Assembly: GCA_015655075.1 (NCBI GenBank)
Contig: JAATFT010000022.1
Span: forward strand, 1-64,000
Direction: 5' to 3'
From: Clostridiales bacterium
Lineage (GTDB): Bacteria > Bacillota > Clostridia > Lachnospirales > Lachnospiraceae
DNA: 64,000 nucleotides
Position 1 is the stretch's first letter. The number at the start of each line of letters is the position of its first letter. Below, one piece after another: positions 1-64,000 of this stretch. A model generated the notes under the pieces. The model was not told the DNA's origin. It was given only the letters and a program-made list of their open reading frames with translations, and ran no database searches. The translations under genes were made by a program, and so were the position numbers.

Positions 1-110
1 CATCCAAGGAGGAGGCAAAAGAGCAGTTGGAAAATGCGAAATATTTTTATAATCAAGTTGAAACGTACCTTAAGCCGTTTAATATTACAAATAAGTCCAC
101 CGCTTCTTAG
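1..110 (+). CDS. C-terminal end of an unknown upstream gene (partial)
   Basis: A frame open from the window edge (codons from base 3) reads a Lys/Glu-rich helical tail containing KEEAKEQLENAKYFYNQVE and stops at the TAG ending at 110. The last eight or so codons lie inside a truncated copy of the dispersed palindromic repeat (91-117), so the native C-terminus has probably been replaced by repeat sequence. The family cannot be recognised from this fragment. Confidence 0.4.
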   Translation, partial: SKEEAKEQLENAKYFYNQVETYLKPFNITNKSTAS

Positions 111-117
111 CAAAGCG
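91..117 (+). repeat. Truncated copy of the dispersed palindromic repeat
   Basis: AAGTCCACCGCTTCTTAGCA and the following bases match the first half of the complete palindrome at 25363-25411, and the reverse complement of 62626-62673. The second arm is missing; the sequence passes directly into the deacetylase remnant. Confidence 0.6.
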
Positions 118-121
118 CAAT

Positions 122-484
122 CTAGCTTTCCCGTGGGGGAATGAAGATACAGCGGAAATTTTGGAAGTTTTAGCTCTTCACAATATTAAGGTAACCTTTT
201 TTATGACTGGCGGCTGGGTGGAAAAATATCCTGACGATGTAAAAGCAATTGCCGCCGCAGGCCATGATCTGGGCAATCACAGTGAAAACCATAAGCATAT
301 GTCCCAGCTATCGAAGGAAGAGTGTAAGGAAGAAATTTTGAAGGCCCATAATAAAGTCAAGGAATTAACAGGGATAGAAATGAATCTGTTCCGTCCCCCT
401 TACGGCGATTACAATAATACCTTAATTGAAGCTGCAAATGAACTGGGTTATCATTGTATCCAGTGGGATGTGGATTCCCTGGAC
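122..484 (+). pseudogene. Polysaccharide deacetylase (PdaB-like), 5' part, interrupted
   Basis: This is the front of a NodB-type (carbohydrate esterase 4) deacetylase. Visible motifs are the metal-binding HSENH, the RPPYGD loop and WDVDSLD. The frame stops matching the family after base 484, where the mobile element begins, and runs only a few codons further to a stop at 503-505. The rest of the protein resumes in frame at 15427. The 5' end is also abnormal: an in-frame TAA lies at 92-94 and the expected TFD motif with the catalytic Asp reads LAFPWGNED. The only starts are weak (TTG at 161). The gene was therefore probably damaged at its 5' end as well as by the insertion. Such enzymes trim peptidoglycan or spore cortex, but activity here is doubtful. 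Confidence 0.8.
470..484 (+). repeat. Left junction core (attL-like direct repeat)
   Basis: GTGGATTCCCTGGAC is identical to 15427-15441 and in the same codon phase of the split gene. Serine integrases exchange at a 2-bp core within partly similar att sites, so the true crossover lies somewhere inside these 15 bp. Confidence 0.78.
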
Positions 485-498
485 GAAAAATGTATGCA

Positions 499-531
499 TG
501 TGTAAAGTCTTATAAAGCAAGGCTTTACACA
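499..531. terminator. Hairpin at the 3' end of the recombinase gene
   Basis: TGTGTAAAG (499-507) pairs with CTTTACACA (523-531) and overlaps the recombinase stop codon. The T-tract on the minus-strand transcript is weak, so termination is only probable. It could instead be part of the recombinase binding site at the left junction. Confidence 0.4.
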
Positions 532-2111
532 TAATATTCAATTTCAAGCTTATGCTCTTCATAAAAAGTAATGCTCTTAATAAGCGTATGGCACAAGATT
601 TTAAGTGTTTGAAAATCGCCGGATTCTATAATAAGGCTCATATCCTTTATTAACATCATCATATCATCTATATTATCTATAAAGCTACTATTTTTATATT
701 CCTCTAATTCCAGCTGGCTTATTTCAGCTCGTACAACTTTCTTATTTCCGTCCAATGATTCTATTTTCTCATTTATGTATTTGTTTGTAATAGTATTACC
801 AGAGGCAAGAGAATTTACCAGGTTATCTATCTCATTATCTATTTTTAAAATCTTCATTTCAAGGTCGTTTTTCTTCTGTAAATAGCCAGCGGATACTTTC
901 GGGTCAGTTTTGGCATTCGTAAGTTTTTCTAAAACATTTGGAGAAGAATAGTGTTCCTGCATATCAGAAAAAATGATAGCATTTGCTATCCGATGAGAAA
1001 TAGATGGCAGGGAGCACATGTTCTTTCCTCTGTTTTTCTTTGTGCTGCATATGTAATTTTTGTATCCCCTGTTATCACCGCTGGACGAAACGGAATAACC
1101 ACATATACCACATTTCATCAGTCCGGTAAAAGGCGAGTTAGTACCTGTTCCTAATCTTGCGGGATGATTCCTTATCTCCGCCTTACGATACTGAACCTTG
1201 ATATATGTATTACTATCAACAAGGGGCCGGTGAGGGCTAACGATAAAATATTGGTTATCAACACCTCTGCAGCGTTTGTGCTTAGAAGAATTTTTATTAA
1301 TTTTCCCAAATAAATTTACAGCCTTGGTTCCATCGAATTCCGATATGTCATTAACAAAATTAGCATTAAGCTTTTTGAAATAATTGTATATTTTTATATC
1401 ATTTGGAGCATACAAGGGTCGCCACAGAATATCAGACACAACTCTACTGGTCCACACTGGAGAACCGGTACTTCCACCCCGGGATGGTATCGTTAGCTCG
1501 TTCAGCTTATTAATAATAGCTGAAACAGATAAGTCTTCAAGATACCATTTATACATATTTTGGACTACAGAAGCCTCTGATTCATTGGGTTTGAGTATGG
1601 TATAACGTTTACCATCATCACCGATAACTTTGCATAGCTTGTATCCATAAGGGGCAGGTCCACCGCCCCAATGACCGAGTTTGGTACGCACATAGTAATT
1701 ATCCGTAACCCTTTCGATCGTTGTATCACGTTCTAACTGGGCAAATGTCATTATGATGTTTACCATGGCTCTTCCCAGAGGTGTAGAAGTATCAAAATTT
1801 TCAGTTGCGGATGCAAATTTAACATTGTACCGTTCCAGTTCTACGATAAGATTACTGAAATCCGCCATAGAGCGGCTTATTCTGTCAAGCCGATAACATA
1901 TTATCATATCCGTATTACCGGTTCTTACTTCGTGCAAAAGGGCGGTAAATCCAGGGCGTTTTAAATCCTTCCCGGAGTAACCGCTATCCTTAAACACTTC
2001 ATAATCCCAGCCGTTGTATGCACATAGGGCAATACATTTTTCTATCTGCCCTTCAATTGAAAGACTGTCTTTTTTGTATAAGGATTGTCTGGCATATAAT
2101 AATTTTTTCAT
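525..2111 (-). CDS. Large serine recombinase (integrase/excisionase of the element)
   Basis: The 528-aa protein has the large serine recombinase layout. A resolvase catalytic domain occupies about residues 1-145, with the nucleophile Ser10 in YARQS and the motif YRLDRISRS. A recombinase domain follows to about 290. A zinc ribbon with CGICGYSVSSSG and a second Cys pair lies near 335-370, and a coiled coil around 395-460. The length matches TndX and SpoIVCA-type enzymes. It is the first gene inside the left junction and reads toward it, as expected for the enzyme that moves this element. The start ATG follows AAGGAG about 8 bases upstream. The gene looks intact. Confidence 0.93.
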   Translation of the reverse strand: MKKLLYARQSLYKKDSLSIEGQIEKCIALCAYNGWDYEVFKDSGYSGKDLKRPGFTALLHEVRTGNTDMIICYRLDRISRSMADFSNLIVELERYNVKFASATENFDTSTPLGRAMVNIIMTFAQLERDTTIERVTDNYYVRTKLGHWGGGPAPYGYKLCKVIGDDGKRYTILKPNESEASVVQNMYKWYLEDLSVSAIINKLNELTIPSRGGSTGSPVWTSRVVSDILWRPLYAPNDIKIYNYFKKLNANFVNDISEFDGTKAVNLFGKINKNSSKHKRCRGVDNQYFIVSPHRPLVDSNTYIKVQYRKAEIRNHPARLGTGTNSPFTGLMKCGICGYSVSSSGDNRGYKNYICSTKKNRGKNMCSLPSISHRIANAIIFSDMQEHYSSPNVLEKLTNAKTDPKVSAGYLQKKNDLEMKILKIDNEIDNLVNSLASGNTITNKYINEKIESLDGNKKVVRAEISQLELEEYKNSSFIDNIDDMMMLIKDMSLIIESGDFQTLKILCHTLIKSITFYEEHKLEIEYYV

Positions 2112-2242
2112 TTATAACTCCTTTATTAAATATTATTAAAAAAGGGTATAAAAAATACACCCCATGTATTGTGGATTTTTGTAAAGTGTGTTATAATATG
2201 CTTGCGAGGGCAATATTATAACACGGGTTATTCTATTGTCAG

Positions 2243-2276
2243 AACCGTTCCTGTTTGCAGCAGGGGCGGTTTTTTA
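2243..2276 (+). terminator. Intrinsic terminator
   Basis: AACCGTTCCTG (2243-2253) pairs with CAGGGGCGGTT (2261-2271), counting two G-T wobbles, and runs into six T residues. No intact plus-strand gene lies immediately upstream, so it probably belongs to a lost gene. Confidence 0.6.
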
Positions 2277-2286
2277 ATGTGTAAAA

Positions 2287-2415
2287 TTAGTATTCTTTAT
2301 AAATTTGTCCTCTATTGCCGGCATCTATAATGCAAATGATAAGTTCGCCATTATCAATCGTATAAATAATTCGATAATCTCCAACCCTAAGTTGTACCCG
2401 ACGTAAGATAGATAC
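2287..2415 (-). pseudogene. RelE/ParE-family toxin, C-terminal remnant
   Basis: The minus strand reads about 42 residues including RVQLRVGDYRIIYTIDNGE and ending in NRGQIYKEY before a TAA. This is the characteristic last beta-sheet and tail of RelE/ParE toxins (usual length 85-95 aa). An in-frame stop at 2416-2418 removes everything upstream, and no antitoxin gene is adjacent. It is too short to act as an mRNA interferase or gyrase poison. Confidence 0.7.
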
Positions 2416-2437
2416 CTACGGTATATCACCACATATA

Positions 2438-2668
2438 TTGATGAAACATAGAAGTACCATTTTTACAATCCGAAAGATACACGAAGATGAGACGGGGCAA
2501 TATGCCCTTAGAATGTATGGTAACTGCAAGACCTATAACATTCTGACAAGGAAATATGAACCGTACGAAAGTGAATTTTACTTAGCTTATTGGAATCCAA
2601 AAATATTTATAAGATTAAAGGAGAATGAATATGGTAAAGGTAATTGGAAAAGAAGATTCTTTAAATGA
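2438..2668 (+). CDS. Small hypothetical protein, probably a remnant
   Basis: An open frame of 76 aa contains ETGQYALRMYG and SEFYLAYWNP, rich in aromatic residues. No good ribosome binding site precedes TTG 2438 or ATG 2441, and the frame overlaps the next gene, which has a good site, by more than 30 bases. The family was not recognised. It may be the tail of a phage-type ORF. Confidence 0.3.
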   Translation: MMKHRSTIFTIRKIHEDETGQYALRMYGNCKTYNILTRKYEPYESEFYLAYWNPKIFIRLKENEYGKGNWKRRFFK

Positions 2669-2869
2669 GATTTTCAAAGCAGCAGAAATTAACAGTGATT
2701 TTATAGAGGCAACTTACGGAGAAGGAATTGTCATTATACAACCGAAACACCTGCAATGTATACAGTGTGGATGCAACAATGAATCGAAGCTAATAAAAGC
2801 GGAGTTCTTGTGTGCACCCATTGTATCAATGAATTGCAAGATTTTGTAAGCAGAACGAAAAACTTATAA
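2631..2869 (+). pseudogene. Small zinc-ribbon protein with a frameshift
   Basis: ATG 2631 follows AAAGGAG with 7-bp spacing, a better start than ATG 2625. The frame reads MVKVIGKEDSLNEIFKAAE and then the knuckle CIQCGCNNES. Near 2805 the frame is lost: the original frame runs to 2849 without a second Cys pair, whereas the +1 frame gives VCTHCINELQDFVSRTKNL and a stop at 2869. Together they make the expected C-x2-C...C-x2-C ribbon, so one base has probably been lost in the GCGGAG tract. Similar C-terminal ribbons occur in AbrB-like proteins of clostridial phages, but the N-terminal part was not recognised. Confidence 0.55.
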
Positions 2870-2929
2870 TTGCTATTTAACGCAAGTTGTACAACCAGTA
2901 ACACATAAACTAGTACCGGAGGTGGTTAC

Positions 2930-3097
2930 GTGGAATATAAAAACATAACAGTACACGAAATAAACGGTTATACGGTAACATCTAAGACCTGCGTATTAAC
3001 TCCTGAAGAAGAGGAAGAGAGACTATCTAAAATTAAAACAGCTCTATGTAATCTATATAGGTCAGCGTATAAGAAACAACAGGATGAAACCGCTTAG
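2930..3097 (+). CDS. Small acidic/basic phage-type protein (55 aa)
   Basis: GTG 2930 is preceded by the strong site GGAGGTGG. The product reads VEYKNITVHEINGYTVTSKT and then an acidic LTPEEEEE helix and a basic end, stopping at TAG 3097. Short proteins of this style are common between structural genes in clostridial prophages and conjugative elements. No function is known to me. Confidence 0.55.
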   Translation: MEYKNITVHEINGYTVTSKTCVLTPEEEEERLSKIKTALCNLYRSAYKKQQDETA

Positions 3098-3123
3098 GCG
3101 GTTAATAAAGGAGGGACAAGCCT

Positions 3124-3225
3124 ATGAAGCAGAAACATAAGTCCCGCCTGCAGGCCTTCCTGGTCGTAACAGGATTCTTGGCCTTTATGTTTGTTTACGG
3201 CAGAATGGGAGCCTCCTGGGATTAA
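3124..3225 (+). CDS. Single-pass membrane peptide (33 aa)
   Basis: ATG 3124 follows AAAGGAGGGACAAG. The product has a basic start (MKQKHKSRLQ), one hydrophobic segment (AFLVVTGFLAFMFVYG) and a short polar end. It starts 26 bp after the previous small ORF. The good ribosome binding site argues that it is or was translated. The function is unknown. Confidence 0.45.
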   Translation: MKQKHKSRLQAFLVVTGFLAFMFVYGRMGASWD

Positions 3226-3666
3226 GGGGAAGGATACTTACCTAGAAAAAATCAGGAGAAAGTACAACCCGGATGGCAATGAGTATGAAATTAAAGACAT
3301 CGTTCGATACACATATATGTCAAGTTCATTGGATTTATCAGAAAAGACCTTAAAAGCTGTTGATACTCACAGTAAAATGGGCTATAATACAATTGAGGTA
3401 GAAAACTACTGGCTAAATGAAATGAATCCGTAAACGGTATCAATACAATTGTGCAAGCTCCATCTGGTCAAAAATTTGAGCTCCGGTATCATACACCTGA
3501 AAGCTTCGAACTTAAAAACGGCAAAATGCATGATCTGTATGAAAAACAAAGAGTAATTAGTGACACTTCAAGTAAAGAGTATATGGAATTGACCGATCAG
3601 ATGTTTGATTTATCTGATTCGTTAGAAGTTCCTGTTAATATCAAAGGGGTGAAAATAAGTGAATGA
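3226..3666 (+). pseudogene. Phage head-morphogenesis protein, C-terminal remnant with frameshift
   Basis: Two adjoining frames give one recognisable tail. The first ends in EVENYWLNEMNP at a stop at 3431-3433. The second continues GINTIVQAPSGQKFELRYHT and then HTPESFELKNGKMHDLYEKQ to a stop at 3664-3666. These motifs occur at the C-terminus of phage minor head proteins of the SPP1 gp7/Mu F type, often as a toxin-like extension. The N-terminal head domain is absent and the two parts are out of frame, so this is a relic. Confidence 0.5.
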
Positions 3667-3838
3667 ATCGATAAGATATCTTAAATTGACAGATTATGGC
3701 AACCGCGGTACGATAATAAAGCAGGAAGGCAGAAAGTTTTATGGTTATGAAAATGGTTTCTGGAAAAGAAGGGGATTGTCTGTAGGATATTTTTATCCAG
3801 ATGCTCCAGAGTTTGAATGCTACGAGGTAATATTCTGA
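3659..3838 (+). CDS. Small hypothetical protein (59 aa), overlaps the head remnant
   Basis: GTG 3659 overlaps the end of the preceding remnant by 8 bases and has AGGGGTG about 8 bases upstream, the arrangement of translationally coupled phage genes. The product contains IRYLKLTDYGNRGTIIKQEG and many aromatic residues, and ends in FECYEVIF. The family was not recognised; its place after a head protein suggests a phage structural-cluster gene. Confidence 0.5.
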   Translation: MNESIRYLKLTDYGNRGTIIKQEGRKFYGYENGFWKRRGLSVGYFYPDAPEFECYEVIF

Positions 3839-4005
3839 AGAGGAAGTCAATAAATTAATAGCAAGCATGTAATACCATCTATCATAACGGTAGGTGGTTT
3901 TATTATGTTTAATAGTTGGAAGGATGCATGAAAATATGCTTGCAAAACTAAAGTTTGTCTTGTAAAATATGGATATGTAATAAAATATTTTACAGGAGGA
4001 TAAGC

Positions 4006-4419
4006 ATGATAATAAAAAGCGCAGGTAAAACAGTTGAAGTAAGAGATAATATTATTTCTATCAAAGAGGGGATTACAAAAAAGCAAAAAACTATTCCTAT
4101 CAATAACGTAATTTCAGTTCAGATTAAAAAGCCAGGATTAATTATAGGCGGTTATCTTTACTTTCAGACAGTAGGTGGATTGGGCAATAGTAGTATGAAA
4201 ACAGTAAATGATTATATAAAAGATGAAAATACTGTTATTCTTAATTCAAAAAAGAAATATGAAGCGGCTTTGCAAATTAAGGAATATATTGAAAAAATGC
4301 AGGCTTCATCAAATAATGCTGGTGCAGATGAATTGATTAAGTATAAGCAATTACTTGATGACAGAGTTATCACGCAAGAAGAATTTGATTTGAAGAAAAA
4401 ACAATTATTTGGCCTGTAA
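4006..4419 (+). CDS. PH-like domain protein with SHOCT C-terminus
   Basis: ATG 4006 has ACAGGAGGA upstream; the frame opens earlier at 3955 but without a site. The 137-aa product has an N-terminal PH-like beta domain of the DUF4429 type (residues about 1-85, with TIPINNVISVQIKKPG). A linker helix follows. The tail, about 108-137, is a typical SHOCT motif: DELIKYKQLLDDRVITQEEF and a final KKKQLFGL. Such proteins are common in phages and mobile elements of Firmicutes. No membrane segment or catalytic motif is seen. Confidence 0.75.
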   Translation: MIIKSAGKTVEVRDNIISIKEGITKKQKTIPINNVISVQIKKPGLIIGGYLYFQTVGGLGNSSMKTVNDYIKDENTVILNSKKKYEAALQIKEYIEKMQASSNNAGADELIKYKQLLDDRVITQEEFDLKKKQLFGL

Positions 4420-4458
4420 AAAGTTTGAAAAACCTCTTGACAAGTGTTAACGTGTATG

Positions 4459-4647
4459 CATGCGATGGAGGTGAGGAAAATAAAAAATGTAGCATTTCAA
4501 ATTAGTGATGAGTTCCATACTGCAATAAAAATTCAGGCTACAAAAGAAGGCAAGACAATAAAAGATTATATTATTGAACTTATCAAAAAGGATTTGAATC
4601 AAAAAAATAGAGATTTGCTCTCCCTACCAAGAAGCACAAATCTCTAA
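4459..4647 (+). CDS. Ribbon-helix-helix DNA-binding protein (Arc/CopG-like)
   Basis: The product (62 aa from ATG 4459; GTG 4471 is also possible and sits directly after GGAG) contains IKNVAFQISDEFHTAIKIQA followed by KDYIIELIKKDL. This is the strand-helix-helix pattern of small plasmid or antitoxin repressors. A TTGACA box lies at 4437-4442 but no good -10 is at the right distance. No toxin gene is adjacent. It may have been an antitoxin or a copy-number regulator of a lost partner. Confidence 0.6.
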   Translation, partial: HAMEVRKIKNVAFQISDEFHTAIKIQATKEGKTIKDYIIELIKKDLNQKNRDLLSLPRSTNL

Positions 4648-4727
4648 ATCACCACGCCGAAGTGTTTTGATAAATATATTATATCATTCCTTCGGTGTTA
4701 AATCAATAAGATTGGAGGGATTTTATA

Positions 4728-4892
4728 ATGCAAAGCTTGGCAATAACAGAGGATAAAGGTATTCGAGTTTTAAGTACACAGCAATTAGCAGACGGCTACG
4801 AGACAGACAAGAAGATAATATCCAATAATTTTAACCGTAGCCTTACTTCATGCAAAATCTTTAAAGACAGAAAAAGCTTGGCAGGTGTATGA
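4728..4892 (+). pseudogene. ORF6N/antirepressor N-terminal remnant
   Basis: ATG 4728 follows GGAGGG. The 54-aa frame contains LSTQQLADGYETDKKIISNN, the start of the ORF6N DNA-binding domain of phage antirepressors, and ends at TGA 4890-4892. Full proteins are over 200 aa. The frame beyond the TGA reads straight into a phage scaffold protein, so two phage genes have been joined by deletion. Confidence 0.55.
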
Positions 4893-5423
4893 ATATTTAG
4901 TAGATTATTACTTCTGTTCCAAAGAGAAGATTTAGCAAAAGTTGATGGATTAACAGAAGCACAGATTAATACCATTGTCGCATTATCCGCAGAGGAATTA
5001 AAAGGCTTTATTCCTAAGACACGTTTTGACGAAGTGAATGAAACAAAGAAGGATCTGGAACAGCAGATAAAGGACCGCGATAAACAGCTGAAAGACCTTG
5101 GCGAGAAAGTTAAAGAGAACGAAGAAGCCGAGAAAACTATCAAACAGCTACAAGAGGACAACAAGAAAGTCAAAGACGATTACGAGGCTAAGCTGAAGGA
5201 CCTGACGATTAATACTGCAATTCAGTCCAAACTAACCGATACCAAGTATCCGGATCTGCTGGTCACAAAATTTGATAAGTCAAAGCTGGCAGTAGGTACA
5301 GTTGGAACAGTATCCGGTATTGATGAGCAGCTGACTGCAATTAAAGAAACTTACAAGGATTGCTTTCGTACCATATCACATTGTGAAGGTGATATTCAGT
5401 TCTTTATTATTTTGTCCACATAA
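4893..5423 (+). pseudogene. Phage scaffold protein (GP20-like), truncated at both ends
   Basis: In the same frame as the preceding remnant, the sequence encodes DLAKVDGLTEAQINTIVALS, then TRFDEVNETKKDLEQQIKDR and a long charged coiled coil, then KYPDLLVTKFDKSKL and LTAIKET. This is the order of the phage minor structural/scaffold protein GP20. No start codon with a ribosome binding site remains, and the expected C-terminus after LTAIKETYKD is replaced by unrelated residues. GP20 proteins scaffold capsid assembly; this copy is a relic. Confidence 0.65.
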
Positions 5424-5471
5424 CCAATTTATTACTGCCATTATATCTGTTACTAATTCATTCTTTTTCAT
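5376..5471 (-). CDS. Candidate 31-aa peptide, divergent from an XRE gene
   Basis: On the minus strand ATG 5471 has AAAGAGGATAGAG upstream and encodes MKKNELVTDIMAVINWLCGQ and a short tail, stopping at 5376. It points away from the XRE gene at 5643, which is a common arrangement for small immunity-region genes. The function is unknown and it may be a remnant. Confidence 0.35.
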   Translation of the reverse strand: MKKNELVTDIMAVINWLCGQNNKELNITFTM

Positions 5472-5580
5472 AATCTCTATCCTCTTTCAGTTCTTGTTTT
5501 CCTGTTCCTTATAATGTTATTATATCACTTTTAAAAGTGACTATCAGTGCTTTTTATAACTTTTCTAAGAAATATTTTTA

Positions 5581-5622
5581 TTGACTTTTGGCATCCTCTG
5601 TATTAGTATAACTATATTAGTA
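5581..5622 (+). promoter_or_regulatory. Promoter region with repeated TATTAGTA boxes
   Basis: TTGACT (5581-5586) is followed by AT-rich -10 candidates. TATTAGTA occurs at 5601-5608 and again at 5615-5622, 14 bp apart on the same strand. This suggests an operator for the XRE protein encoded 20 bp downstream. The exact -10 is ambiguous. Confidence 0.4.
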
Positions 5623-5642
5623 CACTTGTTGGGAGGCGCAAA

Positions 5643-5882
5643 ATGATTAAATATAAAATTAATATCGCGGATGCGCTGGATCGAATTGGATTTAATACCT
5701 ATAAGGCAAAGACAACCAAAATATTAAGCCAGGATACGCTAAAAAAGATTAAGAACGAAGATGCCAACATATCCCTGGACAGTCTTAACCGGATATGTAT
5801 TCTTCTTGACATGCAGCCAAAGGATTTGATAATATACGTAAAGGACGAAGAAGAACAGAAAAAATATTTTAAAAATATCTAA
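5643..5882 (+). CDS. XRE-family HTH regulator (Cro/YozG-like, 79 aa)
   Basis: ATG 5643 follows GGGAGGCG. The product is one helix-turn-helix domain: IADALDRIGFNTYKAKTT, then LSQDTLKKIKNEDANISLDS and LNRICILLDMQPKDLI, typical of the short Cro/C1 class. It probably regulates itself and the opposite small ORF through the repeats at 5601-5622. There is no sensor or oligomerisation domain. Confidence 0.8.
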   Translation: MIKYKINIADALDRIGFNTYKAKTTKILSQDTLKKIKNEDANISLDSLNRICILLDMQPKDLIIYVKDEEEQKKYFKNI

Positions 5883-5971
5883 AAACACTTGATTATAACT
5901 TCGAGAAGTGATGCAATAAAGACAGTTAAATAAGACAAGGTTTTAACAAGTAAAAATTTCGGAGGTAGAAT

Positions 5972-6169
5972 ATGTCAGATGCAGAAAAACTTGATTTAAT
6001 ACTTGAAAAGGTAACAGAATTTGAGAAGACGTTAAGGGATTTAAAACGACAGCAAATGAAAGACACGGCGGAACTAAAAGCAATGGATGGCATGATTCTC
6101 GATGAGGTTGAACGGGTGCATGAGTTATTAATTAGACGGACGGATGCCTTAGAAAAGAAGATAGGATAG
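5972..6169 (+). CDS. Small coiled-coil protein (65 aa)
   Basis: A strong GGAGGTAGAAT precedes ATG 5972. The product is almost entirely helical heptads (DLILEKVTEFEKTLRDLKRQ). Proteins of this kind are frequent in clostridial mobile elements, but no function can be assigned. It lies 89 bp after the XRE gene and before a strong hairpin. Confidence 0.6.
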   Translation: MSDAEKLDLILEKVTEFEKTLRDLKRQQMKDTAELKAMDGMILDEVERVHELLIRRTDALEKKIG

Positions 6170-6214
6170 AAAAAGAGCGGGCTTGGGGCAGTCCTTCGTA
6201 AAACAGTATATTCT

Positions 6215-6251
6215 GAAAGTGTGGCGTAGCGTAAGGCTACGCCACACTTTC
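6215..6251. terminator. Perfect 16-bp hairpin, bidirectional terminator
   Basis: GAAAGTGTGGCGTAGC (6215-6230) pairs perfectly with GCTACGCCACACTTTC (6236-6251) around a 5-base loop. It separates the plus-strand small genes from the minus-strand recombinase remnant and overlaps the end of the latter. Confidence 0.7.
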
Positions 6252-6602
6252 ATTTGCTGGTGTGTCCAGTTCCGGCAGGATTTCCACCAAATCATAACTG
6301 ATGTGAATATTCTGCTTGTGTTTTCCATCGGACTTATTCGGTGCTTCTACAAAGACCTTACACACAAAATCGTTTAAGATAATTGGTGTCAGTTCTGCTA
6401 AATCTGTGTACTGCTTGCATTTGAGGATAAACCGCTCTACATCTCCGGCGTGCTGTTCTTGTTCGGTCAATTCCGATTGCCACTGTTCCAGCTTACTTTG
6501 CAAGTCAGCCTGCTCCGCTTCATAATCGACGGATAATTCCTTAAAGCGAATATCATTGAGACGGCGGCTCTGAAAATCATAGCCGCCGTTTCTTTGGCGC
6601 AT
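6237..6602 (-). pseudogene. C-terminal fragment of a second serine recombinase (TndX/DUF4368 type)
   Basis: The 121-aa frame reads RRLNDIRFKELSVDYEAEQA, a coiled coil, VERFILKCKQYTDLAELTP and DFVCKVFVEAP. This is the helical DUF4368 tail of conjugative-transposon serine recombinases (full length about 540-560 aa). The catalytic and zinc-ribbon regions are absent. It is a footprint of an earlier element inside the present one. Confidence 0.75.
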
Positions 6603-6619
6603 GAAGATATGTCTGCTGT

Positions 6620-6647
6620 ACGACGGCTTTTTTTCTTTTGCCGTCGT
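6620..6647. terminator. Hairpin downstream of the FtsX-type permease gene
   Basis: ACGACGGC (6620-6627) pairs with GCCGTCGT (6640-6647) around a T-rich loop. It lies about 65 bp beyond the permease stop on the minus strand and may end that operon, although the T-tract is in the loop on the plus strand. Confidence 0.35.
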
Positions 6648-6710
6648 CCGGCAGATTTTTGAGTATTCAGTTTGGTTTAATCTTCTTTACCCATTTCATA
6701 AATAACGCTC

Positions 6711-8522
6711 TTACAGTTCATTTATCGTATCAGTTATCGCCATCTTCCGAATCCGTTTTGACGGAACATAGACCGCAGCAATAGCAGCAACGAAAACGAA
6801 CAGAAATATTATCATTATAGGAATAACGGGGACACTCCAAGTGGCGTAGTTAAAGTGGGAGGTAATAAGATTGTCATATAACAACTTGCTAAGCAACAAA
6901 CCAGCTACACAGCCGACTATACATCCGGATAAGGCGTAGGTAAATGCTTCGGCAGCAATCATTTTTGTTAACTGGTGTTCGTCCATACCGACTGCACGCA
7001 TTGCTCCATACTGCTTTATTCTTGCGGACACACTCATAGAAATACTGTTCATAATATTGAGTACAGTAACCAAAGTAATAATTGCTAAAAATCCATATAC
7101 AAAGAACAAAAATGCCATATAAGTGCTGGTCGTGCGCTGGTCGCGCTTGTCACTAAACGTGTATTCTTCACCGACTACATTACGGATTGCTGTCACGTCC
7201 TCGTCCGTTGCGTCTTTCGTTGTCTGTATCATCATAAGGGAATAATCAGTTATACCAGTCAGACGTGCAAAAGTTTCGCCAGAAGTAATAATCGTTATTT
7301 TACCATTTGTATTGCCATCACTGCTGAAAGGGTCATATTTCAGCAAACCTGCAATTTCAAATTCCTCATTGCCTACCCTTATTTTATCGCCTATCTCTAA
7401 GGGACTATCTTTGTCCCAGGTTGCAAGTACATAATTGCTGTCCCCATATACCTTTGAAATATCACTGCCTTTTCTAAGTTGCTTATCCTTTATAAGACAA
7501 TCTAAATCAAATTCATCATAGGAAATAATATCAATCGTACTCGACATAATAGTATCTTTATTTAATTCTGCCGGAATATCAAAATTGCTCCTGCGGCCAA
7601 AAACACGTTCTACACCTTTCATTCCACTAATCGTATCAAGCAACTTACGGTCTACCGAATTTGAACTGTCATTACTGGAAATGTTGATGTCAGAAGTATC
7701 CGACGACTGGGGCATAAGGTAGCCGATAAACTCTATGAAAACGGAAAAACTCAAAAAAAGGATAATACTAAGTGCAAATGAGCCTGTCATAAGTAATAGA
7801 TTTTTCTTTACCGATACTGCATGATGAATGCCAAGAGCAGTTTCAATTTTTGAAAACCGGATATTTACTGCATGGTGCATATTATTTGTGCTTTCTGCAC
7901 TACCCGATACTGCTGTCACAGGTGATACTTTAGCAGCCCGTTTTGCAGGAGAACTGGCGGCAATGAGAACCGTAACAACACCCACAATAATTCCGCTGAT
8001 AATGCCGATTAAGCTTACTCTGAAAAGAGGTATATTTGAAAACTCCTCGCCGACAAGAAAACGTAAAGCAGCGCACAACCCCCATGTAATAACAATTCCA
8101 AGTATGACCCCTAACGGGACCGCAGTTTTGCACCAGTTAAGAGCTTCCAGTCTTACAAAACGGATAATCTGTTGTCTGCTCATTCCAATGCAGCGCATCA
8201 TTCCAAAAAACCTTGTCCGTTGGGCGACATTGCTGTTTATGCTGCTTGAAATCATCAATACTCCTGCAATCAGTATCAGAATAAACAATACTACCGCCAC
8301 GGAAAATAATGCCTGCACAGTTGCATTGTTGCTTAATTCTTGGAGTGACAGACTGCCATGCTTATTCAGTAATCTTGTTTTCTCCATTCTAACGCCCATC
8401 TCTGCCATGCTGAAAACAGCAGTTACCAAAAATACGGCAAATATGATACACAGAAGCGTCATGCGGTTCTGCCGTCTGTGTACTTTTGCAGAAATCGGAA
8501 TTAGGCTAAGATAGCTTTTCAT
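6711..8522 (-). CDS. FtsX/MacB-type ABC transporter permease
   Basis: The 603-aa membrane protein has the duplicated FtsX layout. One TM lies near the N-terminus ([20 protein letters not shown]). A first FtsX core has three TMs, a fifth TM is near residue 240, and an extracytoplasmic domain of roughly 190 residues rich in Ser and Asp follows. A second FtsX core has three TMs ([17 protein letters not shown]). The ATG at 8522 overlaps the ATPase stop by 4 bases; an upstream ATG at 8531 is less likely. It is encoded after a response regulator, kinase and ATPase. That order is typical of peptide-sensing transporters of the VncRS/BceRS neighbourhood, which export or detach antimicrobial peptides. 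The substrate is not shown by sequence. Confidence 0.88.
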
Positions 8523-9202
8523 TCGCGGCACCTCCCTAAATCGGTCAATATGCCATCGGACACTTGCAGTATCCTGTCTGCGGTCTGTGCGATACTTCGG
8601 TTATGGGTAATCATAACAACAGTCTGCTCATACTTTCTTGCAGCTTCTTTTAGCAAAGTAATCACTTCACTGCTATTTTGCGTGTCCAGATTACCCGTCG
8701 GCTCGTCGGCAAGGATAAGCGACGGCCGCGTAATTAGCGCACGTCCTATTGCTACACGCTGTTGCTGACCACCTGATAATTGACTGGGTAAATGGTGGCG
8801 GCGTTCTTTCAAATTAAGCACCGTAAGTAGTTCCTCAAGATACTTTTTATCGGGCTTTTGATAATCAAGCAGTACGGGAAATATGATGTTTTGCTCAACA
8901 TTCAATTCTGGAATTAGATTAAAACTCTGAAAAATAAATCCAATATTTCTGCGCCGAAAAATTGTCAAGCTGCTGTCTTTCATGGAAAAAATATCTTTAC
9001 CGTCCATAAATACCTTGCCGGAAGTGGGCGTATCAAGCGCACCTACCATATTCAGAAGTGTACTCTTGCCGGAGCCGGATTCTCCGACTATTGCGACAAA
9101 TTCACCTTTCGGAACGGAAAAGCTGATATCTTTTAATGCATGTACGGCGGCTTCACCGCTGCCATAGGTTTTAGAAATTGATTTAACTTCCAATAAATTC
9201 AT
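8519..9202 (-). CDS. ABC transporter ATP-binding protein (LolD/MacB/BceA-like)
   Basis: The 227-aa ATPase is intact, with Walker [10 protein letters not shown]-loop near [11 protein letters not shown], signature LSGGQQQR, Walker B LILADEP and the H-loop in [12 protein letters not shown]. It belongs to the subfamily that pairs with FtsX-like permeases. The permease start overlaps its stop (ATGA). About 70 bp separates it from the upstream kinase gene. Confidence 0.92.
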
Positions 9203-9271
9203 AGGTTATCCTCTTTCTGTCTTGATATTGAAAGATTATCATGTCAATCTTACTGTTATATGACACTCGCC

Positions 9272-10309
9272 CTACAATTTTGTAGGAATTAAAAAATTGA
9301 TTGTAAAAGTAGTGCCAATACCCAATTCGCTGTCAACCTCGATTGTTCCGCTGTGTGCTTCAACAATAGCTTTCGCAAGCGGTAACCCAAGTCCGATACC
9401 TTGCGTGTCTTTAGAAAAACGACTGCGATAAAATCTTTTGAAAATATGGTGTAAATCCTCTGGGTGAATACCGCCTCCGCTGTCTTTTATGATGACTTGA
9501 ATAACAGACGCAAATTGTTTCCATTCAATATGAATAGCATTTCCTTTTTGCGTATGGTCAAAAGCGTTTTTAACAATATTACTGATTGCTTCAATCAGCC
9601 AATTACGGTCACATAATAAAGTAACGTCATCATCGCCAGACAGATATATTTCCTTTTCCTCCTGCTTGGCACGAAATGAAAAGTGCTTTTCTATACTGCC
9701 CATCAATTCAGATACATTTTCTACAGCTTTCTCAATCATGATTGTTCCGGCATCGAGTTTTGTAATTTTCAAGAGGTTTTGCACCAGTGTTTCTATTCTG
9801 TCAAGCTCCTGCTCTGAAAAAACAGTAAACTCCTTGATTGTCGGTAAATTCTTTGCTTCTTCTTGCATAATGCCATTATAGATATTAAGGGCAGCAAGCG
9901 GAGTTTTTAACTGGTGGGAAATATCGGAAATGGTATCTTTCAAATTTTTTTTTGCTTTCCCCTCATTTTCAGCGTGGGCATTCAAAATAGAAACTAAGGA
10001 ATTTACTTCATGAAATAGTCTGTATAGCTCGCCTTCATCATCACATTCAATACGTGCATTTTGATTTCCAGAAATATATTCTTTGATTTGCGTTACCGCA
10101 TTTTCCATGATTATATTTTGTTCCTTGAAATACCTATAACCTATTGCCAATATCGAGATACTCATGCACAAGGAACATACCAATATACACAATGCTGCAT
10201 TTTCAAATTTCAAACCTATGAAAGCAGCAGAAATCAAGGTAAATGCTACTATAAGCAGTAATACCAAACGAAAAAGTTTTTTGATTTTCCTGTTTACCAG
10301 TATTTTCAT
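9272..10309 (-). CDS. Sensor histidine kinase (VncS-like)
   Basis: The 345-aa product has two N-terminal membrane helices separated by a very short loop (LFRLVLLLIVAFTLISAAFI and a second near residue 45), followed by HAMP-like and HisKA regions. The phosphoacceptor His is in DISHQLKTPLAAL. The ATPase domain has N-box SNIVKNAFDH, G1 DSGGGI and G2 GIGLGLPLAKAI. ATG 10309 overlaps the response regulator stop by 4 bases. The lack of a large extracellular domain suggests that it senses through the membrane or through the partner transporter, as in intramembrane-sensing kinases. Confidence 0.9.
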   Translation of the reverse strand: MKILVNRKIKKLFRLVLLLIVAFTLISAAFIGLKFENAALCILVCSLCMSISILAIGYRYFKEQNIIMENAVTQIKEYISGNQNARIECDDEGELYRLFHEVNSLVSILNAHAENEGKAKKNLKDTISDISHQLKTPLAALNIYNGIMQEEAKNLPTIKEFTVFSEQELDRIETLVQNLLKITKLDAGTIMIEKAVENVSELMGSIEKHFSFRAKQEEKEIYLSGDDDVTLLCDRNWLIEAISNIVKNAFDHTQKGNAIHIEWKQFASVIQVIIKDSGGGIHPEDLHHIFKRFYRSRFSKDTQGIGLGLPLAKAIVEAHSGTIEVDSELGIGTTFTINFLIPTKL

Positions 10310-11004
10310 CGTACACCCCAATCAACGGTATTCCATTTATACCCCATACGCCGAACCGTCACTATTTTTTGAGGTTCGCCCGGATCGTCCTCGATTTTTG
10401 TACGCAGTCTGCGTATATATACGGTAAGAGTATTGTTATCTATATAGTTTTCGTTACAATCCCATAGTTTGCTTAAAATCTGTTCCGACGAAAGAACAAT
10501 ATTGGGATTTTCCATAAACAGGCATAACAATTTGTACTCACTTGCTGTTAAGTCAAGTTGTTTTCCATTTTTATAGACTTCTCCTTTTAGCAGTTGTACG
10601 TTTATGCCATTAGAATTTAATTCAGTATCTGTTTGATTAAAATTGTCACTTCTGCGAAGCAAAGCATTTATTCTCGACATAAACACCGCCAGTTTGAACG
10701 GCTTTGTTATGTAATCATCGCCGCCAATATCAAGCCCCATTATGATATCCGTTTCTTCATCAGCAGCAGTAAGAAACATAATCGGCACCTTTGATGTTTT
10801 ACGAATTTTTTTGCATAAATCATAGCCGGAGCCATCGGGAAGCGACACGTCCAAAATCACCAAATCATATTTCCCATTTGTCCATAGTGCTTCTGCTTCA
10901 AGACTTGTACGGGCAACATCTATTTCATATCCTTGCTTTTTGATAGCAAAAGATAAACCACTAATTAAACTCAAATCATCTTCAACAAAGAAAATATGTT
11001 TCAT
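10306..11004 (-). CDS. OmpR/PhoB-family response regulator (VncR-like)
   Basis: The 232-aa protein has a receiver domain with the acidic pair FVEDD, phosphorylation site LVILDVSLPDG and the conserved Lys in DDYITKPFK. A C-terminal winged helix follows (LTASEYKLLCLFMENPNIVL and LTVYIRRLRTKI). Its start overlaps the stop of the small HTH gene, and its end overlaps the kinase start, both by 4 bases. It likely controls the ABC transporter encoded downstream. Confidence 0.92.
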   Translation of the reverse strand: MKHIFFVEDDLSLISGLSFAIKKQGYEIDVARTSLEAEALWTNGKYDLVILDVSLPDGSGYDLCKKIRKTSKVPIMFLTAADEETDIIMGLDIGGDDYITKPFKLAVFMSRINALLRRSDNFNQTDTELNSNGINVQLLKGEVYKNGKQLDLTASEYKLLCLFMENPNIVLSSEQILSKLWDCNENYIDNNTLTVYIRRLRTKIEDDPGEPQKIVTVRRMGYKWNTVDWGVR

Positions 11005-11195
11005 TTGTTTTCACCGTCCTTCATTTTTCTGCGTGTATGTCGTCCGTCAACGGGCTTCTCCGCGTCTTTTGGTATCAGCCACATACGGCTAAACCATATC
11101 ACACCGGGTATGCGGTTTCCTTCGCAAAGTTTTTGTACGCGCCGTTCTGAAATTCCCCATTTTTTCGCGGCTTCGGGGGCAGAAATGTAATCCAT
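11001..11195 (-). CDS. Excisionase-like HTH protein (64 aa)
   Basis: ATG 11195 has AAAGGA 9 bases upstream. The product reads MDYISAPEAAKKWGISERRV, then QKLCEGNRIPGVIWFSRMW and DAEKPVDGR, a winged-helix MerR/Xis-like fold often called a DNA-binding helix-turn-helix protein in clostridial mobile elements. It heads the RR-HK-ABC operon with an ATGA overlap to the regulator, so it is probably co-transcribed. It may act as an excision or transcription factor. A decayed relative lies at 15948-16111. Confidence 0.75.
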   Translation of the reverse strand: MDYISAPEAAKKWGISERRVQKLCEGNRIPGVIWFSRMWLIPKDAEKPVDGRHTRRKMKDGENK

Positions 11196-11201
11196 AATCA
11201 C

Positions 11202-11512
11202 CCGTCCTTTCTTTGGTGTACCACTTTATATTATATACGGCAGACCGAATAATAACAAGGACATTTATGATTTACTTAAGTCAATTAAATGATATGTGTA
11301 CTCATATCGAAAACATCAGCTATGCCAAGCCGTCACGGTAAGGTGGCGGCTCCTTTTTCAATAGAAACGAAAGACATAGATACATAAAGAGCCCTCCAAT
11401 TACAAAACTGCCATTGCAAGGCTTTTTATCTAAGAAATGCTATTGCTTTATAGAATGGCAGTTGTATTATAGTTTTATAGCAAATCAATGAGCAGTGTTT
11501 AGGAGCATATTT
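11202..11512. other. Intergenic spacer with two inverted repeats, no gene seen
   Basis: The spacer separates two minus-strand units. It holds a terminator-like hairpin (11328-11358), an inverted repeat AACTGCCATT/AATGGCAGTT (11406-11415 and 11454-11463), and a 24-codon plus-strand frame from 11267 that I do not regard as a supported gene. Confidence 0.4.
11328..11358 (+). terminator. Intrinsic terminator-like hairpin
   Basis: AGCCGTCAC (11328-11336) pairs with GTGGCGGCT (11343-11351) with one mismatch and is followed by CCTTTTTC. It reads on the plus strand and has no intact upstream plus-strand gene. Confidence 0.5.
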
Positions 11513-12226
11513 TTAAACATCAGCATATCGAAATGTTTTCAATGCCAGTAGCAATGCGACGATTGCCACTAATAATACAAGCCCTGTATTTATTAAGTAA
11601 CTGGCCCATGCTAAGTCAAATGCGCTACGCAAGGCATTGACAAACCACTGGAAAGGGTTAAATCGGTTGATGATTTGAATAAATTCAGGGGTATTGTTCA
11701 GAGAGTAGAAAGCACTGCTGCTCAACAAAAGCGGCATAGTGATGATGTTTGTCAGCATACTTACATTGTTTTCTGTCCGGCTCAGACTGGCTATGAAAAA
11801 GCTAAAGAAAACATAGCTGAGTGCAGCAAAGATAAGGACAGGAATCACTGCGAGAAAAGATTGAACGGGAACGCTCAGTTTGAGTGCAAATATTCCTGAC
11901 AGTATTACAAGCATTGCACACAGAAAAGAAATCGAAGTCCATGCCCCTGACATGCTGCATACATACTTCCAAAGGGGCATAGGCGTTACCCGCAGCAGGT
12001 TATATACACCTCTCCGGCGTTGTGTCAATATGGCAAAAGATGTAGTTGTAAATGCATAGAACAAAATACTGATAGCCATCACCGTTAATATGCGTTCGGG
12101 ATATTCCGGGGATTTTATAAAGATTCCCAAACCAATCGAGCCTCCCATTGGCAGGATAATCGACCATAATAGCAAAAAGGGATCTCGGCTTGCCGATTTG
12201 AATGTAAGGCTAAATATTGTTTTCAT
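11513..12226 (-). CDS. ABC-2 type transporter permease
   Basis: The 237-aa membrane protein has six predicted membrane segments. Examples are ILTVMAISILFYAFTTTSFA near residue 50 and a final LVLLVAIVALLLALKTF. The ABC-2 signature region RRRGVYNLLRVTPMPLWKYV is present. It shares a few bases with the end of the upstream ATPase reading frame. Such pairs export drugs, lipids or peptides. Because the partner ATPase gene carries a nonsense codon, this permease may be orphaned. Confidence 0.85.
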   Translation of the reverse strand: MKTIFSLTFKSASRDPFLLLWSIILPMGGSIGLGIFIKSPEYPERILTVMAISILFYAFTTTSFAILTQRRRGVYNLLRVTPMPLWKYVCSMSGAWTSISFLCAMLVILSGIFALKLSVPVQSFLAVIPVLIFAALSYVFFSFFIASLSRTENNVSMLTNIITMPLLLSSSAFYSLNNTPEFIQIINRFNPFQWFVNALRSAFDLAWASYLINTGLVLLVAIVALLLALKTFRYADV

Positions 12227-12956
12227 TTGATTCCCTCCCTGCTTGTGTGTTGTCGGTCAATTCAAGATATAAACTTTCAAGATTTTCCGCGTGATATTGT
12301 TGTAAAAGGCTCTCCGGCTGACCTTGTGCAACAATTTGCCCCTCGTGCATTAGAATAATGCGGTCAGCTATACGGGATACTTCTTCCATGTCATGCGACG
12401 AAAAGAGAACGGTTACCTCATTTTCTGCCAGTCATTGAATCATATTTCTTACTTTGTGTCGGGCGCGTGGGTCAAGCCCCGCCGCTGGCTCGTCAAGTAT
12501 AATAAAATCCGGATTGTGTAGGGTAGTAACAGCAATTGCAAGCCTTTTCTGTTGTCCGCCAGATAGGCGCGATGCAAGCGTTTTTCTTGCTTCCTGTAAA
12601 TTGCATTCCTCCAATTTTCTCTGGATTTGCTGTTTATCAACCTTTACGTTGTAAAGCGCCGCAAACAGCCGCAAATTTTCTTCGGCAGTATAACCTTCAA
12701 AAAAAGGAGTAGATTGCAGTTGAACGCCTATATGCGCCCGAAAATCCTCCCTCCAGCGCGTGATTGTTCCGGCATCCGGCTGTAATATCCCTAAGAGCAT
12801 TGCCAGTGTGGTTGATTTTCCGGCTCCATTTGTTCCAATCAGCGCGAGAATTTCCCCTTGTTTGATTTCTACATCAATGCCTCTTACAACTTCGCGGTTA
12901 TGAAATTGTTTGCGTATGCTTTTAGTTTCCATAAAAATCATTCTCAAAATCTCCAT
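12210..12956 (-). pseudogene. ABC-2 transporter ATPase interrupted by an in-frame TGA
   Basis: From ATG 12956 the frame encodes Walker A IGTNGAGKST, signature LSGGQQKR and Walker B FIILDEPAAGLDPRARHKV, and then meets TGA at 12432-12434 after MIQ. The same frame continues beyond the stop with LAENEVTVLFSSHDMEEVSR, containing the H-loop His, and the normal C-terminus to a TAG at 12210. A single substitution has therefore split a gene of about 248 codons. The 174-aa truncated product lacks the H-loop and is unlikely to hydrolyse ATP normally. Confidence 0.85.
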
Positions 12957-12972
12957 CTTAGTTTATGTTGTT

Positions 12973-12988
12973 TATTCAATGTTGAGTA
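12973..12988. promoter_or_regulatory. Probable PadR operator in front of the ABC ATPase gene
   Basis: TATTCAATGTTGAGTA is a near-palindrome and, apart from one base, is the reverse complement of the site at 13585-13600 in front of padR. Both sites lie 17 bases upstream of the start codon of the gene they precede. PadR proteins usually bind such dyads in their own promoter and at a transporter gene. Confidence 0.65.
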
Positions 12989-13001
12989 TTGGCGTTATTT
13001 T

Positions 13002-13025
13002 TTCTCCCTCTATTATGAGGGAGAA
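13002..13025. other. Hairpin after the padR-like gene
   Basis: TTCTCCCTC (13002-13010) pairs perfectly with GAGGGAGAA (13017-13025). It lies just past the padR stop on the minus strand, but the T-tract is on the other strand, so it may be an mRNA stabiliser or weak terminator between padR and the ABC genes. Confidence 0.4.
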
Positions 13026-13028
13026 TTT

Positions 13029-13568
13029 TTAGTGTTCTGTGTCCAAAAGTGCCAAAGCCTTGTCAACAAAATCCTGTTGCTGTTTTATTATAGAAAACAT
13101 ATTATCCATTATCAGCATAACCATAGGGGGAATTTTATGGTTCATGGCTGCGTCTTTTGCTTTAAAGCCTTGCTTTACTGCGTCATATTCATCCTTTAGA
13201 GCGTTTCGTTGCTGTTCAAGAGCTTTCCGGCATTCATCCACTGATAGCTTTTCATAAAATGATAAACCGGAATATAACGTTGAGGGATAAAGTACGGAAG
13301 AAACTTTTAATGCATCCTTGATGAGCGTCTGGAGATAAGTTCTCCCAACTCCCGTAATAGAGTAAACAGCCTTTTGACGGTGTCCTGTCTGTTCTATGCT
13401 TGTAACTGCAACATAACCCTCTTGCTCCATTTTTTTTAACGCATGGTAGATAGAGCCAATCAACACACCGCCCCAACGTTCCGCATCCGTCATTTGCAAT
13501 GCCTGCTGAATATCATAGCCGGACATTGGCTGAACATCTAACATTCCAAGTACAAGTAGTCGTGTCAA
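13029..13568 (-). CDS. PadR-family transcriptional regulator
   Basis: The 179-aa protein has the PadR winged helix at residues 1-80 (LGMLDVQPMSGYDIQQALQM, IGSIYHALKKMEQEGYV and a beta wing with HRQKAVYSIT) and a C-terminal helical dimerisation domain. It is encoded directly upstream of the ABC ATPase and permease on the same strand. PadR repressors of this class release an exporter operon when a toxic ligand binds. Twin dyads at 13585-13600 and 12973-12988 are its probable operators. Confidence 0.88.
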   Translation of the reverse strand: MTRLLVLGMLDVQPMSGYDIQQALQMTDAERWGGVLIGSIYHALKKMEQEGYVAVTSIEQTGHRQKAVYSITGVGRTYLQTLIKDALKVSSVLYPSTLYSGLSFYEKLSVDECRKALEQQRNALKDEYDAVKQGFKAKDAAMNHKIPPMVMLIMDNMFSIIKQQQDFVDKALALLDTEH

Positions 13569-13584
13569 TCCATTTCACCTCACT

Positions 13585-13600
13585 TACTCAACGTTGAATA
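13585..13600. promoter_or_regulatory. Probable PadR autoregulatory operator
   Basis: TACTCAACGTTGAATA contains the perfect core TCAACGTTGA and lies 17 bases upstream of the padR-like start. It matches the reverse complement of the site in front of the ABC ATPase at 15 of 16 positions. Confidence 0.68.
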
Positions 13601-13651
13601 TTATATCATTGATTAAATGGGTTTGTCAAGGTCGTGGTAGAGCATGAAGTG

Positions 13652-13692
13652 AAAACAAGCGTATTGTTCAAAATAAACAATACGTTTGTTTT
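13652..13692. terminator. Strong hairpin in the spacer between padR and the zinc-ribbon genes
   Basis: AAAACAAGCGTATTGTT (13652-13668) pairs with AACAATACGTTTGTTTT (13676-13692) with one mismatch. It could end transcription arriving from the zinc-ribbon operon. Confidence 0.5.
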
Positions 13693-13881
13693 CTAGACAT
13701 GTTACTTGGCAGTGCCCATAAACAGTTTAATGTTTATACTTTCTTATTACGGACTGCCTTGCCACCGCTCCTTTTGCTTGTAGCAGAATAAAATAAAAAA
13801 TCCCCGGTGGCTGACCGGAGTGCGTTTTAATATAATTTATAAAAATTAAGATATAATAAAGCAGAAATATTGAGGAAGTAA

Positions 13882-13915
13882 GGAACCGTTGCCACAGAGG
13901 GGACGGTTCCTTTTT
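13882..13915 (+). terminator. Intrinsic terminator-like hairpin
   Basis: GGAACCGT (13882-13889) pairs with ACGGTTCC (13903-13910) and is followed by five T residues. It lies downstream of the zinc-ribbon operon and reads on the opposite strand. Nothing else was recognised between 13693 and 13938. Confidence 0.5.
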
Positions 13916-13938
13916 CTAATGAAGAGCCAGACTTAAAT

Positions 13939-14793
13939 TTATTCGGTAGATTCCAGCTCGGCCATGTCAGCCTCAACCTTTTTCTTGATTTCTTTATCGG
14001 TTAGCCCCGCCTTAACAAGTAGTGTTCCTCTATTTTCAGCTATATTTACTAAAGCGTCTTTAGCCCTCTGTATATATTCCTGGGCTTTTGATAAATCACT
14101 TGTTTTGCCTGAATCAATATATTTTATTAACTTTTCAGCAGCTTGCTGATCAGATAATGCTACCAATTCAAATGCACTTAAATAAGTTTTTTCTTCATCT
14201 GTAGTCCCGTAATCATACGAGGTTGATGCATTGGCAAAATAGTCTTTAGCATCAGCACATACGTTATAAAAATCAAGGCTATTGGCTTGGTTATCAGAAT
14301 AAGCCGATATACTTTTCATGAAGTTGTTGTGGGAATTATAAAGGATTTTAAAATCTTCCCATGTTTGCTCATCAAATTTCAAAAGAGCAGTCCGAGTATC
14401 TTCAGCATCCTTGCTATTACCATCAGCTTTCTTAGAATCACCTTTGCTGGAAACTGCCCCGGATGTATCGGTACTTGATGGTACGGGATGATTATAAACG
14501 TATGCAAACATAAATACAAAAAACATAGTCACAAGTATCTTTGCAAAATTATTCCACTTAGAATTTTTCCACATAAAATATATACCTACAGGGAAAAATA
14601 GTATGAGCATGAATACTATAAATCCGGAACGTTCAGTTAATTTATTTTTTACTTTTTTATCACTAGAAAATTTTGAATAATCAATGCGCACATTTTCCGA
14701 AGTATCAGTTATTGAGTTGTCGCTTATTGTTGGTGTTCCACAATCAGGGCAGAAATTTCCTTCATATTCTCTCCCACATTTTCTACAAAACAT
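13939..14793 (-). CDS. Zinc-ribbon membrane protein
   Basis: ATG 14793 has AGGGAGGG upstream; the longer frame from 14835 overlaps the previous gene. The 284-aa product starts with a zinc ribbon (MFCRKCGREYEGNFCPDCG). It then has a Ser/Asn-rich linker, two close membrane segments near residues 60-105 (FIVFMLILFFPVGIYFMW and ILVTMFFVFMFAYVY) and an extracytoplasmic helical domain of about 160 residues. The topology suggests a cytoplasmic ribbon tethered to an external sensor-like domain. No enzyme motif is seen. It forms an operon with the next zinc-ribbon gene. Confidence 0.7.
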   Translation of the reverse strand: MFCRKCGREYEGNFCPDCGTPTISDNSITDTSENVRIDYSKFSSDKKVKNKLTERSGFIVFMLILFFPVGIYFMWKNSKWNNFAKILVTMFFVFMFAYVYNHPVPSSTDTSGAVSSKGDSKKADGNSKDAEDTRTALLKFDEQTWEDFKILYNSHNNFMKSISAYSDNQANSLDFYNVCADAKDYFANASTSYDYGTTDEEKTYLSAFELVALSDQQAAEKLIKYIDSGKTSDLSKAQEYIQRAKDALVNIAENRGTLLVKAGLTDKEIKKKVEADMAELESTE

Positions 14794-14812
14794 CTGTGTT
14801 ACCCTCCCTTGA

Positions 14813-15319
14813 TTATACTTTAAATTGTTTTCCACAATTTAAGCAAGTTACTTTTACCTTCTTCGCACCAATATTACCGGCCATTAAACCTAATGGACCT
14901 AAAGCCCATGCTCCTACAACGGCTTTACCTATACCAAATCCCTTTTTATTACCCGATAAAGACGTTGACCCACAATATGGACATCTTGTCATGGATTCGT
15001 ATTGTTTCTGCTGTAATTCTAACTGCTGTTGTTGTGCTTGCAATGTCATGGCTTGAAGTTTTAACTGAGCTTCCTGTAATGAAAAATCTGACTCATTTTG
15101 TAAATTAAGACTGTTTTTGGTTTGAACGATATTATCCGCATGTATCGGCGAACCGCAATTCGTGCAAAAATTATCTTCACTATTAATTGAGTATCCGCAT
15201 TTATTACATGAAGAACCATTTAGAGATACAACTGACATTTCTTCGGTGATTTTAACTCCGCAATGAATACAATAAAAACTGTCATCTGGTATATCTTTAA
15301 AGCAATTTGGACATATCAT
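14813..15319 (-). CDS. Soluble protein with three zinc ribbons
   Basis: The 168-aa product has an N-terminal ribbon (MICPNCFKDIPDDSFYCIHC), a second (CNKCGYSINSEDNFCTNCG) and a Gln-rich helix (LQAQQQQLELQQKQYESM is close to the visible pattern). A C-terminal ribbon spans CPYCGSTSLSGNKKG to TCLNCGKQF around a glycine-rich hydrophobic loop. AGGAGG precedes the start. It is the first gene inside the right junction and the promoter-proximal partner of the membrane zinc-ribbon gene. The function is unknown. Confidence 0.7.
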   Translation of the reverse strand: MICPNCFKDIPDDSFYCIHCGVKITEEMSVVSLNGSSCNKCGYSINSEDNFCTNCGSPIHADNIVQTKNSLNLQNESDFSLQEAQLKLQAMTLQAQQQQLELQQKQYESMTRCPYCGSTSLSGNKKGFGIGKAVVGAWALGPLGLMAGNIGAKKVKVTCLNCGKQFKV

Positions 15320-15381
15320 ATATATCCCTCCTATGTATTTATACTGATAGTATGGGATTCGTCACCTATTTTGTCAATATA

Positions 15382-15417
15382 AAAAAGAAAGATACTCATG
15401 CAATTTTCTTTCTTTTT
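15382..15417. terminator. Hairpin at the right end of the element
   Basis: AAAAAGAAAG (15382-15391) pairs with CTTTCTTTTT (15408-15417), 10 bp before the right junction core. It may insulate the element from the host gene or belong to the recombinase site. Confidence 0.4.
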
Positions 15418-15420
15418 GCG

Positions 15421-15672
15421 TCCAGAGTGGATTCCCTGGACTGGAAAGATTACGGTGTGGATTCCATAATTGATATGGTAGTAAATAATAAACATTTGGG
15501 AAGCGGCTCCATCATCCTGTGCCATAACGGTGCAAAATATACCAAGGATGCCCTGGAGGCAATGATTGAAGGTTTACAGAATAAGGGCTATAAAATTGTA
15601 CCCGTCTCCCAATTAATCTATACCGGAGACTATTATATGGATCATGAGGGAAGGCAGTTTGAGAAAAAGTAA
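15421..15672 (+). pseudogene. Polysaccharide deacetylase, 3' part
   Basis: From the junction core at 15427 the frame reads VDSLDWKDYGVDSIIDMVV, then SIILCHNGAKYTKDALEAMI and SQLIYTGDYY, and stops at 15672. This supplies the missing C-terminal third, including the LCHNGA motif that in NodB-type deacetylases carries a catalytic or metal-adjacent His. The part before 15427 belongs to the element. It is in phase with 122-484, so precise recombination would fuse the halves. Confidence 0.85.
15427..15441 (+). repeat. Right junction core (attR-like direct repeat)
   Basis: This is the second copy of GTGGATTCCCTGGAC, identical to 470-484. Confidence 0.78.
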
Positions 15673-15692
15673 ACTTATACTAAATAAGCATG

Positions 15693-15723
15693 GCGCTCAA
15701 TAAGAATTTATTGGGCGCTTTTT
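15693..15723 (+). terminator. Terminator of the deacetylase gene
   Basis: GCGCTCAATAA (15693-15703) pairs with TTATTGGGCGC (15708-15718) with one mismatch and is followed by TTTTTG. It lies 20 bp after the deacetylase stop. Confidence 0.75.
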
Positions 15724-15947
15724 GTACATTACACAACAGAAAATAATGTCTTATTATTCAAAAAAACGCTCTGCTAATTTTACATTATAGCAAGAATATG
15801 AAACTTGAAAAATATATTCATTTCTTTTATTAATGTTGTGTATAAAATGCTAAAAATATGCCTATTTGTTTGAAAAAACTTGTATAGTTCGCCAGATAGT
15901 ATATAATATTTAATATATAGCATTAATTTAGGAGCTTATTGGAATCT

Positions 15948-16111
15948 ATGTCTGTAGTTGAAGCTTCATCGAAATGGGGAATAACCAGACGCAGGTACAA
16001 GTTATATGTAATCAGGGACGTATTGACGGTGCAAAGAAAATTGGTACTGTATGTGGATAATACCGGCTGATGAAAAAAACTATCGATGCAAGACTTAAAA
16101 AGAATAGATGA
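15948..16111 (+). pseudogene. Excisionase-like HTH gene with frameshifts
   Basis: ATG 15948 begins MSVVEASSKWGITRRR. A lost base then shifts the frame. The continuation CNQGRIDGAKKIGT is in the second frame, and IIPADEK and IDARLKKNR follow in further frames. The sum matches the 64-aa HTH protein at 11001-11195 in layout. Such genes often head defence or mobile islands, which fits the remains that follow. Confidence 0.65.
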
Positions 16112-16233
16112 AGGTAAGTTTGAGTATTAAGACTGTTTGATGAAATTTTAATAAAGAAATTAAGAAATTTTTAGGGAGAAATGAACTATGAGTAAAATAG
16201 GTAGAAACGAGCTTTTATTATCTCCATATAACA

Positions 16234-16480
16234 TTGGCAGGACTGGATTCGATTGCTCAGGCATCCGGCCGGGGAAATCGTAATGGGGAGGGAGTTATTA
16301 AAAATACTTATATTATAGATTTGGAAGAAGAAACACTGGGCTCCTTAGAGGATATCAAATTAGGAAAAGATTGTACCGTTAATGTTCTGGACGAATATAG
16401 AAGAAATGCAGAAATATTTGACAATAACTTGTTGTCTCCTAAGGCTATTCAGCGTTATTATACCTATTTTTATAATGAGG
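16234..16480 (+). pseudogene. cas3: cas3 helicase, C-terminal remnant (type I-C)
   Basis: The frame begins abruptly with LAGLDSIAQASGRGNRNGEG. This contains helicase motif VI (Q-x2-GR-x2-R) of Cas3 with the Ser-Leu-Ala-Gly-Leu-Asp lead typical of subtype I-C. It goes on through LDEYRRNAEIFDNNLLSPKA and YYTYFYN. The HD nuclease domain and helicase domain 1 are absent. The frame then passes without a stop into Cas4 sequence, so cas5, cas8c and cas7 have been deleted together with most of cas3. The end coordinate is approximate. Confidence 0.78.
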
Positions 16481-16992
16481 GAGTAATTGAAAATAAGCTG
16501 TTTTCCGAAACAAGAAAGAATATCGTTATATCCAGGGGAATGTCGGTTTATTCGGCTTCCCTTGGAACCAGCGGTGAGTGTGATGTCGTGAAATTTCATA
16601 AATGTAAGGATGGAATTTCACTTAAAGGGAAAAAAAGGACTTTATAAAGGTATTCCTATTGAATACAAAAAAGGCAGGAAAAGGAAGAGGATGCAGACCT
16701 GCTTCAGTTGGCAGCTCAGGCTGTATGCCTGGAGGAAATGCTCTGTTGTTCCATACCCACCGGTTATTTATATTATCATGAAACACGCAGGAGATCAGAA
16801 GTAACGATAAATGAGGAATTACGTAAAAAAGTAACAGAAATGTTTTCGGAAATGCATCAAATGTTTGAACGCAGATATACCCCTAAGGTTAAAAGAGCCA
16901 AGCGTTGCAACGCCTGTTCATTAAAGAATATATGCCTTCCACAGTTATATTCAGGTACTTCTGTATGTGATTATATAAGCAGGGCGATTTAG
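16481..16992 (+). pseudogene. cas4: cas4, 5'-fused and frameshifted
   Basis: ISRGMSVYSASLGTSGECDV and the following VKFHKCKDGISL belong to the Cas4 nuclease core. A frameshift in the poly-A tract near 16630 is followed by GIPIEYKKGR. A second shift near 16690 precedes LLQLAAQAVCLEEMLCCSIP, YLYYHETRRRSEV and the C-terminal iron-sulphur cysteines in RCNACSLKNICLP. Stop at 16990-16992. Cas4 trims prespacers; with two frameshifts and no start of its own this copy is dead. Confidence 0.82.
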
Positions 16993-17003
16993 CAGGAGGA
17001 AGA

Positions 17004-17242
17004 ATGAAACGATTATTGAATACTTTATATATATCCAATCCGGATTATTATCTTTCCCTTGATGGTGAAAATATTGTTGTTAAATTAAAAGAGGAAGAGA
17101 TTGGGCGAGTTCCGCTTCATAACATTGACGGCGTTGTAACTATGGGATTTACCGGCGCCAGTCCTAAACTAAGGGGCTATTGCGCGGATAAAAATATTGC
17201 GCTTACTTTTATATCCGGCAATGGACGGTTTTTGGCTACGGT
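17004..17242 (+). pseudogene. cas1: cas1, N-terminal remnant (type I-C)
   Basis: ATG 17004 follows AGGAGGA. The frame reads MKRLLNTLYISNPDYYLSLD, then GRVPLHNIDGVVTMGFTGAS and LTFISGNGRFLATV, the beta-rich N-terminal domain of Cas1. It is then joined out of frame to cas2 sequence. The catalytic helical domain (about 250 residues) is missing, so no integrase activity is possible. Confidence 0.85.
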
Positions 17243-17443
17243 ATGTGTGTTTTGGATGCTACCCAATTGCGTCGATTACGGATTATTCTTGAGGAGATTA
17301 TTGGTAAAGACAAAGATAGCCTACGCTATTATATGTTAGGGAATAAGTATAAGGATAAAGTAATACATGTGGGAGTAAAGGAAAGTTTAAACATGAAAGG
17401 ACCTCTATTTTATAGTGCGAATAGGAAGCTAACATATAATTAA
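17243..17443 (+). pseudogene. cas2: cas2, C-terminal remnant (type I-C)
   Basis: The second frame reads CVLDATQLRRLRIILEEIIG, then DSLRYYMLGNKYKDKVIHVG and VKESLNMKGPL, matching the C-terminal two thirds of Cas2 of subtype I-C. The N-terminal YDV active-site strand is lost in the cas1-cas2 deletion. Confidence 0.85.
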
Positions 17444-17584
17444 CGGAGTATTCGCACTATAAAAAAGTTATTTATTTTGTAATTATAAAAAATTATTATT
17501 ATATAACAACTTAGTTATTTGTAATAACAGTGCAATATGTACAAAAACACATTATAAAATAATGAATTTTTTTGTATTATTGCG
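17444..17584 (+). promoter_or_regulatory. AT-rich CRISPR leader
   Basis: About 140 bp of very AT-rich sequence separates the cas2 stop from the first repeat, as expected for a type I-C leader. No gene is seen in it. Confidence 0.55.
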
Positions 17585-17682
17585 GTCGCTTCCCTTGCGG
17601 AAGCGTGGGCAGAATGCAGAAGAAAGACATTACCCGCCTGTAATATGCTGGTCGCTTCCCTTGCGGAAGCGTGGGCAGAATG
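17585..17682 (+). CRISPR. Minimal type I-C-like CRISPR: two repeats, one spacer
   Basis: Two identical 32-bp repeats occupy 17585-17616 and 17651-17682 around a 34-bp spacer (17617-17650). Each repeat begins GTCGCTTCCCTTGCGGAAGC and contains the stem CGCTTCC/GGAAGCG. Repeat length, spacer length, the GTCGC start and the position after cas2 all fit subtype I-C. The repeat end (GCAGAATG) departs from the usual ATTGAAA-type end. Perfect identity of the two copies suggests the array was cut down rather than mutated. Confidence 0.82.
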
Positions 17683-17823
17683 TTTGTAGATTTCAAAGAG
17701 TATTATTACGCTTGGCATGAACATGATCCAAACATTCGCAAACTCGAAAGCTGGGAACTGCTGCGGAATGTCTGCAGAATCCGTCAGGAATCCAACCATT
17801 TTTGGAAGTATCAAATAAAATAA
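17680..17823 (+). other. Open frame of 47 codons abutting the last repeat
   Basis: The ATG that ends the second repeat opens a frame reading MFVDFKEYYYAWHEHDPNIR and more, to TAA 17823. There is no ribosome binding site. It may be a protein fragment joined to the array by deletion. The source family was not recognised. Confidence 0.25.
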
Positions 17824-17878
17824 TGTAATTTTATTTTCTAATATGTTATACTATAGGAACAAGAACATGTTCCCATAG

Positions 17879-18268
17879 TCGAATGCACGGCGCAAAAGCA
17901 ACTCCCATGCCAGGGTAAAGCTGCTGGAAGAAAAAGGTGAAACAGGCAGATATGATTCCAGGGTATTTATTATAGATAATCCCTTTGGAAGGACTTCCTC
18001 CAAGCATTTACTGGAAGTCATGGTTGAAATCGCCAGAAAATTCAATACGCAGTTAATCTGTCTTTCCGACATAAGCCAAAGCTCCATTACGGACCAATTC
18101 ACCTTAATTTATCAGCTGGCAGTCAGAAATGCCCTTTATTCCAATAAATCCTATCTGAAAGTCGAAGACGTGAAGATAAACGGAGAGATTACGGTAAATT
18201 CCAGACTGGAACATGCCGTACTGCGGAATGAACAGATTACCCTGTTTGAAATGGGAATAGAAAAATAA
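17879..18268 (+). pseudogene. Rad50/SMC-like ATPase, C-terminal fragment
   Basis: The frame opens after TAG 17876 and has no upstream start; ATG 18020 is internal to the domain. It reads RVFIIDNPFGRTSSKHLLEV, a Walker B/D-loop pattern of SMC-like ATPases. IARKFNTQLICLSDISQSSI follows, then a helical end, stopping at 18268. Full-length relatives with a long coiled coil are found in bacterial defence and repair systems. Together with the HTH and cas relics it marks a degraded defence island. Confidence 0.6.
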
Positions 18269-18330
18269 AGAGCATATTTTTTACATTTTAAACCCCGGAA
18301 AGGTTTCATGCTTACTTTTTAGGGCCAAAG

Positions 18331-18363
18331 CCACTTTAAGATTTTTGCCTTAAAGTGGTTTTA
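18331..18363 (+). terminator. Intrinsic terminator
   Basis: CCACTTTAAG (18331-18340) pairs perfectly with CTTAAAGTGG (18349-18358), followed by TTTTA. It closes the defence relic region before the dehydrogenase gene. Confidence 0.7.
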
Positions 18364-18460
18364 CCATGTATAAAAAACGGCGTTTTTTAAGATGTACAGA
18401 CACTTAACCTAACAGGATGAATACTTTATAATCATAAAGCTTTAAGGAAGTTTATTTAAA

Positions 18461-19363
18461 ATGATACCAATGTATCCTTATTATGATTATGAGACACGCT
18501 GTGAACAGGTACCGGTCACTTTCCCGCCCCAGCATCAGAATGTACAGCCGGGATTAGAGTATTTAATGACACCTTTACCTATATCGGATAATCCTGAATA
18601 CAGGGGAAGCAAAAAATTAAAAGGAAAGATTGCCGTCATCACCGGAGGTGACAGCGGTATCGGCCGTGCAATTGCAATAGGCTTTGCAAAAGAAGGGGCA
18701 GATATGGTTATGACTTTTATGCACCGTGAACTGCCGGATGCTAAGTTGACCCAGGAGATGGTGGAGGCTTACGGACAAAATATACTGATGGTGGAAGGTG
18801 ATTTGAGAAATCCTGATTTTCCCAGGGAGGTTATAGAACGGACACTGGAATGCTACGGTAAGCTTGATATACTTATTTTAAACCAGGGTGTTCAATTCCC
18901 GCAGGAGAGTATTATGGACATTTCCCAGGGGCAGCTGATGGATACGTATCACACCAATATATTTCCTCTTTTTTATATGACGAAAGCGGCTCTTCCTTAT
19001 TTAAAATCCGGAAGCTGTATTATATCCACGGCATCCGTAACCGCTTATGCCGGTGCGCCCTTGTTAATCGATTATTCTTCCACGAAAGGGGCGATTGTAT
19101 CCTTTACTCGATCCTTAGCCCTGCAACTGGTCTCTAAGGGTATCAGGGTGAATGCGGTGGCACCGGGTCCCATATGGACACCCTTAATCGTATCCAGTTA
19201 TTCTGCCGAGTACGTAAAAACCTTTGGTTTGGAAACGCCGATGAAACGTGCCGGACAGCCGTTTGAGCTGGCACCGGCCTATATTTACCTGGCATCGGAT
19301 GATTCTTCCTATGTCACCGGCCAGGTTCTTCATGTTAACGGCGGTGTCATGACGGAAACTTAA
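18461..19363 (+). CDS. Short-chain dehydrogenase/reductase (YhdF/YhxC-like)
   Basis: The 300-aa protein has an N-terminal extension of about 55 residues and a classical SDR fold. The NAD(P)-binding motif is TGGDSGIGRA, LNQGVQFP stands at the NNAG position, the catalytic Ser is in STASVTAY, and Tyr and Lys are in DYSSTKGA. The C-terminus ends with SYVTGQVLHVNGG. The extension and motifs fit the general-stress oxidoreductases YhdF/YhxC. The substrate is unknown. It is a single gene with AAGGAAG upstream of ATG 18461. Confidence 0.9.
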   Translation: MIPMYPYYDYETRCEQVPVTFPPQHQNVQPGLEYLMTPLPISDNPEYRGSKKLKGKIAVITGGDSGIGRAIAIGFAKEGADMVMTFMHRELPDAKLTQEMVEAYGQNILMVEGDLRNPDFPREVIERTLECYGKLDILILNQGVQFPQESIMDISQGQLMDTYHTNIFPLFYMTKAALPYLKSGSCIISTASVTAYAGAPLLIDYSSTKGAIVSFTRSLALQLVSKGIRVNAVAPGPIWTPLIVSSYSAEYVKTFGLETPMKRAGQPFELAPAYIYLASDDSSYVTGQVLHVNGGVMTET

Positions 19364-19742
19364 TAGTAAACAATCTGGAGAAATTGATATTCTAATCCGG
19401 CGGCAGGTGCAAAAAATCACGTTCCTATCTTCGGATGCAGATTGAAAAAACGTCAACCTTCATCAGAAGAGAAAAAGAATCTTCTAAACAGGTAAAAGTG
19501 GTTCCGGTTCCGCTGTGCTGCTTGCTTTTAATTATACCAGCTATGCCGGTATTTACCAGCCACACTGGTATTTACATATTTTGCTTGTATTTATCTGTTA
19601 ATGCTTGTAAGATTAACAGCTGTATATTGTAAATATATCTTTAATATGTTGCTTAAATTGTATGTTATGTGATAAGATTTGATTATAGGTCAAGTTTTTA
19701 TATAAAAAATGACAATCAGATACTAGGGTGATTAAAACAATT
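19364..19742. other. Intergenic spacer, no gene seen
   Basis: About 380 AT-rich bases separate the dehydrogenase from the kinase. Apart from short inverted repeats around 19535-19575 (CCGGTATTTACC and CTGGTATTTAC units) I see no conserved element, and no confident promoter. Confidence 0.4.
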
Positions 19743-21944
19743 ATGATATTTCAAATATTAACCGCAATTTCCGCACTTATTAATTTATTGCTTACCATTT
19801 ATGCATTTAATATGAAACATTCTAAAAATACGGTTATATTTGCTTTGCTTATGTTACAGATATCTATTTTCACAACAGGTTCATTTATAGAATTAATGGT
19901 GAAGGATGATACTGCAGAAATCTTATGGGAAAATATCCGTCAGACAGGTTTTCTGCTGGCAATACCCACATTGCTTATTTTGGTTATTGTCTATATAGGA
20001 AAAGAAAATATTTTAAAACCGCTTAATTCAGTGTTAATCTATATATTTCCCGTTTTAGGCATCTTGTTAAAGTGGACGGATCGATACAACTGCCTGATAC
20101 AAAAGGATATCTATACTAAAAAGGGACAATTGGCGGTTACCAGTACCCCGTTTGTTCTATTGATTACATTGCTTGAACCAGTGATTATTCTCTTCTCCAT
20201 ATTGTTATTGTCCTTTTATAAAAAACTAAATGTGATGTGTAAGAAACAGACTATTGCTATGGCAGCCGGTATCCTATTACCTTTATTAACATTCATTTTA
20301 AAAATAACCAAGCCGGATTTATATTTTAATTTACCGCTTATTTCAATAGTTTTTGCCTTAACAGGCATAATATTATTCTGGAATATTTTCCGTTATCGGT
20401 TTTTTCCCGTTGCGCCGATTGCACAGGACAGGATTGTGGATTGTATTCAGGAAGGTATTATTACAATAGATAATTCCGGTATAATTATTAATAAAAATAG
20501 TGCGGTGGACAGGTTTATTGAAGAAACATTTGGTGAAAAGCGGGATGTTATGGGCAGGAAGCTGGAAAATCTGCTTATCAATTGGCCCAGGTGGTATTTA
20601 TCCTGTAAAAATATGCAGAAAGATGAATTTGAAATCGATACTTTAAAATGGGGTAAGAAAAGATTCTATTATGTAAAAGTATATCCCCTGTATAAAAATA
20701 ATTTAGAAAAGATTGGAACGGTGTCCGTACTTATTGATATTACGGAAAGAAAAATCAGGGAAGAAAAGCTGCTTACAGTGGTGGAATTAAATAAAGAACA
20801 GATAGCGGAGCTTACAGGAGAAATAAGCCTGCAGAAAAAGCAGCTGGAAGCCGTCATTAATACCGTATCCGATATGGCATATTTATCCGTATGCGATAGA
20901 GACGGAAATTTTATATATTATAGTAATACTGATAAAGATATATTTTCTAAGAATATATGCAATATTAAAAATTTAGTTAATATAATTTATCGCCAGGGGA
21001 TATTTTATTATGAGAACGGCAGTGAAATAGATTATATTGATCTGCCGATTTTAAAGGTACTTCGGGGTGTAAAAGTGGTTAATTTTCATTTCGTAATGAA
21101 AAATTCAGAAAAGGAAAATCATTTCCTGTTTAATGGAACACCCATATACGATAAAAACGGCAGTTTAACACATGGAGTATATTTTATTCTGGATATTACC
21201 GAAAATATTATGCTCCGGGATCTCATTTCCACTGCACAACATCTGACGGAAATGAATGCTTTGAAAGATAAGTTATTTACTGTTTTTACCCATGATATAA
21301 GAAATCCTATTGCCACAATGGTAAGCCTGGTTGACATGCTGGAGCAGGATAATGAATGGTACAACCAGGACTGCAGGGAAATTTTAGCGGAAGTTAAAAA
21401 GCAGGTCAATTATACATATGATATTATTGAAAATTTACTGGAGTGGCTGAACAGCCAAAGAGAGGGTCTGGTACTCAAACCGTCTCTTTGGAATTTAATT
21501 GAAATTGTTCAGAAAACTATTTCAATTTATGGGATTAACGCCGGCGTAAAGGGTATTCAAATAAACTGCAATATGGATGATAAAATTCGGATTTTTGCAG
21601 ATAAAGAGATACTTGAACTGGTTTTAAGAAATCTTCTTACCAATGCCATAAAATTCACAGAAGAGGGAGGAAGTATATCCATTGAGGCTTATGAAACGGA
21701 TAAGGAGACTACGATAGCAGTAAAAGATACCGGTATTGGTATGGATGCAAAAAAGGTTCGGAATCTGTTTCAGGAAGGTTATGCATGCTCAACCTTAGGA
21801 ACAGCGGGTGAAAAGGGGATTGGATTAGGACTGTTAATTTGCAGGGACTTTATTATGAAAGGCGGAGGGAAAATATGGGCAGAAAGTATACCGGGTAAAG
21901 GAAGCACTTTTTATATATCTTTATTGGCGGCCAACAAAAACTGA
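19743..21944 (+). CDS. 7TM sensor histidine kinase with PAS domains
   Basis: ATG 19743 (AGGGTGA 12 bases upstream) is preferred over GTG 19728, which has no site. The 733-aa protein starts with about seven membrane segments of the 7TM histidine-kinase sensor type (MIFQILTAISALINLLLTIY onward). A PAS-like domain follows (IQEGIITIDNSGIIINKNSA), then a linker helix and a second PAS-like region. The HisKA domain has the phosphoacceptor in FTHDIRNPIATM. The HATPase domain has N-box LRNLLTNAIKFT, G1 DTGIGM and G2 GIGLGLLICRDF. The response regulator at 23946 is a plausible partner. The signal is unknown. Confidence 0.88.
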   Translation: MIFQILTAISALINLLLTIYAFNMKHSKNTVIFALLMLQISIFTTGSFIELMVKDDTAEILWENIRQTGFLLAIPTLLILVIVYIGKENILKPLNSVLIYIFPVLGILLKWTDRYNCLIQKDIYTKKGQLAVTSTPFVLLITLLEPVIILFSILLLSFYKKLNVMCKKQTIAMAAGILLPLLTFILKITKPDLYFNLPLISIVFALTGIILFWNIFRYRFFPVAPIAQDRIVDCIQEGIITIDNSGIIINKNSAVDRFIEETFGEKRDVMGRKLENLLINWPRWYLSCKNMQKDEFEIDTLKWGKKRFYYVKVYPLYKNNLEKIGTVSVLIDITERKIREEKLLTVVELNKEQIAELTGEISLQKKQLEAVINTVSDMAYLSVCDRDGNFIYYSNTDKDIFSKNICNIKNLVNIIYRQGIFYYENGSEIDYIDLPILKVLRGVKVVNFHFVMKNSEKENHFLFNGTPIYDKNGSLTHGVYFILDITENIMLRDLISTAQHLTEMNALKDKLFTVFTHDIRNPIATMVSLVDMLEQDNEWYNQDCREILAEVKKQVNYTYDIIENLLEWLNSQREGLVLKPSLWNLIEIVQKTISIYGINAGVKGIQINCNMDDKIRIFADKEILELVLRNLLTNAIKFTEEGGSISIEAYETDKETTIAVKDTGIGMDAKKVRNLFQEGYACSTLGTAGEKGIGLGLLICRDFIMKGGGKIWAESIPGKGSTFYISLLAANKN

Positions 21945-21975
21945 AAGTAAATTCTGTTATATGATTCTTTAAGCG

Positions 21976-22132
21976 AGTACTCTGTTAATCCTTAATCTTG
22001 TATAGGGGCGCAGAAGGATTGTTCCTATACAAGACGGAGCTTGAGGCGTAGTGGTGACTGCGCCGAATGACGACAACGCGGCAGAGGAGCAATCCGGCAA
22101 GTACCTATGCATTTTAAGGTTAACAGAGTACT
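21976..22132. repeat. MITE-like element, family A (157 bp)
   Basis: Terminal inverted repeats AGTACTCTGTTAATCCTTAA (21976-21995) and TTAAGGTTAACAGAGTACT (22114-22132) match except for one extra base. The inside is GC-richer than its surroundings and has no gene. It abuts the family B element directly. Confidence 0.65.
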
Positions 22133-22226
22133 AGAGCGTGTTTGAAAAATCATTGCGCCGCTCTGACCGCCCCACTTTGCGGTATTCTGCGTCCAGCCCG
22201 GCACAAGCATTTTTCAAACGCACTCT
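22133..22226. repeat. MITE-like element, family B (94 bp)
   Basis: It begins AGAGCGTGTTTGAAAAAT and ends ATTTTTCAAACGCACTCT, inverted repeats with two mismatches. The element can be read as flanked by TA. Related copies lie at 25088, 50426, 50715 and 61291. Its end abuts the damaged 5' region of the second kinase gene. Confidence 0.7.
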
Positions 22227-23922
22227 AATGTTTCTGTATATTGATTATGCTTATTCTGGCCATTTCTTTCTATACCGTCGGTTATGCCCATGAGGTAATT
22301 TATTCGGATCTTGAAGCAATTAAGATCTGCCTTATGATAGAATACCTTGGAATAACATTTATACCATCTTTGCGGCTGATTTTAATATTTGATTATACGG
22401 GTTTTCATTGTTTTATAAAATAATGGGTTTACGGGCTTTTATTTATTATACCGGTAATAACCTTAATTTTACATTATACCAATGGATGGCACCACTTATT
22501 TTATAAAGATATTTTTTAGGTTACAGTACCTATTTCCCCGTGGCATACCTTAAGGAAGGGCCATGGTATTGGGTACATATTGTATATTCTTACCTTTCTA
22601 TAATAGCTTGCATCATTTTATTATTTATTAAATTTTTAAAGGAAAGATGCTTTATGCGAAAACAGATAGTGGCATTGGGGTCGGGCTTTTGTATTCTGTG
22701 GATATTTAATATAATTTATTTATGCAATAAAACCAGATTATATCTTAATTTAGCCTCTTTGAGTCTGGCTTTTTCCGGAATCTTATTAATATGGATACTA
22801 TTTCGGTATAGCTTTTTTCAGGTTACGCCTGCCGCCCTTGAGAAAATATTGGAGTCAATGGCTGATGGTATAGTTGTATTGGACTTTAGAAATCAGATTA
22901 TTGATTATAATAAGCCGGCGGGTATTATAATACCGGAATTAAAAGGTATTACATCAAAACAGAAGAATTCTGCGGTTGTATTTACAAATTATCCCATTAT
23001 AACGGAAGCTTTAAAACAAAATATAACAAGGGAAATGCAATTTACCCTGCCAAGGGAAGGTGACTTTAAGATTTATAAAATGAGACTGTCTTTAGTTACT
23101 GATAAGAAATGTGTTCTGGGTAAAATTGTAGTATTGACGGATATTACCGTTATTGAAAAAAACAGGGATAAATTAACTGCAACCTCGGCTCAACTGGTTG
23201 CCCTTAATGTTTTAAAGGACAAGCTTATAAGCATTGTGGCGAATGATATACAAAAACCCCTTAATAGGCTGATTAATCTATCCTGCTTTCTCGAAAAACA
23301 GGAGCACCGTCTCGAAGAACATGAGCCGGGGAAATTCAATAAAAAACTGTTAGCAGGAGAGATACAAAAACAGGTTAAAAGTATTTTTTCAATAGTAGAT
23401 AATATGCTGGAAGCTTTTCAAAATAAACAAACCAGTATTATTTATTCACCCATGGAATGGAAGCTTTCGCCTCTTGTACAGGAAGCGATAAATACCATAA
23501 GTGAAAAAGCAGTAAATAAAAATATCAGCATCAAATTTGATTTACCGGATCATTTATTTGTATTTGCGGATAGAGGAATGTTGGATATCGTATTAAGAAA
23601 TCTTTTTTCCAATGCGGTAAAATTTACAAATCGAAATGGGAATATAACCGTTTCAGCCCGGAAGGAAGAAAATTACGTTATAATATCTATAAAAGATACG
23701 GGAGTTGGAATGAAGCCTGAAAAAATACAGATGCTTTTTCAGGATGTAGAATGTAGTCCTGCCGCCGGCACGGAAGGAGAGGGGGGAATTGGCGTAGGAT
23801 TACTGTTATGCAGGCAAATTATTCAACAAAATCACGGAGATATATGGGTCGATAGTACATTTGGGGAAGGGAGTAATTTTTTTATATCTGTTCCTGCTTC
23901 GGATGGAAGGATACGAAAATAA
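22227..23922 (+). pseudogene. Second 7TM histidine kinase, 5'-truncated and lacking the His
   Basis: The sensor region is recognisable (TVGYAHEVIYSDLEAIKICL, then LLFIIPVITLILHYTNGW, then KEGPWYWVHIVYSYLSIIAC). It starts right after a MITE, contains an in-frame TAA at 22421-22423 and shifts frame in the T-run near 22516. From 22540 a 460-codon frame is open: last membrane segments, a PAS-like domain, a HisKA-like helix and an ATPase domain with LRNLFSNAVKFT and DTGVGM. In the HisKA box the first kinase has THDIRNP; here it reads ANDIQKP, so Asn replaces the phosphoacceptor His. A soluble fragment could still be made from an internal start but would not autophosphorylate. Confidence 0.78.
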
Positions 23923-23945
23923 AAGAAATATTATAAGGTGATAAA

Positions 23946-25073
23946 ATGAAAGTAATTCTTGTAGATGACGAAAAGTCGATGTTATTAATTATGAGAAAAA
24001 TGTTGTCCAGAATTCAGGATATTGAATTGGCCGGAAGCTTTCAAAGTCCGGGTGAAGCATATAATTATGTGAAAGAAAACAAGGTGGATATGGCATTTGT
24101 GGATATTAATATGCCGGAGGAGAACGGTCTTGATTTTGTAAGAAGAGTTACAGCGGAAATCAATGATATCGCCATCTTCTTTCTTACCGCACATAAAGAA
24201 TATGCGCTGGAAGCATACGGGGTGTATGCTTTTGATTATCTTGTAAAACCGATTACCAAGGAAAAATTAGAAAATTCAATTAAAAAGGCGAAAGAAAAAT
24301 TGATTTTTTTACAGCCCTCTGACAGGTGCGTTAATAAAAGCAAGTTATTTTTCTATTGCCTGGGCAGCCTGGATGTTAAAAGCGCAAATGACAGGTTTGT
24401 ACAATTTACCTCATCAAAAAGTTCCGAACTGATGGCTTATTTAATTATGCACAGGGGGAGACTGGTTTCCAAGTGGAGAATTATGGAGGACGTATTTGTA
24501 GGAATGGCGCCGCAGAATGCGGAGACATATTTAAATACAACCGTTTATAAATTGAGAAAAGCATTGGAGCCCCATGGCATGAAATCAATCATTATATCGG
24601 CGGATGAAAGTTATAAAGTTGATATGAAAGATATCTATGTTGATATGATAGACTTTGAAAACCGGATATTAAAAATCAATCAATTGGACGGTTTCAATCA
24701 GGAAGAAGCAATTCATACGGAAAATCTTTATTCCGGAGAGTTGTTTGGCGAGAAAGATTACAGTTGGTCCTTGCCTGAAAAGGAAAGAATTACCGAAGTT
24801 TATTTTTGCTTTGCAAAAAAACTTGTTAAATATTTAATTGATACCATGCAGTTAACAGTGGCGTTACATATTACTAAGAAATTAATTAATTTTAATGAAT
24901 TGGATGAAGAGGCTAACTGTCTGCTTATGGAAATTTATTCTTTACAGAGAAACAAAAATCTGCTGGAACGGCAATTTAACAGATACACGAATATACTTCA
25001 TAATGAACTGGGACTTCCTCCAGATAATATGGTAATTGATTTATATACGGTACTTATTAAATCCTTCAGGTAA
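23946..25073 (+). CDS. Response regulator with winged-helix and BTAD output domain
   Basis: The 375-aa protein has a receiver domain (LVDDEKSM, phosphorylation Asp53 in FVDINMPEENG, Lys in YLVKPITK). A SARP/OmpR-like winged helix follows, about residues 150-230 (SELMAYLIMHRGRLVSKWRI and TTVYKLRKALEPHG). The C-terminal helical BTAD-type domain ends with LHNELGLPPDNMVIDLY. This REC-wHTH-BTAD arrangement occurs in clostridial regulators of two-component origin. It follows the kinase remnant by 23 bp and is probably phosphorylated by the intact kinase at 19743. The start has AAGGTG upstream. Confidence 0.88.
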   Translation: MKVILVDDEKSMLLIMRKMLSRIQDIELAGSFQSPGEAYNYVKENKVDMAFVDINMPEENGLDFVRRVTAEINDIAIFFLTAHKEYALEAYGVYAFDYLVKPITKEKLENSIKKAKEKLIFLQPSDRCVNKSKLFFYCLGSLDVKSANDRFVQFTSSKSSELMAYLIMHRGRLVSKWRIMEDVFVGMAPQNAETYLNTTVYKLRKALEPHGMKSIIISADESYKVDMKDIYVDMIDFENRILKINQLDGFNQEEAIHTENLYSGELFGEKDYSWSLPEKERITEVYFCFAKKLVKYLIDTMQLTVALHITKKLINFNELDEEANCLLMEIYSLQRNKNLLERQFNRYTNILHNELGLPPDNMVIDLYTVLIKSFR

Positions 25074-25087
25074 ATAGAAATTTTGTT

Positions 25088-25240
25088 AGGGCGTGTCTGA
25101 AAACTGCTTGCGCTGGGCGTTCCACTTTGTGGAAACAAGGAGCGTTTTGGGAGCGTAGTGGGTTCTTACGTTTCCAAAACCTCGACGCAGTATACCGCAA
25201 AGTGGAGCGGTCAGAACGGTACAATGAGTTTTTAGACACT
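25088..25240. repeat. MITE-like element, family B (long copy, 153 bp)
   Basis: It starts AGGGCGTGTCTGAAAACTGC and ends with GTTTTTAGACAC. It shares with other copies the inner segment GACGCAGTATACCGCAAAGT and GCGGTCAGAACGG. A middle insertion makes it longer than the 94-108 bp copies. Confidence 0.65.
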
Positions 25241-25362
25241 GGAGGCTGTTACAATAGAAATTTGTCAGAATTCTGTCAGTACCGCAGAGTATTATGTAAT
25301 AAATTACTGTTATTATCATAATAGGTTTTAAGAGGCAGAAAATTGTCATTTTAACCTTACAA

Positions 25363-25411
25363 GTAAGTCCACCGCTTCTTAGAAAAGCGTAAGCGGTGGG
25401 TTTGGGACTTA
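25363..25411. repeat. Palindromic repeat, complete copy
   Basis: AAGTCCACCGCTT is mirrored by AAGCGGTGGGTTTGGGACTT around a short centre containing CTTAGAAAAGCG. An opposite-orientation copy lies at 62626-62673 and truncated copies at 91-117 and near 61270-61290. Confidence 0.7.
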
Positions 25412-25439
25412 TTTATTTTCTACGAGGAGGACAAAAACT

Positions 25440-25658
25440 ATGAATAGTAAAAATTTGATAAGAAATATTTACAGTGAGGGAGTGGTAAATAGAATTACAA
25501 AACCTAAAATTCAATTTTTAAGTTTGGAAAAAGCAAGATTAAACTTAAATAAATTAATTAGTAATTGTGATGAATTAATCGTCAATCCGGAAATTGAAGA
25601 GCAAGGAAAATATTTTGACAACCTTTTGAATTCCTATTATGACTTAGGTGAAATATAA
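25440..25658 (+). CDS. Small Spo0E-like protein (72 aa)
   Basis: ATG 25440 follows GAGGAGGACAA. The C-terminal half reads LEKARLNLNKLISNCDELIV and ends GKYFDNLLNSYYDLGEI. This resembles the helix-SQELD-helix pattern of Spo0E-type aspartyl phosphatases, which dephosphorylate Spo0A, with GKYFD in place of SQELD. The imperfect motif keeps this tentative. It is a single gene ended by the terminator at 25705. Confidence 0.5.
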   Translation: MNSKNLIRNIYSEGVVNRITKPKIQFLSLEKARLNLNKLISNCDELIVNPEIEEQGKYFDNLLNSYYDLGEI

Positions 25659-25704
25659 AATTCCCGGGTGGGAAAACGAATAGACGGGAAACGGAAATAG
25701 AAAA

Positions 25705-25733
25705 GGAGCTGATGCAATAGTTGCATCAGCTCC
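25705..25733. terminator. Bidirectional terminator
   Basis: GGAGCTGATGCAA (25705-25717) pairs perfectly with TTGCATCAGCTCC (25721-25733), with a T-tract on the plus side and A-rich sequence before it. It serves the convergent small gene and secF. Confidence 0.85.
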
Positions 25734-25772
25734 TTTATTGTGGTGCGCCCGGCGGGCGCACGTTCTTTAAAG

Positions 25773-26711
25773 TCAAACGTTTTTAAAGGCAATATTAGAA
25801 TTCTTTCTCTTTTTCCACATAACCCAAAGAGGTCCCGCGATACAGATGGTTGAATAACAACCGCTGATGGAACCGACAGCCATAGGAAGGGCAAAGCTTT
25901 GTATGGAATCGATACTGTTAACACGGGCCAGTATATAAACTAGGCTTATACTTAAGAATACGGCAACATTGGTGTTAACGGATCTCATAATAGATTGTGA
26001 GATGGAAAGGTCCGTCAGGGTTTCCACCGGTATTTTCGGATGGAGTTTGGTGTTTTCGCGGATACGGTCATATATAACTATGGTATCGTTTACCGAATAA
26101 CCGATAATACTCAAGGTTACGGCAACAAAGGAATCGCCGATTGGAATCTTAAAAATGACGCAGGTGAAAAATACGACCAAAACGTCATGGAACAATGCCA
26201 CAAGGGCCGTAACACCGGCTGAAAGTCCCCCCATTTTTTTAAAACGGATCCATACGTAGATCATAACCAATAGGGCGGCAAGGATTATCGCGGTAATTCC
26301 GTCCCTGAGAAACTTTTTGCCGAAAAACGGTTCCACCATGGAGGATTCGGAAAGATTTAATTTTGCCTCCGGGAATTTTTCTTTTAACGCATTTTCAAAT
26401 GCATCCTGATCCTTGGCATCCAGGCCGTAATTACCGGCCACATTGATGACAAGCCGTTTTTCCTCTGTGGAAATATCGGAGGTAAGCTGAGTCGTTACCG
26501 GCCTGTTTAATAATTCAGAAGAGGCATCCGCAATGGCGTCGGCATCCAGGTCTCCCACATAGGAATATTTTAGCAGGGCGCCGCCCCTAAACTGGATGTC
26601 CAACGAAACCCCATCCAAAAAAATTGTAATTATACCAATAAGCATAATCGCTAATGAAATTGAGAAAAATATCCAACGTTTTTTATAAAATCCGATTATT
26701 TTACCTGTCAT
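25773..26711 (-). CDS. secF: Protein translocase subunit SecF
   Basis: ATG 26711 has AAGGAGGGT upstream; the frame opening at 26756 is too long. The 312-aa protein has six membrane segments. The first is followed by the extracytoplasmic motif VSLDIQFRGGALLKYS. The C-terminal half contains VALFHDVLVVFF and VTLSIIGYSVNDTIVIYDRI, diagnostic of SecF. With SecD it uses the proton or sodium gradient to complete protein export. It overlaps secD by ATGA. Confidence 0.95.
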   Translation of the reverse strand: MTGKIIGFYKKRWIFFSISLAIMLIGIITIFLDGVSLDIQFRGGALLKYSYVGDLDADAIADASSELLNRPVTTQLTSDISTEEKRLVINVAGNYGLDAKDQDAFENALKEKFPEAKLNLSESSMVEPFFGKKFLRDGITAIILAALLVMIYVWIRFKKMGGLSAGVTALVALFHDVLVVFFTCVIFKIPIGDSFVAVTLSIIGYSVNDTIVIYDRIRENTKLHPKIPVETLTDLSISQSIMRSVNTNVAVFLSISLVYILARVNSIDSIQSFALPMAVGSISGCYSTICIAGPLWVMWKKRKNSNIAFKNV

Positions 26712-27988
26712 AATGTTACCCTCCTTGATCTGCATTTGAAAAGAGCAGGCCTGCACAAAGGCTTAAATTCGCTTAAGGACCGGATCATCAGCCGGGAGGC
26801 GGTCACGCCTGCCACGAAATTAAAGAAGATACCGGTAAGCAGTGAATATGCAAAGGACAGTAACGAACCGGAACCAAAGATCATTAATATGATTGCGACG
26901 ATCAAAACGGTGATATTACCGTCGAATACGGAAGAAAAAGCATCTTTAAAACCGGAAGTGATAGCGGAAGTAATGCTTTTTCCTGATTTTATTTCTTCGT
27001 TAATACGTTCCGAAATAATAACATTCGCGTCAACACCCATACCAATGGAAAGGATAACACCTGCGATACCTGTCAGGGTAAGGGTAATCTGGGGAATGGA
27101 CAAAGCTAAAATCTGGCCGGATACCTGTATTAATAATGCGATGCAGGCAACAAAACCAGGAAGACGGTAATAAACAATCAGCAGTATACAGATGAGGCAG
27201 AAAGCTATCATACCTGCCTGAACCATTACATCCAGAGCGCCTGAACCAAGAGTAGGGCTGATGGTGGAGTGATTCTTCGTAGTCATGGAAAAGGGCAGGG
27301 AACCGGAATTAATTTTATCCGAGAGAGCTTTTGCTTCATCATAAGTTGAGATATGGTCAATCTGGGCCTTACCGCCTGTAATGTGTGAACTCACGGTGGC
27401 TCTTTGGATCAAAGTATCATCCATATAAATATCGATTTCCTGGCCCACAAGTTTTTCAGTCGCCTTGCTGAACAGCTTGGTTCCCTCTTCGTCAAAGGTG
27501 AGGCTGACCGCATACTGACCTGTATCTTGGTCTGTCTCCGGAGAGCTGTTTGTAACGTGGGAACCCTCCACTAAAACATTTCCTTCCGCGTCCTGGAAGG
27601 TAAGCTGGGCGGTTTCCCCTAACTCTGCCATGGCTTCCTGGGGATCGAAGTCTTTTTCATCGGCTTTCCAGGGAAAACGTACAATAATATATCCGTTGTC
27701 TTTATCAATAGTTACTTCACGGTCTAAAATGTTTTGCTGGTCAAGGCGGGTATTAATAATGGAACGTGCCGCCTCCAGCTCGCTGCCGGTGGGTTTCCGA
27801 TCCAGTCCCACCGGTTCAAACGCCGCGTCGACACCTCCGCGTATATCAATGCCGAAGCGCATATCCGGTGCTCCAGGTATTTTAAACGTTTTGGAGCCTA
27901 AAGGAATAGAAATCCCGAAAACAGCGGTATATGCCATTAGCAGCGCAATAATTAAAATTATAAAAAATACTGGTTTTCTATTTTTCAT
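26708..27988 (-). CDS. secD: Protein translocase subunit SecD
   Basis: From ATG 27988 the product is 426 aa; in-frame starts at 28000 and 28012 cannot be excluded because no clear site decides. The N-terminal membrane helix is followed by RFGIDIRGGVDAAFEP, the P1 periplasmic-type domain, and five membrane segments with GIAGVILSIGMGVDANVIIS and ITSGFKDAFSSVFDGN. The length is normal for the two-gene form in Clostridia. It is the first gene of the secDF pair. Confidence 0.95.
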   Translation of the reverse strand: MKNRKPVFFIILIIALLMAYTAVFGISIPLGSKTFKIPGAPDMRFGIDIRGGVDAAFEPVGLDRKPTGSELEAARSIINTRLDQQNILDREVTIDKDNGYIIVRFPWKADEKDFDPQEAMAELGETAQLTFQDAEGNVLVEGSHVTNSSPETDQDTGQYAVSLTFDEEGTKLFSKATEKLVGQEIDIYMDDTLIQRATVSSHITGGKAQIDHISTYDEAKALSDKINSGSLPFSMTTKNHSTISPTLGSGALDVMVQAGMIAFCLICILLIVYYRLPGFVACIALLIQVSGQILALSIPQITLTLTGIAGVILSIGMGVDANVIISERINEEIKSGKSITSAITSGFKDAFSSVFDGNITVLIVAIILMIFGSGSLLSFAYSLLTGIFFNFVAGVTASRLMIRSLSEFKPLCRPALFKCRSRRVTL

Positions 27989-28121
27989 TTTTACACCCAT
28001 TGCATTTGCCACAATACGATAGAATGCTTAAATACGTGCATTCTATGTCAAAGATAAAGGTTGAAAGAACGGCATGTGGCATTCCTTTCTTCGTTTCTAT
28101 TTTCTTTCAGCCTTGCGGTAC

Positions 28122-28550
28122 TTATATGCTTACCAAAGCAGGCGGGGCATGTCCGCCTATGTGAGCCGCAATTTCATGAATAGGATTGGCCTCTTTCATA
28201 AATAAAAGCAAGAATAAAAAGACGGGGTTTAAACTAAAAAAAGGAAATGCCATTGCATGTAAAGCAGTATATAAAAAGCGCTGAGGATACTGCATATATC
28301 TTGCCGCCGCCCTTATGAAATGAACGGCGGCAGCTTCCTCTTCCGGAAGAGCTGCCATGGAAGAAAAATAATTCAGATAGTAAAAAGGTTTGTAAATATT
28401 TGCAAATGAATCGTAAGCTTCCTCGTCCGTATTATCATATCCGCCTTTTATGTCATCAGAATTAGTAAAATTAAGGTGCAGCATAAAAGCCGGAAGCAGA
28501 ACAGCCAGAATAGACATAAAAAACTTATTATATTGTCTGAATAAACTCAT
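28122..28550 (-). CDS. Unknown membrane protein (142 aa)
   Basis: The likely start is ATG 28550; the frame opens at 28574. One hydrophobic segment lies near the N-terminus (FFMSILAVLLPAFMLHL) and one near the C-terminus (FPFFSLNPVFLFLLLF). Between them is an acidic, Tyr-rich soluble region with KPFYYLNYFSSMAALPEEEA. No family was recognised. It is encoded upstream of secD on the same strand with about 130 bp between, so co-transcription is uncertain. Confidence 0.45.
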   Translation of the reverse strand: MSLFRQYNKFFMSILAVLLPAFMLHLNFTNSDDIKGGYDNTDEEAYDSFANIYKPFYYLNYFSSMAALPEEEAAAVHFIRAAARYMQYPQRFLYTALHAMAFPFFSLNPVFLFLLLFMKEANPIHEIAAHIGGHAPPALVSI

Positions 28551-28574
28551 ATATACCCACCCCACTCTGAACAA

Positions 28575-28883
28575 TACGAGACTATTTAGTTACTGCGGTT
28601 CTTTCGAACCGCGCATTTGTGCGTATATGCACATAAAATATGTAAAAATGTATTTTTTAAGCATGTTTTTCATTGCCGAAGTATGTTTTTTCTCAAAACG
28701 AATGAATAATTAAAACAATCTATTATAAAATAACACATTTTTTAAGTTTTGCATATATGTATTGTGAAAAATTTTTTGTAAATCCAATATATTTCAACGC
28801 CATGTACAATGGGAGGGATGAAGAAATATAATTGACATACCTAAGGTATAATGCTACACTTGGTATGTGATAATTTAATATGA
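28575..28883. other. Intergenic region ahead of the riboswitch
   Basis: About 300 AT-rich bases with no supported gene. It must contain the promoter of the cobalamin operon. A TATAAT lies at 28847-28852 but the TTGACA at 28832-28837 is only 9 bases before it, so the pairing is not convincing. Confidence 0.35.
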
Positions 28884-29092
28884 AAAGGTGCTTGGAGCAA
28901 TATCTGTTGCAGACAAGATAATAGGGAAATGGGTGAAAAGCCCATACGGTCCCGCCGCTGTAAAGGAAGAGTAGCAACCGGCAGCAAAGCCTGAAAGTCG
29001 TGTTCACTTTCATGTATCGCTGTTATAAAATCACTGTAATTAACGGGAAGATTGGATGCTATTATGAACCCTAAGTCAGAAGACCTGCCTTT
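28884..29092 (+). ncRNA. Cobalamin (adenosylcobalamin) riboswitch
   Basis: The leader has the ordered landmarks of the B12 element: a 5' AGGTGCTT-type start, TAATAGGGAAATGGGTGAAA, CCCATACGGTCCCGCCGCTG TAA, a GGCAGCAAAGCCTG arm, ACGGGAAGATTGGATGC, and the 3' box AAGTCAGAAGACCTGCC. It lies upstream of cbiM and should turn the cobalamin run off when B12 is plentiful. Two hairpins follow it: TACACAG/CTGTGTA around 29104-29131 and the terminator at 29222. Confidence 0.95.
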
Positions 29093-29221
29093 TTGTATGC
29101 GAATTTACACAGTTACGAACGATGGCTGTGTATATTAAATAAATTTCCGGAATTTTTGGAGTTTTATTTTAAGAAAGCCTATTTATTGCCTGAATCGTTC
29201 TCTTACGGAAGGATACGGGTT

Positions 29222-29256
29222 AATAAAAAGGCTTTTTTTACAGCCTTTTTATTCAA
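29222..29256 (+). terminator. Terminator of the riboswitch expression platform
   Basis: AATAAAAAGGCT (29222-29233) pairs perfectly with AGCCTTTTTATT (29242-29253) just ahead of cbiM. It is the probable premature stop used when the riboswitch is bound. Confidence 0.65.
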
Positions 29257-29317
29257 TTACAAGGTACTTAAAAAGTGTCATTTAAAAGCGTGATACAGCA
29301 CGCGGAAAGGAGCTATT

Positions 29318-30079
29318 TTGACTGGAAAACAAAAGAAATTTATTGCAGTTACCGCAGGCCTTTCGTTGATTTTTGGTATCGCACCGGTGGCCGATGCCAT
29401 GCACATAATGGAAGGGTATCTGCCTGTCCGCTATTGCATTGCATGGGGAGTGCTTTGCATACCGTTTTTAATTGCAGGTTTTTTAGCCATCAAAAAATCG
29501 GTATCGGAGCATAGGAAAACCATAATAGTTCTTGCCATGTGCGGAGCATATGCATTTGTTCTGTCCGCACTGAAATTACCTTCCGTGACAGGAAGCAGTT
29601 CCCATCCCACTGGTACGGGGCTTGGCGCCATTTTATACGGGCCGAGTATTATGAGTATCCTGGGTATCATCGTATTACTGTTCCAGGCGGTTTTACTGGC
29701 TCACGGCGGCCTTACAACCCTTGGAGCAAACACCTTTTCCATGGCGATTGCAGGGCCCTTTATTTCTTATGGGATATATAAATTAACCCTGAAACTGAAA
29801 GTACCAAAGCTGGGGGCCGTATTCCTGGCCGCTATGCTTGGGGACCTGTCCACCTACTGTGTAACCTCCTTTCAGCTGGCTCTGGCCTATCCGTCGGAGA
29901 TTGGCGGCATAGGTGCCTCCATGGTTAAGTTCATGGGTATCTTTGCGATAACTCAGGTACCTATTGCCATAATTGAAGGTATTATTACGGCCCTGGTGGT
30001 TATGGCCCTTGAAACTTATGCTAAACCGGAGCTTACCGAAATCGGATTTATAAGAGGAGGTCTGAATCATGAAAGGTAA
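29318..30079 (+). CDS. cbiM: Cobalt transporter membrane component CbiM
   Basis: TTG 29318 is preceded by GGAAAGGAGC. The 253-aa protein starts with a signal-like segment, then [17 protein letters not shown]. The exposed Met-His start after processing supplies the metal-capture site of CbiM/NikM. About seven membrane helices follow, with [18 protein letters not shown] and [20 protein letters not shown]. It is the substrate-capture subunit of an ECF cobalt transporter, first in cbiMNQO and directly under riboswitch control. Confidence 0.96.
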
Positions 30080-30377
30080 AGTGAAAACAGGGATTATCCT
30101 GGTATTAATCTGTATTTTAATTGCCGTAATTCCCTTGGTACTGATTAAGAATTCACAGTTCGGCGGATCGGATGATGCCGCTTCTGAAACCATCAGTGAA
30201 ATTTTAGGCGTTGAGGAATATAAACCATGGGCCTCCCCGGTTTATGAACCCCCCGGCGCAGAGACGGAATCCCTTCTTTTCAGCCTTCAGGCGGCTTTAG
30301 GAGCCGGTATTATGGGCTATGGGATAGGAATATTAAGAGAAAGAACAAAAAACAGGAAGGAAAGTCCGGCGAAATGA
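30069..30377 (+). CDS. cbiN: Cobalt transport protein CbiN
   Basis: The 102-aa protein has two membrane helices ([18 protein letters not shown] and [20 protein letters not shown]) around the conserved external loop with [10 protein letters not shown] and [13 protein letters not shown]. It assists CbiM in metal insertion. Its start overlaps the cbiM end by 11 bases and its end overlaps cbiQ by ATGA. Confidence 0.94.
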
Positions 30378-31150
30378 TAATGTTGGATAAGATGGCGTAT
30401 TCCTCCGGGTTGCGGTACATAAGCCCCTGTGTGAAAGCTTTTACGGCTGTAACCACACTTCTTCTGTGTGTTACGGCACATTCGGCTGTTATTTCCCTGA
30501 TTACATTGGCAGTTATGGGAGGTCTTACCGTTTATAAAGGAGGAGCCTGTCCCTTGTACTATATCAGGTTATACCGGATACCTCTGCTTTTTTTGGTGCT
30601 TAGTACCTTTACCATTGTAGTCAGCATATCGAAGGAACCTCTGTCAGAGGTGGCATTACCCCTGTTCCGCTATTATCTGACTTTTAAAGGGGATGCTTTT
30701 TATTTTGCGGGCAATCTGATCCTGACAGCCTTAGGAGCTGTTTCCTGTCTGTACTTTTTATCGCTGACAACACCGGTCACCGATTTATTGTATGTTCTGG
30801 ACATCCTTCACTGCCCCGGAATTTTAGTGGAATTGCTGCTGTTAGTCTATCGTTTTATATTTGTACTTTATGATATGGCGGCGGCAATAACCGTATCCCA
30901 GAAAAGCAGATTGGGCAATAAGGATTTTAAGACGTCCCTTCATGCTATGAGCGGAATGCTTGTGATGCTGTTAATCCGGGCGCTGAAAAAATCCAACCTT
31001 CTCTATGATGCAATGGAGTCACGGTGCTATAACGGTAAAATTCTGGTATTGAGGGAATCTGCCAGGGCGTCAAGGAAAGAGATTGTCATGGCGGCCGCCT
31101 TTGAAGCCGTTATGTTGGGAATATGCCTGCTTTTAAGGAGAATAAGTTGA
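30374..31150 (+). CDS. cbiQ: ECF transporter T component CbiQ
   Basis: The 258-aa membrane protein contains helices such as ISLITLAVMGGLTVYKG and the coupling motif region with AMSGMLVMLLIRALKKSNLL and AMESRCYNG, which contacts CbiO. It ends at TGA 31150, overlapping the cbiO TTG start. Confidence 0.93.
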   Translation: MIMLDKMAYSSGLRYISPCVKAFTAVTTLLLCVTAHSAVISLITLAVMGGLTVYKGGACPLYYIRLYRIPLLFLVLSTFTIVVSISKEPLSEVALPLFRYYLTFKGDAFYFAGNLILTALGAVSCLYFLSLTTPVTDLLYVLDILHCPGILVELLLLVYRFIFVLYDMAAAITVSQKSRLGNKDFKTSLHAMSGMLVMLLIRALKKSNLLYDAMESRCYNGKILVLRESARASRKEIVMAAAFEAVMLGICLLLRRIS

Positions 31151-31998
31151 GTATTTTAAAAACGGAAAATATAACATACGTATATGAAGATGGAACAAAG
31201 GCTTTAAACAATGTAAGCCTTACTATTGAAAAAGGGGAAAAAACGGCTTTATTAGGAGCCAACGGCTCGGGAAAATCAACATTTTTTCTTTGTTTAAACG
31301 GAATCCTAAAGCCCCAGCGGGGAAGAATTTTATTTAAAGATCAGCCCGTGGATTATTCCAGGAAAGGCCTGCTGGAACTTAGAAGCAAAGTGGGAATAGT
31401 ATTTCAGGACCCGGATAACCAGCTTTTTTCCGCCAGTGTTTATCAGGAGATATCCTTTGGATTAATGAATTTGGGAGCCTCCGAACAGGAAGCGGTAAAA
31501 AGGGTGGAAGCTGTTATGGAGGAATTGGAAATACTGCCCTTTCGTCATAAACCAACCCATCTTTTAAGCGGCGGACAGAAAAAACAGGTGGCTTTGGCGG
31601 ATATTTTAGTCATGGAGCCGGAAATTGTTATTCTGGATGAACCGGTATCCGCCCTTGATCCCAAACATACGGAGATGTTAAATGATAAGTTGATAAGGTT
31701 ACCGGATAAAGGGATTACGGTGATTATAGCGACCCATGATATGGATTATGCCCTGGAATGGGCCGATAAAGTGGTGCTGTTCAGGAATGGAGAAGTATTT
31801 GCCGAGGGAAGGGCAGAGGATATATTTATGAACGGAGAACTTTTAAAACGCACTAATTTAATTCAGCCGGATGTGATAAAGCTTTTTTCTGATTTATGTG
31901 CACAGGGCATAATTGACGGGAATCTTCCTGTCCCCAGGAATTTTAAAACCCTGGAAAAATATATAACAGACAGTGTCAGGAGCAGGTCGAATGGATAA
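31147..31998 (+). CDS. cbiO: Cobalt ECF transporter ATPase CbiO
   Basis: TTG 31147 overlaps the cbiQ stop (TTGA) and has AAGGAG upstream. The frame also opens at 31123, which is not needed. The 283-aa ATPase has Walker A LGANGSGKST, Q-loop VFQDPDNQLF, signature LSGGQKKQ, Walker B IVILDEPVSALDP and H-loop IATHDMDYAL. It energises CbiMNQ. Confidence 0.95.
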   Translation: MSILKTENITYVYEDGTKALNNVSLTIEKGEKTALLGANGSGKSTFFLCLNGILKPQRGRILFKDQPVDYSRKGLLELRSKVGIVFQDPDNQLFSASVYQEISFGLMNLGASEQEAVKRVEAVMEELEILPFRHKPTHLLSGGQKKQVALADILVMEPEIVILDEPVSALDPKHTEMLNDKLIRLPDKGITVIIATHDMDYALEWADKVVLFRNGEVFAEGRAEDIFMNGELLKRTNLIQPDVIKLFSDLCAQGIIDGNLPVPRNFKTLEKYITDSVRSRSNG

Positions 31999-32767
31999 AA
32001 AAGCAATACTGGTTGTCAGCTTTGGTACAAGCCATAAGGAGACCAGGATAAAAACCATTGAACAGATTGAGCAGGATATTGGCAGGGCATATCCTGATTT
32101 CAGGATATACAGGGCATTTACAAGCAGGCTGATTATAAATATTTTAAAGGAAAGGGACGGTCTTGCGGTAATGAATGTAAAAGAGGCTATGGAGCGGATG
32201 CATAGGGAGGGGATTAAGGAGGTTATCGTCCAGCCCACCCATATTTTAAACGGAATTGAAAATGAAAATATGCTGGAAGAGGTGCATAATTGTGTGAACC
32301 TGTTTCGTTCCGTAAAGATAGGAAAACCTCTTCTTACTTCCCTTGAGGATTTTCATAAGGTGATAACAAATCTCTTAAATGAGCTTCCCCCATTACAGGA
32401 AAATGAGGCCGTTATATTTATGGGGCACGGAACCGTCCGTTATTCCAATGCCTGTTATATGGCCTTGGAATATATGTTCCGGGATTATGGATATGAGGAT
32501 ATTTACGTGGCTACGGTTCAAGCATACCCGGCTTTGGAAAACGTAATAAAACAATTGAGAAAAAAGAACTATAAAAAGCTTATCCTGCTGCCTTTTATGA
32601 TTGTATCGGGGGAGCATGCCTTAAATGATATGTGGGGGGAGGATAAGGATTCGTGGAAAACCGTATTGGAAAAAGAGGGCTATGGGGTAAGGTGTTCCTT
32701 AAAAGGCCTCGGCGAATATAAAAGTATCCGGAATATTTTTATTGAGCATATTGAAGCTACCGGATAA
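31991..32767 (+). CDS. cbiK: Sirohydrochlorin cobaltochelatase CbiK
   Basis: ATG 31991 overlaps the cbiO stop by 8 bases. The 258-aa protein begins KKAILVVSFGTSHKETR and contains VIVQPTHILNGIENE, the metal-binding IFMGHGTVRYSNA and LILLPFMIVSGEHALNDM, all typical of CbiK-type class II chelatases. It inserts cobalt into sirohydrochlorin, the committing step of the anaerobic route, which fits the cobalt importer encoded just before. Confidence 0.95.
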   Translation: MDKKAILVVSFGTSHKETRIKTIEQIEQDIGRAYPDFRIYRAFTSRLIINILKERDGLAVMNVKEAMERMHREGIKEVIVQPTHILNGIENENMLEEVHNCVNLFRSVKIGKPLLTSLEDFHKVITNLLNELPPLQENEAVIFMGHGTVRYSNACYMALEYMFRDYGYEDIYVATVQAYPALENVIKQLRKKNYKKLILLPFMIVSGEHALNDMWGEDKDSWKTVLEKEGYGVRCSLKGLGEYKSIRNIFIEHIEATG

Positions 32768-32942
32768 AGGGCGGGTTGTATACTTGGCATTGACAAATTC
32801 ACGGGAATCTTTTAAGGTGTATATGATAAGGATGTCCGCGCCGCTTTTTAAAAAATTTGCCGCAAGGGGCGGCAGGACGGCGCCGGTTTACGCTTTGGGA
32901 CACATTGTTCCATGTTTTGAAGAATTGGAGGGATTGCTATGA
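32768..32942 (+). CDS. Unknown small protein coupled to cbiL
   Basis: The frame is open from 32742 (66 codons), but the part before 32768 overlaps cbiK. Starts at TTG 32790 or ATG 32826 are possible. The stop TGA 32940-32942 overlaps the cbiL ATG (ATGA), the same coupling as between neighbouring genes. The product contains VYMIRMSAPLFKKF and RTAPVYALGHIVPCFEELEG. I do not recognise a family. It is either a small accessory gene or the end of a longer gene lost by deletion. Confidence 0.45.
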
Positions 32943-33631
32943 CGGGTACATTATACGGCGTGGGGGTAGGGCCGGGAGATCCGGAATTGCTTACGTTAAA
33001 GGCGGTCCGGATTATAAGAGAGTGCGATATAATTGCAATTCCCGGGACGGATAAGGATACCTGCATGGCCTATAAAATAGTGAAACAGGTTTTTGCGGCT
33101 GTTGAGAAAAAAAAGGTCCTCTCCGTTGCCATGCCTATGACAAAAGATAAAAGCATACTGGAGGAAAGACACAGGAAAGGGGCGGTGATGATTGAGGAAT
33201 ATTTACAAAAAGGCCTTAAGGTTGCTTTTCTGACTTTGGGGGATCCCACGGTTTATTCCACTTATATTTACATACAAAGATATATTCTGGCCGACGGTTA
33301 TACGGCGGAAATTATCAACGGCATTCCCTCCTTTTGTGCCGCGGCGGCCAGGCTAAAGGAAGGACTGGCGGAGAATGCACAACAGCTTCATATCATTCCG
33401 GGCTCTTATTCCATAGAAGATGCCCTCACTCTTTCCGGCACAAAGGTACTTATGAAGACGGGAAGGAAATTAAGTGAGGTGAAAGAACGGTTAAGGACCG
33501 TAAAAGCTAAGGCCGTCATGGTGGAAAACTGCGGTATGGAACAGGAGAAGGTTTATGGTTCCGTGGAGGAAATCCCGGAGGAAGCAGGGTATTATTCACT
33601 TATTATTGTAAAGCAGGGCGAAAAAGAATAA
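32939..33631 (+). CDS. cbiL: Cobalt-precorrin-2 C20-methyltransferase CbiL
   Basis: The 230-aa tetrapyrrole methylase begins GTLYGVGVGPGDPELLTLKA and has LTLGDPTVYSTYIYI and INGIPSFCAAAARL, the SAM-pocket motifs. The spacing and PTVYST identify the C20 enzyme. GGAGGG precedes ATG 32939. It converts cobalt-factor II to cobalt-factor III. Confidence 0.94.
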   Translation: MTGTLYGVGVGPGDPELLTLKAVRIIRECDIIAIPGTDKDTCMAYKIVKQVFAAVEKKKVLSVAMPMTKDKSILEERHRKGAVMIEEYLQKGLKVAFLTLGDPTVYSTYIYIQRYILADGYTAEIINGIPSFCAAAARLKEGLAENAQQLHIIPGSYSIEDALTLSGTKVLMKTGRKLSEVKERLRTVKAKAVMVENCGMEQEKVYGSVEEIPEEAGYYSLIIVKQGEKE

Positions 33632-33688
33632 AAATATTCTTCATGTCTATTAGAGAAGACGTCGTGTACAACAGAGGGGAGTTAAGGT

Positions 33689-34831
33689 ATGAGTATGTTA
33701 GAGCGCTATGTCTACAAAGGAAGCCGGAGATTAAGGTGCGGCTATACCACAGGTTCCTGTGCGGCGGCCGCGGCCAAAGCCGCCGCCGTAATACTTTTAA
33801 AAGAAACCCTCCTCAGTTCGGTTTTCATAACAACACCAAAAGGAATTCCCCTTAACCTGGAAGTAAAGGAAGTTACCCGGGGAAAGGATTGCGCCGCCTG
33901 CGCAGTACAAAAAGACAGCGGGGATGACAGCGATGTAACCAATGGGATATTGATATTTGCCACCGTAAGAAAGACCAAAAAGGATATTTTTATTGACGGC
34001 GGGATGGGCGTGGGCAGGGTGACCAGGCCCGGACTGGATCAGGAGATAGGACAGGCCGCCATTAATAAGGTTCCCAGGAGAATGATTTATAATGAGGTTT
34101 TGGAAGTATGTGAAGAAGCAGGGTATACCGGAGGGCTTGAGGTTATAATTTCCATCCCCGAGGGAGCAGAGCTTTCGAAAAAAACTTTTAATCCGAGACT
34201 TGGAATTGAAGGCGGGTTGTCGGTACTTGGAACCACCGGAATTGTGGAACCCATGAGTGAATCGGCCCTGGTGGAGACCATCCGGACGGAGATGAGCATG
34301 CTTGCGGCAGAGGGAAATAAATACCTGATAGCCGTTCCGGGAAATTATGGGGAAGCCTTTGCGGACGTCGCCCTGTCACTGCCTCTTAAAAAGACGATAA
34401 AATGCAGTAATTTTATCGGGGAAACCATAGATATGGCATATGAATTTAAGCTTAAGGGATTATTACTAATCGGACATATGGGCAAGTTAGTAAAGCTTGG
34501 CGGCGGTATCATGAACACCCATTCCAAATGGGCCGACGGGAGAATGGAGATACTGTGCTGCTGCGGCCTGCTAGCAGGCGCAGGTACAGCCCTGTTAAAA
34601 AAAATTTTAGACTGCGTGACTACCGATGAAGCTTTGGAACTATTAAAAGAAGCAGGAATATTGGAAACTTCCATGGAGGCGCTTGTAGAAAAAATCGATT
34701 TTCATTTACAGCACAGGGCGTATGAAGGATTGACCGTTGGAGCGATGGCTTTTTCGAATAAATTCGGAATACTGGGGAAGACGAAAACGGCGGATCATCT
34801 TATAAGCCGGCTTAAGATTGGAGAGAATTAA
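33689..34831 (+). CDS. cbiD: Cobalt-precorrin-5B C1-methyltransferase CbiD
   Basis: The 380-aa protein has the CbiD signatures LRCGYTTGSCAAAAAKAA, DGGMGVGRVTRPGL, GNYGEAFADVALSL and LLIGHMGKLVKLGGGIMNTH. It adds the C1 methyl group in the anaerobic route, for which no aerobic counterpart of this fold is used. ATG 33689 follows GGAGTTAAGG. Confidence 0.95.
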   Translation: MSMLERYVYKGSRRLRCGYTTGSCAAAAAKAAAVILLKETLLSSVFITTPKGIPLNLEVKEVTRGKDCAACAVQKDSGDDSDVTNGILIFATVRKTKKDIFIDGGMGVGRVTRPGLDQEIGQAAINKVPRRMIYNEVLEVCEEAGYTGGLEVIISIPEGAELSKKTFNPRLGIEGGLSVLGTTGIVEPMSESALVETIRTEMSMLAAEGNKYLIAVPGNYGEAFADVALSLPLKKTIKCSNFIGETIDMAYEFKLKGLLLIGHMGKLVKLGGGIMNTHSKWADGRMEILCCCGLLAGAGTALLKKILDCVTTDEALELLKEAGILETSMEALVEKIDFHLQHRAYEGLTVGAMAFSNKFGILGKTKTADHLISRLKIGEN

Positions 34832-34834
34832 ATC

Positions 34835-35659
34835 ATGGTGCATTTTGTAGGAGCCGGCTGCGGCGCGGCGGATTTAATTACAATAAGGGGACAGAGGCTG
34901 TTAAAGGAAGCGGATACGGTAATCTATGCAGGTTCACTGGTAAATCCTGATTTATTGCAGGATACAAAAGAAGGCTGCCTGCTTTATGACAGTTCCCGCA
35001 TGACACTTACTGAGGTAACGGACGTCATGGTTAAGGGCAGCAAAAGCGGAAAGGAAATGGTGCGGCTTCATACCGGGGACCCCAGTATCTATGGCGCAAT
35101 CAGAGAACAGATGGAATGCCTTAAGAGGGAGGGCATTGAATATGATATATGTCCCGGCGTCAGCAGTTTGTTTGGGGCGGCGGCGGCACTGAAAGCGGAA
35201 TATACCCTGCCGGGTGTATCCCAGACAGTCATTATCACCCGTATGGCAGGAAGGACGCCGGTACCTCCAAGGGAACAGATTGCTTTGCTTGCCGGACATC
35301 AGTCCACCATGGTTATATTTTTAAGCGCGGGCCTTCTTAAGGATTTGAAGAAAGAGCTGTTAACCGGCGGATATAAGCCGTCCACTCCCTGCGCTATCGT
35401 ATACAGGGCAAGCTGGGCCAACGAGCTGGTGGTGCGGGGGGTGGTGGCGGATTTACCGGAAATGGCCAAAAAGCATCATGTTAACAAAACGGCGCTCATT
35501 GTTGTGGGGGAGTTTCTGGGGGAAGCTTATGAGCTCTCGAAACTGTATGACCCATCTTTTTCCACCGGATACCGTAAGGCTTCTGCATTAAATATAGAAG
35601 AAGTAAGCATAACGGGGGAGAAGGATTTACTTAAACGTTCCGACGGGGGCTCCACATGA
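34835..35659 (+). CDS. cbiF: Cobalt-precorrin-4 C11-methyltransferase CbiF
   Basis: The 274-aa methylase has VHFVGAGCGAADLITIRGQR, LHTGDPSIYGAIREQM, CPGVSSLFGAAAAL and TRMAGRTPVPPREQ. The GDPSIYGA and TPVP motifs are diagnostic of CbiF/CobM. It starts 3 bp after cbiD and overlaps cbiG by 4 bases. Confidence 0.95.
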   Translation: MVHFVGAGCGAADLITIRGQRLLKEADTVIYAGSLVNPDLLQDTKEGCLLYDSSRMTLTEVTDVMVKGSKSGKEMVRLHTGDPSIYGAIREQMECLKREGIEYDICPGVSSLFGAAAALKAEYTLPGVSQTVIITRMAGRTPVPPREQIALLAGHQSTMVIFLSAGLLKDLKKELLTGGYKPSTPCAIVYRASWANELVVRGVVADLPEMAKKHHVNKTALIVVGEFLGEAYELSKLYDPSFSTGYRKASALNIEEVSITGEKDLLKRSDGGST

Positions 35660-36690
35660 AAGCGGCTGTTATTTCCTTTACAAAAAAGGGCGGTAAATTG
35701 AATGAAAAAATCTGCAGGGGCCTTAAGGCCAGGGGAATGACAGTAAAAGGTTATGCTGCCGGCAGATATGCCGCCGGAACGGATTTACAGGCTTTTCACA
35801 GCCTTAATGATTTGATGGGGCAATTATTCGGGGCCGTGGACGGGATTATTGTTATCGGGGCCTGCGGCATAGCCGTGCGCGCAATAGCTCCCTTCCTGAA
35901 AAGCAAAGGGGAGGACCCTGCCGTGGTGGTTGCAGGGGAGGACGGGAAATTTGTTATTTCCCTTTTATCGGGGCATATGGGAGGAGCCAACGAACTGAGC
36001 AGATGTGTGGCCGCCTTAATTGGGGCGGCGCCGGTTATTACGACGGCGACGGATATTAATCATAAATTTGCAGTGGATGAATGGGCGGTCAGAAACAATT
36101 TAGTTATCGTGGATATATCCATGGTAAAAAAAATATCGGGCGCCGTATTAAATAATGAAAAGGTCGGCTTCTACTGTGAATATCCCGTAAAAGGAAATTT
36201 ACCCCCGGAGCTGACTAAAGATACAAAAGATATTGGCATATGCATTTCATCGGATATGTCCTTAACCCCCTTTTTAGAGACTTTGAATTTAATGCCAAGG
36301 AACGTTGTTCTTGGAATCGGATGCAAAAAAGGCGCGGCAGGGGCTGTGCTAGAGAATATGGTTAAAAATACGCTGCGGCAGTTTCACCTGGATGAAAGGC
36401 GTGTCAGCCGGATCTGTTCCATTGATATTAAGGCGGAGGAAACGGGAATACTTGAACTTGCAGAAGTTTTGAAAGCGGAATATGTTACTTTTACGGCGGA
36501 GGAGCTAAAGCAGGTCCCGGGTGATTTTAGGGGTTCCGAATTTGTGAAGAAAACGGTGGGCGTGGATAACGTATGTGAAAGAAGTGCCGTACTGGGAAGC
36601 GGTTACGGAAAAGAACGGATATCCAAAACCGCCGCGCACGGCGTAACCCTGGCCGCCTATGAAACGGATTATGGCGTATCCTTTATTTAA
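35656..36690 (+). CDS. cbiG: Cobalt-precorrin-5A hydrolase CbiG
   Basis: The 344-aa protein has the N-terminal CbiG domain (DGIIVIGACGIAVRAIAPFL, LLSGHMGGANELSR, TTATDINHKFAVDEWA). The C-terminal CbiG domain has VVLGIGCKKGAAGAVLE and TAEELKQVPGDF. It opens the delta-lactone and releases acetaldehyde, permitting ring contraction. Length and domain order are normal. Confidence 0.95.
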   Translation: MKAAVISFTKKGGKLNEKICRGLKARGMTVKGYAAGRYAAGTDLQAFHSLNDLMGQLFGAVDGIIVIGACGIAVRAIAPFLKSKGEDPAVVVAGEDGKFVISLLSGHMGGANELSRCVAALIGAAPVITTATDINHKFAVDEWAVRNNLVIVDISMVKKISGAVLNNEKVGFYCEYPVKGNLPPELTKDTKDIGICISSDMSLTPFLETLNLMPRNVVLGIGCKKGAAGAVLENMVKNTLRQFHLDERRVSRICSIDIKAEETGILELAEVLKAEYVTFTAEELKQVPGDFRGSEFVKKTVGVDNVCERSAVLGSGYGKERISKTAAHGVTLAAYETDYGVSFI

Positions 36691-36841
36691 CAGATGATTT
36701 TATTGATACGGCTAGAGCGTGTTTGAAGGTAAAGGTGTAAAGAGTAAAAGAGTTTGTTAATTCTTTCACTCAGCAAGTTTGTGCCTGTGTGCAACCACAA
36801 ACTTAAGATGCACAAAAAGCAGCGCAGAAATGAGGACAATC

Positions 36842-37591
36842 ATGAAATTGTACATAGTTGGATTTGGCGCCGGCGGGTATGAGCACCTGACTATACAGGC
36901 TAAAAATGCGCTGGAGGACAGCGAGGTAATCGCAGGGTATTCCGTCTACGTGGAGCTGGTTCAAAAATATATAAAAGGTAAAGAGTATTACAGCACTTCC
37001 ATGAAAAAGGAAGAAGAACGGTGCAGATGGGCGATTGAAGAAACCTTAAAAGGCAGAAAGGTCGCATTGGTCTGCAGCGGTGACAGCGGGGTTTATGGGC
37101 TGGCCAGCTTAGCATTTGAGCTGGCGGCTGATTACGAACCTTTTGAAATCCAGGTGGTAGCCGGTGTAACGGCGGCTTTAAGCGGCGGAGCGTTACTGGG
37201 AGCTCCTCTGGCCCACGATTTTGCCGTTATCAGTTTAAGCGATCTATTGACTCCGTGGGAATTAATTGAGAAAAGGCTGCGGTGTTCTGCTATGTGTGAT
37301 ATGGTTATCTGTCTTTACAACCCCTCCAGCAAAAAGAGACACGACTATCTGAAAAAAGCATGCGAAATTATCCTGGAGTACCGGAGCGAAGATACCGTGT
37401 GCGGGTTTGCACGCAACATCGGCCGGGAAGGAGAAGCCGGTGAGGTTACCATCCTGGGTAAATTAAAGGAAATGCAGGCGGATATGTTCACCACCGTATT
37501 TATAGGCAATAAGGCCACAGAAAACCTTAATAATAAAATGGTGACGCCGAGGGGTTACAGGATAAGCAAGGAACCTGTTTTTTATTCATGA
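36842..37591 (+). CDS. cbiH: Cobalt-precorrin-3 C17-methyltransferase CbiH
   Basis: ATG 36842 has AATGAGGAC upstream; the frame opens at 36779 in a spacer carrying a MITE remnant. The 249-aa methylase begins KLYIVGFGAGGYEHLTIQAK and has CSGDSGVYGLASLAFEL, VAGVTAALSGGALLGAPLA and HDFAVISLSDLLTPWELI, typical of CbiH/CobJ. It carries out C17 methylation with ring contraction. A 150-bp gap separates it from cbiG. Confidence 0.94.
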   Translation: MKLYIVGFGAGGYEHLTIQAKNALEDSEVIAGYSVYVELVQKYIKGKEYYSTSMKKEEERCRWAIEETLKGRKVALVCSGDSGVYGLASLAFELAADYEPFEIQVVAGVTAALSGGALLGAPLAHDFAVISLSDLLTPWELIEKRLRCSAMCDMVICLYNPSSKKRHDYLKKACEIILEYRSEDTVCGFARNIGREGEAGEVTILGKLKEMQADMFTTVFIGNKATENLNNKMVTPRGYRISKEPVFYS

Positions 37592-37621
37592 TATAAATTA
37601 AGAAGAGAAAGCCGGGATTTT

Positions 37622-38374
37622 ATGAAAAAAATACTTCTTTTTGCCGGAACTACGGAGGGCAGGATTCTTTGGGAATACTGCAATGACCATAAAATTCCCG
37701 TAACTGCGGCTGTGGCAACAGAATATGGGGAGTCGGTGCTTCCACAGGGTATATTATCCCGCGTCCTGGTTGGAAGGATGGACAGGCAGCAGATGGAGGA
37801 CTTGCTTAAAGACAGTCAATATCGGCTGGTAATTGATGCAACCCATCCCTATGCAGAAGAGGTTACGGAAAATATCAGAACCGCCTGCATAAAATGCCGG
37901 AAACAATATATCCGTATTATACGGGAAAGTTTTAAACTGCCCGGCGCCATATATGTTGAGCATCTTAAGGAAGCCGCGGATTATTTAAACGGGCATGAGG
38001 GAAAGGCGCTTATTACAACAGGAAGCAAGGAATTGGAGGTCTTTACAAAAGTAAAGGATTATACGAAAAGACTTACGGTAAGGATACTTCCGGATCCGGA
38101 TAATTTAAAACACTGTATGGAGCTTGGATTTGCGGGTCCCAATGTGATCTGTATGCAGGGGCCTTTTTCAGAGGAGTTTAACCTGGCCGTTTTAAAGGAA
38201 ATAAAAGCTTCCTACTTAGTTACAAAGGAATCGGGTTCCTTCGGAGGCTTTCCTGAAAAAGTCCGGGCGGCTGTAACAGCGGGAGCAAAGGTTATCGTGG
38301 TAAAGCGTCCGAAGGAGGAAGAGGGATACACCTGCAAGGAGGTTATGGAAGTTCTTTCACACTCCGTTATTTGA
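37622..38374 (+). CDS. cbiJ: Cobalt-precorrin-6A reductase CbiJ
   Basis: The 250-aa protein has ILLFAGTTEGRILWEYC, LVIDATHPYAEEVTENI, LLxTGSKELE-like ITTGSKELEVFTKV and VTKESGSFGGFPEKV, all CbiJ/CobK motifs. It reduces cobalt-precorrin-6A with NAD(P)H. Confidence 0.94.
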   Translation: MKKILLFAGTTEGRILWEYCNDHKIPVTAAVATEYGESVLPQGILSRVLVGRMDRQQMEDLLKDSQYRLVIDATHPYAEEVTENIRTACIKCRKQYIRIIRESFKLPGAIYVEHLKEAADYLNGHEGKALITTGSKELEVFTKVKDYTKRLTVRILPDPDNLKHCMELGFAGPNVICMQGPFSEEFNLAVLKEIKASYLVTKESGSFGGFPEKVRAAVTAGAKVIVVKRPKEEEGYTCKEVMEVLSHSVI

Positions 38375-38454
38375 TGTAGTTTCGTAAGCCAGCTTGCAAA
38401 ATGAATGAGAGCAGGAGTGAAATTAGTGAAACGGCGGACGGAAGGGAGGTTAAC

Positions 38455-39672
38455 ATGAAGAAGCAGATTACAATAGCAGGAATAGGCATGGGAAATCCGG
38501 ATATCCTGACCCTGGAAGGAAAAAATTATATTGATAAGGCGGAGGTATTAATTGGTGCCAGGCGTATGATTGAGGCTGTTAACAGCGCCAATAAACCTGC
38601 TTTTATCTCTTATGACGCCGAGGGCATCAGGGACTATATTGCCTCCTCCGATTATAGGAGTTATGCCGTCCTTATGTCCGGCGATACCGGTTTTTACAGC
38701 GGGGCCGGTAAACTGATTCCCCTGCTGGAGGGAATTCCCCTGCCGGAGGAATATGAAATCAAAGTGATTCCCGGTATTTCCGCCGTCTCCTATTTTAGCG
38801 CAAAATTAAAACTATCCTGGGAGGATGCTTACCTGTTAAGTCTTCACGGACGGGAGGAAAATATTGTACTGGCGGTAAGACAGCATAAAAAGACGTTTGC
38901 CCTGACCGACGGGAAAATCGGCGATATATGCAGGAAGCTTACCCGGGCGGGTCTTGGCAATGTGTGGGTATATGTGGGAGAAAATCTGTCCTATGATGAG
39001 GAAAAAATCATAGAAGGAAGGGCGGAGGAATTTAAGGAAAAGGATTTTGCCCCCTTAAGCGCGGTCTTTATCCTGAACCCCGGTTATAAAACGGAATACG
39101 GAATCGGAATTGGGGAGGACGAGTTTATACGGGGGGACGTTCCCATAACGAAAAGCGAAGTCCGCGCCATATCCTTAAGCAAGTTAAAACTGAAGGAGGA
39201 TTCCGTTGTTTACGATATCGGAGCCGGCACGGGTTCGGTATCCGTTGAAATGGCTTTTCTGGCGAAAAGAGGCAGGGTATATGCCATTGAGCAGAAGAAG
39301 GAAGCGGTGGAACTGATAAGGAAGAACAAAGATAAATTTGCGCTGGATAATATAGTGGTAATCCCCGGTTCTGTGCCGGAAGCCCTGGAAGGACTGGAAA
39401 TGCCGGATACGGTTTTTATCGGAGGAAGCGGTGGCAGCCTAAAAGCCATTATGACCTCCCTCCTGGGTAAAAATAAGGCCGTACGCCTTGTAATAAACGC
39501 CATTGCACTGGAAACCCTTGGGGAGGCTTTAAAGCTTATGAAAGAGCTGGAATTTGAAGAAATAGAAGTGGTGCAGGCGGCGGTTTCCAAAACCAGGGAG
39601 GCGGGAAATTATCATATGCTTATGGGACAGAATCCGGTGTTTATTATAAGCGGAAGGGGGAGGGCATTTTGA
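38455..39672 (+). CDS. cobL: Fused CbiE-CbiT (CobL-type) C5,15-methyltransferase/decarboxylase
   Basis: ATG 38455 has GGGAGGT upstream; the frame opens at 38401. Residues 1-205 form the CbiE methylase (ITIAGIGMGNPDILTLEGKN, LMSGDTGFYSGAGKL, PGISAVSYFSAKL). Residues 215-405 form CbiT (VYDIGAGTGSVSVEMAFLAK, VFIGGSGGSLKAIM). The fusion resembles CobL of the aerobic path but is common in Firmicutes. It methylates C5 and C15 and removes the C12 acetate carboxyl. Confidence 0.94.
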   Translation: MKKQITIAGIGMGNPDILTLEGKNYIDKAEVLIGARRMIEAVNSANKPAFISYDAEGIRDYIASSDYRSYAVLMSGDTGFYSGAGKLIPLLEGIPLPEEYEIKVIPGISAVSYFSAKLKLSWEDAYLLSLHGREENIVLAVRQHKKTFALTDGKIGDICRKLTRAGLGNVWVYVGENLSYDEEKIIEGRAEEFKEKDFAPLSAVFILNPGYKTEYGIGIGEDEFIRGDVPITKSEVRAISLSKLKLKEDSVVYDIGAGTGSVSVEMAFLAKRGRVYAIEQKKEAVELIRKNKDKFALDNIVVIPGSVPEALEGLEMPDTVFIGGSGGSLKAIMTSLLGKNKAVRLVINAIALETLGEALKLMKELEFEEIEVVQAAVSKTREAGNYHMLMGQNPVFIISGRGRAF

Positions 39673-41087
39673 AACAGATAAATCGGATTATGCTTGCGGG
39701 TACGAAAAGCGGCGCGGGCAAAACAACCATAACCTGCGGAATATTACAGGGCCTTATGAACAGAGGGTATACTGTCAGTTCCTTTAAATGCGGCCCCGAT
39801 TACATAGATCCTATGTTTCACAGCAAAGTGATAGGCACAAGATCCGGCAACCTGGACAGCTTTTTTACGGGGGAAAATCTCTTGAGGGATTTGTTATACA
39901 GAAATTCCGGTAATACGGATATCAGTGTAATGGAAGGGGTTATGGGATATTACGACGGAATCGGTTTTTCCGATACCGGAAGCAGCTATTCCATTGCGGC
40001 CATGACAAAAACACCGGTAATCCTGATTGTGGATGCAGGAGGAATGAGCGGTTCTCTTGGGGCGGTATTAAAGGGTTTTCTTTCTTATAAGAAGGAAAGC
40101 TGTATTAAAGGGGTTATTTTTAACAGACTGTCCGGCATGTTATATGAGGGAGCAAAGAAGATTGCGAAGGATATGGGAATCCATGCCTGCGGGTATGTTC
40201 CTGTCATGACGCAGTGCGGCCTTAAAAGCAGACATCTTGGATTGGTGACACCGGATGAGATAAAGGATTTAAAGAATAAAATAAATACATTAGCCGGTAA
40301 ACTTTCAGAAACCGTTGATTTTGACGGCATCCTTTCTTTAGCAAGGAAGGCGGAGCCTCTTCCGGTTTCAGAACCCTTGCCGCCGGTGAAAGGCAAGAAG
40401 AGAATTTCCATTGCGGTGGCACAGGACGAAGCCTTTTGTTTCATTTATAAGGATAATCTGAAACTGTTAAAGGAGCTGGGAGCGGAACTGGTTTTCTTCA
40501 GTCCCCTAAGGGATAAAAAACTGCCGGAAAATGTGGAGGGACTGCTGTTATGCGGCGGATATCCGGAATTATATGCAAAAGACTTATCCCGAAATACTTC
40601 CCTGCTAAAAGCCGTTAAAACAGCGGTTGAAAGCGGAATGCCGACCATTGCGGAATGCGGCGGTTTTATGTATCTTAACGAAAGGCTGGAGGATATGGAG
40701 GGAAGGGAATATCCCATGGCCGGTGTTATTCCCGGAAGGTGCTATAAAACCGGCCGTTTGCGAAGATTCGGCTATCTTTATTTAAAAGGGAGGGAGGATA
40801 GCTTAATTGCCGGAAAAGAAGAGATCATTAAAGCCCACGAATTCCATTACTGGGACAGTGATAACAGCGGAAATGCTTTCCATGGGGTTAAGGCGTCCGG
40901 TGCCGGGGAATGGGACTGTATACATGCCTCCGGTAATCTTTATGCAGGCTTCCCCCACCTTTATTTTTACGGCAATCCCTCCATTGCAAGGCGGTTTGTT
41001 GACCGGTGCGCCAGGTATGGTAAAGTTAAGGGCCTTGAAAGAGGGGAAGAAGGGGAAGACAAAGACGGTTTGGAACCTGAATCATGA
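39669..41087 (+). CDS. cbiA: Cobyrinate a,c-diamide synthase CbiA
   Basis: TTG 39669 overlaps the cobL stop (TTGA). The 472-aa protein has the P-loop AGTKSGAGKTTITCGI, FKCGPDYIDPMFHSKVIG and EGVMGYYDGIG. The glutaminase domain has GLLLCGGYPELYAKDLS, the nucleophile Cys in ECGGFMYL and a catalytic His in HEFHYWD. It amidates the a and c side chains. The extra C-terminal residues are highly charged. Confidence 0.95.
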   Translation: MKQINRIMLAGTKSGAGKTTITCGILQGLMNRGYTVSSFKCGPDYIDPMFHSKVIGTRSGNLDSFFTGENLLRDLLYRNSGNTDISVMEGVMGYYDGIGFSDTGSSYSIAAMTKTPVILIVDAGGMSGSLGAVLKGFLSYKKESCIKGVIFNRLSGMLYEGAKKIAKDMGIHACGYVPVMTQCGLKSRHLGLVTPDEIKDLKNKINTLAGKLSETVDFDGILSLARKAEPLPVSEPLPPVKGKKRISIAVAQDEAFCFIYKDNLKLLKELGAELVFFSPLRDKKLPENVEGLLLCGGYPELYAKDLSRNTSLLKAVKTAVESGMPTIAECGGFMYLNERLEDMEGREYPMAGVIPGRCYKTGRLRRFGYLYLKGREDSLIAGKEEIIKAHEFHYWDSDNSGNAFHGVKASGAGEWDCIHASGNLYAGFPHLYFYGNPSIARRFVDRCARYGKVKGLERGEEGEDKDGLEPES

Positions 41088-41218
41088 TGAAGCGGAAAAG
41101 TATTTCGATAATAATAATTCAGGCAAGAGCGGCATGCGGTGTCTCGCAAAGCGGGCCGATTATAGCTTACGTGGAATGGAGCAAGAGTGTGTTTGAAAGT
41201 GATTTAGAGGGAAATAAA

Positions 41219-42343
41219 ATGGACGGAAAGAATAAAAATAAATATAATTCAGGAGAAAACGATTGGTACGGGGACGGCAAAGACAGAGCCGGTATTGACC
41301 GGTCTGCCATGGCTGCCTGTAAGAAGCATTGGGACGGGATTGCAAAGCCGATTGGGAGTCTGGGGCTTTTTGAAGATATCATTATAAAAATCGCGGGTAT
41401 TCAGGGCAGCGAACAGGTAGATATCGGTAAAAAGGCCGTTGTAATTATGTGCAGCGACAACGGTGTGGTGGAGGAGAAGGTAACCCAGACAGACAGCTTT
41501 GTTACGGCCGTGGTAACACAAAATTTCGCCAGAGGAATTACCAGCATCAATCAGATGGCAATGGTTTCAGGGGCGAAAGTAATACCGGTGGACATTGGCA
41601 TTGAAAGGGATATTCATGGGCAGGGGGTGACGGATAAAAAAATCGGCTATGGAACCGGCAATATAGCCAAGGGGCCTGCCATGACCAGGGAACAGGCACA
41701 AAGGGGTATTGAAGTGGGAATGGAAATGATATATGCTTTAAAAACGGAGGGCTATAAAATCATCGGAACAGGTGAGATGGGTATTGGAAATACCACCACC
41801 AGCAGCGCAGTCGCCAGTGTTTTATTGAATCTGCCCGTAAAGGAGGTGACGGGAAGAGGAGCCGGATTATCCAGAGAGGGATTGGAGCGGAAGATCCGGG
41901 TTATTGAGGAGGCGGTCCGTATCAACCGGCCGGATCCCGGCAATCCGGTGGAGGTACTTGCCAAACTGGGCGGTTATGATATTGCAGGGATAACCGGCCT
42001 TTATCTGGGAGGGTTAAAGTACGGTATGCCCATAGTCATCGACGGGGTAATATCTTCCGTGGCCGCCTTAATTGCGGCCAGGATAAACAGGAAGGCCGTG
42101 GATTATATGATTCCCTCCCATATGAGCAAAGAACCGGCCGGTGAAAAGATTATGGAAGAATTGGGACTTTCTCCGGTTATCCACGGCAATCTGGCGCTGG
42201 GGGAAGGAACGGGCACCACTTTATTATTTTCCCTGTTGGATACGGTGCTTAAGGTATATCACTATAATTCCACTTTCGAAGATATCCGCATTAAGGCGTA
42301 TGAACGGTTTGAAACGGACCGGAAGGAAGAGGGACTGCCATGA
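41219..42343 (+). CDS. cobT: Nicotinate-nucleotide-dimethylbenzimidazole phosphoribosyltransferase CobT
   Basis: The frame opens at 41084, but the first 45 residues are atypical and part of that stretch resembles MITE B end sequence. ATG 41219 with AGAGGGAA upstream gives a 374-aa protein. Motifs are KPIGSLGLFEDI, IMCSDNGVVEEKVTQTDS, GTGEMGIGNTTTSSAVASV and GAGLSREGLERK. It activates the lower-ligand base. No DMB synthesis gene is present in the window. Confidence 0.94.
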   Translation: MDGKNKNKYNSGENDWYGDGKDRAGIDRSAMAACKKHWDGIAKPIGSLGLFEDIIIKIAGIQGSEQVDIGKKAVVIMCSDNGVVEEKVTQTDSFVTAVVTQNFARGITSINQMAMVSGAKVIPVDIGIERDIHGQGVTDKKIGYGTGNIAKGPAMTREQAQRGIEVGMEMIYALKTEGYKIIGTGEMGIGNTTTSSAVASVLLNLPVKEVTGRGAGLSREGLERKIRVIEEAVRINRPDPGNPVEVLAKLGGYDIAGITGLYLGGLKYGMPIVIDGVISSVAALIAARINRKAVDYMIPSHMSKEPAGEKIMEELGLSPVIHGNLALGEGTGTTLLFSLLDTVLKVYHYNSTFEDIRIKAYERFETDRKEEGLP

Positions 42344-42882
42344 TTATATTAATTACCGGCGGCAGCGGCAGCGGAAAGTCGGAATACGCGGAAAATCTGG
42401 CCGTAAAGCTTGGAAAGAGGGATTTGCTGTATATTGCCACTATGATACCCCGGGACGGAGAAAGTATGCAAAGAGTAGCCAGGCATCAAAAACGGCGTAA
42501 GAGCGAAGGATTCCATACCCTGGAATGCCATACCGATTTAAAACGGCTGCCTGTCCATGGTTTTCCCACCGTTTTGCTGGAATGCATGTCCAACCTGCTG
42601 GCCAATGAGATGTTCAGTGAGGAAGGGATAATAAAGACCAGAGGAAATATACCGGTAGTGGAGGAAATCCTGGAGGGTATAGCTTATCTGGACAGGCTGT
42701 GTGAGCATGTCATTATTGTGTCCAATGAAGTGTTTTCCGATAACGGTTCCCCTTATGCTGAAACTGCCGGATACATAAAGCTTTTAGGCGAAATCAACTG
42801 CCGTATTGCCGGCCTGGCATCCTGCGTATACGAAGTGGTGTGCGGGATACCGGTATGTCAGAAAGGATCGGGTATTTTATGA
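42340..42882 (+). CDS. cobU: Adenosylcobinamide kinase/guanylyltransferase CobU
   Basis: The 180-aa protein has the P-loop ITGGSGSGKSEYAENLA, YIATMIPRDGESMQRVARHQ, the guanylylated-His region RHQKRR and VIIVSNEVFSDN, which matches the CobU nucleotide-binding pattern. Both overlaps (with cobT and cobS) are ATGA. Confidence 0.9.
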   Translation: MIILITGGSGSGKSEYAENLAVKLGKRDLLYIATMIPRDGESMQRVARHQKRRKSEGFHTLECHTDLKRLPVHGFPTVLLECMSNLLANEMFSEEGIIKTRGNIPVVEEILEGIAYLDRLCEHVIIVSNEVFSDNGSPYAETAGYIKLLGEINCRIAGLASCVYEVVCGIPVCQKGSGIL

Positions 42883-43646
42883 CTTTGTTAAAATCCATGA
42901 TATTATCATTGATAATAGCATTTTCCACCTATTCCAAAATACCTATGCCAAGGGTTGAATGGAGTGAAAAAAACAGAAAATATTCCCTGATATTTTTCCC
43001 ATTTATCGGGGCGGTAATCGGCGGGTTCCTCTGGGGATGGTGGCGGCTTTCACAGGTTCTCGGGCTGGGAATTTTTATGAAATCGGCTGTAGCCCTATCC
43101 ATACCGGTCTTTATTTCCGGCGGCATTCATCTGGATGGATTTATTGATACGGTGGATGCCCTAAGTTCCTGCCAGCCCAGGGAAAGGAAGCTGGAAATTT
43201 TAAAAGACCCTCACACGGGTGCGTTTGCCGTAATCGGCTGCGGCATTTATTTTATATTATATTTTGGAGCTTTGACGGAAGTAAAAAGCCTGAAAGCTTA
43301 TATGCTTATAAGCATAGGCTTCATCCTTTCCAGGGCGTTTAGCGGATTTTCTTTGGTAGTGTTTCCCTCTGCGAAAAAGGAGGGGCTTTTATATGCTTTT
43401 TCCTCCGCCGCCCACAGGAAAATTACAGGTATTGCGCTGGTTATTATTATCCTGCTGTGCGGCGCCGCTATGCTAAAAGTGGATGCTTTAGGGGGAATTG
43501 TACTTTTTTCGGCCGCAGTACTGGTATTTCTGTATTACAGGGGGATGTATGCAAGGCGGTTTGGAGGCATCACGGGAGATTTGGCCGGTTTCTTTTTGCA
43601 GGTCTGCGAACTGGCGATGGTGATTGCCGCGGCAGCCGTTATGTGA
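42879..43646 (+). CDS. cobS: Adenosylcobinamide-GDP ribazoletransferase CobS
   Basis: ATG 42879 overlaps the cobU stop (ATGA). The 255-aa integral membrane protein has the CobS active-site motif GGIHLDGFIDTVDALSS and KDPHTGAFAVIGCG, with several hydrophobic helices after it. It joins activated cobinamide and alpha-ribazole. Confidence 0.93.
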   Translation: MTLLKSMILSLIIAFSTYSKIPMPRVEWSEKNRKYSLIFFPFIGAVIGGFLWGWWRLSQVLGLGIFMKSAVALSIPVFISGGIHLDGFIDTVDALSSCQPRERKLEILKDPHTGAFAVIGCGIYFILYFGALTEVKSLKAYMLISIGFILSRAFSGFSLVVFPSAKKEGLLYAFSSAAHRKITGIALVIIILLCGAAMLKVDALGGIVLFSAAVLVFLYYRGMYARRFGGITGDLAGFFLQVCELAMVIAAAAVM

Positions 43647-43742
43647 ACAATTCCGTTAATGGAATATCCAATTTATGGAATGCCTAATTTATGGAATATC
43701 CGGTTTGCGGGAATAGAAAAGTAGTTACCCGGAGTTCAAATA

Positions 43743-43837
43743 AATAGGCAATAGCGAAACTATATGGTTTTCTAAATTTACCGCAACGAATACGGGTTTC
43801 ATTGCTTCAGCGGCCTTTAGTTCCGCAATTACCTATT
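43743..43837. repeat. MITE-like inverted-repeat element, family D (95 bp)
   Basis: The left end AATAGGCAATAGCGAAACTA matches the reverse complement of the right end (TAGTTCCGCAATTACCTATT) at 17 of 20 positions. It lies in the 219-bp gap between cobS and the next gene. Just before it, three near-repeats of ATTTATGGAAT-like sequence occur at 43660-43705. No gene is seen in the gap. Confidence 0.5.
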
Positions 43838-43865
43838 CCAATAAAAAGCACAAGGAGAGGATGGA

Positions 43866-44351
43866 ATGGAGTTATATATAGGAGGTATCAGCCAGGGAAA
43901 ACTTACTTATGTATGCAATAAGAAAAATATTTCAAAGGACAGTGACTTAATCTGCGACGGGGCCGGCTGTACTATGGAGGAATTATTATCGAAACCGTTT
44001 GTAAATCATTTTCATCTGTTCATAGGGCGGCTTTTAAAAGAGGGCGGAGCAATTGTTACCGATGGAGCAATTGCTCCCGATGGGCCGAAAACAGATTCAG
44101 ACAGGCATTTTCTTCTGAAACCGGGACATGCTCCGGACCCCGAAAAAATAGCAAACGTGCTGGCAAAAGACCTGATTGCCGAAAATCCCTCCGTCGTCAT
44201 TATCTGCAATGAGGTAGGGTGCGGGATTGTTCCCGTGGACCGGACGGACAGGCTTTACCGGGAAACGGTGGGGCGCTGTTTATGCAGGCTGGCGGAATAT
44301 TCCCAGGTTGTAGAGAGAATTGTATGCGGATTGGGGATGAGGTTAAAATGA
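43866..44351 (+). CDS. CobU-like protein with variant P-loop
   Basis: The 161-aa product begins MELYIGGISQGKLTYV, a CobU-type first strand with GGISQGK in place of GGxxSGKS. It ends with VIICNEVGCGIVPVDRTDRL, VGRCLCRLAEYSQVVERIVC and GLGMRL, the C-terminal CobU/CobP pattern. The central region does not show the RHQ-x-R guanylylation segment. It is therefore a second, shorter CobU relative beside the canonical cobU at 42340. AAGGAGAGG precedes ATG 43866, and cobC overlaps its end. It might be a kinase-only paralogue or a salvage enzyme. Confidence 0.8.
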   Translation: MELYIGGISQGKLTYVCNKKNISKDSDLICDGAGCTMEELLSKPFVNHFHLFIGRLLKEGGAIVTDGAIAPDGPKTDSDRHFLLKPGHAPDPEKIANVLAKDLIAENPSVVIICNEVGCGIVPVDRTDRLYRETVGRCLCRLAEYSQVVERIVCGLGMRLK

Positions 44352-44944
44352 AGGTTATCTTAATCAGGCACGGCAAGACAAAAGGAAATTTGGAAAACCG
44401 GTATATGGGAACAACGGATGAACCTTTATGCAAATCGGGCATGGAACAGATTCAAAGCCTTGTGAGCTCGCACAGTTATCCCAAGGCGGAGGTTATCTAT
44501 GTAAGCCCGTTAAAGCGTTGTATAAAAACGGCGGAACTTATCTATCCCGGGAAAGCACTCATCCTTTGTAAAAATCTTAAGGAATGTTACTTCGGGGAAT
44601 TTGAAAATAAAAATTACCTGGAATTAGCCGGCAATAAGAACTACCAGGAATGGCTTGACAGTAACGGGACCCTGGAATTTCCAGGCGGTGAGAAGCAAAA
44701 GGACTTCCGGAAACGCTGCTGTCAGGCATATGAGACAATTATAGAAAACTGCGGGCGGAAAGATACCGCGTTAATTGTTCACGGAGGTACCATTATGGCC
44801 GTTTTGGAAAAATACGGTGTGCCAAAGAAAGGTTTTTATGACTGGCAGGTAAAAAACGCAGAAGGGTATCTGTGCCAGCTTCAGGAAGATAACAGAAGCT
44901 TAAAAGTTTTGGAAAAATTGAAAGGCCGGGAGGAACAGACATGA
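44348..44944 (+). CDS. cobC: Alpha-ribazole phosphatase-like histidine phosphatase CobC
   Basis: ATG 44348 overlaps the previous stop (ATGA). The 198-aa protein has the phosphohistidine motif LIRHGKTKGN, YVSPLKRCIKTAE and IVHGGTIMAVLEKYG, the histidine phosphatase fold. Its place inside the cob cluster supports CobC. Confidence 0.9.
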   Translation: MKVILIRHGKTKGNLENRYMGTTDEPLCKSGMEQIQSLVSSHSYPKAEVIYVSPLKRCIKTAELIYPGKALILCKNLKECYFGEFENKNYLELAGNKNYQEWLDSNGTLEFPGGEKQKDFRKRCCQAYETIIENCGRKDTALIVHGGTIMAVLEKYGVPKKGFYDWQVKNAEGYLCQLQEDNRSLKVLEKLKGREEQT

Positions 44945-45918
44945 TTTATTATTCCATTGCTTCATTCATAGCCGGTTATATCCTTGACCTTATTTTGGGA
45001 GACCCCTGCTGGCTGCCCCATCCCGTACGTCTGATAGGGAAGCTGATAAGCAAATTGGAAATACTGGCGAGGAAATATTTCAAAAAAACCCCGGAAAGCC
45101 TGATTGCGGCGGGTATAGTCCTGGTAATCCTGGTTCTTGCCGCGTCAAGTCTTATTCCCTTTTTCTTATTATATCTGCTGTACCGTTATGTTCCCTGGCT
45201 GGGATTTATAACGGAAAGTATTATGTGTTACCAGATACTGGCTGTAAAATGCCTTAAGGTGGAAAGCATGCGGGTATACCGTTCCCTGAAAAAGGGTGAT
45301 CTAAAAGAGGCCAGGCACAACGTGTCCATGATAGTCGGCCGGGATACGGATAGGTTGGACGAAGCGGGTGTTTTAAAGGCTGCAGTTGAGACGGTTGCCG
45401 AAAATACCTCGGACGGCGTAATTGCCCCCATGATTTATCTGGCAATGGGAGGTCCGGTTTTAGGTTTTTTCTATAAGGCGGTTAACACAATGGATTCCAT
45501 GATAGGATATAAAAACGAAGCCTATTTGTATTTGGGAAGAGCCGCCGCAAAATTAGATGACGCGGTTAATTATATTCCTGCCCGGATATCCGCAGTACTT
45601 ATGATACTTGCCTGTCCTTTTGCGGGTCTTAACAGAAAGGAAGCAGTCCGCATCTACCGGAGGGACAGACGCAGCCATTCCAGCCCCAATTCTGCCCAAA
45701 CGGAAGCCGTGTGTGCGGGGGCCCTGGGACTTAAGCTTGCCGGAGACGCCTGGTATTTCGGTAAACTGTACAAAAAGCCCGCCATCGGGGAGGATACCAG
45801 GCCCATTGAAGCAGAGGATATTAAAAGAGTAAACAGGCTGTTATATGCCGCCTCCCTCCTGGCCATGGCGCTGTTCATCTCATTAAAGCTTTTGGCGGCG
45901 GCATTTGTTTTAAAATAG
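44941..45918 (+). CDS. cbiB: Adenosylcobinamide-phosphate synthase CbiB
   Basis: The 325-aa membrane protein has GYILDLILGDPCWLPHPVRL, the family signature ENTSDGVIAPMIYLAMGGP and NTMDSMIGYKNEAYLYLG, and VCAGALGLKLAGDAWYFGK. It attaches aminopropanol phosphate made with the help of the decarboxylase encoded next. The start overlaps cobC by 4 bases. Confidence 0.95.
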   Translation: MIYYSIASFIAGYILDLILGDPCWLPHPVRLIGKLISKLEILARKYFKKTPESLIAAGIVLVILVLAASSLIPFFLLYLLYRYVPWLGFITESIMCYQILAVKCLKVESMRVYRSLKKGDLKEARHNVSMIVGRDTDRLDEAGVLKAAVETVAENTSDGVIAPMIYLAMGGPVLGFFYKAVNTMDSMIGYKNEAYLYLGRAAAKLDDAVNYIPARISAVLMILACPFAGLNRKEAVRIYRRDRRSHSSPNSAQTEAVCAGALGLKLAGDAWYFGKLYKKPAIGEDTRPIEAEDIKRVNRLLYAASLLAMALFISLKLLAAAFVLK

Positions 45919-45942
45919 TTGGCGCGCAGATTGGAGGAAGCA

Positions 45943-46986
45943 ATGGATCAGTACCGGCACGGCGGAGAAATCTATGATAAAAAAATTTATTTGGACTTTT
46001 CCGTAAATACCAATCCCCTTGGATTACCGGAAGGTGTTAAGAAAGCCCTTGTTTCCCGGACGGATAATTTTGCGCTGTATCCGGATAACCGGTGCGGCGG
46101 ACTGGTAAATGCCATAGGGGAGTATGAAAAGGTTGACAGGGATTTTATTATCTGCGGAAACGGGGCCTCGGACTTAATATTCCGTTTATGTTATGCCTTA
46201 AAGCCCAAAAGGGCAATGGTAACGGCGCCCGCTTTTTCGGAATATGAAAAAGCCTTAAGGGAAGCCGGGAGCAAAGTGGAGTACTGCTATTTAGAGGAAG
46301 GGGAAGAATTTTGCGTTACCGGGCGGCTGGCCTGCCGGCTGGATAAACAATTGGAGGTATTATTTTTATGCAATCCCGGCAATCCGGTGGGAAATCTCAT
46401 ACCGGACGGCGAATTGGAAAAGATAATGGAACAATGTATAAGATATGATATTTTCCTGGTTATGGATGAATGCTTTATGGATTTCACAGAGAATGCAGAA
46501 GCCCATTCCCTGAAAAAGTTTCTTACGGGAAATGACAGGATATTCCTGTTAAAGGCCTTTACCAAACAATATGCCATGGCCGGTTTAAGGCTTGGCTACG
46601 GCATATGCGGCAACAGGCGCCTGCTGGAACGTATGCGTGATACCGGGCCTTCGTGGAATGTATCCGTACCGGCCCAGATTGCGGGTATCGAAGCATTAAA
46701 AGAAGATACCTACCGCCTTAAGACCAGGGAACTGATCAGGCAGGAGCGGGAATATTTATATCACGGCCTAAAAGGTCTGGGCTTAAAGGTATTTAAACCC
46801 GCTGCCAATTACATTTTTTTTAAAAGCAGGGATACCCTTTATGATGCATTATTGGCCAGGGGAATACTGATACGGCAGTGCGGCAATTATCCGCAGCTGA
46901 ATAAAGAGTTCTACCGGATTGCCGTAAAAAAACATGAAGAGAATAAAATACTGCTTAAGGAAATAGCAGAATGCCTGAAGGAATAA
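45943..46986 (+). CDS. cobD: Threonine-phosphate decarboxylase CobD (PLP enzyme)
   Basis: ATG 45943 follows TTGGAGGAAGCA; the frame opens at 45919. The 347-aa class I/II aminotransferase-fold protein has HGGEIYDKKIYLDFSVNTNP, CNPGNPVGNLIPD, the conserved VMDECFMDF and the PLP Lys region LKAFTKQYAMAGLRLGYG. It supplies the aminopropanol phosphate linker. It resembles HisC, but the context and the HGG-x8-LDFS start favour CobD. Confidence 0.92.
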   Translation: MDQYRHGGEIYDKKIYLDFSVNTNPLGLPEGVKKALVSRTDNFALYPDNRCGGLVNAIGEYEKVDRDFIICGNGASDLIFRLCYALKPKRAMVTAPAFSEYEKALREAGSKVEYCYLEEGEEFCVTGRLACRLDKQLEVLFLCNPGNPVGNLIPDGELEKIMEQCIRYDIFLVMDECFMDFTENAEAHSLKKFLTGNDRIFLLKAFTKQYAMAGLRLGYGICGNRRLLERMRDTGPSWNVSVPAQIAGIEALKEDTYRLKTRELIRQEREYLYHGLKGLGLKVFKPAANYIFFKSRDTLYDALLARGILIRQCGNYPQLNKEFYRIAVKKHEENKILLKEIAECLKE

Positions 46987-47023
46987 TTATTGAAAAGCGC
47001 TCTCGGAAAGAAAGGAGGCAAAT

Positions 47024-48568
47024 ATGGCAAAAGCGATTATGATTCAGGGAACCATGTCCAATGTGGGGAAAAGCTTATTGGCGGCGGGGCTTTGCAGGGT
47101 ATTTAAACAGGACGGCTACAAGGTCGCACCTTTCAAATCTCAGAATATGGCTCTGAATTCGTTTATTACGGAGGAAGGCCTGGAGATGGGACGCGCTCAG
47201 GTAATGCAGGCGGAAGCCTGCGGGATTAAGCCTTCCGTGGGGATGAACCCCGTACTGTTAAAGCCTACTACCGATGTGGGTTCACAGGTCATTGTAAACG
47301 GCGAGGTAAGGGGCAATATGAAGGCGGCGGATTATTTTAAATATAAAAAGAAGCTCATACCGGATATTATGAAAGCCTATCATAAGCTGGAGGAAGAATA
47401 TGAGATTGTTGTAATAGAAGGCGCGGGAAGTCCTGCTGAAATCAACTTAAAAAGTGAAGATATCGTCAATATGGGCATGGCTAAGCTTGCAGGGGCTCCG
47501 GTTCTGCTGGTGGGGGATATTGACCGTGGCGGGGTATTTGCCCAGATTGCGGGAACACTGATGCTTTTGGAGGAAGAGGAAAAGGCCATGGTGAAAGGGG
47601 TTGTCATCAATAAATTCAGAGGGGATAAATCCATACTGGAACCCGGTCTTGTTATGTTAAGGGATTTAACCGGTAAAGAGGTTGCCGGGGTAATACCCTA
47701 TGTATATCTGGACATTGATGACGAGGACAGCTTATCGGAACGCTTTGGCAAAAATAAGGACAGCGGTATCATAGACATTGCCGTTATAAAGCTGCCCCGC
47801 ATTTCCAATTTTACGGACTTTAATTCCCTGGAGCATATGGAGGGGGTTTCCCTGCGTTACGTATCAAGGCCCGCCGATTTAAAGGAGGCGGATATGATCC
47901 TTTTACCCGGTACCAAAAGTACTATGCAGGACCTGGCCTGGCTGCGGCAAAACGGCCTGGAAGCGGCAATCAAACAAATGGCGGCAAAGGGTAAAATTAT
48001 CTTTGGAATCTGCGGCGGATACCAGATGCTTGGAGAAAAATTAAGCGATCCGGCTCAGGCGGAAGCCTCCGGCAGTATGGAGGGAATGGGACTTCTTCCT
48101 GTTACAACCGTATTTGAGGAAGAAAAGGTCCGTACCAGGGTATCGGGCAGTATTTGCAGGATGGAGGGGGATCTTGCTTTATTAAGCGCGGTTCCGATCG
48201 AAGGCTATGAAATCCATATGGGAGTAACCTATGTAACCGAAAGAGACAGGGGCGGCTTCTTTTCTCTGATTGCCGACAATATCACTGGCGGGCGGGAAAA
48301 GAAATCAGGAGACACCGGGAAATTAAAGACGGACGGCTATGTCCGTGAAAATGTGCTGGGAACCTATGTCCACGGGATTTTTGACAAGGAGGAATTTCTG
48401 GAGGGAATCGTTAAAACCCTTTTCAAACGGAAAGGTTTGGAATATAATCAGATTAAATCCGTTGATTTAAAAACCTACAAGGAAAGACAGTATGACAATC
48501 TGGCGGATACGGTCAGAAATAATCTGGATATGGAATTCATCTACAGAGTTTTGGAGGAGGGCATATGA
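47024..48568 (+). CDS. cobQ: Cobyric acid synthase CobQ/CbiP
   Basis: AAGGAGGC precedes ATG 47024. The 514-aa protein starts [20 protein letters not shown] and contains [29 protein letters not shown] and [15 protein letters not shown]. In the glutaminase domain [15 protein letters not shown], the nucleophile Cys in [11 protein letters not shown] and EGYEIHMG are visible. It amidates side chains b, d, e and g. Confidence 0.96.
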
Positions 48569-49092
48569 ATAAAGGATTGATACATGTTTACTGCGGAGAC
48601 GGCAAAGGCAAGACGACAGCCGCTATCGGGCTGGCGGTCAGGGCCGCGGGAAGCGGCATGCAGGTTGTATTGCTTCAGTTTTTGAAAGGAAGGACGGTAA
48701 GCGAACTGGCCAGCTTAAAACTGCTTCCCAATATAACCGTACTCCGGAACAAAAAAGATTTCGGCTTTTATAATACAATGACACAGCAGGATAAAGCGGA
48801 TATTACGGCACTTCATAATGAAAATCTGAATAAAGCCCTCAAGCTGGTAAAGGAGGGTCTGTGCGATATGCTTATCCTGGATGAAATAACGGCCGCATAC
48901 AAGTATGGGCTGGTGGACAGGGAAGCAGTCGATAACCTTATCCTGCATAAAAAGGCCAAGCTGGAGCTGGTGCTTACCGGACGGGAACCGGCACCCCTGT
49001 TTCTTGAAACGGCGGATTACGTATCGGAAGTAAGAAAGATAAAACATCCCTATGATAAAAATATAACGGCCAGAAAAGGAATTGAGCTATGA
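48565..49092 (+). CDS. cobO: Corrinoid adenosyltransferase (CobA/CobO/BtuR family)
   Basis: The 175-aa protein has the P-loop [45 protein letters not shown] and [20 protein letters not shown]. It transfers the adenosyl group from ATP to cobalt. Overlaps of 4 bases couple it to cobQ and cbiC. Confidence 0.95.
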
Positions 49093-49715
49093 AAATAAAG
49101 TTTGACACCATGTTACCGGAGGAAATTGAAAAAAGAAGCTTTGAACTGATTGAGGCAGAATTAAAAACAGAACTGGATCCGGTCTATAAACCCATAATTA
49201 AGAGGGTTATCCATACTACGGCGGATTTTGATTATGCGGACAACCTGTGTTTTTCTCCTGGGGTGGCGCAAAAGGCGATAGATGCAATTAAAAACGGGGC
49301 CTGTATCGTTACGGATACCAATATGGGGAAAGCGGGAATCAATAAAAAATCCTTAGCCAGGTTCGGCGGAGAAGTATATTGCTTTATGGCGGATGAAGAC
49401 GTGGCTGTTAAGGCAAGGAAGCTGGGGGTCACAAGGGCTGCGGTCGGTATGGATAAAGCGGCGGAATTAGATAAAAGGCTGATTTTTGCCATCGGCAATG
49501 CCCCTACCGCGCTGATACGCCTCTATGAGCTGGCACAATCCGGCAAAATAAAACCGGAACTTATTATCGGTGTTCCGGTTGGATTTGTGAATGCTGCTGA
49601 AGCAAAGGAATTAATCCTGGAAACTGAGATTCCCTGTATTGTGGCAAGGGGACGCAAGGGCGGAAGCAATGTGGCCGCAAGTATCTGCAACGCACTTTTA
49701 TATATGATTTCCTGA
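49089..49715 (+). CDS. cbiC: Cobalt-precorrin-8 methylmutase CbiC
   Basis: The 208-aa protein has KRVIHTTADFDYADNLCFSP with the catalytic His, CIVTDTNMGKAGINK, IFAIGNAPTALIRLYEL and GVPVGFVNAAEAKELI. It moves the C11 methyl to C12, giving cobyrinate. It ends the cobalamin run and its stop overlaps the convergent XRE gene by 18 bases. Confidence 0.96.
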   Translation: MKIKFDTMLPEEIEKRSFELIEAELKTELDPVYKPIIKRVIHTTADFDYADNLCFSPGVAQKAIDAIKNGACIVTDTNMGKAGINKKSLARFGGEVYCFMADEDVAVKARKLGVTRAAVGMDKAAELDKRLIFAIGNAPTALIRLYELAQSGKIKPELIIGVPVGFVNAAEAKELILETEIPCIVARGRKGGSNVAASICNALLYMIS

Positions 49716-50105
49716 TTTGGGATCGTCCTCTTTTACGGCTTTTGTCTGATTTAAAAATAACTGGATCATCTGACCTTTTATATAATCCTTGTTTTCATCC
49801 TTCAGACGGTTATAATAATTCAGCACATTCCATTCATCCTTACTTAATACGGCGGCATTAGGATGATTATAATCGGAGGATTCATTTGCCAATTCAGATT
49901 GACGGCTTACATCATAATCAAATAAATAATCGGTGCTGACATTGAAATATTCCGCCACTTTCACTAATATATCAGGATCCGGCGTACTGTAATTCCGCTC
50001 ATAATTGGACATGGTTGATTTGCTTACTCCAAGAATCGAAGCCAAATCATTCTGCGCAATATTTCTTTGCAGCCTTAAACTACGGATTTTCTTTCCTATA
50101 TCCAT
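49698..50105 (-). CDS. XRE-family transcriptional regulator (135 aa)
   Basis: ATG 50105 has GAGGGGAG upstream; the frame opens at 50126. Residues 1-65 form the HTH (IGKKIRSLRLQRNIAQNDLA and SILGVSKSTMSNYERNYSTP). The tail is helical with NYYNRLKDENKDYIKGQMI, typical of SinR/Cro-type regulators. It is convergent with cbiC and divergent from a strong promoter at 50198, which it may control. Confidence 0.88.
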   Translation of the reverse strand: MDIGKKIRSLRLQRNIAQNDLASILGVSKSTMSNYERNYSTPDPDILVKVAEYFNVSTDYLFDYDVSRQSELANESSDYNHPNAAVLSKDEWNVLNYYNRLKDENKDYIKGQMIQLFLNQTKAVKEDDPKSGNHI

Positions 50106-50197
50106 GATAACACTCCCCTCTTTCATTTATAAATAGTATCATAAACAGATTTTTTTAAAATATAACTCCCAAAATAATGGAAAAATATTAAAAATAT

Positions 50198-50226
50198 TTG
50201 ACAAATCAAAGAAAAATGGATATAAT
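50198..50226 (+). promoter_or_regulatory. Strong sigma-A type promoter, divergent from the XRE gene
   Basis: TTGACA (50198-50203), a 17-bp spacer and TATAAT (50221-50226) form a consensus promoter. It faces away from the XRE gene. The only frame behind it is the 28-codon ORF at 50233. Confidence 0.75.
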
Positions 50227-50232
50227 ATAAAC

Positions 50233-50319
50233 ATGAGAAGGATAGATCATTTCTATAACAGATTTATAACGGAATTTGTGAAGTACCGGAATGCCATATC
50301 CGCTTTCAATAAGGCATAA
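50233..50319 (+). CDS. Candidate leaderless 28-aa peptide
   Basis: ATG 50233 lies 7 bases after the TATAAT, so an mRNA from this promoter would be leaderless or nearly so. The product reads MRRIDHFYNRFITEFVKYRN and ends AISAFNKA. Its last third lies inside the MITE-like element at 50291. It may be a truncated gene whose body was lost, or a real small peptide. Confidence 0.35.
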   Translation: MRRIDHFYNRFITEFVKYRNAISAFNKA

Positions 50320-50404
50320 GGCTACGTGATTTTATCAAAAATATAGTCCCCTCAATATTTTTAGATTGAAAGGCCTTGTGTCTTATTGAAAATGGATGTG
50401 GCAT
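50291..50404. repeat. MITE-like element, family C (114 bp)
   Basis: The left end ATGCCATATCCGCTTTCAAT and the right end ATTGAAAATGGATGTGGCAT are inverted repeats extending 31 bp with about 26 matches. The inside has no gene. Confidence 0.6.
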
Positions 50405-50425
50405 AATATTTTTCTTGAGTTTCTT

Positions 50426-50533
50426 AAGGCGTGCCTGAAAACTGCTTGGACTGGGCGTTCCACTTTGTGGGAGACGCAGTATACCCCAAAATGGAGCGGT
50501 CAGAACGGCGCAATGAGTTTTCAGACACGCCCT
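50426..50533. repeat. MITE-like element, family B (108 bp)
   Basis: AAGGCGTGCCTGAAAACT at the left and AGTTTTCAGACACGCCCT at the right are inverted repeats with two mismatches. The inner segment GACGCAGTATACC and GCGGTCAGAACGG matches the copies at 25088 and 50715. Confidence 0.7.
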
Positions 50534-50677
50534 AGGTTTTCCCATGCCTTTAATTCCCTAACAGAAATATAAATTAAAAAATTTTATAGGATTTCCATGC
50601 ATAATCTTGATGGAATATTGAAAATAATTCTTGCGTTTTTTTATTTTATTGTTATAATGTAAAATAATTGATGCGTT

Positions 50678-50693
50678 AAAACGCACAAATTAA
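50678..50693. promoter_or_regulatory. Probable XRE-cupin operator upstream of its own gene
   Basis: AAAACGCACAAATTAA occurs here, behind a TATAAT at about 50653-50658 and inside the dyad GCGTTAAAACGC. AACGCACAAAT recurs at 51423-51433 within the PII gene promoter. The repetition suggests one regulator acting at both sites. Confidence 0.5.
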
Positions 50694-50714
50694 CTCTATT
50701 GAAATTTTCCAAAA

Positions 50715-50779
50715 TTGCGACGCAGTATACCGCAAAGTCAAGCGGTCAGAACGGTACAATGAGTTTTCAGACACGCTCT
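50715..50779. repeat. Family B MITE-like element, right half
   Basis: GCGACGCAGTATACCGCAAA, GCGGTCAGAACGGTACAATG and GTTTTCAGACACGCTCT match the right half of the copies at 25088 and 50426. The left half is missing. It lies between the probable regulator promoter and the regulator gene. Confidence 0.6.
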
Positions 50780-50841
50780 GGGTAAAATTCAGTTAATTTC
50801 TTAGAGGAAATGAAAAATTAAAAGTTGTAGGTGGTATTTAT

Positions 50842-51393
50842 ATGGAATATATAACGAAAAATGTTGCAAGAAACCTAAAACGTATCAGGAAGTCAAGGAA
50901 AATGAGCCTGGATATGGTGTCGGAACAGACAGGGATCAGTAAAAGCATGCTGGGTCAGATAGAAAGAGGGGAATCGGTTCCCACAGTTGAGACTTTGGGG
51001 AAAATAGTCAGCGGACTAAGGGTTTCCTTTACCTCTTTAGTCAGTGCCGTAAAAACCGATACCATTCTTGTAGAGAAGGAAGAACTGATTCCCTCCAAGA
51101 ATATCGACGGAGAATATAAAGTTTATGAATACTTTCCCTATGAAGAGGACCGTACTTTTGAAATCTATATGATGGAGGTGGAGGAGGGTGCAAGTTACAC
51201 CTCCGGCGGGCACGGTGAAAATACATATGAGTATTTAACCGTATTTACCGGAGTTTTGACTCTTGAAGTGGAAGGAAAGGCATATGAAATTAAGGAAGAA
51301 AACTCCATAAGGTTTCCGGTTTATTGTGACCATACCTATTCCAATTATGGAAAAGGACTCGTAAAATTCAGTATCACATTTACATGGGATTAA
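50842..51393 (+). CDS. XRE-cupin transcriptional regulator (PuuR-like)
   Basis: The 183-aa protein has an N-terminal HTH (NLKRIRKSRKMSLDMVSEQT and GISKSMLGQIERGESVPTVE) and a C-terminal cupin domain, about residues 105-180 (ENTYEYLTVFTGVLTLEVEG and IRFPVYCDHTYSNYG). Regulators with this layout control amino acid and polyamine use. It is encoded immediately upstream of the PII-potABCD-aminotransferase genes, and a shared motif lies in both promoters. The start has GTAGGTGG upstream. Confidence 0.88.
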   Translation: MEYITKNVARNLKRIRKSRKMSLDMVSEQTGISKSMLGQIERGESVPTVETLGKIVSGLRVSFTSLVSAVKTDTILVEKEELIPSKNIDGEYKVYEYFPYEEDRTFEIYMMEVEEGASYTSGGHGENTYEYLTVFTGVLTLEVEGKAYEIKEENSIRFPVYCDHTYSNYGKGLVKFSITFTWD

Positions 51394-51412
51394 ACTTTTT
51401 TTAAAATAATTA

Positions 51413-51441
51413 TTGACAATATAACGCACAAATGTTATAGT
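51413..51441 (+). promoter_or_regulatory. Promoter of the PII-pot operon with operator in the spacer
   Basis: TTGACA (51413-51418), 17-bp spacer and TATAGT (51436-51441). The spacer carries AACGCACAAATGTTA, sharing AACGCACAAAT with the upstream region of the XRE-cupin gene. A repressor bound there would block RNA polymerase. Confidence 0.7.
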
Positions 51442-51586
51442 AACAGCTATATAAAAGGAATGAAAACAAATGATTTAGGCAGATGGGACAGATTCGGCTG
51501 TTTTCCGTTATGTAAGCGTTTTTTTCCTGAGACTTCTGTTCTTTGGCAGGCAGCGGTGTTTCATTTTGAGATAGGAGGAATATGAT

Positions 51587-51931
51587 ATGAAAGAAATTAC
51601 GATGTACATCAAACCTGAAAAACTTGAGGTGGTAAAGAATATTCTGCATGAACAAGGCTGCGGCGGTATGTCGGTAATGAGCATAATGGGCTGCGGCATT
51701 CAGCTGGGTGAAACGAATCCGGTGAATTTTAAAGGGCTTAGGACCAATATTAACCTGATACCAAAGATTAAAATTGAAGTAGTTGTAAGGGATGAAATAG
51801 TAGATAATATATTGTTGGAAATCAGGGAAAAAGTTGCTACGGGAACCGTTGGTGACGGTAAAGTAATTATTAAGAATGTGGAAGATGTAATGAGGATACG
51901 GACCGGTGAACGGGGAACGGATGCAATATAG
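51587..51931 (+). CDS. PII-family signal protein linked to polyamine transport
   Basis: The 114-aa product is a GlnB/PII protein. The B-loop is TGTVGDGKVII and the C-terminal signature is RIRTGERGTDAI. In the T-loop Gln39 is kept (GCGIQLGETN) and the loop is two residues longer than in E. coli GlnB. The uridylylated Tyr51 is replaced by Leu, and the PKIKIE Lys is retained at 60. No amtB or gln gene is near. It precedes potABCD. I recall that PII proteins linked to pot genes in Firmicutes have been described (PotN). It probably senses ATP/ADP or a metabolite and tunes the transporter. Confidence 0.88.
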   Translation: MKEITMYIKPEKLEVVKNILHEQGCGGMSVMSIMGCGIQLGETNPVNFKGLRTNINLIPKIKIEVVVRDEIVDNILLEIREKVATGTVGDGKVIIKNVEDVMRIRTGERGTDAI

Positions 51932-51958
51932 AAAAATAATATTAAATTATGGCAAAGG

Positions 51959-51990
51959 AGCTGACGGTAATCGTCGGCTTATTTTATTTA
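51959..51990 (+). terminator. Terminator or attenuator between the PII gene and potA
   Basis: AGCTGACG (51959-51966) pairs with CGTCGGCT (51972-51979), including one G-T pair, around a GTAAT loop, followed by TATTTTATTTAAT. It may reduce read-through from the PII gene into potABCD. Confidence 0.6.
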
Positions 51991-52037
51991 ATAGGAAATT
52001 CCGTCCAGAGTCTGGCAAGCCGAACTCTTTGTTCATT

Positions 52038-52073
52038 TGATAGGAAATTCACTTGTGATAGGAAATTCACCTG
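52038..52073 (+). repeat. Two 18-bp tandem repeats before potA
   Basis: TGATAGGAAATTCACTTG and TGATAGGAAATTCACCTG stand head to tail, with a further partial copy (TAATAGGAAATTCCGTCC) at 51989-52006. AACTCTTTGTTC flanks them at 52023 and 52077. This could be a regulatory site or replication slippage. Confidence 0.6.
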
Positions 52074-52131
52074 TGAAACTCTTTGTTCCCGGACAGGGAT
52101 TTGATAAAAGGCAGAATGGAGTGATAAACAT

Positions 52132-53262
52132 ATGGAGGAAAGAAGAGCGATTGTAGAAATTAAGAATGTAAACAAAATCTTTGGCGAAAATCATGTGGTA
52201 CATGATTTGGATCTGACAATTTATGAAGGAGAATTTCTGACAATGCTTGGCCCGTCCGGCTGCGGCAAAACGACTATATTAAGGATGATAGGCGGATTTG
52301 AAGAACCCTCCGGCGGACAGATTTTGGTTGAGGGAGAAAGAGTGGAAGAAAAAGAACCCTTTGAGCGTAATGTAAACACGGTTTTTCAAAGCTATGCACT
52401 GTTCCCTCATATGGACATATTTAACAATGTTGCTTATGGCTTAAAAATGAAGAAAGTAAAAAAAGAAGAAATCAGCAGGCGGGTGAAAGAGATGCTTGCC
52501 CTGGTTCAGTTAAATGGTTTTGAAAAACGTTATCCCAGTCAGCTTTCAGGGGGACAGAAACAAAGGGTTGCCATAGCAAGGGCACTGATTAACCGGCCTA
52601 AAGTACTGCTCTTAGATGAACCTCTTGGTGCCCTGGATTTAAAATTAAGAAAGGAAATGCAGCTGGAATTAAAAAATCTGCAGAAAAAGCTGGGAATCAC
52701 CTTTGTATATGTAACCCATGACCAGGAAGAAGCACTGGCTATGAGTGACCGGATTGCCGTTATGAACCAGGGGTATTTAGACCAGCTTGACACACCGGAA
52801 AAGGTGTATGAAAAACCCGTTACCAGATTTGTTGCGGATTTTATCGGTGAATCCAACATCTTTGAGGCAACTATGTCCGAAATTACAGGGAATACGGCAA
52901 GTATCGGCTTAGAGGTCGGTTATGCCCTGGGTCTGGCGGAAGAAGGGGTCACCTATGCCCCTTCTGAAATGGTATATGCCTGTGTAAGGCCGGAAAAAGT
53001 TTTATTTTCCCAGGAGACGATAGAGGGATTTAACATAAAAGGTGTTGTAAGGGAACAGATCTATGTGGGTAATATCATTAAGAGCAATGTAATTATTGCC
53101 AACGGGCAGACTGTTAAAATCAGCAGGCTTGATATTGATGAGGTACCTAAGGTCGGCGAAAGAATCAACCTCTACTGGAATTCGGATGATGTGGTAATTA
53201 TGAAATCCAGAGGGTATCAGATCCGCAGTGTAATTGAGAATGCCAGTTTGGGAGGTAATTAA
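52132..53262 (+). CDS. potA: Spermidine/putrescine ABC transporter ATPase PotA
   Basis: The 376-aa protein has Walker A LGPSGCGKTT, signature LSGGQKQRVA, Walker B VLLLDEPLGALD and the H-loop in VTHDQEEALAM. A C-terminal TOBE-type regulatory domain of about 130 residues follows (CVRPEKVLFS and KISRLDIDEVP). Order and linkage with potBCD identify the polyamine importer. It abuts potB with no gap. Confidence 0.93.
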   Translation: MEERRAIVEIKNVNKIFGENHVVHDLDLTIYEGEFLTMLGPSGCGKTTILRMIGGFEEPSGGQILVEGERVEEKEPFERNVNTVFQSYALFPHMDIFNNVAYGLKMKKVKKEEISRRVKEMLALVQLNGFEKRYPSQLSGGQKQRVAIARALINRPKVLLLDEPLGALDLKLRKEMQLELKNLQKKLGITFVYVTHDQEEALAMSDRIAVMNQGYLDQLDTPEKVYEKPVTRFVADFIGESNIFEATMSEITGNTASIGLEVGYALGLAEEGVTYAPSEMVYACVRPEKVLFSQETIEGFNIKGVVREQIYVGNIIKSNVIIANGQTVKISRLDIDEVPKVGERINLYWNSDDVVIMKSRGYQIRSVIENASLGGN

Positions 53263-54132
53263 ATGAAAAAAAACTACAAGGCCAGGAATAAAACAATCCC
53301 TTTATTGACCACGGTTTCCCCGGTTGCCGTATGGCTTATTTTACTGGTGGCGGCGCCTCTGCTGTATGTTTTATTTTTAAGCTTTTTATCTACGGACGGT
53401 TATAATGTAGTATTTCGGTTTACTTTTGATAATTATAAGAACCTGATCAATCCTACCTATATGGAGATTTATGCCAACTCCTTCCTTATTGCTTTTTTTA
53501 CAACCCTGATATGTATCCTGGCCGGTTATCCTTTTGCCTACCATATGGCTTTGGCAGGCAAAAAGAAGAAAGCCGTTATGATGGTAATGCTGATGGTTCC
53601 CTTTTGGACCAATTCCTTAATCCGTTTAAACGGCTGGAAAACTATTTTAGGCAAAACAGGATTTGTAAATACCCTGCTGCTAAATCTGGAAATGATCCAT
53701 GAGCCGGTTGAAATCCTGTATACAAGGGGTGCCGTATTACTTGGAATGGTATACACATTAATTCCTTATATGATACTTCCGCTGTTTGCCTCCATCGATA
53801 AGCTGGACCGCAGCTTATTGGAGGCCTCCAATGATTTAGGTGCCAATAAGGTAAAGACCTTTCTCCATGTTACCTTACCCCTTACCTTTGCGGGAATATT
53901 TTCAGGCTCCATTATGATATTTATACCTTCCCTGGGGTATTTCTTTGTATCCGATATTATGGGCGGAGGTAAATCCCAGCTTATCGGAAATTTAATCGAA
54001 ACACAGTTTAAAGCTGCGAATAACTGGCCTCTGGGTGCAAGCCTGTCCATGATGCTTATATTCTTAATCCTTATTATGGTTACCGTTTACAAGAAGAGCG
54101 GCGGTAATATGGAAGATCTGGGGGTGATGTAA
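53263..54132 (+). CDS. potB: Polyamine ABC transporter permease PotB
   Basis: The 289-aa protein has six membrane segments and the permease EAA loop LLEASNDLGANKVKTFLHVT. The first long helix is PVAVWLILLVAAPLLYVLFL. It is encoded between potA and potC. Confidence 0.92.
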   Translation: MKKNYKARNKTIPLLTTVSPVAVWLILLVAAPLLYVLFLSFLSTDGYNVVFRFTFDNYKNLINPTYMEIYANSFLIAFFTTLICILAGYPFAYHMALAGKKKKAVMMVMLMVPFWTNSLIRLNGWKTILGKTGFVNTLLLNLEMIHEPVEILYTRGAVLLGMVYTLIPYMILPLFASIDKLDRSLLEASNDLGANKVKTFLHVTLPLTFAGIFSGSIMIFIPSLGYFFVSDIMGGGKSQLIGNLIETQFKAANNWPLGASLSMMLIFLILIMVTVYKKSGGNMEDLGVM

Positions 54133-54133
54133 A

Positions 54134-54928
54134 ATGAGAAACAGACGGAAAAAATTTGGCAGTGTGTTATCTAATATTTACAGTTATTTGGTTTATCTGT
54201 TTTTATATCTGCCAATTTTTGTTGTTCTTTTATTCTCCTTTAATACTTCAAAGAGAAATATTGTATTTGAAGGTTTTACCTTTGAATGGTATTTAAGACT
54301 GCCGGATAATGATTCTCTTTTAAATGCATACGGCAATACCCTTTTCGTCGGCTGCATCAGTACCGTTATCGCTACCGTAATCGGTACCCTGGCTTCCTAT
54401 GGTATGTCAAAATATAAATTCAAGGGAAAAGGCATTATTGACATACTGCTTTACATTCCGGTGGTTATTCCTGAAATTGTATTAGGCATATCCTTGTTAG
54501 CCATTTTTAATCTTTCCAATGTGCCTATGGGTTTAACTTCCTTAATCATAGCCCATGCCACCTTCAGCATTCCCTTTGTGGTATTTACGGTAAATGCCAG
54601 GCTGGCAGGTTTTGACCGTTCTGTTGAGGAAGCGGCAATGGATTTAGGAGCCGGCCGGCTGAAAACCTTCTTTACGGTAACCTTGCCCATTATTATGCCG
54701 GGGGTCATATCCGGAGCCTTTTTGGCCTTTACCTTATCCGTTGATGATATCATCATCAGCTTTTTTACAACGGGACCCGGCAGCAATACCTTTCCGCTAA
54801 AGGTTATGGAGTTAACCAAAACGGGTGTTACCCCGGATGTATATGCACTTACCACCATTGTATTTATTGTTACCGTTGCGGTTACCTTCCTGTCCCAGAG
54901 GGATAAAAAGAAGCCTGTAAAAGGTTAA
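54134..54928 (+). CDS. potC: Polyamine ABC transporter permease PotC
   Basis: The 264-aa protein has the EAA loop VEEAAMDLGAGRLKTFFTVT, six membrane segments and SVDDIIISFFTTGPGSNTFP, which is strongly conserved in PotC. It starts two bases after the potB stop. Confidence 0.93.
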   Translation: MRNRRKKFGSVLSNIYSYLVYLFLYLPIFVVLLFSFNTSKRNIVFEGFTFEWYLRLPDNDSLLNAYGNTLFVGCISTVIATVIGTLASYGMSKYKFKGKGIIDILLYIPVVIPEIVLGISLLAIFNLSNVPMGLTSLIIAHATFSIPFVVFTVNARLAGFDRSVEEAAMDLGAGRLKTFFTVTLPIIMPGVISGAFLAFTLSVDDIIISFFTTGPGSNTFPLKVMELTKTGVTPDVYALTTIVFIVTVAVTFLSQRDKKKPVKG

Positions 54929-55018
54929 GTTAAAAAATAAAAAGGTATTATTTGGGGAATTAAGACAGTTTGTGATTCATATAAAAACAAATTTATGACT
55001 AAGAAAGGAAGAGAGTTT

Positions 55019-56071
55019 ATGAAAAGAGGAAAAGTAATATTATTAACGGCCGTTGCGGCCGTATTGTTGTCAGGGCTTGCCGCCTGCGGCGGGACCCAGA
55101 AAAACGGGACACTGAATTTGTTTATATGGACGGAGTACATACCGGATTCCGTCATTGAAGGTTTTGAGAAGGAAACCGGGATCGACGTACAGATGCAGAC
55201 CTTTTCCAGCAACGAAGAAATGCTTGCCAAGGTTCAGGGAAGTAACCCGGGAGCTTACGATATTGTGGTGCCAAGTGATTATATGGTGGAAAATATGATT
55301 TCCCAGGATATATTACTGGAAATGGATGAATCCCAATTAACCAATTTAGGAAATCTGGATCCTGCTTATTTAAATCCAAGCTATGATCCGGAGAGCAAAT
55401 ATTCGATTCCTTACATGGGAGGCGCGGGTGTAATCGTCTACAATAAGAATATGGTGGAAGAGGGGGCTGATTTCACGGATTATGATGAACTGTTTAAGAC
55501 GGTCTATAATAATTCCATGGTAGTATTGGATGACTTCAGGTCTATTGTAGGAATTACGGCTCTTAGCATGGGTTATGACTTTAATGAAACCGATGAAACC
55601 AAATTAGGGGAAGTAAAAGAAAAAATGCTTACCCTAAAGCCTAATATTAAGAGTTTTGACAGCGATTCCCCAAAGACCTTAATGATTACGGAAGAGACGG
55701 CCGTGGGCCTTATGTGGAGCGGAGAAGCCGCCCTGGCTTTATCAGAGAATGAAAATCTGGACATTGCATTTCCGGAAAAAGGCATGTATTTATTCTTAGA
55801 TAATTTATGTATCACAAAAGATGCGAAAAATGCGGACAATGCTTATAAATTCATCGACTATGTATTAAAAGCGGAGGTTAATAAAGAAATTTCAACGGAA
55901 TTCCCGTACCTGAATCCAAACTCGGCCGGAGTTGCATTAATGGAGGATGCCTATAAAAACAATAAAGCAATTGTAATACCTCCGGAAGAAATTGCCAAGG
56001 GATATTACGTTAAGAACATTGGTAAAACAGTTGATTTATACAGTGAAATATGGGCTGAATTTACAAAATAA
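55019..56071 (+). CDS. potD: Polyamine-binding lipoprotein PotD
   Basis: ATG 55019 has AAAGGAAGAG upstream; the frame opens at 54995. The 350-aa product has a lipoprotein signal ending LLSGLAACGG, then LNLFIWTEYIPDSVIEGFEK, YDIVVPSDYMVENM and YKFIDYVLKAEV, typical of PotD/PotF. It is the extracellular receptor of the importer. Confidence 0.94.
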   Translation: MKRGKVILLTAVAAVLLSGLAACGGTQKNGTLNLFIWTEYIPDSVIEGFEKETGIDVQMQTFSSNEEMLAKVQGSNPGAYDIVVPSDYMVENMISQDILLEMDESQLTNLGNLDPAYLNPSYDPESKYSIPYMGGAGVIVYNKNMVEEGADFTDYDELFKTVYNNSMVVLDDFRSIVGITALSMGYDFNETDETKLGEVKEKMLTLKPNIKSFDSDSPKTLMITEETAVGLMWSGEAALALSENENLDIAFPEKGMYLFLDNLCITKDAKNADNAYKFIDYVLKAEVNKEISTEFPYLNPNSAGVALMEDAYKNNKAIVIPPEEIAKGYYVKNIGKTVDLYSEIWAEFTK

Positions 56072-56087
56072 AAGGAGTATAGAAATC

Positions 56088-57443
56088 ATGACAAAAAAAG
56101 AAAACGTAATTAAAGACCTGGAAAGAGTAATTAAGATCATTCACAGTGATGAATTAAGTGAAGAAGAGAAGAAGCAGATAACCCAGGAAACTGTGGAATA
56201 CTTTGACACTTATGTCAGTCCCGGATGGTTAAAATACAGGAAATCCGTATCCACCAATGCAGCCGTAGTGGAATGGAAGGATTATGGTGCATACTGCACC
56301 GGCCTTTACGGAGAAGAATTCATAGACTGCCTGGGCGGGTTTGGTATCTATACCTGCGGTCACAGAAATCCTGAAATAATCGAAACCGTAAAGGCACAGC
56401 TTGACCATCAGGCACTTCATTCCCAGGAGCTGCTGGATCCCTTAAGAGGGTATCTGGCAAAAGCAGTGGCAGACATTACGCCGGGTGACCTTGAAAAATG
56501 TTTTTTTACCAACGGCGGCGCAGAAGCGGTGGAAATGGCATTGAAATTAGCCAGAATCGCAACGGGGGGAAAATGGTTTATTTCTACCGTAGGAGCTTTC
56601 CATGGCAAATCCATGGGAGCCGTATCCATGGGGGGTAAAAGTACCTACCGTGTGCCTTATACGCCAATGGTGCAGCAGGTCCAGCATGTGGAATACGGAA
56701 ATGCCGAAGATATCCGGAAAGCAGTCCGTAACTTAATAGCAGTAGGCGAATCCGTAGCGGCCGTGATTTTGGAACCCATTCAGGGGGAAGCCGGTATTAT
56801 TATACCACCGGCCGGTTACTTAAAGGAAGTCAGGAAAATTTGCGATGAATACGGCGTTGCCTTAATCTTTGATGAAATCCAGACCGGAATGGGCAGAACC
56901 GGTACCATGTTCCGCTGTGAGGCAGAAGGAGTGACTCCGGATATCCTTACCTTTGGCAAAGCTTTTGGAGGCGGTATAATGCCCATAACCGGCATTATAT
57001 GCAGACCTCATATGTGGACGGAGGAACTGATTGAAAATCCATGGCTCCTTGGTTCGCCCACCTTCGGAGGCAACCCTCTGGCCTGCTCCGCAGCCATAGC
57101 AACGATAAAATACATGCTGGAAAATGATGTTCCCAAGCAGTGTGCGGAAAAAGGCGGATATTTATTAGCCGGATTAAAGAGGCTGAAAGATAAATTCCCC
57201 GGTGTTATTTCCGATGTCCGCGGTGCCGGCTTAATGATCGGTCTGGAATTTGTTAAAAGTGAGGTGGGATACTCCGTTGCCAAGGGTATGTTTGCAAGAA
57301 GGGTTATGACGGCAGGAACTTTAGTCAATGCAAAATGCATCCGTTTTGAACCGGCGGCCGTCATCAGTTACGAAGATATGGATAAGGTTCTGTCCAGAAT
57401 GGAAGAAGCAATTGCTGATACGAAGGAAGAGTTTGAGTTATAG
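56088..57443 (+). CDS. patA: Putrescine aminotransferase (class III, PLP)
   Basis: ATG 56088 follows AAAGGAGTATAG; the frame opens at 55992 inside potD. The 451-aa class III aminotransferase has GGFGIYTCGHRNPEIIETVK, FFTNGGAEAVEMALKLAR, the PLP Asp in LIFDEIQTGMGRTG and the PLP Lys in DILTFGKAFGGGIMP. The match to YgjG/PatA and the place after potD indicate putrescine to 4-aminobutanal with 2-oxoglutarate. Ornithine aminotransferase activity is a weaker alternative. Confidence 0.9.
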   Translation: MTKKENVIKDLERVIKIIHSDELSEEEKKQITQETVEYFDTYVSPGWLKYRKSVSTNAAVVEWKDYGAYCTGLYGEEFIDCLGGFGIYTCGHRNPEIIETVKAQLDHQALHSQELLDPLRGYLAKAVADITPGDLEKCFFTNGGAEAVEMALKLARIATGGKWFISTVGAFHGKSMGAVSMGGKSTYRVPYTPMVQQVQHVEYGNAEDIRKAVRNLIAVGESVAAVILEPIQGEAGIIIPPAGYLKEVRKICDEYGVALIFDEIQTGMGRTGTMFRCEAEGVTPDILTFGKAFGGGIMPITGIICRPHMWTEELIENPWLLGSPTFGGNPLACSAAIATIKYMLENDVPKQCAEKGGYLLAGLKRLKDKFPGVISDVRGAGLMIGLEFVKSEVGYSVAKGMFARRVMTAGTLVNAKCIRFEPAAVISYEDMDKVLSRMEEAIADTKEEFEL

Positions 57444-57542
57444 ATATCATGATAAAAAATAAAAATAGTATCGATTCAGTCGATCCGGGAGATCCGGAAA
57501 TAATTTAGTATTTTAATGCTGCGGATAATTAAGAAATAGAAA

Positions 57543-57696
57543 TGAGTACTCTCGAAAACTCCCCTGTACGCATCTTTGCGGCTGATTTTTCGCCGGCTGC
57601 ACACAAATTTAATCCACGTACGCCTCATAAATTTGCGTATATCTGACAAAAAATCATCTCACAAATCTGCATACAAAGAGTTTCCGGGAGTGCTCA
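57543..57696. repeat. MITE-like element, family E (about 154 bp)
   Basis: TGAGTACTCTCGAAAACTC at the left and GAGTTTCCGGGAGTGCTCA at the right are inverted repeats that extend inward (TGTACGCA against TGCATACA). It fills most of the gap between the aminotransferase and dehydrogenase genes and ends about 11 bp before the ribosome binding site of the latter. Confidence 0.6.
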
Positions 57697-57721
57697 GAAA
57701 ATTAGAATGGAGGAAGCTGCT

Positions 57722-59206
57722 ATGGTAATTAAGAATAATTATATTAATGGTGAATGGGTTCCTGCCCTGTCCGGTAAAACAAGAAAAGTAATTAATCCTG
57801 CCAATGGTGAAGTAATTGCAGAAACGGCAGAAGGCAATGCAGAGGATGCCGTACTGGCAATTGGGGCCGCGAGGAAAGCCTTCTATGGTAAGGGTGAATG
57901 GAGGCGGATGAGCGCCCAGAGCCGCTCTGATATACTGTTAAAAATTGCAGATGAGATGGATGCAAGAAGGGACGAATTAGCCAGAACCGATACCCTGGAT
58001 AACGGAAAACCGCTGCGTGAAGCGGAGGGGGATATTGATGACGCGATCCACTGTTTCCGCTATTATGCGGGCATGATTAAGGCTCCTTACGGCGGTGTAT
58101 ATGACGTAAGCGATGCTTTCGGGCCTATGCACTCCTATACCATCCATGAACCGGTAGGTGTATGCGGGCAGATTACCCCGTGGAATTACCCGTTATTGAT
58201 GGCAGTGTGGAAAATTGCACCTGCCCTGGCGGCCGGTAACAGTATTGTATTTAAACCAAGTTCCCTTACCCCTTTATCTTCCGTATTATTGTTTGAAATC
58301 CTGGATCATGCCGGTTTACCGAAAGGAACCGTCAATCTGGTCATGGGCTCCGGGGCTTTAGTAGGCCGGGAGATAGCTAAAAACCATGATGTTGACATGG
58401 TGACCTTTACCGGCAGTACGCAAGTAGGCAGGGAGATAGCCAAGGCAGCAGTAGGTAACTTAAAAAAGGTGGGTTTAGAGTTAGGCGGCAAATCTCCTAA
58501 TGTCATATTTGCAGATGCAGATCTGGAGGGCGCAGTTGAATGGGCTATGATAGGTATTTTCTTTAACCAGGGCGAAGTGTGTTCAGCCGGTTCCAGAATT
58601 ATAATTGAAGAAAGTATCAAAGATAAATTTGTTGCAAGGCTTGCAGAACGTGGGAATGGAATGACCTTGGGCAATGGGCTTGACAATCCGGATATGGGGC
58701 CTTTGGTATCGGAAGAACATATGAATACGGTACTTCATTATATAGAAACGGCAAAAAAAGAAGGGGCAGTCTGTGTATGCGGCGGTTACCGGTATACCGA
58801 AAGGGAATGTGCCGCAGGTTATTATGTAAGACCGACTGTTTTTGATAACTGTACTCCGGATATGACCATTGTAAAAGAAGAAGTGTTCGGCCCGGTTGTA
58901 ACCATTCAGACCTTTAAAACAGAAGAAGAAGCGGTTAATTTAGCCAATGATACCATATACGGCCTTGCAGGTGCTGTTTTTACTGCGGATGGAGCAAGGG
59001 CTTTACGTGTGGTAAAGGAAATAAGGGCCGGAATCACCTGGATTAACTGTTATAACCCAACCTTTAACGAAGCCCCGTGGGGAGGCTATAAGATGAGCGG
59101 TTACGGCAGGGAACTGGGAATCCATGGCCTGGAAGAATATCAGGAGATAAAACAGGTTAATATTAACCTGTCACCGGGAACTATCGGCTGGTATGAAGAA
59201 AGATAG
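57722..59206 (+). CDS. Aldehyde dehydrogenase, probable 4-aminobutanal dehydrogenase
   Basis: ATG 57722 has GGAGGAAG upstream; the frame opens at 57707. The 494-aa NAD-dependent enzyme has PWNYPLLMAVWKIAPALAAG, TFTGSTQVGREIAKAA, the catalytic Glu in VGLELGGKSPNVIFADADLE and the Cys in NQGEVCSAGSRI. It belongs to the betaine/aminobutyraldehyde group, and the context after putrescine aminotransferase suggests oxidation of 4-aminobutanal to GABA. Confidence 0.9.
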   Translation: MVIKNNYINGEWVPALSGKTRKVINPANGEVIAETAEGNAEDAVLAIGAARKAFYGKGEWRRMSAQSRSDILLKIADEMDARRDELARTDTLDNGKPLREAEGDIDDAIHCFRYYAGMIKAPYGGVYDVSDAFGPMHSYTIHEPVGVCGQITPWNYPLLMAVWKIAPALAAGNSIVFKPSSLTPLSSVLLFEILDHAGLPKGTVNLVMGSGALVGREIAKNHDVDMVTFTGSTQVGREIAKAAVGNLKKVGLELGGKSPNVIFADADLEGAVEWAMIGIFFNQGEVCSAGSRIIIEESIKDKFVARLAERGNGMTLGNGLDNPDMGPLVSEEHMNTVLHYIETAKKEGAVCVCGGYRYTERECAAGYYVRPTVFDNCTPDMTIVKEEVFGPVVTIQTFKTEEEAVNLANDTIYGLAGAVFTADGARALRVVKEIRAGITWINCYNPTFNEAPWGGYKMSGYGRELGIHGLEEYQEIKQVNINLSPGTIGWYEER

Positions 59207-59660
59207 AACAGTACCTTAAGCGGCCGGGAAGATGGCAGTATTCATTACTGACCGAATTCCGGCAGGGGCTGTATAGAGTCAATTTTCTTTCCGTCAATTT
59301 CATTTATTTTATATTTATTTAGAAACATAAAGATAAAGAGAGCATGAGAAATTAGTACTAAGTTGTGGGCGGCAGGTAAAAACAATGCCTGTAAATATGC
59401 TATTTATGCATATTTACAGGCATTTTCAAGGGTTTTTCAAGGTAAAAATATGTTGACAAATAGATTAATTTGTCTAAAATAGTAATAGGTATCCTGTTTA
59501 TTATTACAGGATGATGGATAAATATGTAGAAAGCTGCTCTATATTTAGAAGTAATAAATATGAATTAGAAGTAGTAATTTGAAATATGAAATATTTTCAG
59601 GATAAGAATTTTTGGTTATTTTAAAGGATTGGGATTAGAAATTACAAAGGAGCTGCATGT
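59207..59660. other. Intergenic region with terminator and mot promoter
   Basis: About 450 bp without a supported gene. It holds the terminator at 59384 and a TTGACA/TAAAAT promoter candidate (59453-59458 and 59475-59480, 16-bp spacer). The remainder is AT-rich leader before motA. Confidence 0.5.
59384..59430. terminator. Strong intrinsic terminator
   Basis: AATGCCTGTAAATATGC (59384-59400) pairs perfectly with GCATATTTACAGGCATT (59408-59424) and is followed by TTC and further T-rich sequence. It closes the polyamine operon. Confidence 0.8.
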
Positions 59661-60437
59661 ATGGATATTACTATAATTATTAGCATAATATTAGCTTTTG
59701 CATCGTTGATTGTCGCATTTATTTTTGAGGGAGGTGAACCGTCAGCCCTGTTACAGCCCACTGCCGCACTGATTGTTTTCGGAGGAACCTTTGGAGCGGT
59801 GGGTATATCTTTTCAAGTGTCGGTATTGGCTAAAATACCCAAGGTGGTTTCAATTGCGTTTAAAAAACATAAACAGGATAGAAGACAGATTATAAACACC
59901 TTCTATAAGATATCCAACATGGCAAGAACAAGCGGCCTGTTATCTCTGGAAACAGAAATTCAAAACGATACCTATGATAAATTTATCGTAGAGGGAATTC
60001 AACTGGTAATGGACGGAACGGATCCTGAAATCATTAAAAAAACTCTGGAAAATAAAGTTGATAATATGGAATACCGCCATTCAAAGGGAATAGCGGTTTT
60101 CGAGGCTGCCGGCGGTTTTGGGCCGACCATGGGTGTTCTCGGTACGGTTATGGGACTGGTGCACGTATTAGGTAATTTAAGCAATCCAGATGAACTTGGA
60201 CCCCAGATAGCGGTTGCATTTATAGCAACCTTATATGGTGTGGGTTCCGCCAACCTTTTATGGCTTCCGCTGGCAAATAAATTAAAAGTATTGGATATGG
60301 ACGAAATTGTAACAAAGAACATGATGGTGGATGGTATTTTAATGGTTCAGGAAGGCGGCAATCCGGCGTTGATCGTAGAAAGGCTGAAAGGGTACTTAGA
60401 TGATGAAAAAGAAGGAGAAGAAACCGGAGAACAGTGA
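59661..60437 (+). CDS. motA: Flagellar motor stator protein MotA
   Basis: The 258-aa protein has four membrane segments, with an N-terminal SIILAFASLIVAFIFEGGEP and the conserved AAGGFGPTMGVLGTVMGLVH with the pore Pro. The cytoplasmic loop between helices 2 and 3 is of normal size. AAAGGAGCTG precedes ATG 59661. It forms the ion channel with MotB. No other flagellar genes are in the window. Confidence 0.94.
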   Translation: MDITIIISIILAFASLIVAFIFEGGEPSALLQPTAALIVFGGTFGAVGISFQVSVLAKIPKVVSIAFKKHKQDRRQIINTFYKISNMARTSGLLSLETEIQNDTYDKFIVEGIQLVMDGTDPEIIKKTLENKVDNMEYRHSKGIAVFEAAGGFGPTMGVLGTVMGLVHVLGNLSNPDELGPQIAVAFIATLYGVGSANLLWLPLANKLKVLDMDEIVTKNMMVDGILMVQEGGNPALIVERLKGYLDDEKEGEETGEQ

Positions 60438-61206
60438 AAGATGGCTGCTTACTTACTCGGATTTAATTACATTATTAATGATTTTGTTTGTTGTTCTTTA
60501 TGCAATCAGCAATGTAAACCAAACGGAATATGAAGCCTTATCCGAATCCTTAAATGGTGCTATGGGAAATACGGGAAAGAATTTAAACGGATCAATCATA
60601 TTAAAAGGTAACGGAATCTTAGACGGCGGCACGGGAATTACCGCCGACAGTAACGGCGGGGATAAAGAAGCAGCATCGGAAGGTTCCGGGGAAGATTATT
60701 CCATTGACGAAAGTGACGGTATCAGCAGGGAGGAATTTATAAAGTTGAGAACCAGCCTCTATAATGCCACTAAAAACAGCAATCTCAAAGATAAACTCCG
60801 TATAACGGTGGAGGATAAAGGTATGGTTATAACCCTGCCGAATGATATCCTGTTTGACAGCGGAGAGGCCGATATTAAACCGGAGATGAGAACCGTTTTG
60901 GATGAAATCGCCCAATTGCTGAACAGTGTGGACTGTCCTATTCAGGTGGAGGGACATACCGACAATATTCCGGTAAATAACAGTGAGTACACATCCAATT
61001 GGCAGTTGTCTGCGGAAAGAGCGGCCAATGTGGTTCAATATCTCGTAGAAAATTATAAGATTGAACCGGATAGATTAGCGGCAATCGGCTATGGCGAATA
61101 TAAACCGGTTTCCTCCAACAAAACAGTAGAAGGCAGAATGAAAAACAGAAGAATCAGTATAACACTTCTTTATAATGAAGAAGCCGATCAGGCTCAAAAG
61201 GAATAA
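60400..61206 (+). CDS. motB: Flagellar motor stator protein MotB
   Basis: The 268-aa protein has one membrane helix with the ion-binding Asp in WLLTYSDLITLLMILFVVLY, a Gly/Ser-rich linker and an OmpA-type peptidoglycan-binding domain (VEGHTDNIPVNNSEYTSNWQ and GYGEYKPVSSNKTVEGRMKN). It overlaps motA by 38 bases (ATG 60400 or 60403). Confidence 0.94.
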   Translation: MMKKKEKKPENSERWLLTYSDLITLLMILFVVLYAISNVNQTEYEALSESLNGAMGNTGKNLNGSIILKGNGILDGGTGITADSNGGDKEAASEGSGEDYSIDESDGISREEFIKLRTSLYNATKNSNLKDKLRITVEDKGMVITLPNDILFDSGEADIKPEMRTVLDEIAQLLNSVDCPIQVEGHTDNIPVNNSEYTSNWQLSAERAANVVQYLVENYKIEPDRLAAIGYGEYKPVSSNKTVEGRMKNRRISITLLYNEEADQAQKE

Positions 61207-61621
61207 TATTTGTAAATTTGTGGTTGAGAGAAAGCATAATTTCATAAAATATAATTCTGTTTAATCTTACAGGCAGGTTCCCCGCTTCTTAGAGCGTGTT
61301 TGAAAAATCATCGCACCGTTCTGAATGCCCCACTTTGCGGTATTCTGCGTCGCAATTTTGGGAGCGTAGCACCACTTCCCACGGTGGGGTTTTTTATATG
61401 GGGTTCTTTCTCTGCAAAATCGAATCACTACATCTGGAAGCTGCTTAAAATTTCACATAATCTTCCTTTCTGCGTTTATCCTGCCTATATGATAAAAAAT
61501 AATTGACAAATTGCATAAATCAGTATAGACTTTATCCGTTAAAAGCGCTACACTTTACTGCTTTAAAGCGGCTTTGCACTGAAATTTAAAGCAATAATAG
61601 TTAAAAAAGAAGGAGGAAGCT
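61207..61621. other. Intergenic region with repeats and promoter
   Basis: It contains a half copy of the palindromic repeat (about 61266-61290) joined to a family B MITE fragment (61291-61370). CCCACGGTGGGG-type sequence with TTTTTT follows near 61375. A promoter candidate is TTGACA (61503-61508) with TATAGA (61524-61529), spacing 15. No gene is supported. Confidence 0.45.
61291..61370. repeat. Family B MITE-like element, left part
   Basis: AGAGCGTGTTTGAAAAATCA, CCCCACTTTGCGGTATTCTG and CGTCGCAATTTTGGGAGCGT match the copies at 22133 and 25088. It begins exactly where the palindromic repeat is cut (CTTCTTAGAGCG), suggesting insertion at a TA inside that repeat. Confidence 0.6.
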
Positions 61622-62611
61622 ATGAAAAAAATGAAAAAAGCAATGTCCGTTATTTTAATTGCATTATTAGCAGGTACATCCCTTGCAGGCTGCAGCACGA
61701 AAGAGGATGCTTCAAAGGATGACATTTTCCGTATCGGGGTGGATCAATTAGAAGAACATGCCGCACTGGACGCTTCTTATAAGGGTTTTGTGGATGCCCT
61801 GGCAGAAGCGGGCTATGTTGACGGTGAAAAAATTACGATTGATTACCAGAATGCCCAGGGAGATAAGGCTAATGCCAATACCATAGCCACAAAGCTGGTT
61901 AATGATAACAATGATTTAATTTTGGCGATTGCGACTCCCGCTTCCCAGGCGGTTGCCAATGCGACAAAAGATATTCCTGTTTTGGTTACAGCGGTTACGG
62001 ACCCTGCGGCCGCAGGTTTAGCGGCCTCCAATGAAGCGCCGGGCGGTAATGTATCCGGAACCTCTGACTTAACGCCGGTTAAGGAACAGATTGACTTATT
62101 AAAACAATTAATCCCGGATGCAAAAAAAATTGCAATATTATACTGCTCCAGTGAAGTTAATTCCAAGATACAGGTGGATTTAGCCATCAAAGCAGCAGAG
62201 GCGTTAGGTATTGAGTCCCAGGAAACGACGGTATCCAACACCAATGAAATTCAGCAGGTTGTGGAATCCTTAATCGGAAAAGTGGATGCTATCTATGCAC
62301 CGACGGATAATGTAATAGCAAAGGCTATGCCCACGGTTGCCCAGGTTGCCAACGCCAACGGGCTCCCTGTCATCTGCGGAGAAGAAGGCATGGTTGATAA
62401 GGGCGGTTTGGCTACATATGGCATAGATTATTATGAACTTGGTAAATTAACCGGAAAGCAGGCGGTTAAAATTATTGAAGGAACAGCTACCACGGCAGAA
62501 ATGCCTATTGAATATCTGTCGGTGGAGGAATGTGAATTATCAATAAACGAAGAGGTCGCGGCTCAATTGGGGATTGAAATTCCCGCTGATTTGACGGAAG
62601 ATAAGGAATAA
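61622..62611 (+). CDS. ABC transporter substrate-binding lipoprotein (TrpX-like)
   Basis: AAGGAGGAAG precedes ATG 61622. The 329-aa product has a lipoprotein signal ending AGTSLAGCSTKED. It is an ABC_sub_bind family protein with IGVDQLEEHAALDASYKGFV, IATPASQAVANATKDIPVLV and a C-terminal GIDYYELGKLTGKQAVKIIE. Members such as TrpX bind tryptophan or other aromatic or nucleoside ligands. The ligand here is not shown. Confidence 0.88.
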   Translation: MKKMKKAMSVILIALLAGTSLAGCSTKEDASKDDIFRIGVDQLEEHAALDASYKGFVDALAEAGYVDGEKITIDYQNAQGDKANANTIATKLVNDNNDLILAIATPASQAVANATKDIPVLVTAVTDPAAAGLAASNEAPGGNVSGTSDLTPVKEQIDLLKQLIPDAKKIAILYCSSEVNSKIQVDLAIKAAEALGIESQETTVSNTNEIQQVVESLIGKVDAIYAPTDNVIAKAMPTVAQVANANGLPVICGEEGMVDKGGLATYGIDYYELGKLTGKQAVKIIEGTATTAEMPIEYLSVEECELSINEEVAAQLGIEIPADLTEDKE

Positions 62612-62625
62612 AAATAAATTACAGG

Positions 62626-62673
62626 TAAGTCTCAAACCCACCGCTTATGCTTTGTTAAGAAGCGGGGGACTTA
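62626..62673. repeat. Palindromic repeat, inverted copy
   Basis: AAGTCTCAAACCCACCGCTT, a centre with TTTGTTAAGAAGCG, and GGGGGACTT. Its reverse complement matches 25363-25411 closely. It lies between the binding-protein and permease genes. Confidence 0.65.
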
Positions 62674-62749
62674 CCCGTAAGGTTAAATGCATGTACAAGA
62701 ATTGACAGGGACAGTCTTTCTTGCTTTATGGGAAGGGTAAGGTATTATT

Positions 62750-63694
62750 ATGATTATAAAAATAGCAACAGCCCTACTGTTGGCCGGAGTAGGCGCTGTT
62801 TGGCAGGGACTTTTCTGGGCGATCCTTGCCATCGGAGTTTATATTTCCTTTCGGATATTGGATTTTGCAGACATGACCAGTGAAGGCAGCTTTGCTTTGG
62901 GAGGCTGTGTCAGCGCCACTGTTATAGTAAGCTGGGGATGGAACCCTTTCTTAAGCCTACTTATAGCTGTGATAGCGGGAATGCTGTCCGGAGTGGTAAC
63001 GGGCCTTTTACATACCAAATTAAAGATACCCGCTATTCTTTCCGGCATTCTGTCCATGATAGCTTTGTATTCCATCAATTTAAGAATTATGGGACAGGCC
63101 AATACGTCCCTTCTTGGAGAAAAAACCGTTATATCCGAAATAAAAGGCCTCCTGCCGGCGGCAAAAGATATGGGAATAAAGGATTCCTCCTTACAGACGA
63201 TGGTCTGCATTGGACTTGGCCTTGTTTTTGCTTTATTAGTCATTGTTCTTTTATACTGGTTTTTCGGAACGGAAATCGGCTGCGTGCTCCGTGCCACCGG
63301 CAATAACGAAGCCATGGTGCGGGCTCAGGGAGCCAATACGGATCTGATGAAAATATTGGGTCTGGCAATCGGCAACGGTTTAATCGGATTATCCGGCGGT
63401 CTTGTTACCCAAAGCTACGGATATGCGGATGTTACTATAGGGGTGGGAGCCATTGTAATAGGACTTGCCTCCATTGTCATCGGGGAAGTCGTATTTCGCA
63501 AACGCAGATCCTTTGCCCGTAAACTTGCGGCAATCGTCTGCGGTTCCGTTATTTACCGCATTATTATAGCTTTTGTATATCAGCTTGGCCTGAATACCAA
63601 CGATCTTAAACTTTTGACCGCCGTTTTAGTTGCAGTAGCACTGTCCGTGCCTGTCTTAAAGAAACAAAAAGTCAAAGTTCGCAGGGAGGTCTGA
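62750..63694 (+). CDS. ABC transporter permease (TrpY-like, branched-chain type)
   Basis: The 314-aa protein has about eight membrane segments of the BPD_transp_2 type. FRILDFADMTSEGSFALGGC lies near the N-terminus, GNNEAMVRAQGANTDLMKIL marks the cytoplasmic loop, and VGAIVIGLASIVIGEVVFRK follows. GGGAAGGGT precedes ATG 62750. It sits between the binding protein and the ATPase. Confidence 0.88.
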   Translation: MIIKIATALLLAGVGAVWQGLFWAILAIGVYISFRILDFADMTSEGSFALGGCVSATVIVSWGWNPFLSLLIAVIAGMLSGVVTGLLHTKLKIPAILSGILSMIALYSINLRIMGQANTSLLGEKTVISEIKGLLPAAKDMGIKDSSLQTMVCIGLGLVFALLVIVLLYWFFGTEIGCVLRATGNNEAMVRAQGANTDLMKILGLAIGNGLIGLSGGLVTQSYGYADVTIGVGAIVIGLASIVIGEVVFRKRRSFARKLAAIVCGSVIYRIIIAFVYQLGLNTNDLKLLTAVLVAVALSVPVLKKQKVKVRREV

Positions 63695-63698
63695 TAGA

Positions 63699-64000
63699 AT
63701 GCTTACTATAACAAATTTATATAAAACCTTTAATCCGGGCACAATAAATGAAAAAATAGTTTTAAACGGATTGGAACTGAAGCTGGAGCCGGCGGATTTT
63801 GTTACCATTATCGGGGGCAACGGAGCCGGTAAATCAACCGTGCTCAATATGATTGCCGGCGTGCATTTCCCGGATGAAGGCTCCATTACTTTAGGCGGAG
63901 TGGATATTACCAAACTGCCGGAATATGTAAGGGCTAAATATCTTGGCAGGGTTTTTCAGGACCCTATGCTTGGAACTGCCGCTGATATGGAAATTGAAGA
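63699..64000 (+). CDS. ABC transporter ATPase (partial, TrpZ-like)
   Basis: ATG 63699 follows GGGAGGT and starts 4 bp after the permease stop. The visible 100 residues include LTITNLYKTFNPGTINEK, Walker A IIGGNGAGKST and the Q-loop VFQDPMLGTAADMEIEE, after which the window ends. The TAADMEIEE segment is typical of the ATPase paired with ABC_sub_bind transporters. Confidence 0.88.
   Translation, partial: MLTITNLYKTFNPGTINEKIVLNGLELKLEPADFVTIIGGNGAGKSTVLNMIAGVHFPDEGSITLGGVDITKLPEYVRAKYLGRVFQDPMLGTAADMEIE

What the first reader, a model, noticed from the sequence alone, without database searches (positions are those of the whole stretch)
470..15441. Serine-recombinase element splits a deacetylase gene in frame
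GTGGATTCCCTGGAC occurs at both ends of a segment of about 15 kb, in the same codon phase, and joining one copy restores VDSLD-WKDYG. The recombinase lies just inside the left end. Excisable serine-recombinase elements that split sporulation genes are known (skin in sigK, SPbeta in spsM), and PdaB-type deacetylases act in sporulation. Regulated excision is therefore conceivable, though not shown.
Basis: partly seen in the sequence, partly recalled or inferred. Interest (0 to 1): 0.72.

Follow-up and report, generated by a model that had tools for sequence, protein, structure and literature searches.

The report
Spore-wall gene split by recombinase elements
A gene predicted to act in spore-wall building is cut apart by two separate mobile elements, and related bacteria show that such breaks are common and that the pieces can stay well preserved, so the gene is probably re-joined when the cell makes a spore.

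Summary
A 15-bp direct repeat (470-484, 15427-15441) flanks 15 kb with an intact large serine recombinase (LSR) at its left end; joining the flanks restores the frame of a PdaB-like deacetylase. In Lachnospiraceae and its order the same gene is hit repeatedly at these two motifs, mostly by two LSR types; at least eight other genomes look broken at both. In three congeners sharing an orthologous 15.5-kb element, both halves are under strong purifying selection (dN/dS 0.005-0.044). 37 of 38 valid in-silico re-joinings keep one open frame. The gene has sigma-E-like promoters (21 of 104 perfect, 1.4 expected). Some assemblies break at the crossover sites in ways that point to alternative junctions, among them the window's site 1, but not its 15-kb element. 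Best reading: a skin-like, developmentally excised element in a new target gene. Excision during sporulation is inferred, not observed; some lineages look decayed.

The parts
1..133 (.). right end of what looks like a second element (site 1) that cuts the same gene further upstream; not deacetylase
   Evidence: No homology to intact orthologs; G008 and G010 are split at the same spot and share the arm ATCTAGC[T/A]TTCCC. The contig starts exactly 141 nt before the last core base. The body of this element is not in the bin.
134..141 (+). site-1 core TGGGGGAA (right junction)
   Evidence: Same octamer at the left junction on G000 contig C66.
134..484 (+). middle piece of the PdaB-like deacetylase
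   Evidence: PF01522 5e-32 for the ORF at 161-505; 93% identity over 108 aa to G001.
470..484 (+). left copy of the 15-bp repeat (attL core)
481..490 (+). element arm GGACGAAAAA, inverted partner of the arm at 15413-15423
   Evidence: read by eye; related elements carry GATACAAAAGTAAAG / CTTTACTTTTGTATC-like arms
485..15426 (.). the intervening element (14.94 kb)
525..2111 (-). large serine recombinase, 528 aa, C-terminus towards the left junction
   Evidence: PF00239, PF07508, PF13408; 46% identical to the LSR at the same site in G190
5034..5423 (+). fragment of a phage scaffolding protein
   Evidence: PF06810 1.2e-25, positions 40-149 of 170
6237..6602 (-). short ORF matching the DUF4368 domain, probably the end of another recombinase (that DUF4368 sits at recombinase C-termini is recalled)
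   Evidence: PF14287 5e-18
6711..11004 (-). FtsX permease, ABC ATPase, histidine kinase, response regulator cargo
11513..13568 (-). ABC-2 permease, ABC ATPase part, PadR regulator cargo
13939..15319 (-). a double zinc-ribbon protein (14813-15319) and a second ORF (13939-14835) with only sub-threshold zinc-ribbon similarity
15413..15423 (+). right element arm TTTTTGCGTCC
   Evidence: sequence
15427..15441 (+). right copy of the 15-bp repeat (attR core)
15427..15672 (+). 3' piece of the deacetylase
   Evidence: 31 of 41 genomes searched (own one included) match it, 84% in G001; its own Pfam match, PF04748, is below cut-off

Best explanation
The 15-kb segment is an LSR-borne element integrated at the DVD|SLDW motif of a PdaB-like peptidoglycan deacetylase gene that also carries a second element at its DAA|WGNED motif. 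The gene cannot be read through in growing cells. In sporulation each recombinase, helped by a directionality factor, excises its element from the terminal mother-cell chromosome, the cores re-join in frame, and the deacetylase is made under a sigma-E-type promoter, while the spore's chromosome keeps the elements. Shown here: the split, the cores, the intact LSR at site 2, single-copy orthologs, recurrence, purifying selection on split halves in relatives, sigma-E-like promoters over the orthologs, alternative junctions in some assemblies. Inferred: that excision is timed to sporulation, that it happens in this strain at this site, that site 1 of G000 holds an LSR element (its body is not in the bin), and the existence of a directionality factor.
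For: Repeat and in-frame join. Of the 10 other same-genus genomes with a match, 8 are uninterrupted at both sites (G008 and G010 are split at site 1; G002 is intact with an extra 3' copy). Recurrence: 14 of the 150 places listed in the family survey and 46 of the 150 listed in the order survey have open frames <=137 aa, where an intact gene gives about 250-330 (counted in 83; both lists are cut at 150; places, not genomes, with some contig edges and extra copies; G000 is in both). LSRs nearest to the site-2 queries were found in the chosen loci of 41 genomes, G000 included (my count). Selection: in the fetched parts G451, G480 and G687 share an orthologous 15.5-kb element (orthologous cargo pairs 75-98% aa identical, LSR 69-78%), and their split halves have dN/dS 0.023, 0.044, 0.039 (5') and 0.013, 0.008, 0.005 (3'). 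LSR and host-gene identities correlate in family f17 (Mantel r 0.70, p 0.0001, 20 genomes). 38 of 39 site-2 re-joinings give one open frame (40 pairs listed, one not run; one of the 38, G280, used a neighbouring paralog, so 37 of 38 valid). Promoter ATA-N15-18-CATANANT: 21 of 104 upstream regions, 1.4 expected; sigma-K, G, F and A patterns 2, 4, 2, 0 against 1.5, 3.4, 0.6, 0.6. B. subtilis spoVIE (pdaB) is a row, marked sigma-E regulon, in a table of a sporulation-mutant screen (PMC4703394, that row alone seen, column heads not). G000 carries Spo0A and SigK. Alternative junctions: in G493 and G590 contigs join the halves directly and overlap the neighbouring contig by exactly 127 and 141 nt at the core; G000 site 1 breaks lie exactly 141 nt beyond the core on both sides.
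Against: No reads, RNA or culture data. At the window's own site 2 the assembly runs through both junctions without a break, so nothing shows excision there. Split middle pieces break highly conserved columns more often than intact ones (means 1.22, 0.93, 0.73 for site 1, site 2, both, against 0.20; taxonomy not corrected). G643 (complete genome) has a 1.5-kb insert without an LSR match and a lost core, the one broken join. G560 has its pieces on opposite strands, so simple excision could not restore the gene. G590 has a stop codon at the W of the site-1 motif, and G646's middle piece has a stop in a weak alignment. LSR promoters resemble sigma-E sites only weakly (3 of 31 perfect, two of them the same gene, 0.2 expected; 19 with at most one mismatch, 7.2 expected; 4 site-1 LSRs gave none). 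Four same-genus genomes have no match, so the gene may be dispensable in some lineages. No directionality factor was identified. The 141-nt breaks could also come from a tandem copy, or from a second copy missing from the bin.
Confidence: 0.72

Rival explanations
1. Insertion sink: prophages and other LSR elements use two highly conserved motifs of a dispensable gene as landing sites; a split gene is simply lost, and excision is ordinary prophage excision with no developmental role.
For: Distant relatives of the LSR (28-42% identity) occur on predicted viral contigs (79 loci kept of a capped list), one of them with the LSR next to a 3' half (1 of 79). Cargo in the window is mixed and partly fragmentary. 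Conserved columns are violated more often in split pieces. Four congeners have no match; G643 looks decayed.
Against: dN/dS 0.005-0.044 in halves split by a shared orthologous element; 2 of the 61 middle pieces not classed as intact on both sides contain a stop, and one of these two, L108, is an unsplit gene; islands in G002, G036 and G130 leave an intact gene with extra 3' ends beside it.
Confidence: 0.18
2. Split protein: the pieces are translated separately and assemble.
For: The pieces stay open and, where measured, conserved.
Against: By eye, the sequences running out of the 5' half and into the 3' half differ between elements, with no shared start region before the 3' half beyond the element arm. 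Conserved motifs of one enzyme sit on different pieces. Translation was not tested.
Confidence: 0.03
3. Reversible population-level on/off switch (active lysogeny) unrelated to sporulation.
For: Alternative junctions turn up in assemblies not known to come from sporulating cells.
Against: Sigma-E-like promoter and the PdaB resemblance point to the mother cell, where loss is terminal.
Confidence: 0.07

Closest known systems
skin element in sigK (B. subtilis, C. difficile)
   Same: Prophage-like segment with an LSR splitting a mother-cell sporulation gene (PMC5025042: abstract start in the listing and passages)
   Different: Target is sigK; excision and the directionality factor CD1234 are demonstrated there. 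sigK has an uninterrupted frame in G000.
SPbeta in spsM; vfbin in spoVFB; vrin in spoVR
   Same: Elements in mother-cell sporulation genes (PMC4191935: abstract start and two passages; PMC10747680 introduction)
   Different: Other targets; a second element in the same gene is not mentioned in what I read.
gin in gerE (B. cereus)
   Same: No phage genes, serine recombinases, short core (9 bp) (PMC5595907, first of six parts of the text)
   Different: Three recombinases in one element; one site.
yin in yabG (C. botulinum)
   Same: Integrated and excised states coexist in one culture (PMC10747680, abstract)
   Different: The authors found it in no other strain or species; here insertions recur across an order.
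Heterocyst gene interruption elements (nifD and others)
   Same: Several elements can break one gene: 10 of 87 genes, up to four elements (PMC4874684, passages)
   Different: Cyanobacteria and heterocysts; serine and tyrosine recombinases.

Membership tests
Sporulation gene-intervening element (skin-like) | Interrupts a sporulation gene in frame at a shared core | tested here: met
   Split and core. That the gene is a sporulation gene rests on the PdaB-like score.
Sporulation gene-intervening element (skin-like) | Element encodes a site-specific recombinase next to an end | tested here: met
   LSR at 525-2111
Sporulation gene-intervening element (skin-like) | Target gene expressed in the mother cell | tested here: inconclusive
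   sigma-E-like promoter enriched over the orthologs; G000's own copy is one mismatch off (ATA-N16-AATATATT, by eye)
Sporulation gene-intervening element (skin-like) | Excision during sporulation restores the gene | not testable with these tools
   needs sporulating cultures
Sporulation gene-intervening element (skin-like) | Recombination directionality factor in the element | not tested
   no search was made beyond Pfam scans of some ORFs
PdaB (TIGR02764) | Score above the curated cut-off | tested here: not met
   G001 ortholog 222.1 bits against 237.4; still the best of 10 families. Called PdaB-like only.
Large serine recombinase | Resolvase, Recombinase and zinc-ribbon domains, about 450-550 aa | tested here: met
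   S9 and other N-terminal residues invariant in 9 aligned site-2 LSRs; that S9 is the catalytic serine is recalled
Host able to sporulate | Spo0A and SigK genes | tested here: met
   Spo0A_C 157.7 bits; SigK 308.6 bits, cut-off 298.65, open frame 224 aa. Sporulation itself was not tested.

The most novel reading that the evidence does not exclude
The PdaB-like locus is a standing, doubly gated developmental switch: two unrelated LSR families have repeatedly colonised two conserved motifs of one spore-wall gene, some elements have been domesticated into vertically inherited, LSR-tended islands carrying ordinary host genes, and both must be excised in the mother cell (an AND gate) before the enzyme can be made.
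Probability: 0.4. Interest if true: 0.9.

Novelty: new variant of a known kind. Interest (0 to 1): 0.8.

Why it matters
It would add a new, widespread target to the short list of rearranged sporulation genes and, within what I could search and read, the first case of two separate intervening elements in one sporulation gene. Its recurrence across an order that includes many gut commensals offers natural replicates for asking why developmental genes tolerate mobile DNA, how such elements are domesticated, and whether rearrangement gates spore formation. Vertically inherited elements with host-type cargo beside a faster-evolving recombinase are an unusual state. The many matched recombinases and crossover sites are also a resource for recombinase biology.

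Tried and rejected
Rejected: that the first 133 bases are a frameshifted deacetylase 5' end (my first reading); comparison with G001, G008 and G010 pointed to a second element. Not found: a second copy of the site-1 element ends in the bin; neither 141-mer recurs whole, but the element body is also absent from the bin. Led nowhere: exact attP search in viral contigs (0 hits); literature searches for polysaccharide deacetylase + serine recombinase + sporulation (0) and pdaB + prophage + sporulation + excision (0); the listed titles and abstract starts (18 listed of 19; 15 of 56; 15 of 15) show no paper on this gene as a target. Weak: LSR promoter test. Not done: read mapping, directionality-factor search, structure prediction, tree reconciliation. 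The f-, g- and G-labels are the tool's anonymous groups.

Known flaws: the open-frame numbers and the coordinates behind the element sizes were typed by hand from earlier calls. The 137 middle pieces are a sample enriched for split genes, not a survey. dN/dS is NG86, with saturated dS in many pairs. In one search the G280 join used a neighbouring paralog, G498 was not run, and joins were made at an alignment-defined codon, not at a proven crossover point; for the ten doubly split genomes only middle and 3' pieces were joined. In one search the S1split label of L191 and L196 and the S2split label of L229 and L244 are errors of my motif patterns; by frame length they look intact. L210 is an exception to the two-family picture: the LSR beside its site-2 3' half is only 27-32% identical to the five queries' families.
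Full report
CHECK OF THE OBSERVATION. The 15-mer is present exactly twice in the window, at 470-484 and 15427-15441, where 0.04 matches with up to two mismatches are expected. Both copies are in phase with their frames. Joining the flanks at one copy gives IQWDVDSLDWKDYG and an open frame to the stop at 15672. The recombinase at 525-2111 (minus) is a 528-aa LSR with three domains above cut-off.

Orthologs in the same genus read ...KVALSFDAAWGNEDT...; the window reads ...LAFPWGNEDT and is non-homologous before the TGGGGGAA core. The missing 5' part is on contig C66 and stops at the same core. G008 and G010, both single-contig genomes, are split at this same spot, with 5' part and remainder about 92 and 15 kb apart, and carry there LSRs of another type, 75% identical to each other; they share the right arm ATCTAGC[T/A]TTCCC with G000. 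The gene in G000 is therefore in three pieces: 5' part (C66), middle (window 134-484), 3' part (15427-15672). Only the site-1 element's ends are in the bin. No other copy of the gene was found in the 79%-complete genome; the nearest paralog scores as PdaA.

WHAT THE GENE IS. The window's middle piece matches Pfam polysaccharide deacetylase. The intact G001 ortholog scores best against PdaB, 222 bits with a cut-off of 237, so it is called PdaB-like. The genus is Anaerocolumna, judged from contig lengths shared by G002 (A. aminovalerica DSM 1283), G006 (A. sedimenticola) and G007; G000 itself is unnamed. G000 has Spo0A and an unsplit SigK.

RECURRENCE. With the 3' 81 aa as query, 164 of 397 family genomes and 216 of 392 order genomes have a match. 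Each answer lists 150 places; 14 and 46 of these have open frames of 137 aa or less, 13 and 15 of 138-242 aa. I fetched 20 regions after the first survey and 40 after the second. Among the 40, six hold a complete site-2 split with the LSR inside (L095, L105, L115, L116, L128, L129); L037 is another. For 35 split or suspected genomes, 29 have a separate 5' or middle piece of this gene and 6 show only paralog-level matches. Where both ends are on one contig, site-2 elements run from about 2.25 to 48 kb (18 cases). Site-2 and site-1 LSRs are 25-28% identical to each other in three pairs compared.

SITE 1 AND DOUBLE SPLITS. Genomes that look broken at both sites are G000, G055, G395, G040, G614, G692, G534, G560 and the single-contig case L234; G471, G646 and G283 are likely. 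A separate 5' piece ending at site 1 was seen for G000, G055, G395, G283 and L234; for the others site 1 rests on the right junction. A third point is used in G302 and probably L237. The 79 named loci were classified by script, with the errors told in Tried and rejected.

SELECTION. Among 137 distinct middle pieces, 76 are intact on both sides and 61 are not classed so; 2 of the 61 contain a stop, one of them an unsplit gene (biased sample). In genus g372, three species share the same 15.5-kb element with orthologous host-type cargo (RND pump, M20 peptidase, chromate transporters, HAD). Their halves have dN/dS 0.023-0.044 (5') and 0.005-0.013 (3') at pS 0.52-0.63. G520 shares part of that cargo, and the LSRs of these four and of G606 sit at the same end in the same orientation. 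Another pair, G620 and G535, carries an LSR plus an Amidase_3 gene in 2.6-2.8 kb, dN/dS 0.09-0.12. Against this, split pieces violate conserved columns more often than intact ones, G643 looks decayed, and G590 has a stop at the site-1 tryptophan.

PROMOTERS. ATA-N15-18-CATANANT occurs within 140 bp of the script-chosen start in 21 of 104 upstream regions, 1.4 expected from dinucleotide shuffles; CATANANT alone in 45, 9.6 expected; many of the better matches end 26-32 nt before the start. LSR genes show only a weak excess. In B. subtilis, spoVIE (pdaB) appears as a sigma-E-regulon row in a table of a sporulation-mutant screen (PMC4703394, that row seen).

ALTERNATIVE JUNCTIONS. Contig C66 ends exactly 141 nt after the first core base of site 1 and the window's contig starts exactly 141 nt before the last. 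Symmetric breaks of this kind are what a k=141 assembly graph gives when an element-end-to-element-start junction (circle or tandem) exists beside the integrated form; that 141 and 127 are usual assembler k values is recalled. Neither 141-mer recurs whole in the bin. In G493 the 5'-half contig ends at the site-2 core, and another contig repeats its last 127 nt and runs on into the 3' half, the empty site. In G590 a contig runs from the 5' half into the 3' half, and the next contig starts at the core and repeats its last 141 nt. A G283 contig starts 141 nt before the last base of GGTGA at site 2. G448, G471 and G038 have contig ends at the site-2 core itself, G283 and G435 at the site-1 core. 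I made no formal chance estimate. The window's own site 2 shows no such break.

MECHANISM AND FILING. By analogy with skin of C. difficile, where the LSR is constitutive and a mother-cell directionality factor restricts excision (PMC5025042 passages), each element here would be removed in the mother cell, leaving the spore's copy intact. It works like a skin-type element; membership is incomplete because sporulation-timed excision and a directionality factor are untested. Targets named in what I read are sigK, spsM, spoVFB, spoVR, gerE and yabG. Several elements in one gene are known from heterocyst genes. Papers on this gene as a target did not appear in the listings of searches of the held library.

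GENE-SPARING ISLANDS. G002, G036 and G130 have an intact gene followed 2-9 kb on by one or more extra 3' ends that begin at the site-2 core. The G002 and G036 copies are near-identical to the gene's own 3' end (297 of 300 and 264 of 270 nt), those of G130 less so (203 and 202 of 234). No LSR match was found between. One reading is that such islands bring a replacement 3' end; their origin is unexplained.

Noticed in passing
window 16708-17443 and 17573-17682: ORF fragments matching Cas4, Cas1 and (just below cut-off) Cas2, followed by two copies of a CRISPR-like repeat 66 nt apart: it looks like a decayed CRISPR-Cas remnant right of the element.
   Followed up: partly
window 78-120 and 25350-25392: A dispersed imperfect repeat of up to about 43 bp (around CCACCGCTTCTTAG); 18 further matches in the genome, the second window site among them, several covering only part of it.
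   Followed up: no
window 28869-29106: Cobalamin riboswitch, 90 bits.
   Followed up: no
L014, L017, L038: Gene-sparing islands: intact deacetylase plus displaced extra 3' ends starting at the site-2 core, with no LSR match between.
   Followed up: partly
L110, L156, L169 (G560): Middle and 3' pieces lie on opposite strands about 20 kb apart, with LSRs of both types near: an inversion rather than a simple insertion.
   Followed up: no
L127 12249-12746: A protein without a Pfam match above cut-off next to the LSR that is better conserved among congeners than the LSR itself; a possible directionality factor or unrelated cargo.
   Followed up: no
L049, L237: A third insertion point in the same gene with a more distant LSR.
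   Followed up: partly
L210 3-1643 and 1922: A site-2 3' half beside an LSR that belongs clearly to neither of the two main types.
   Followed up: no
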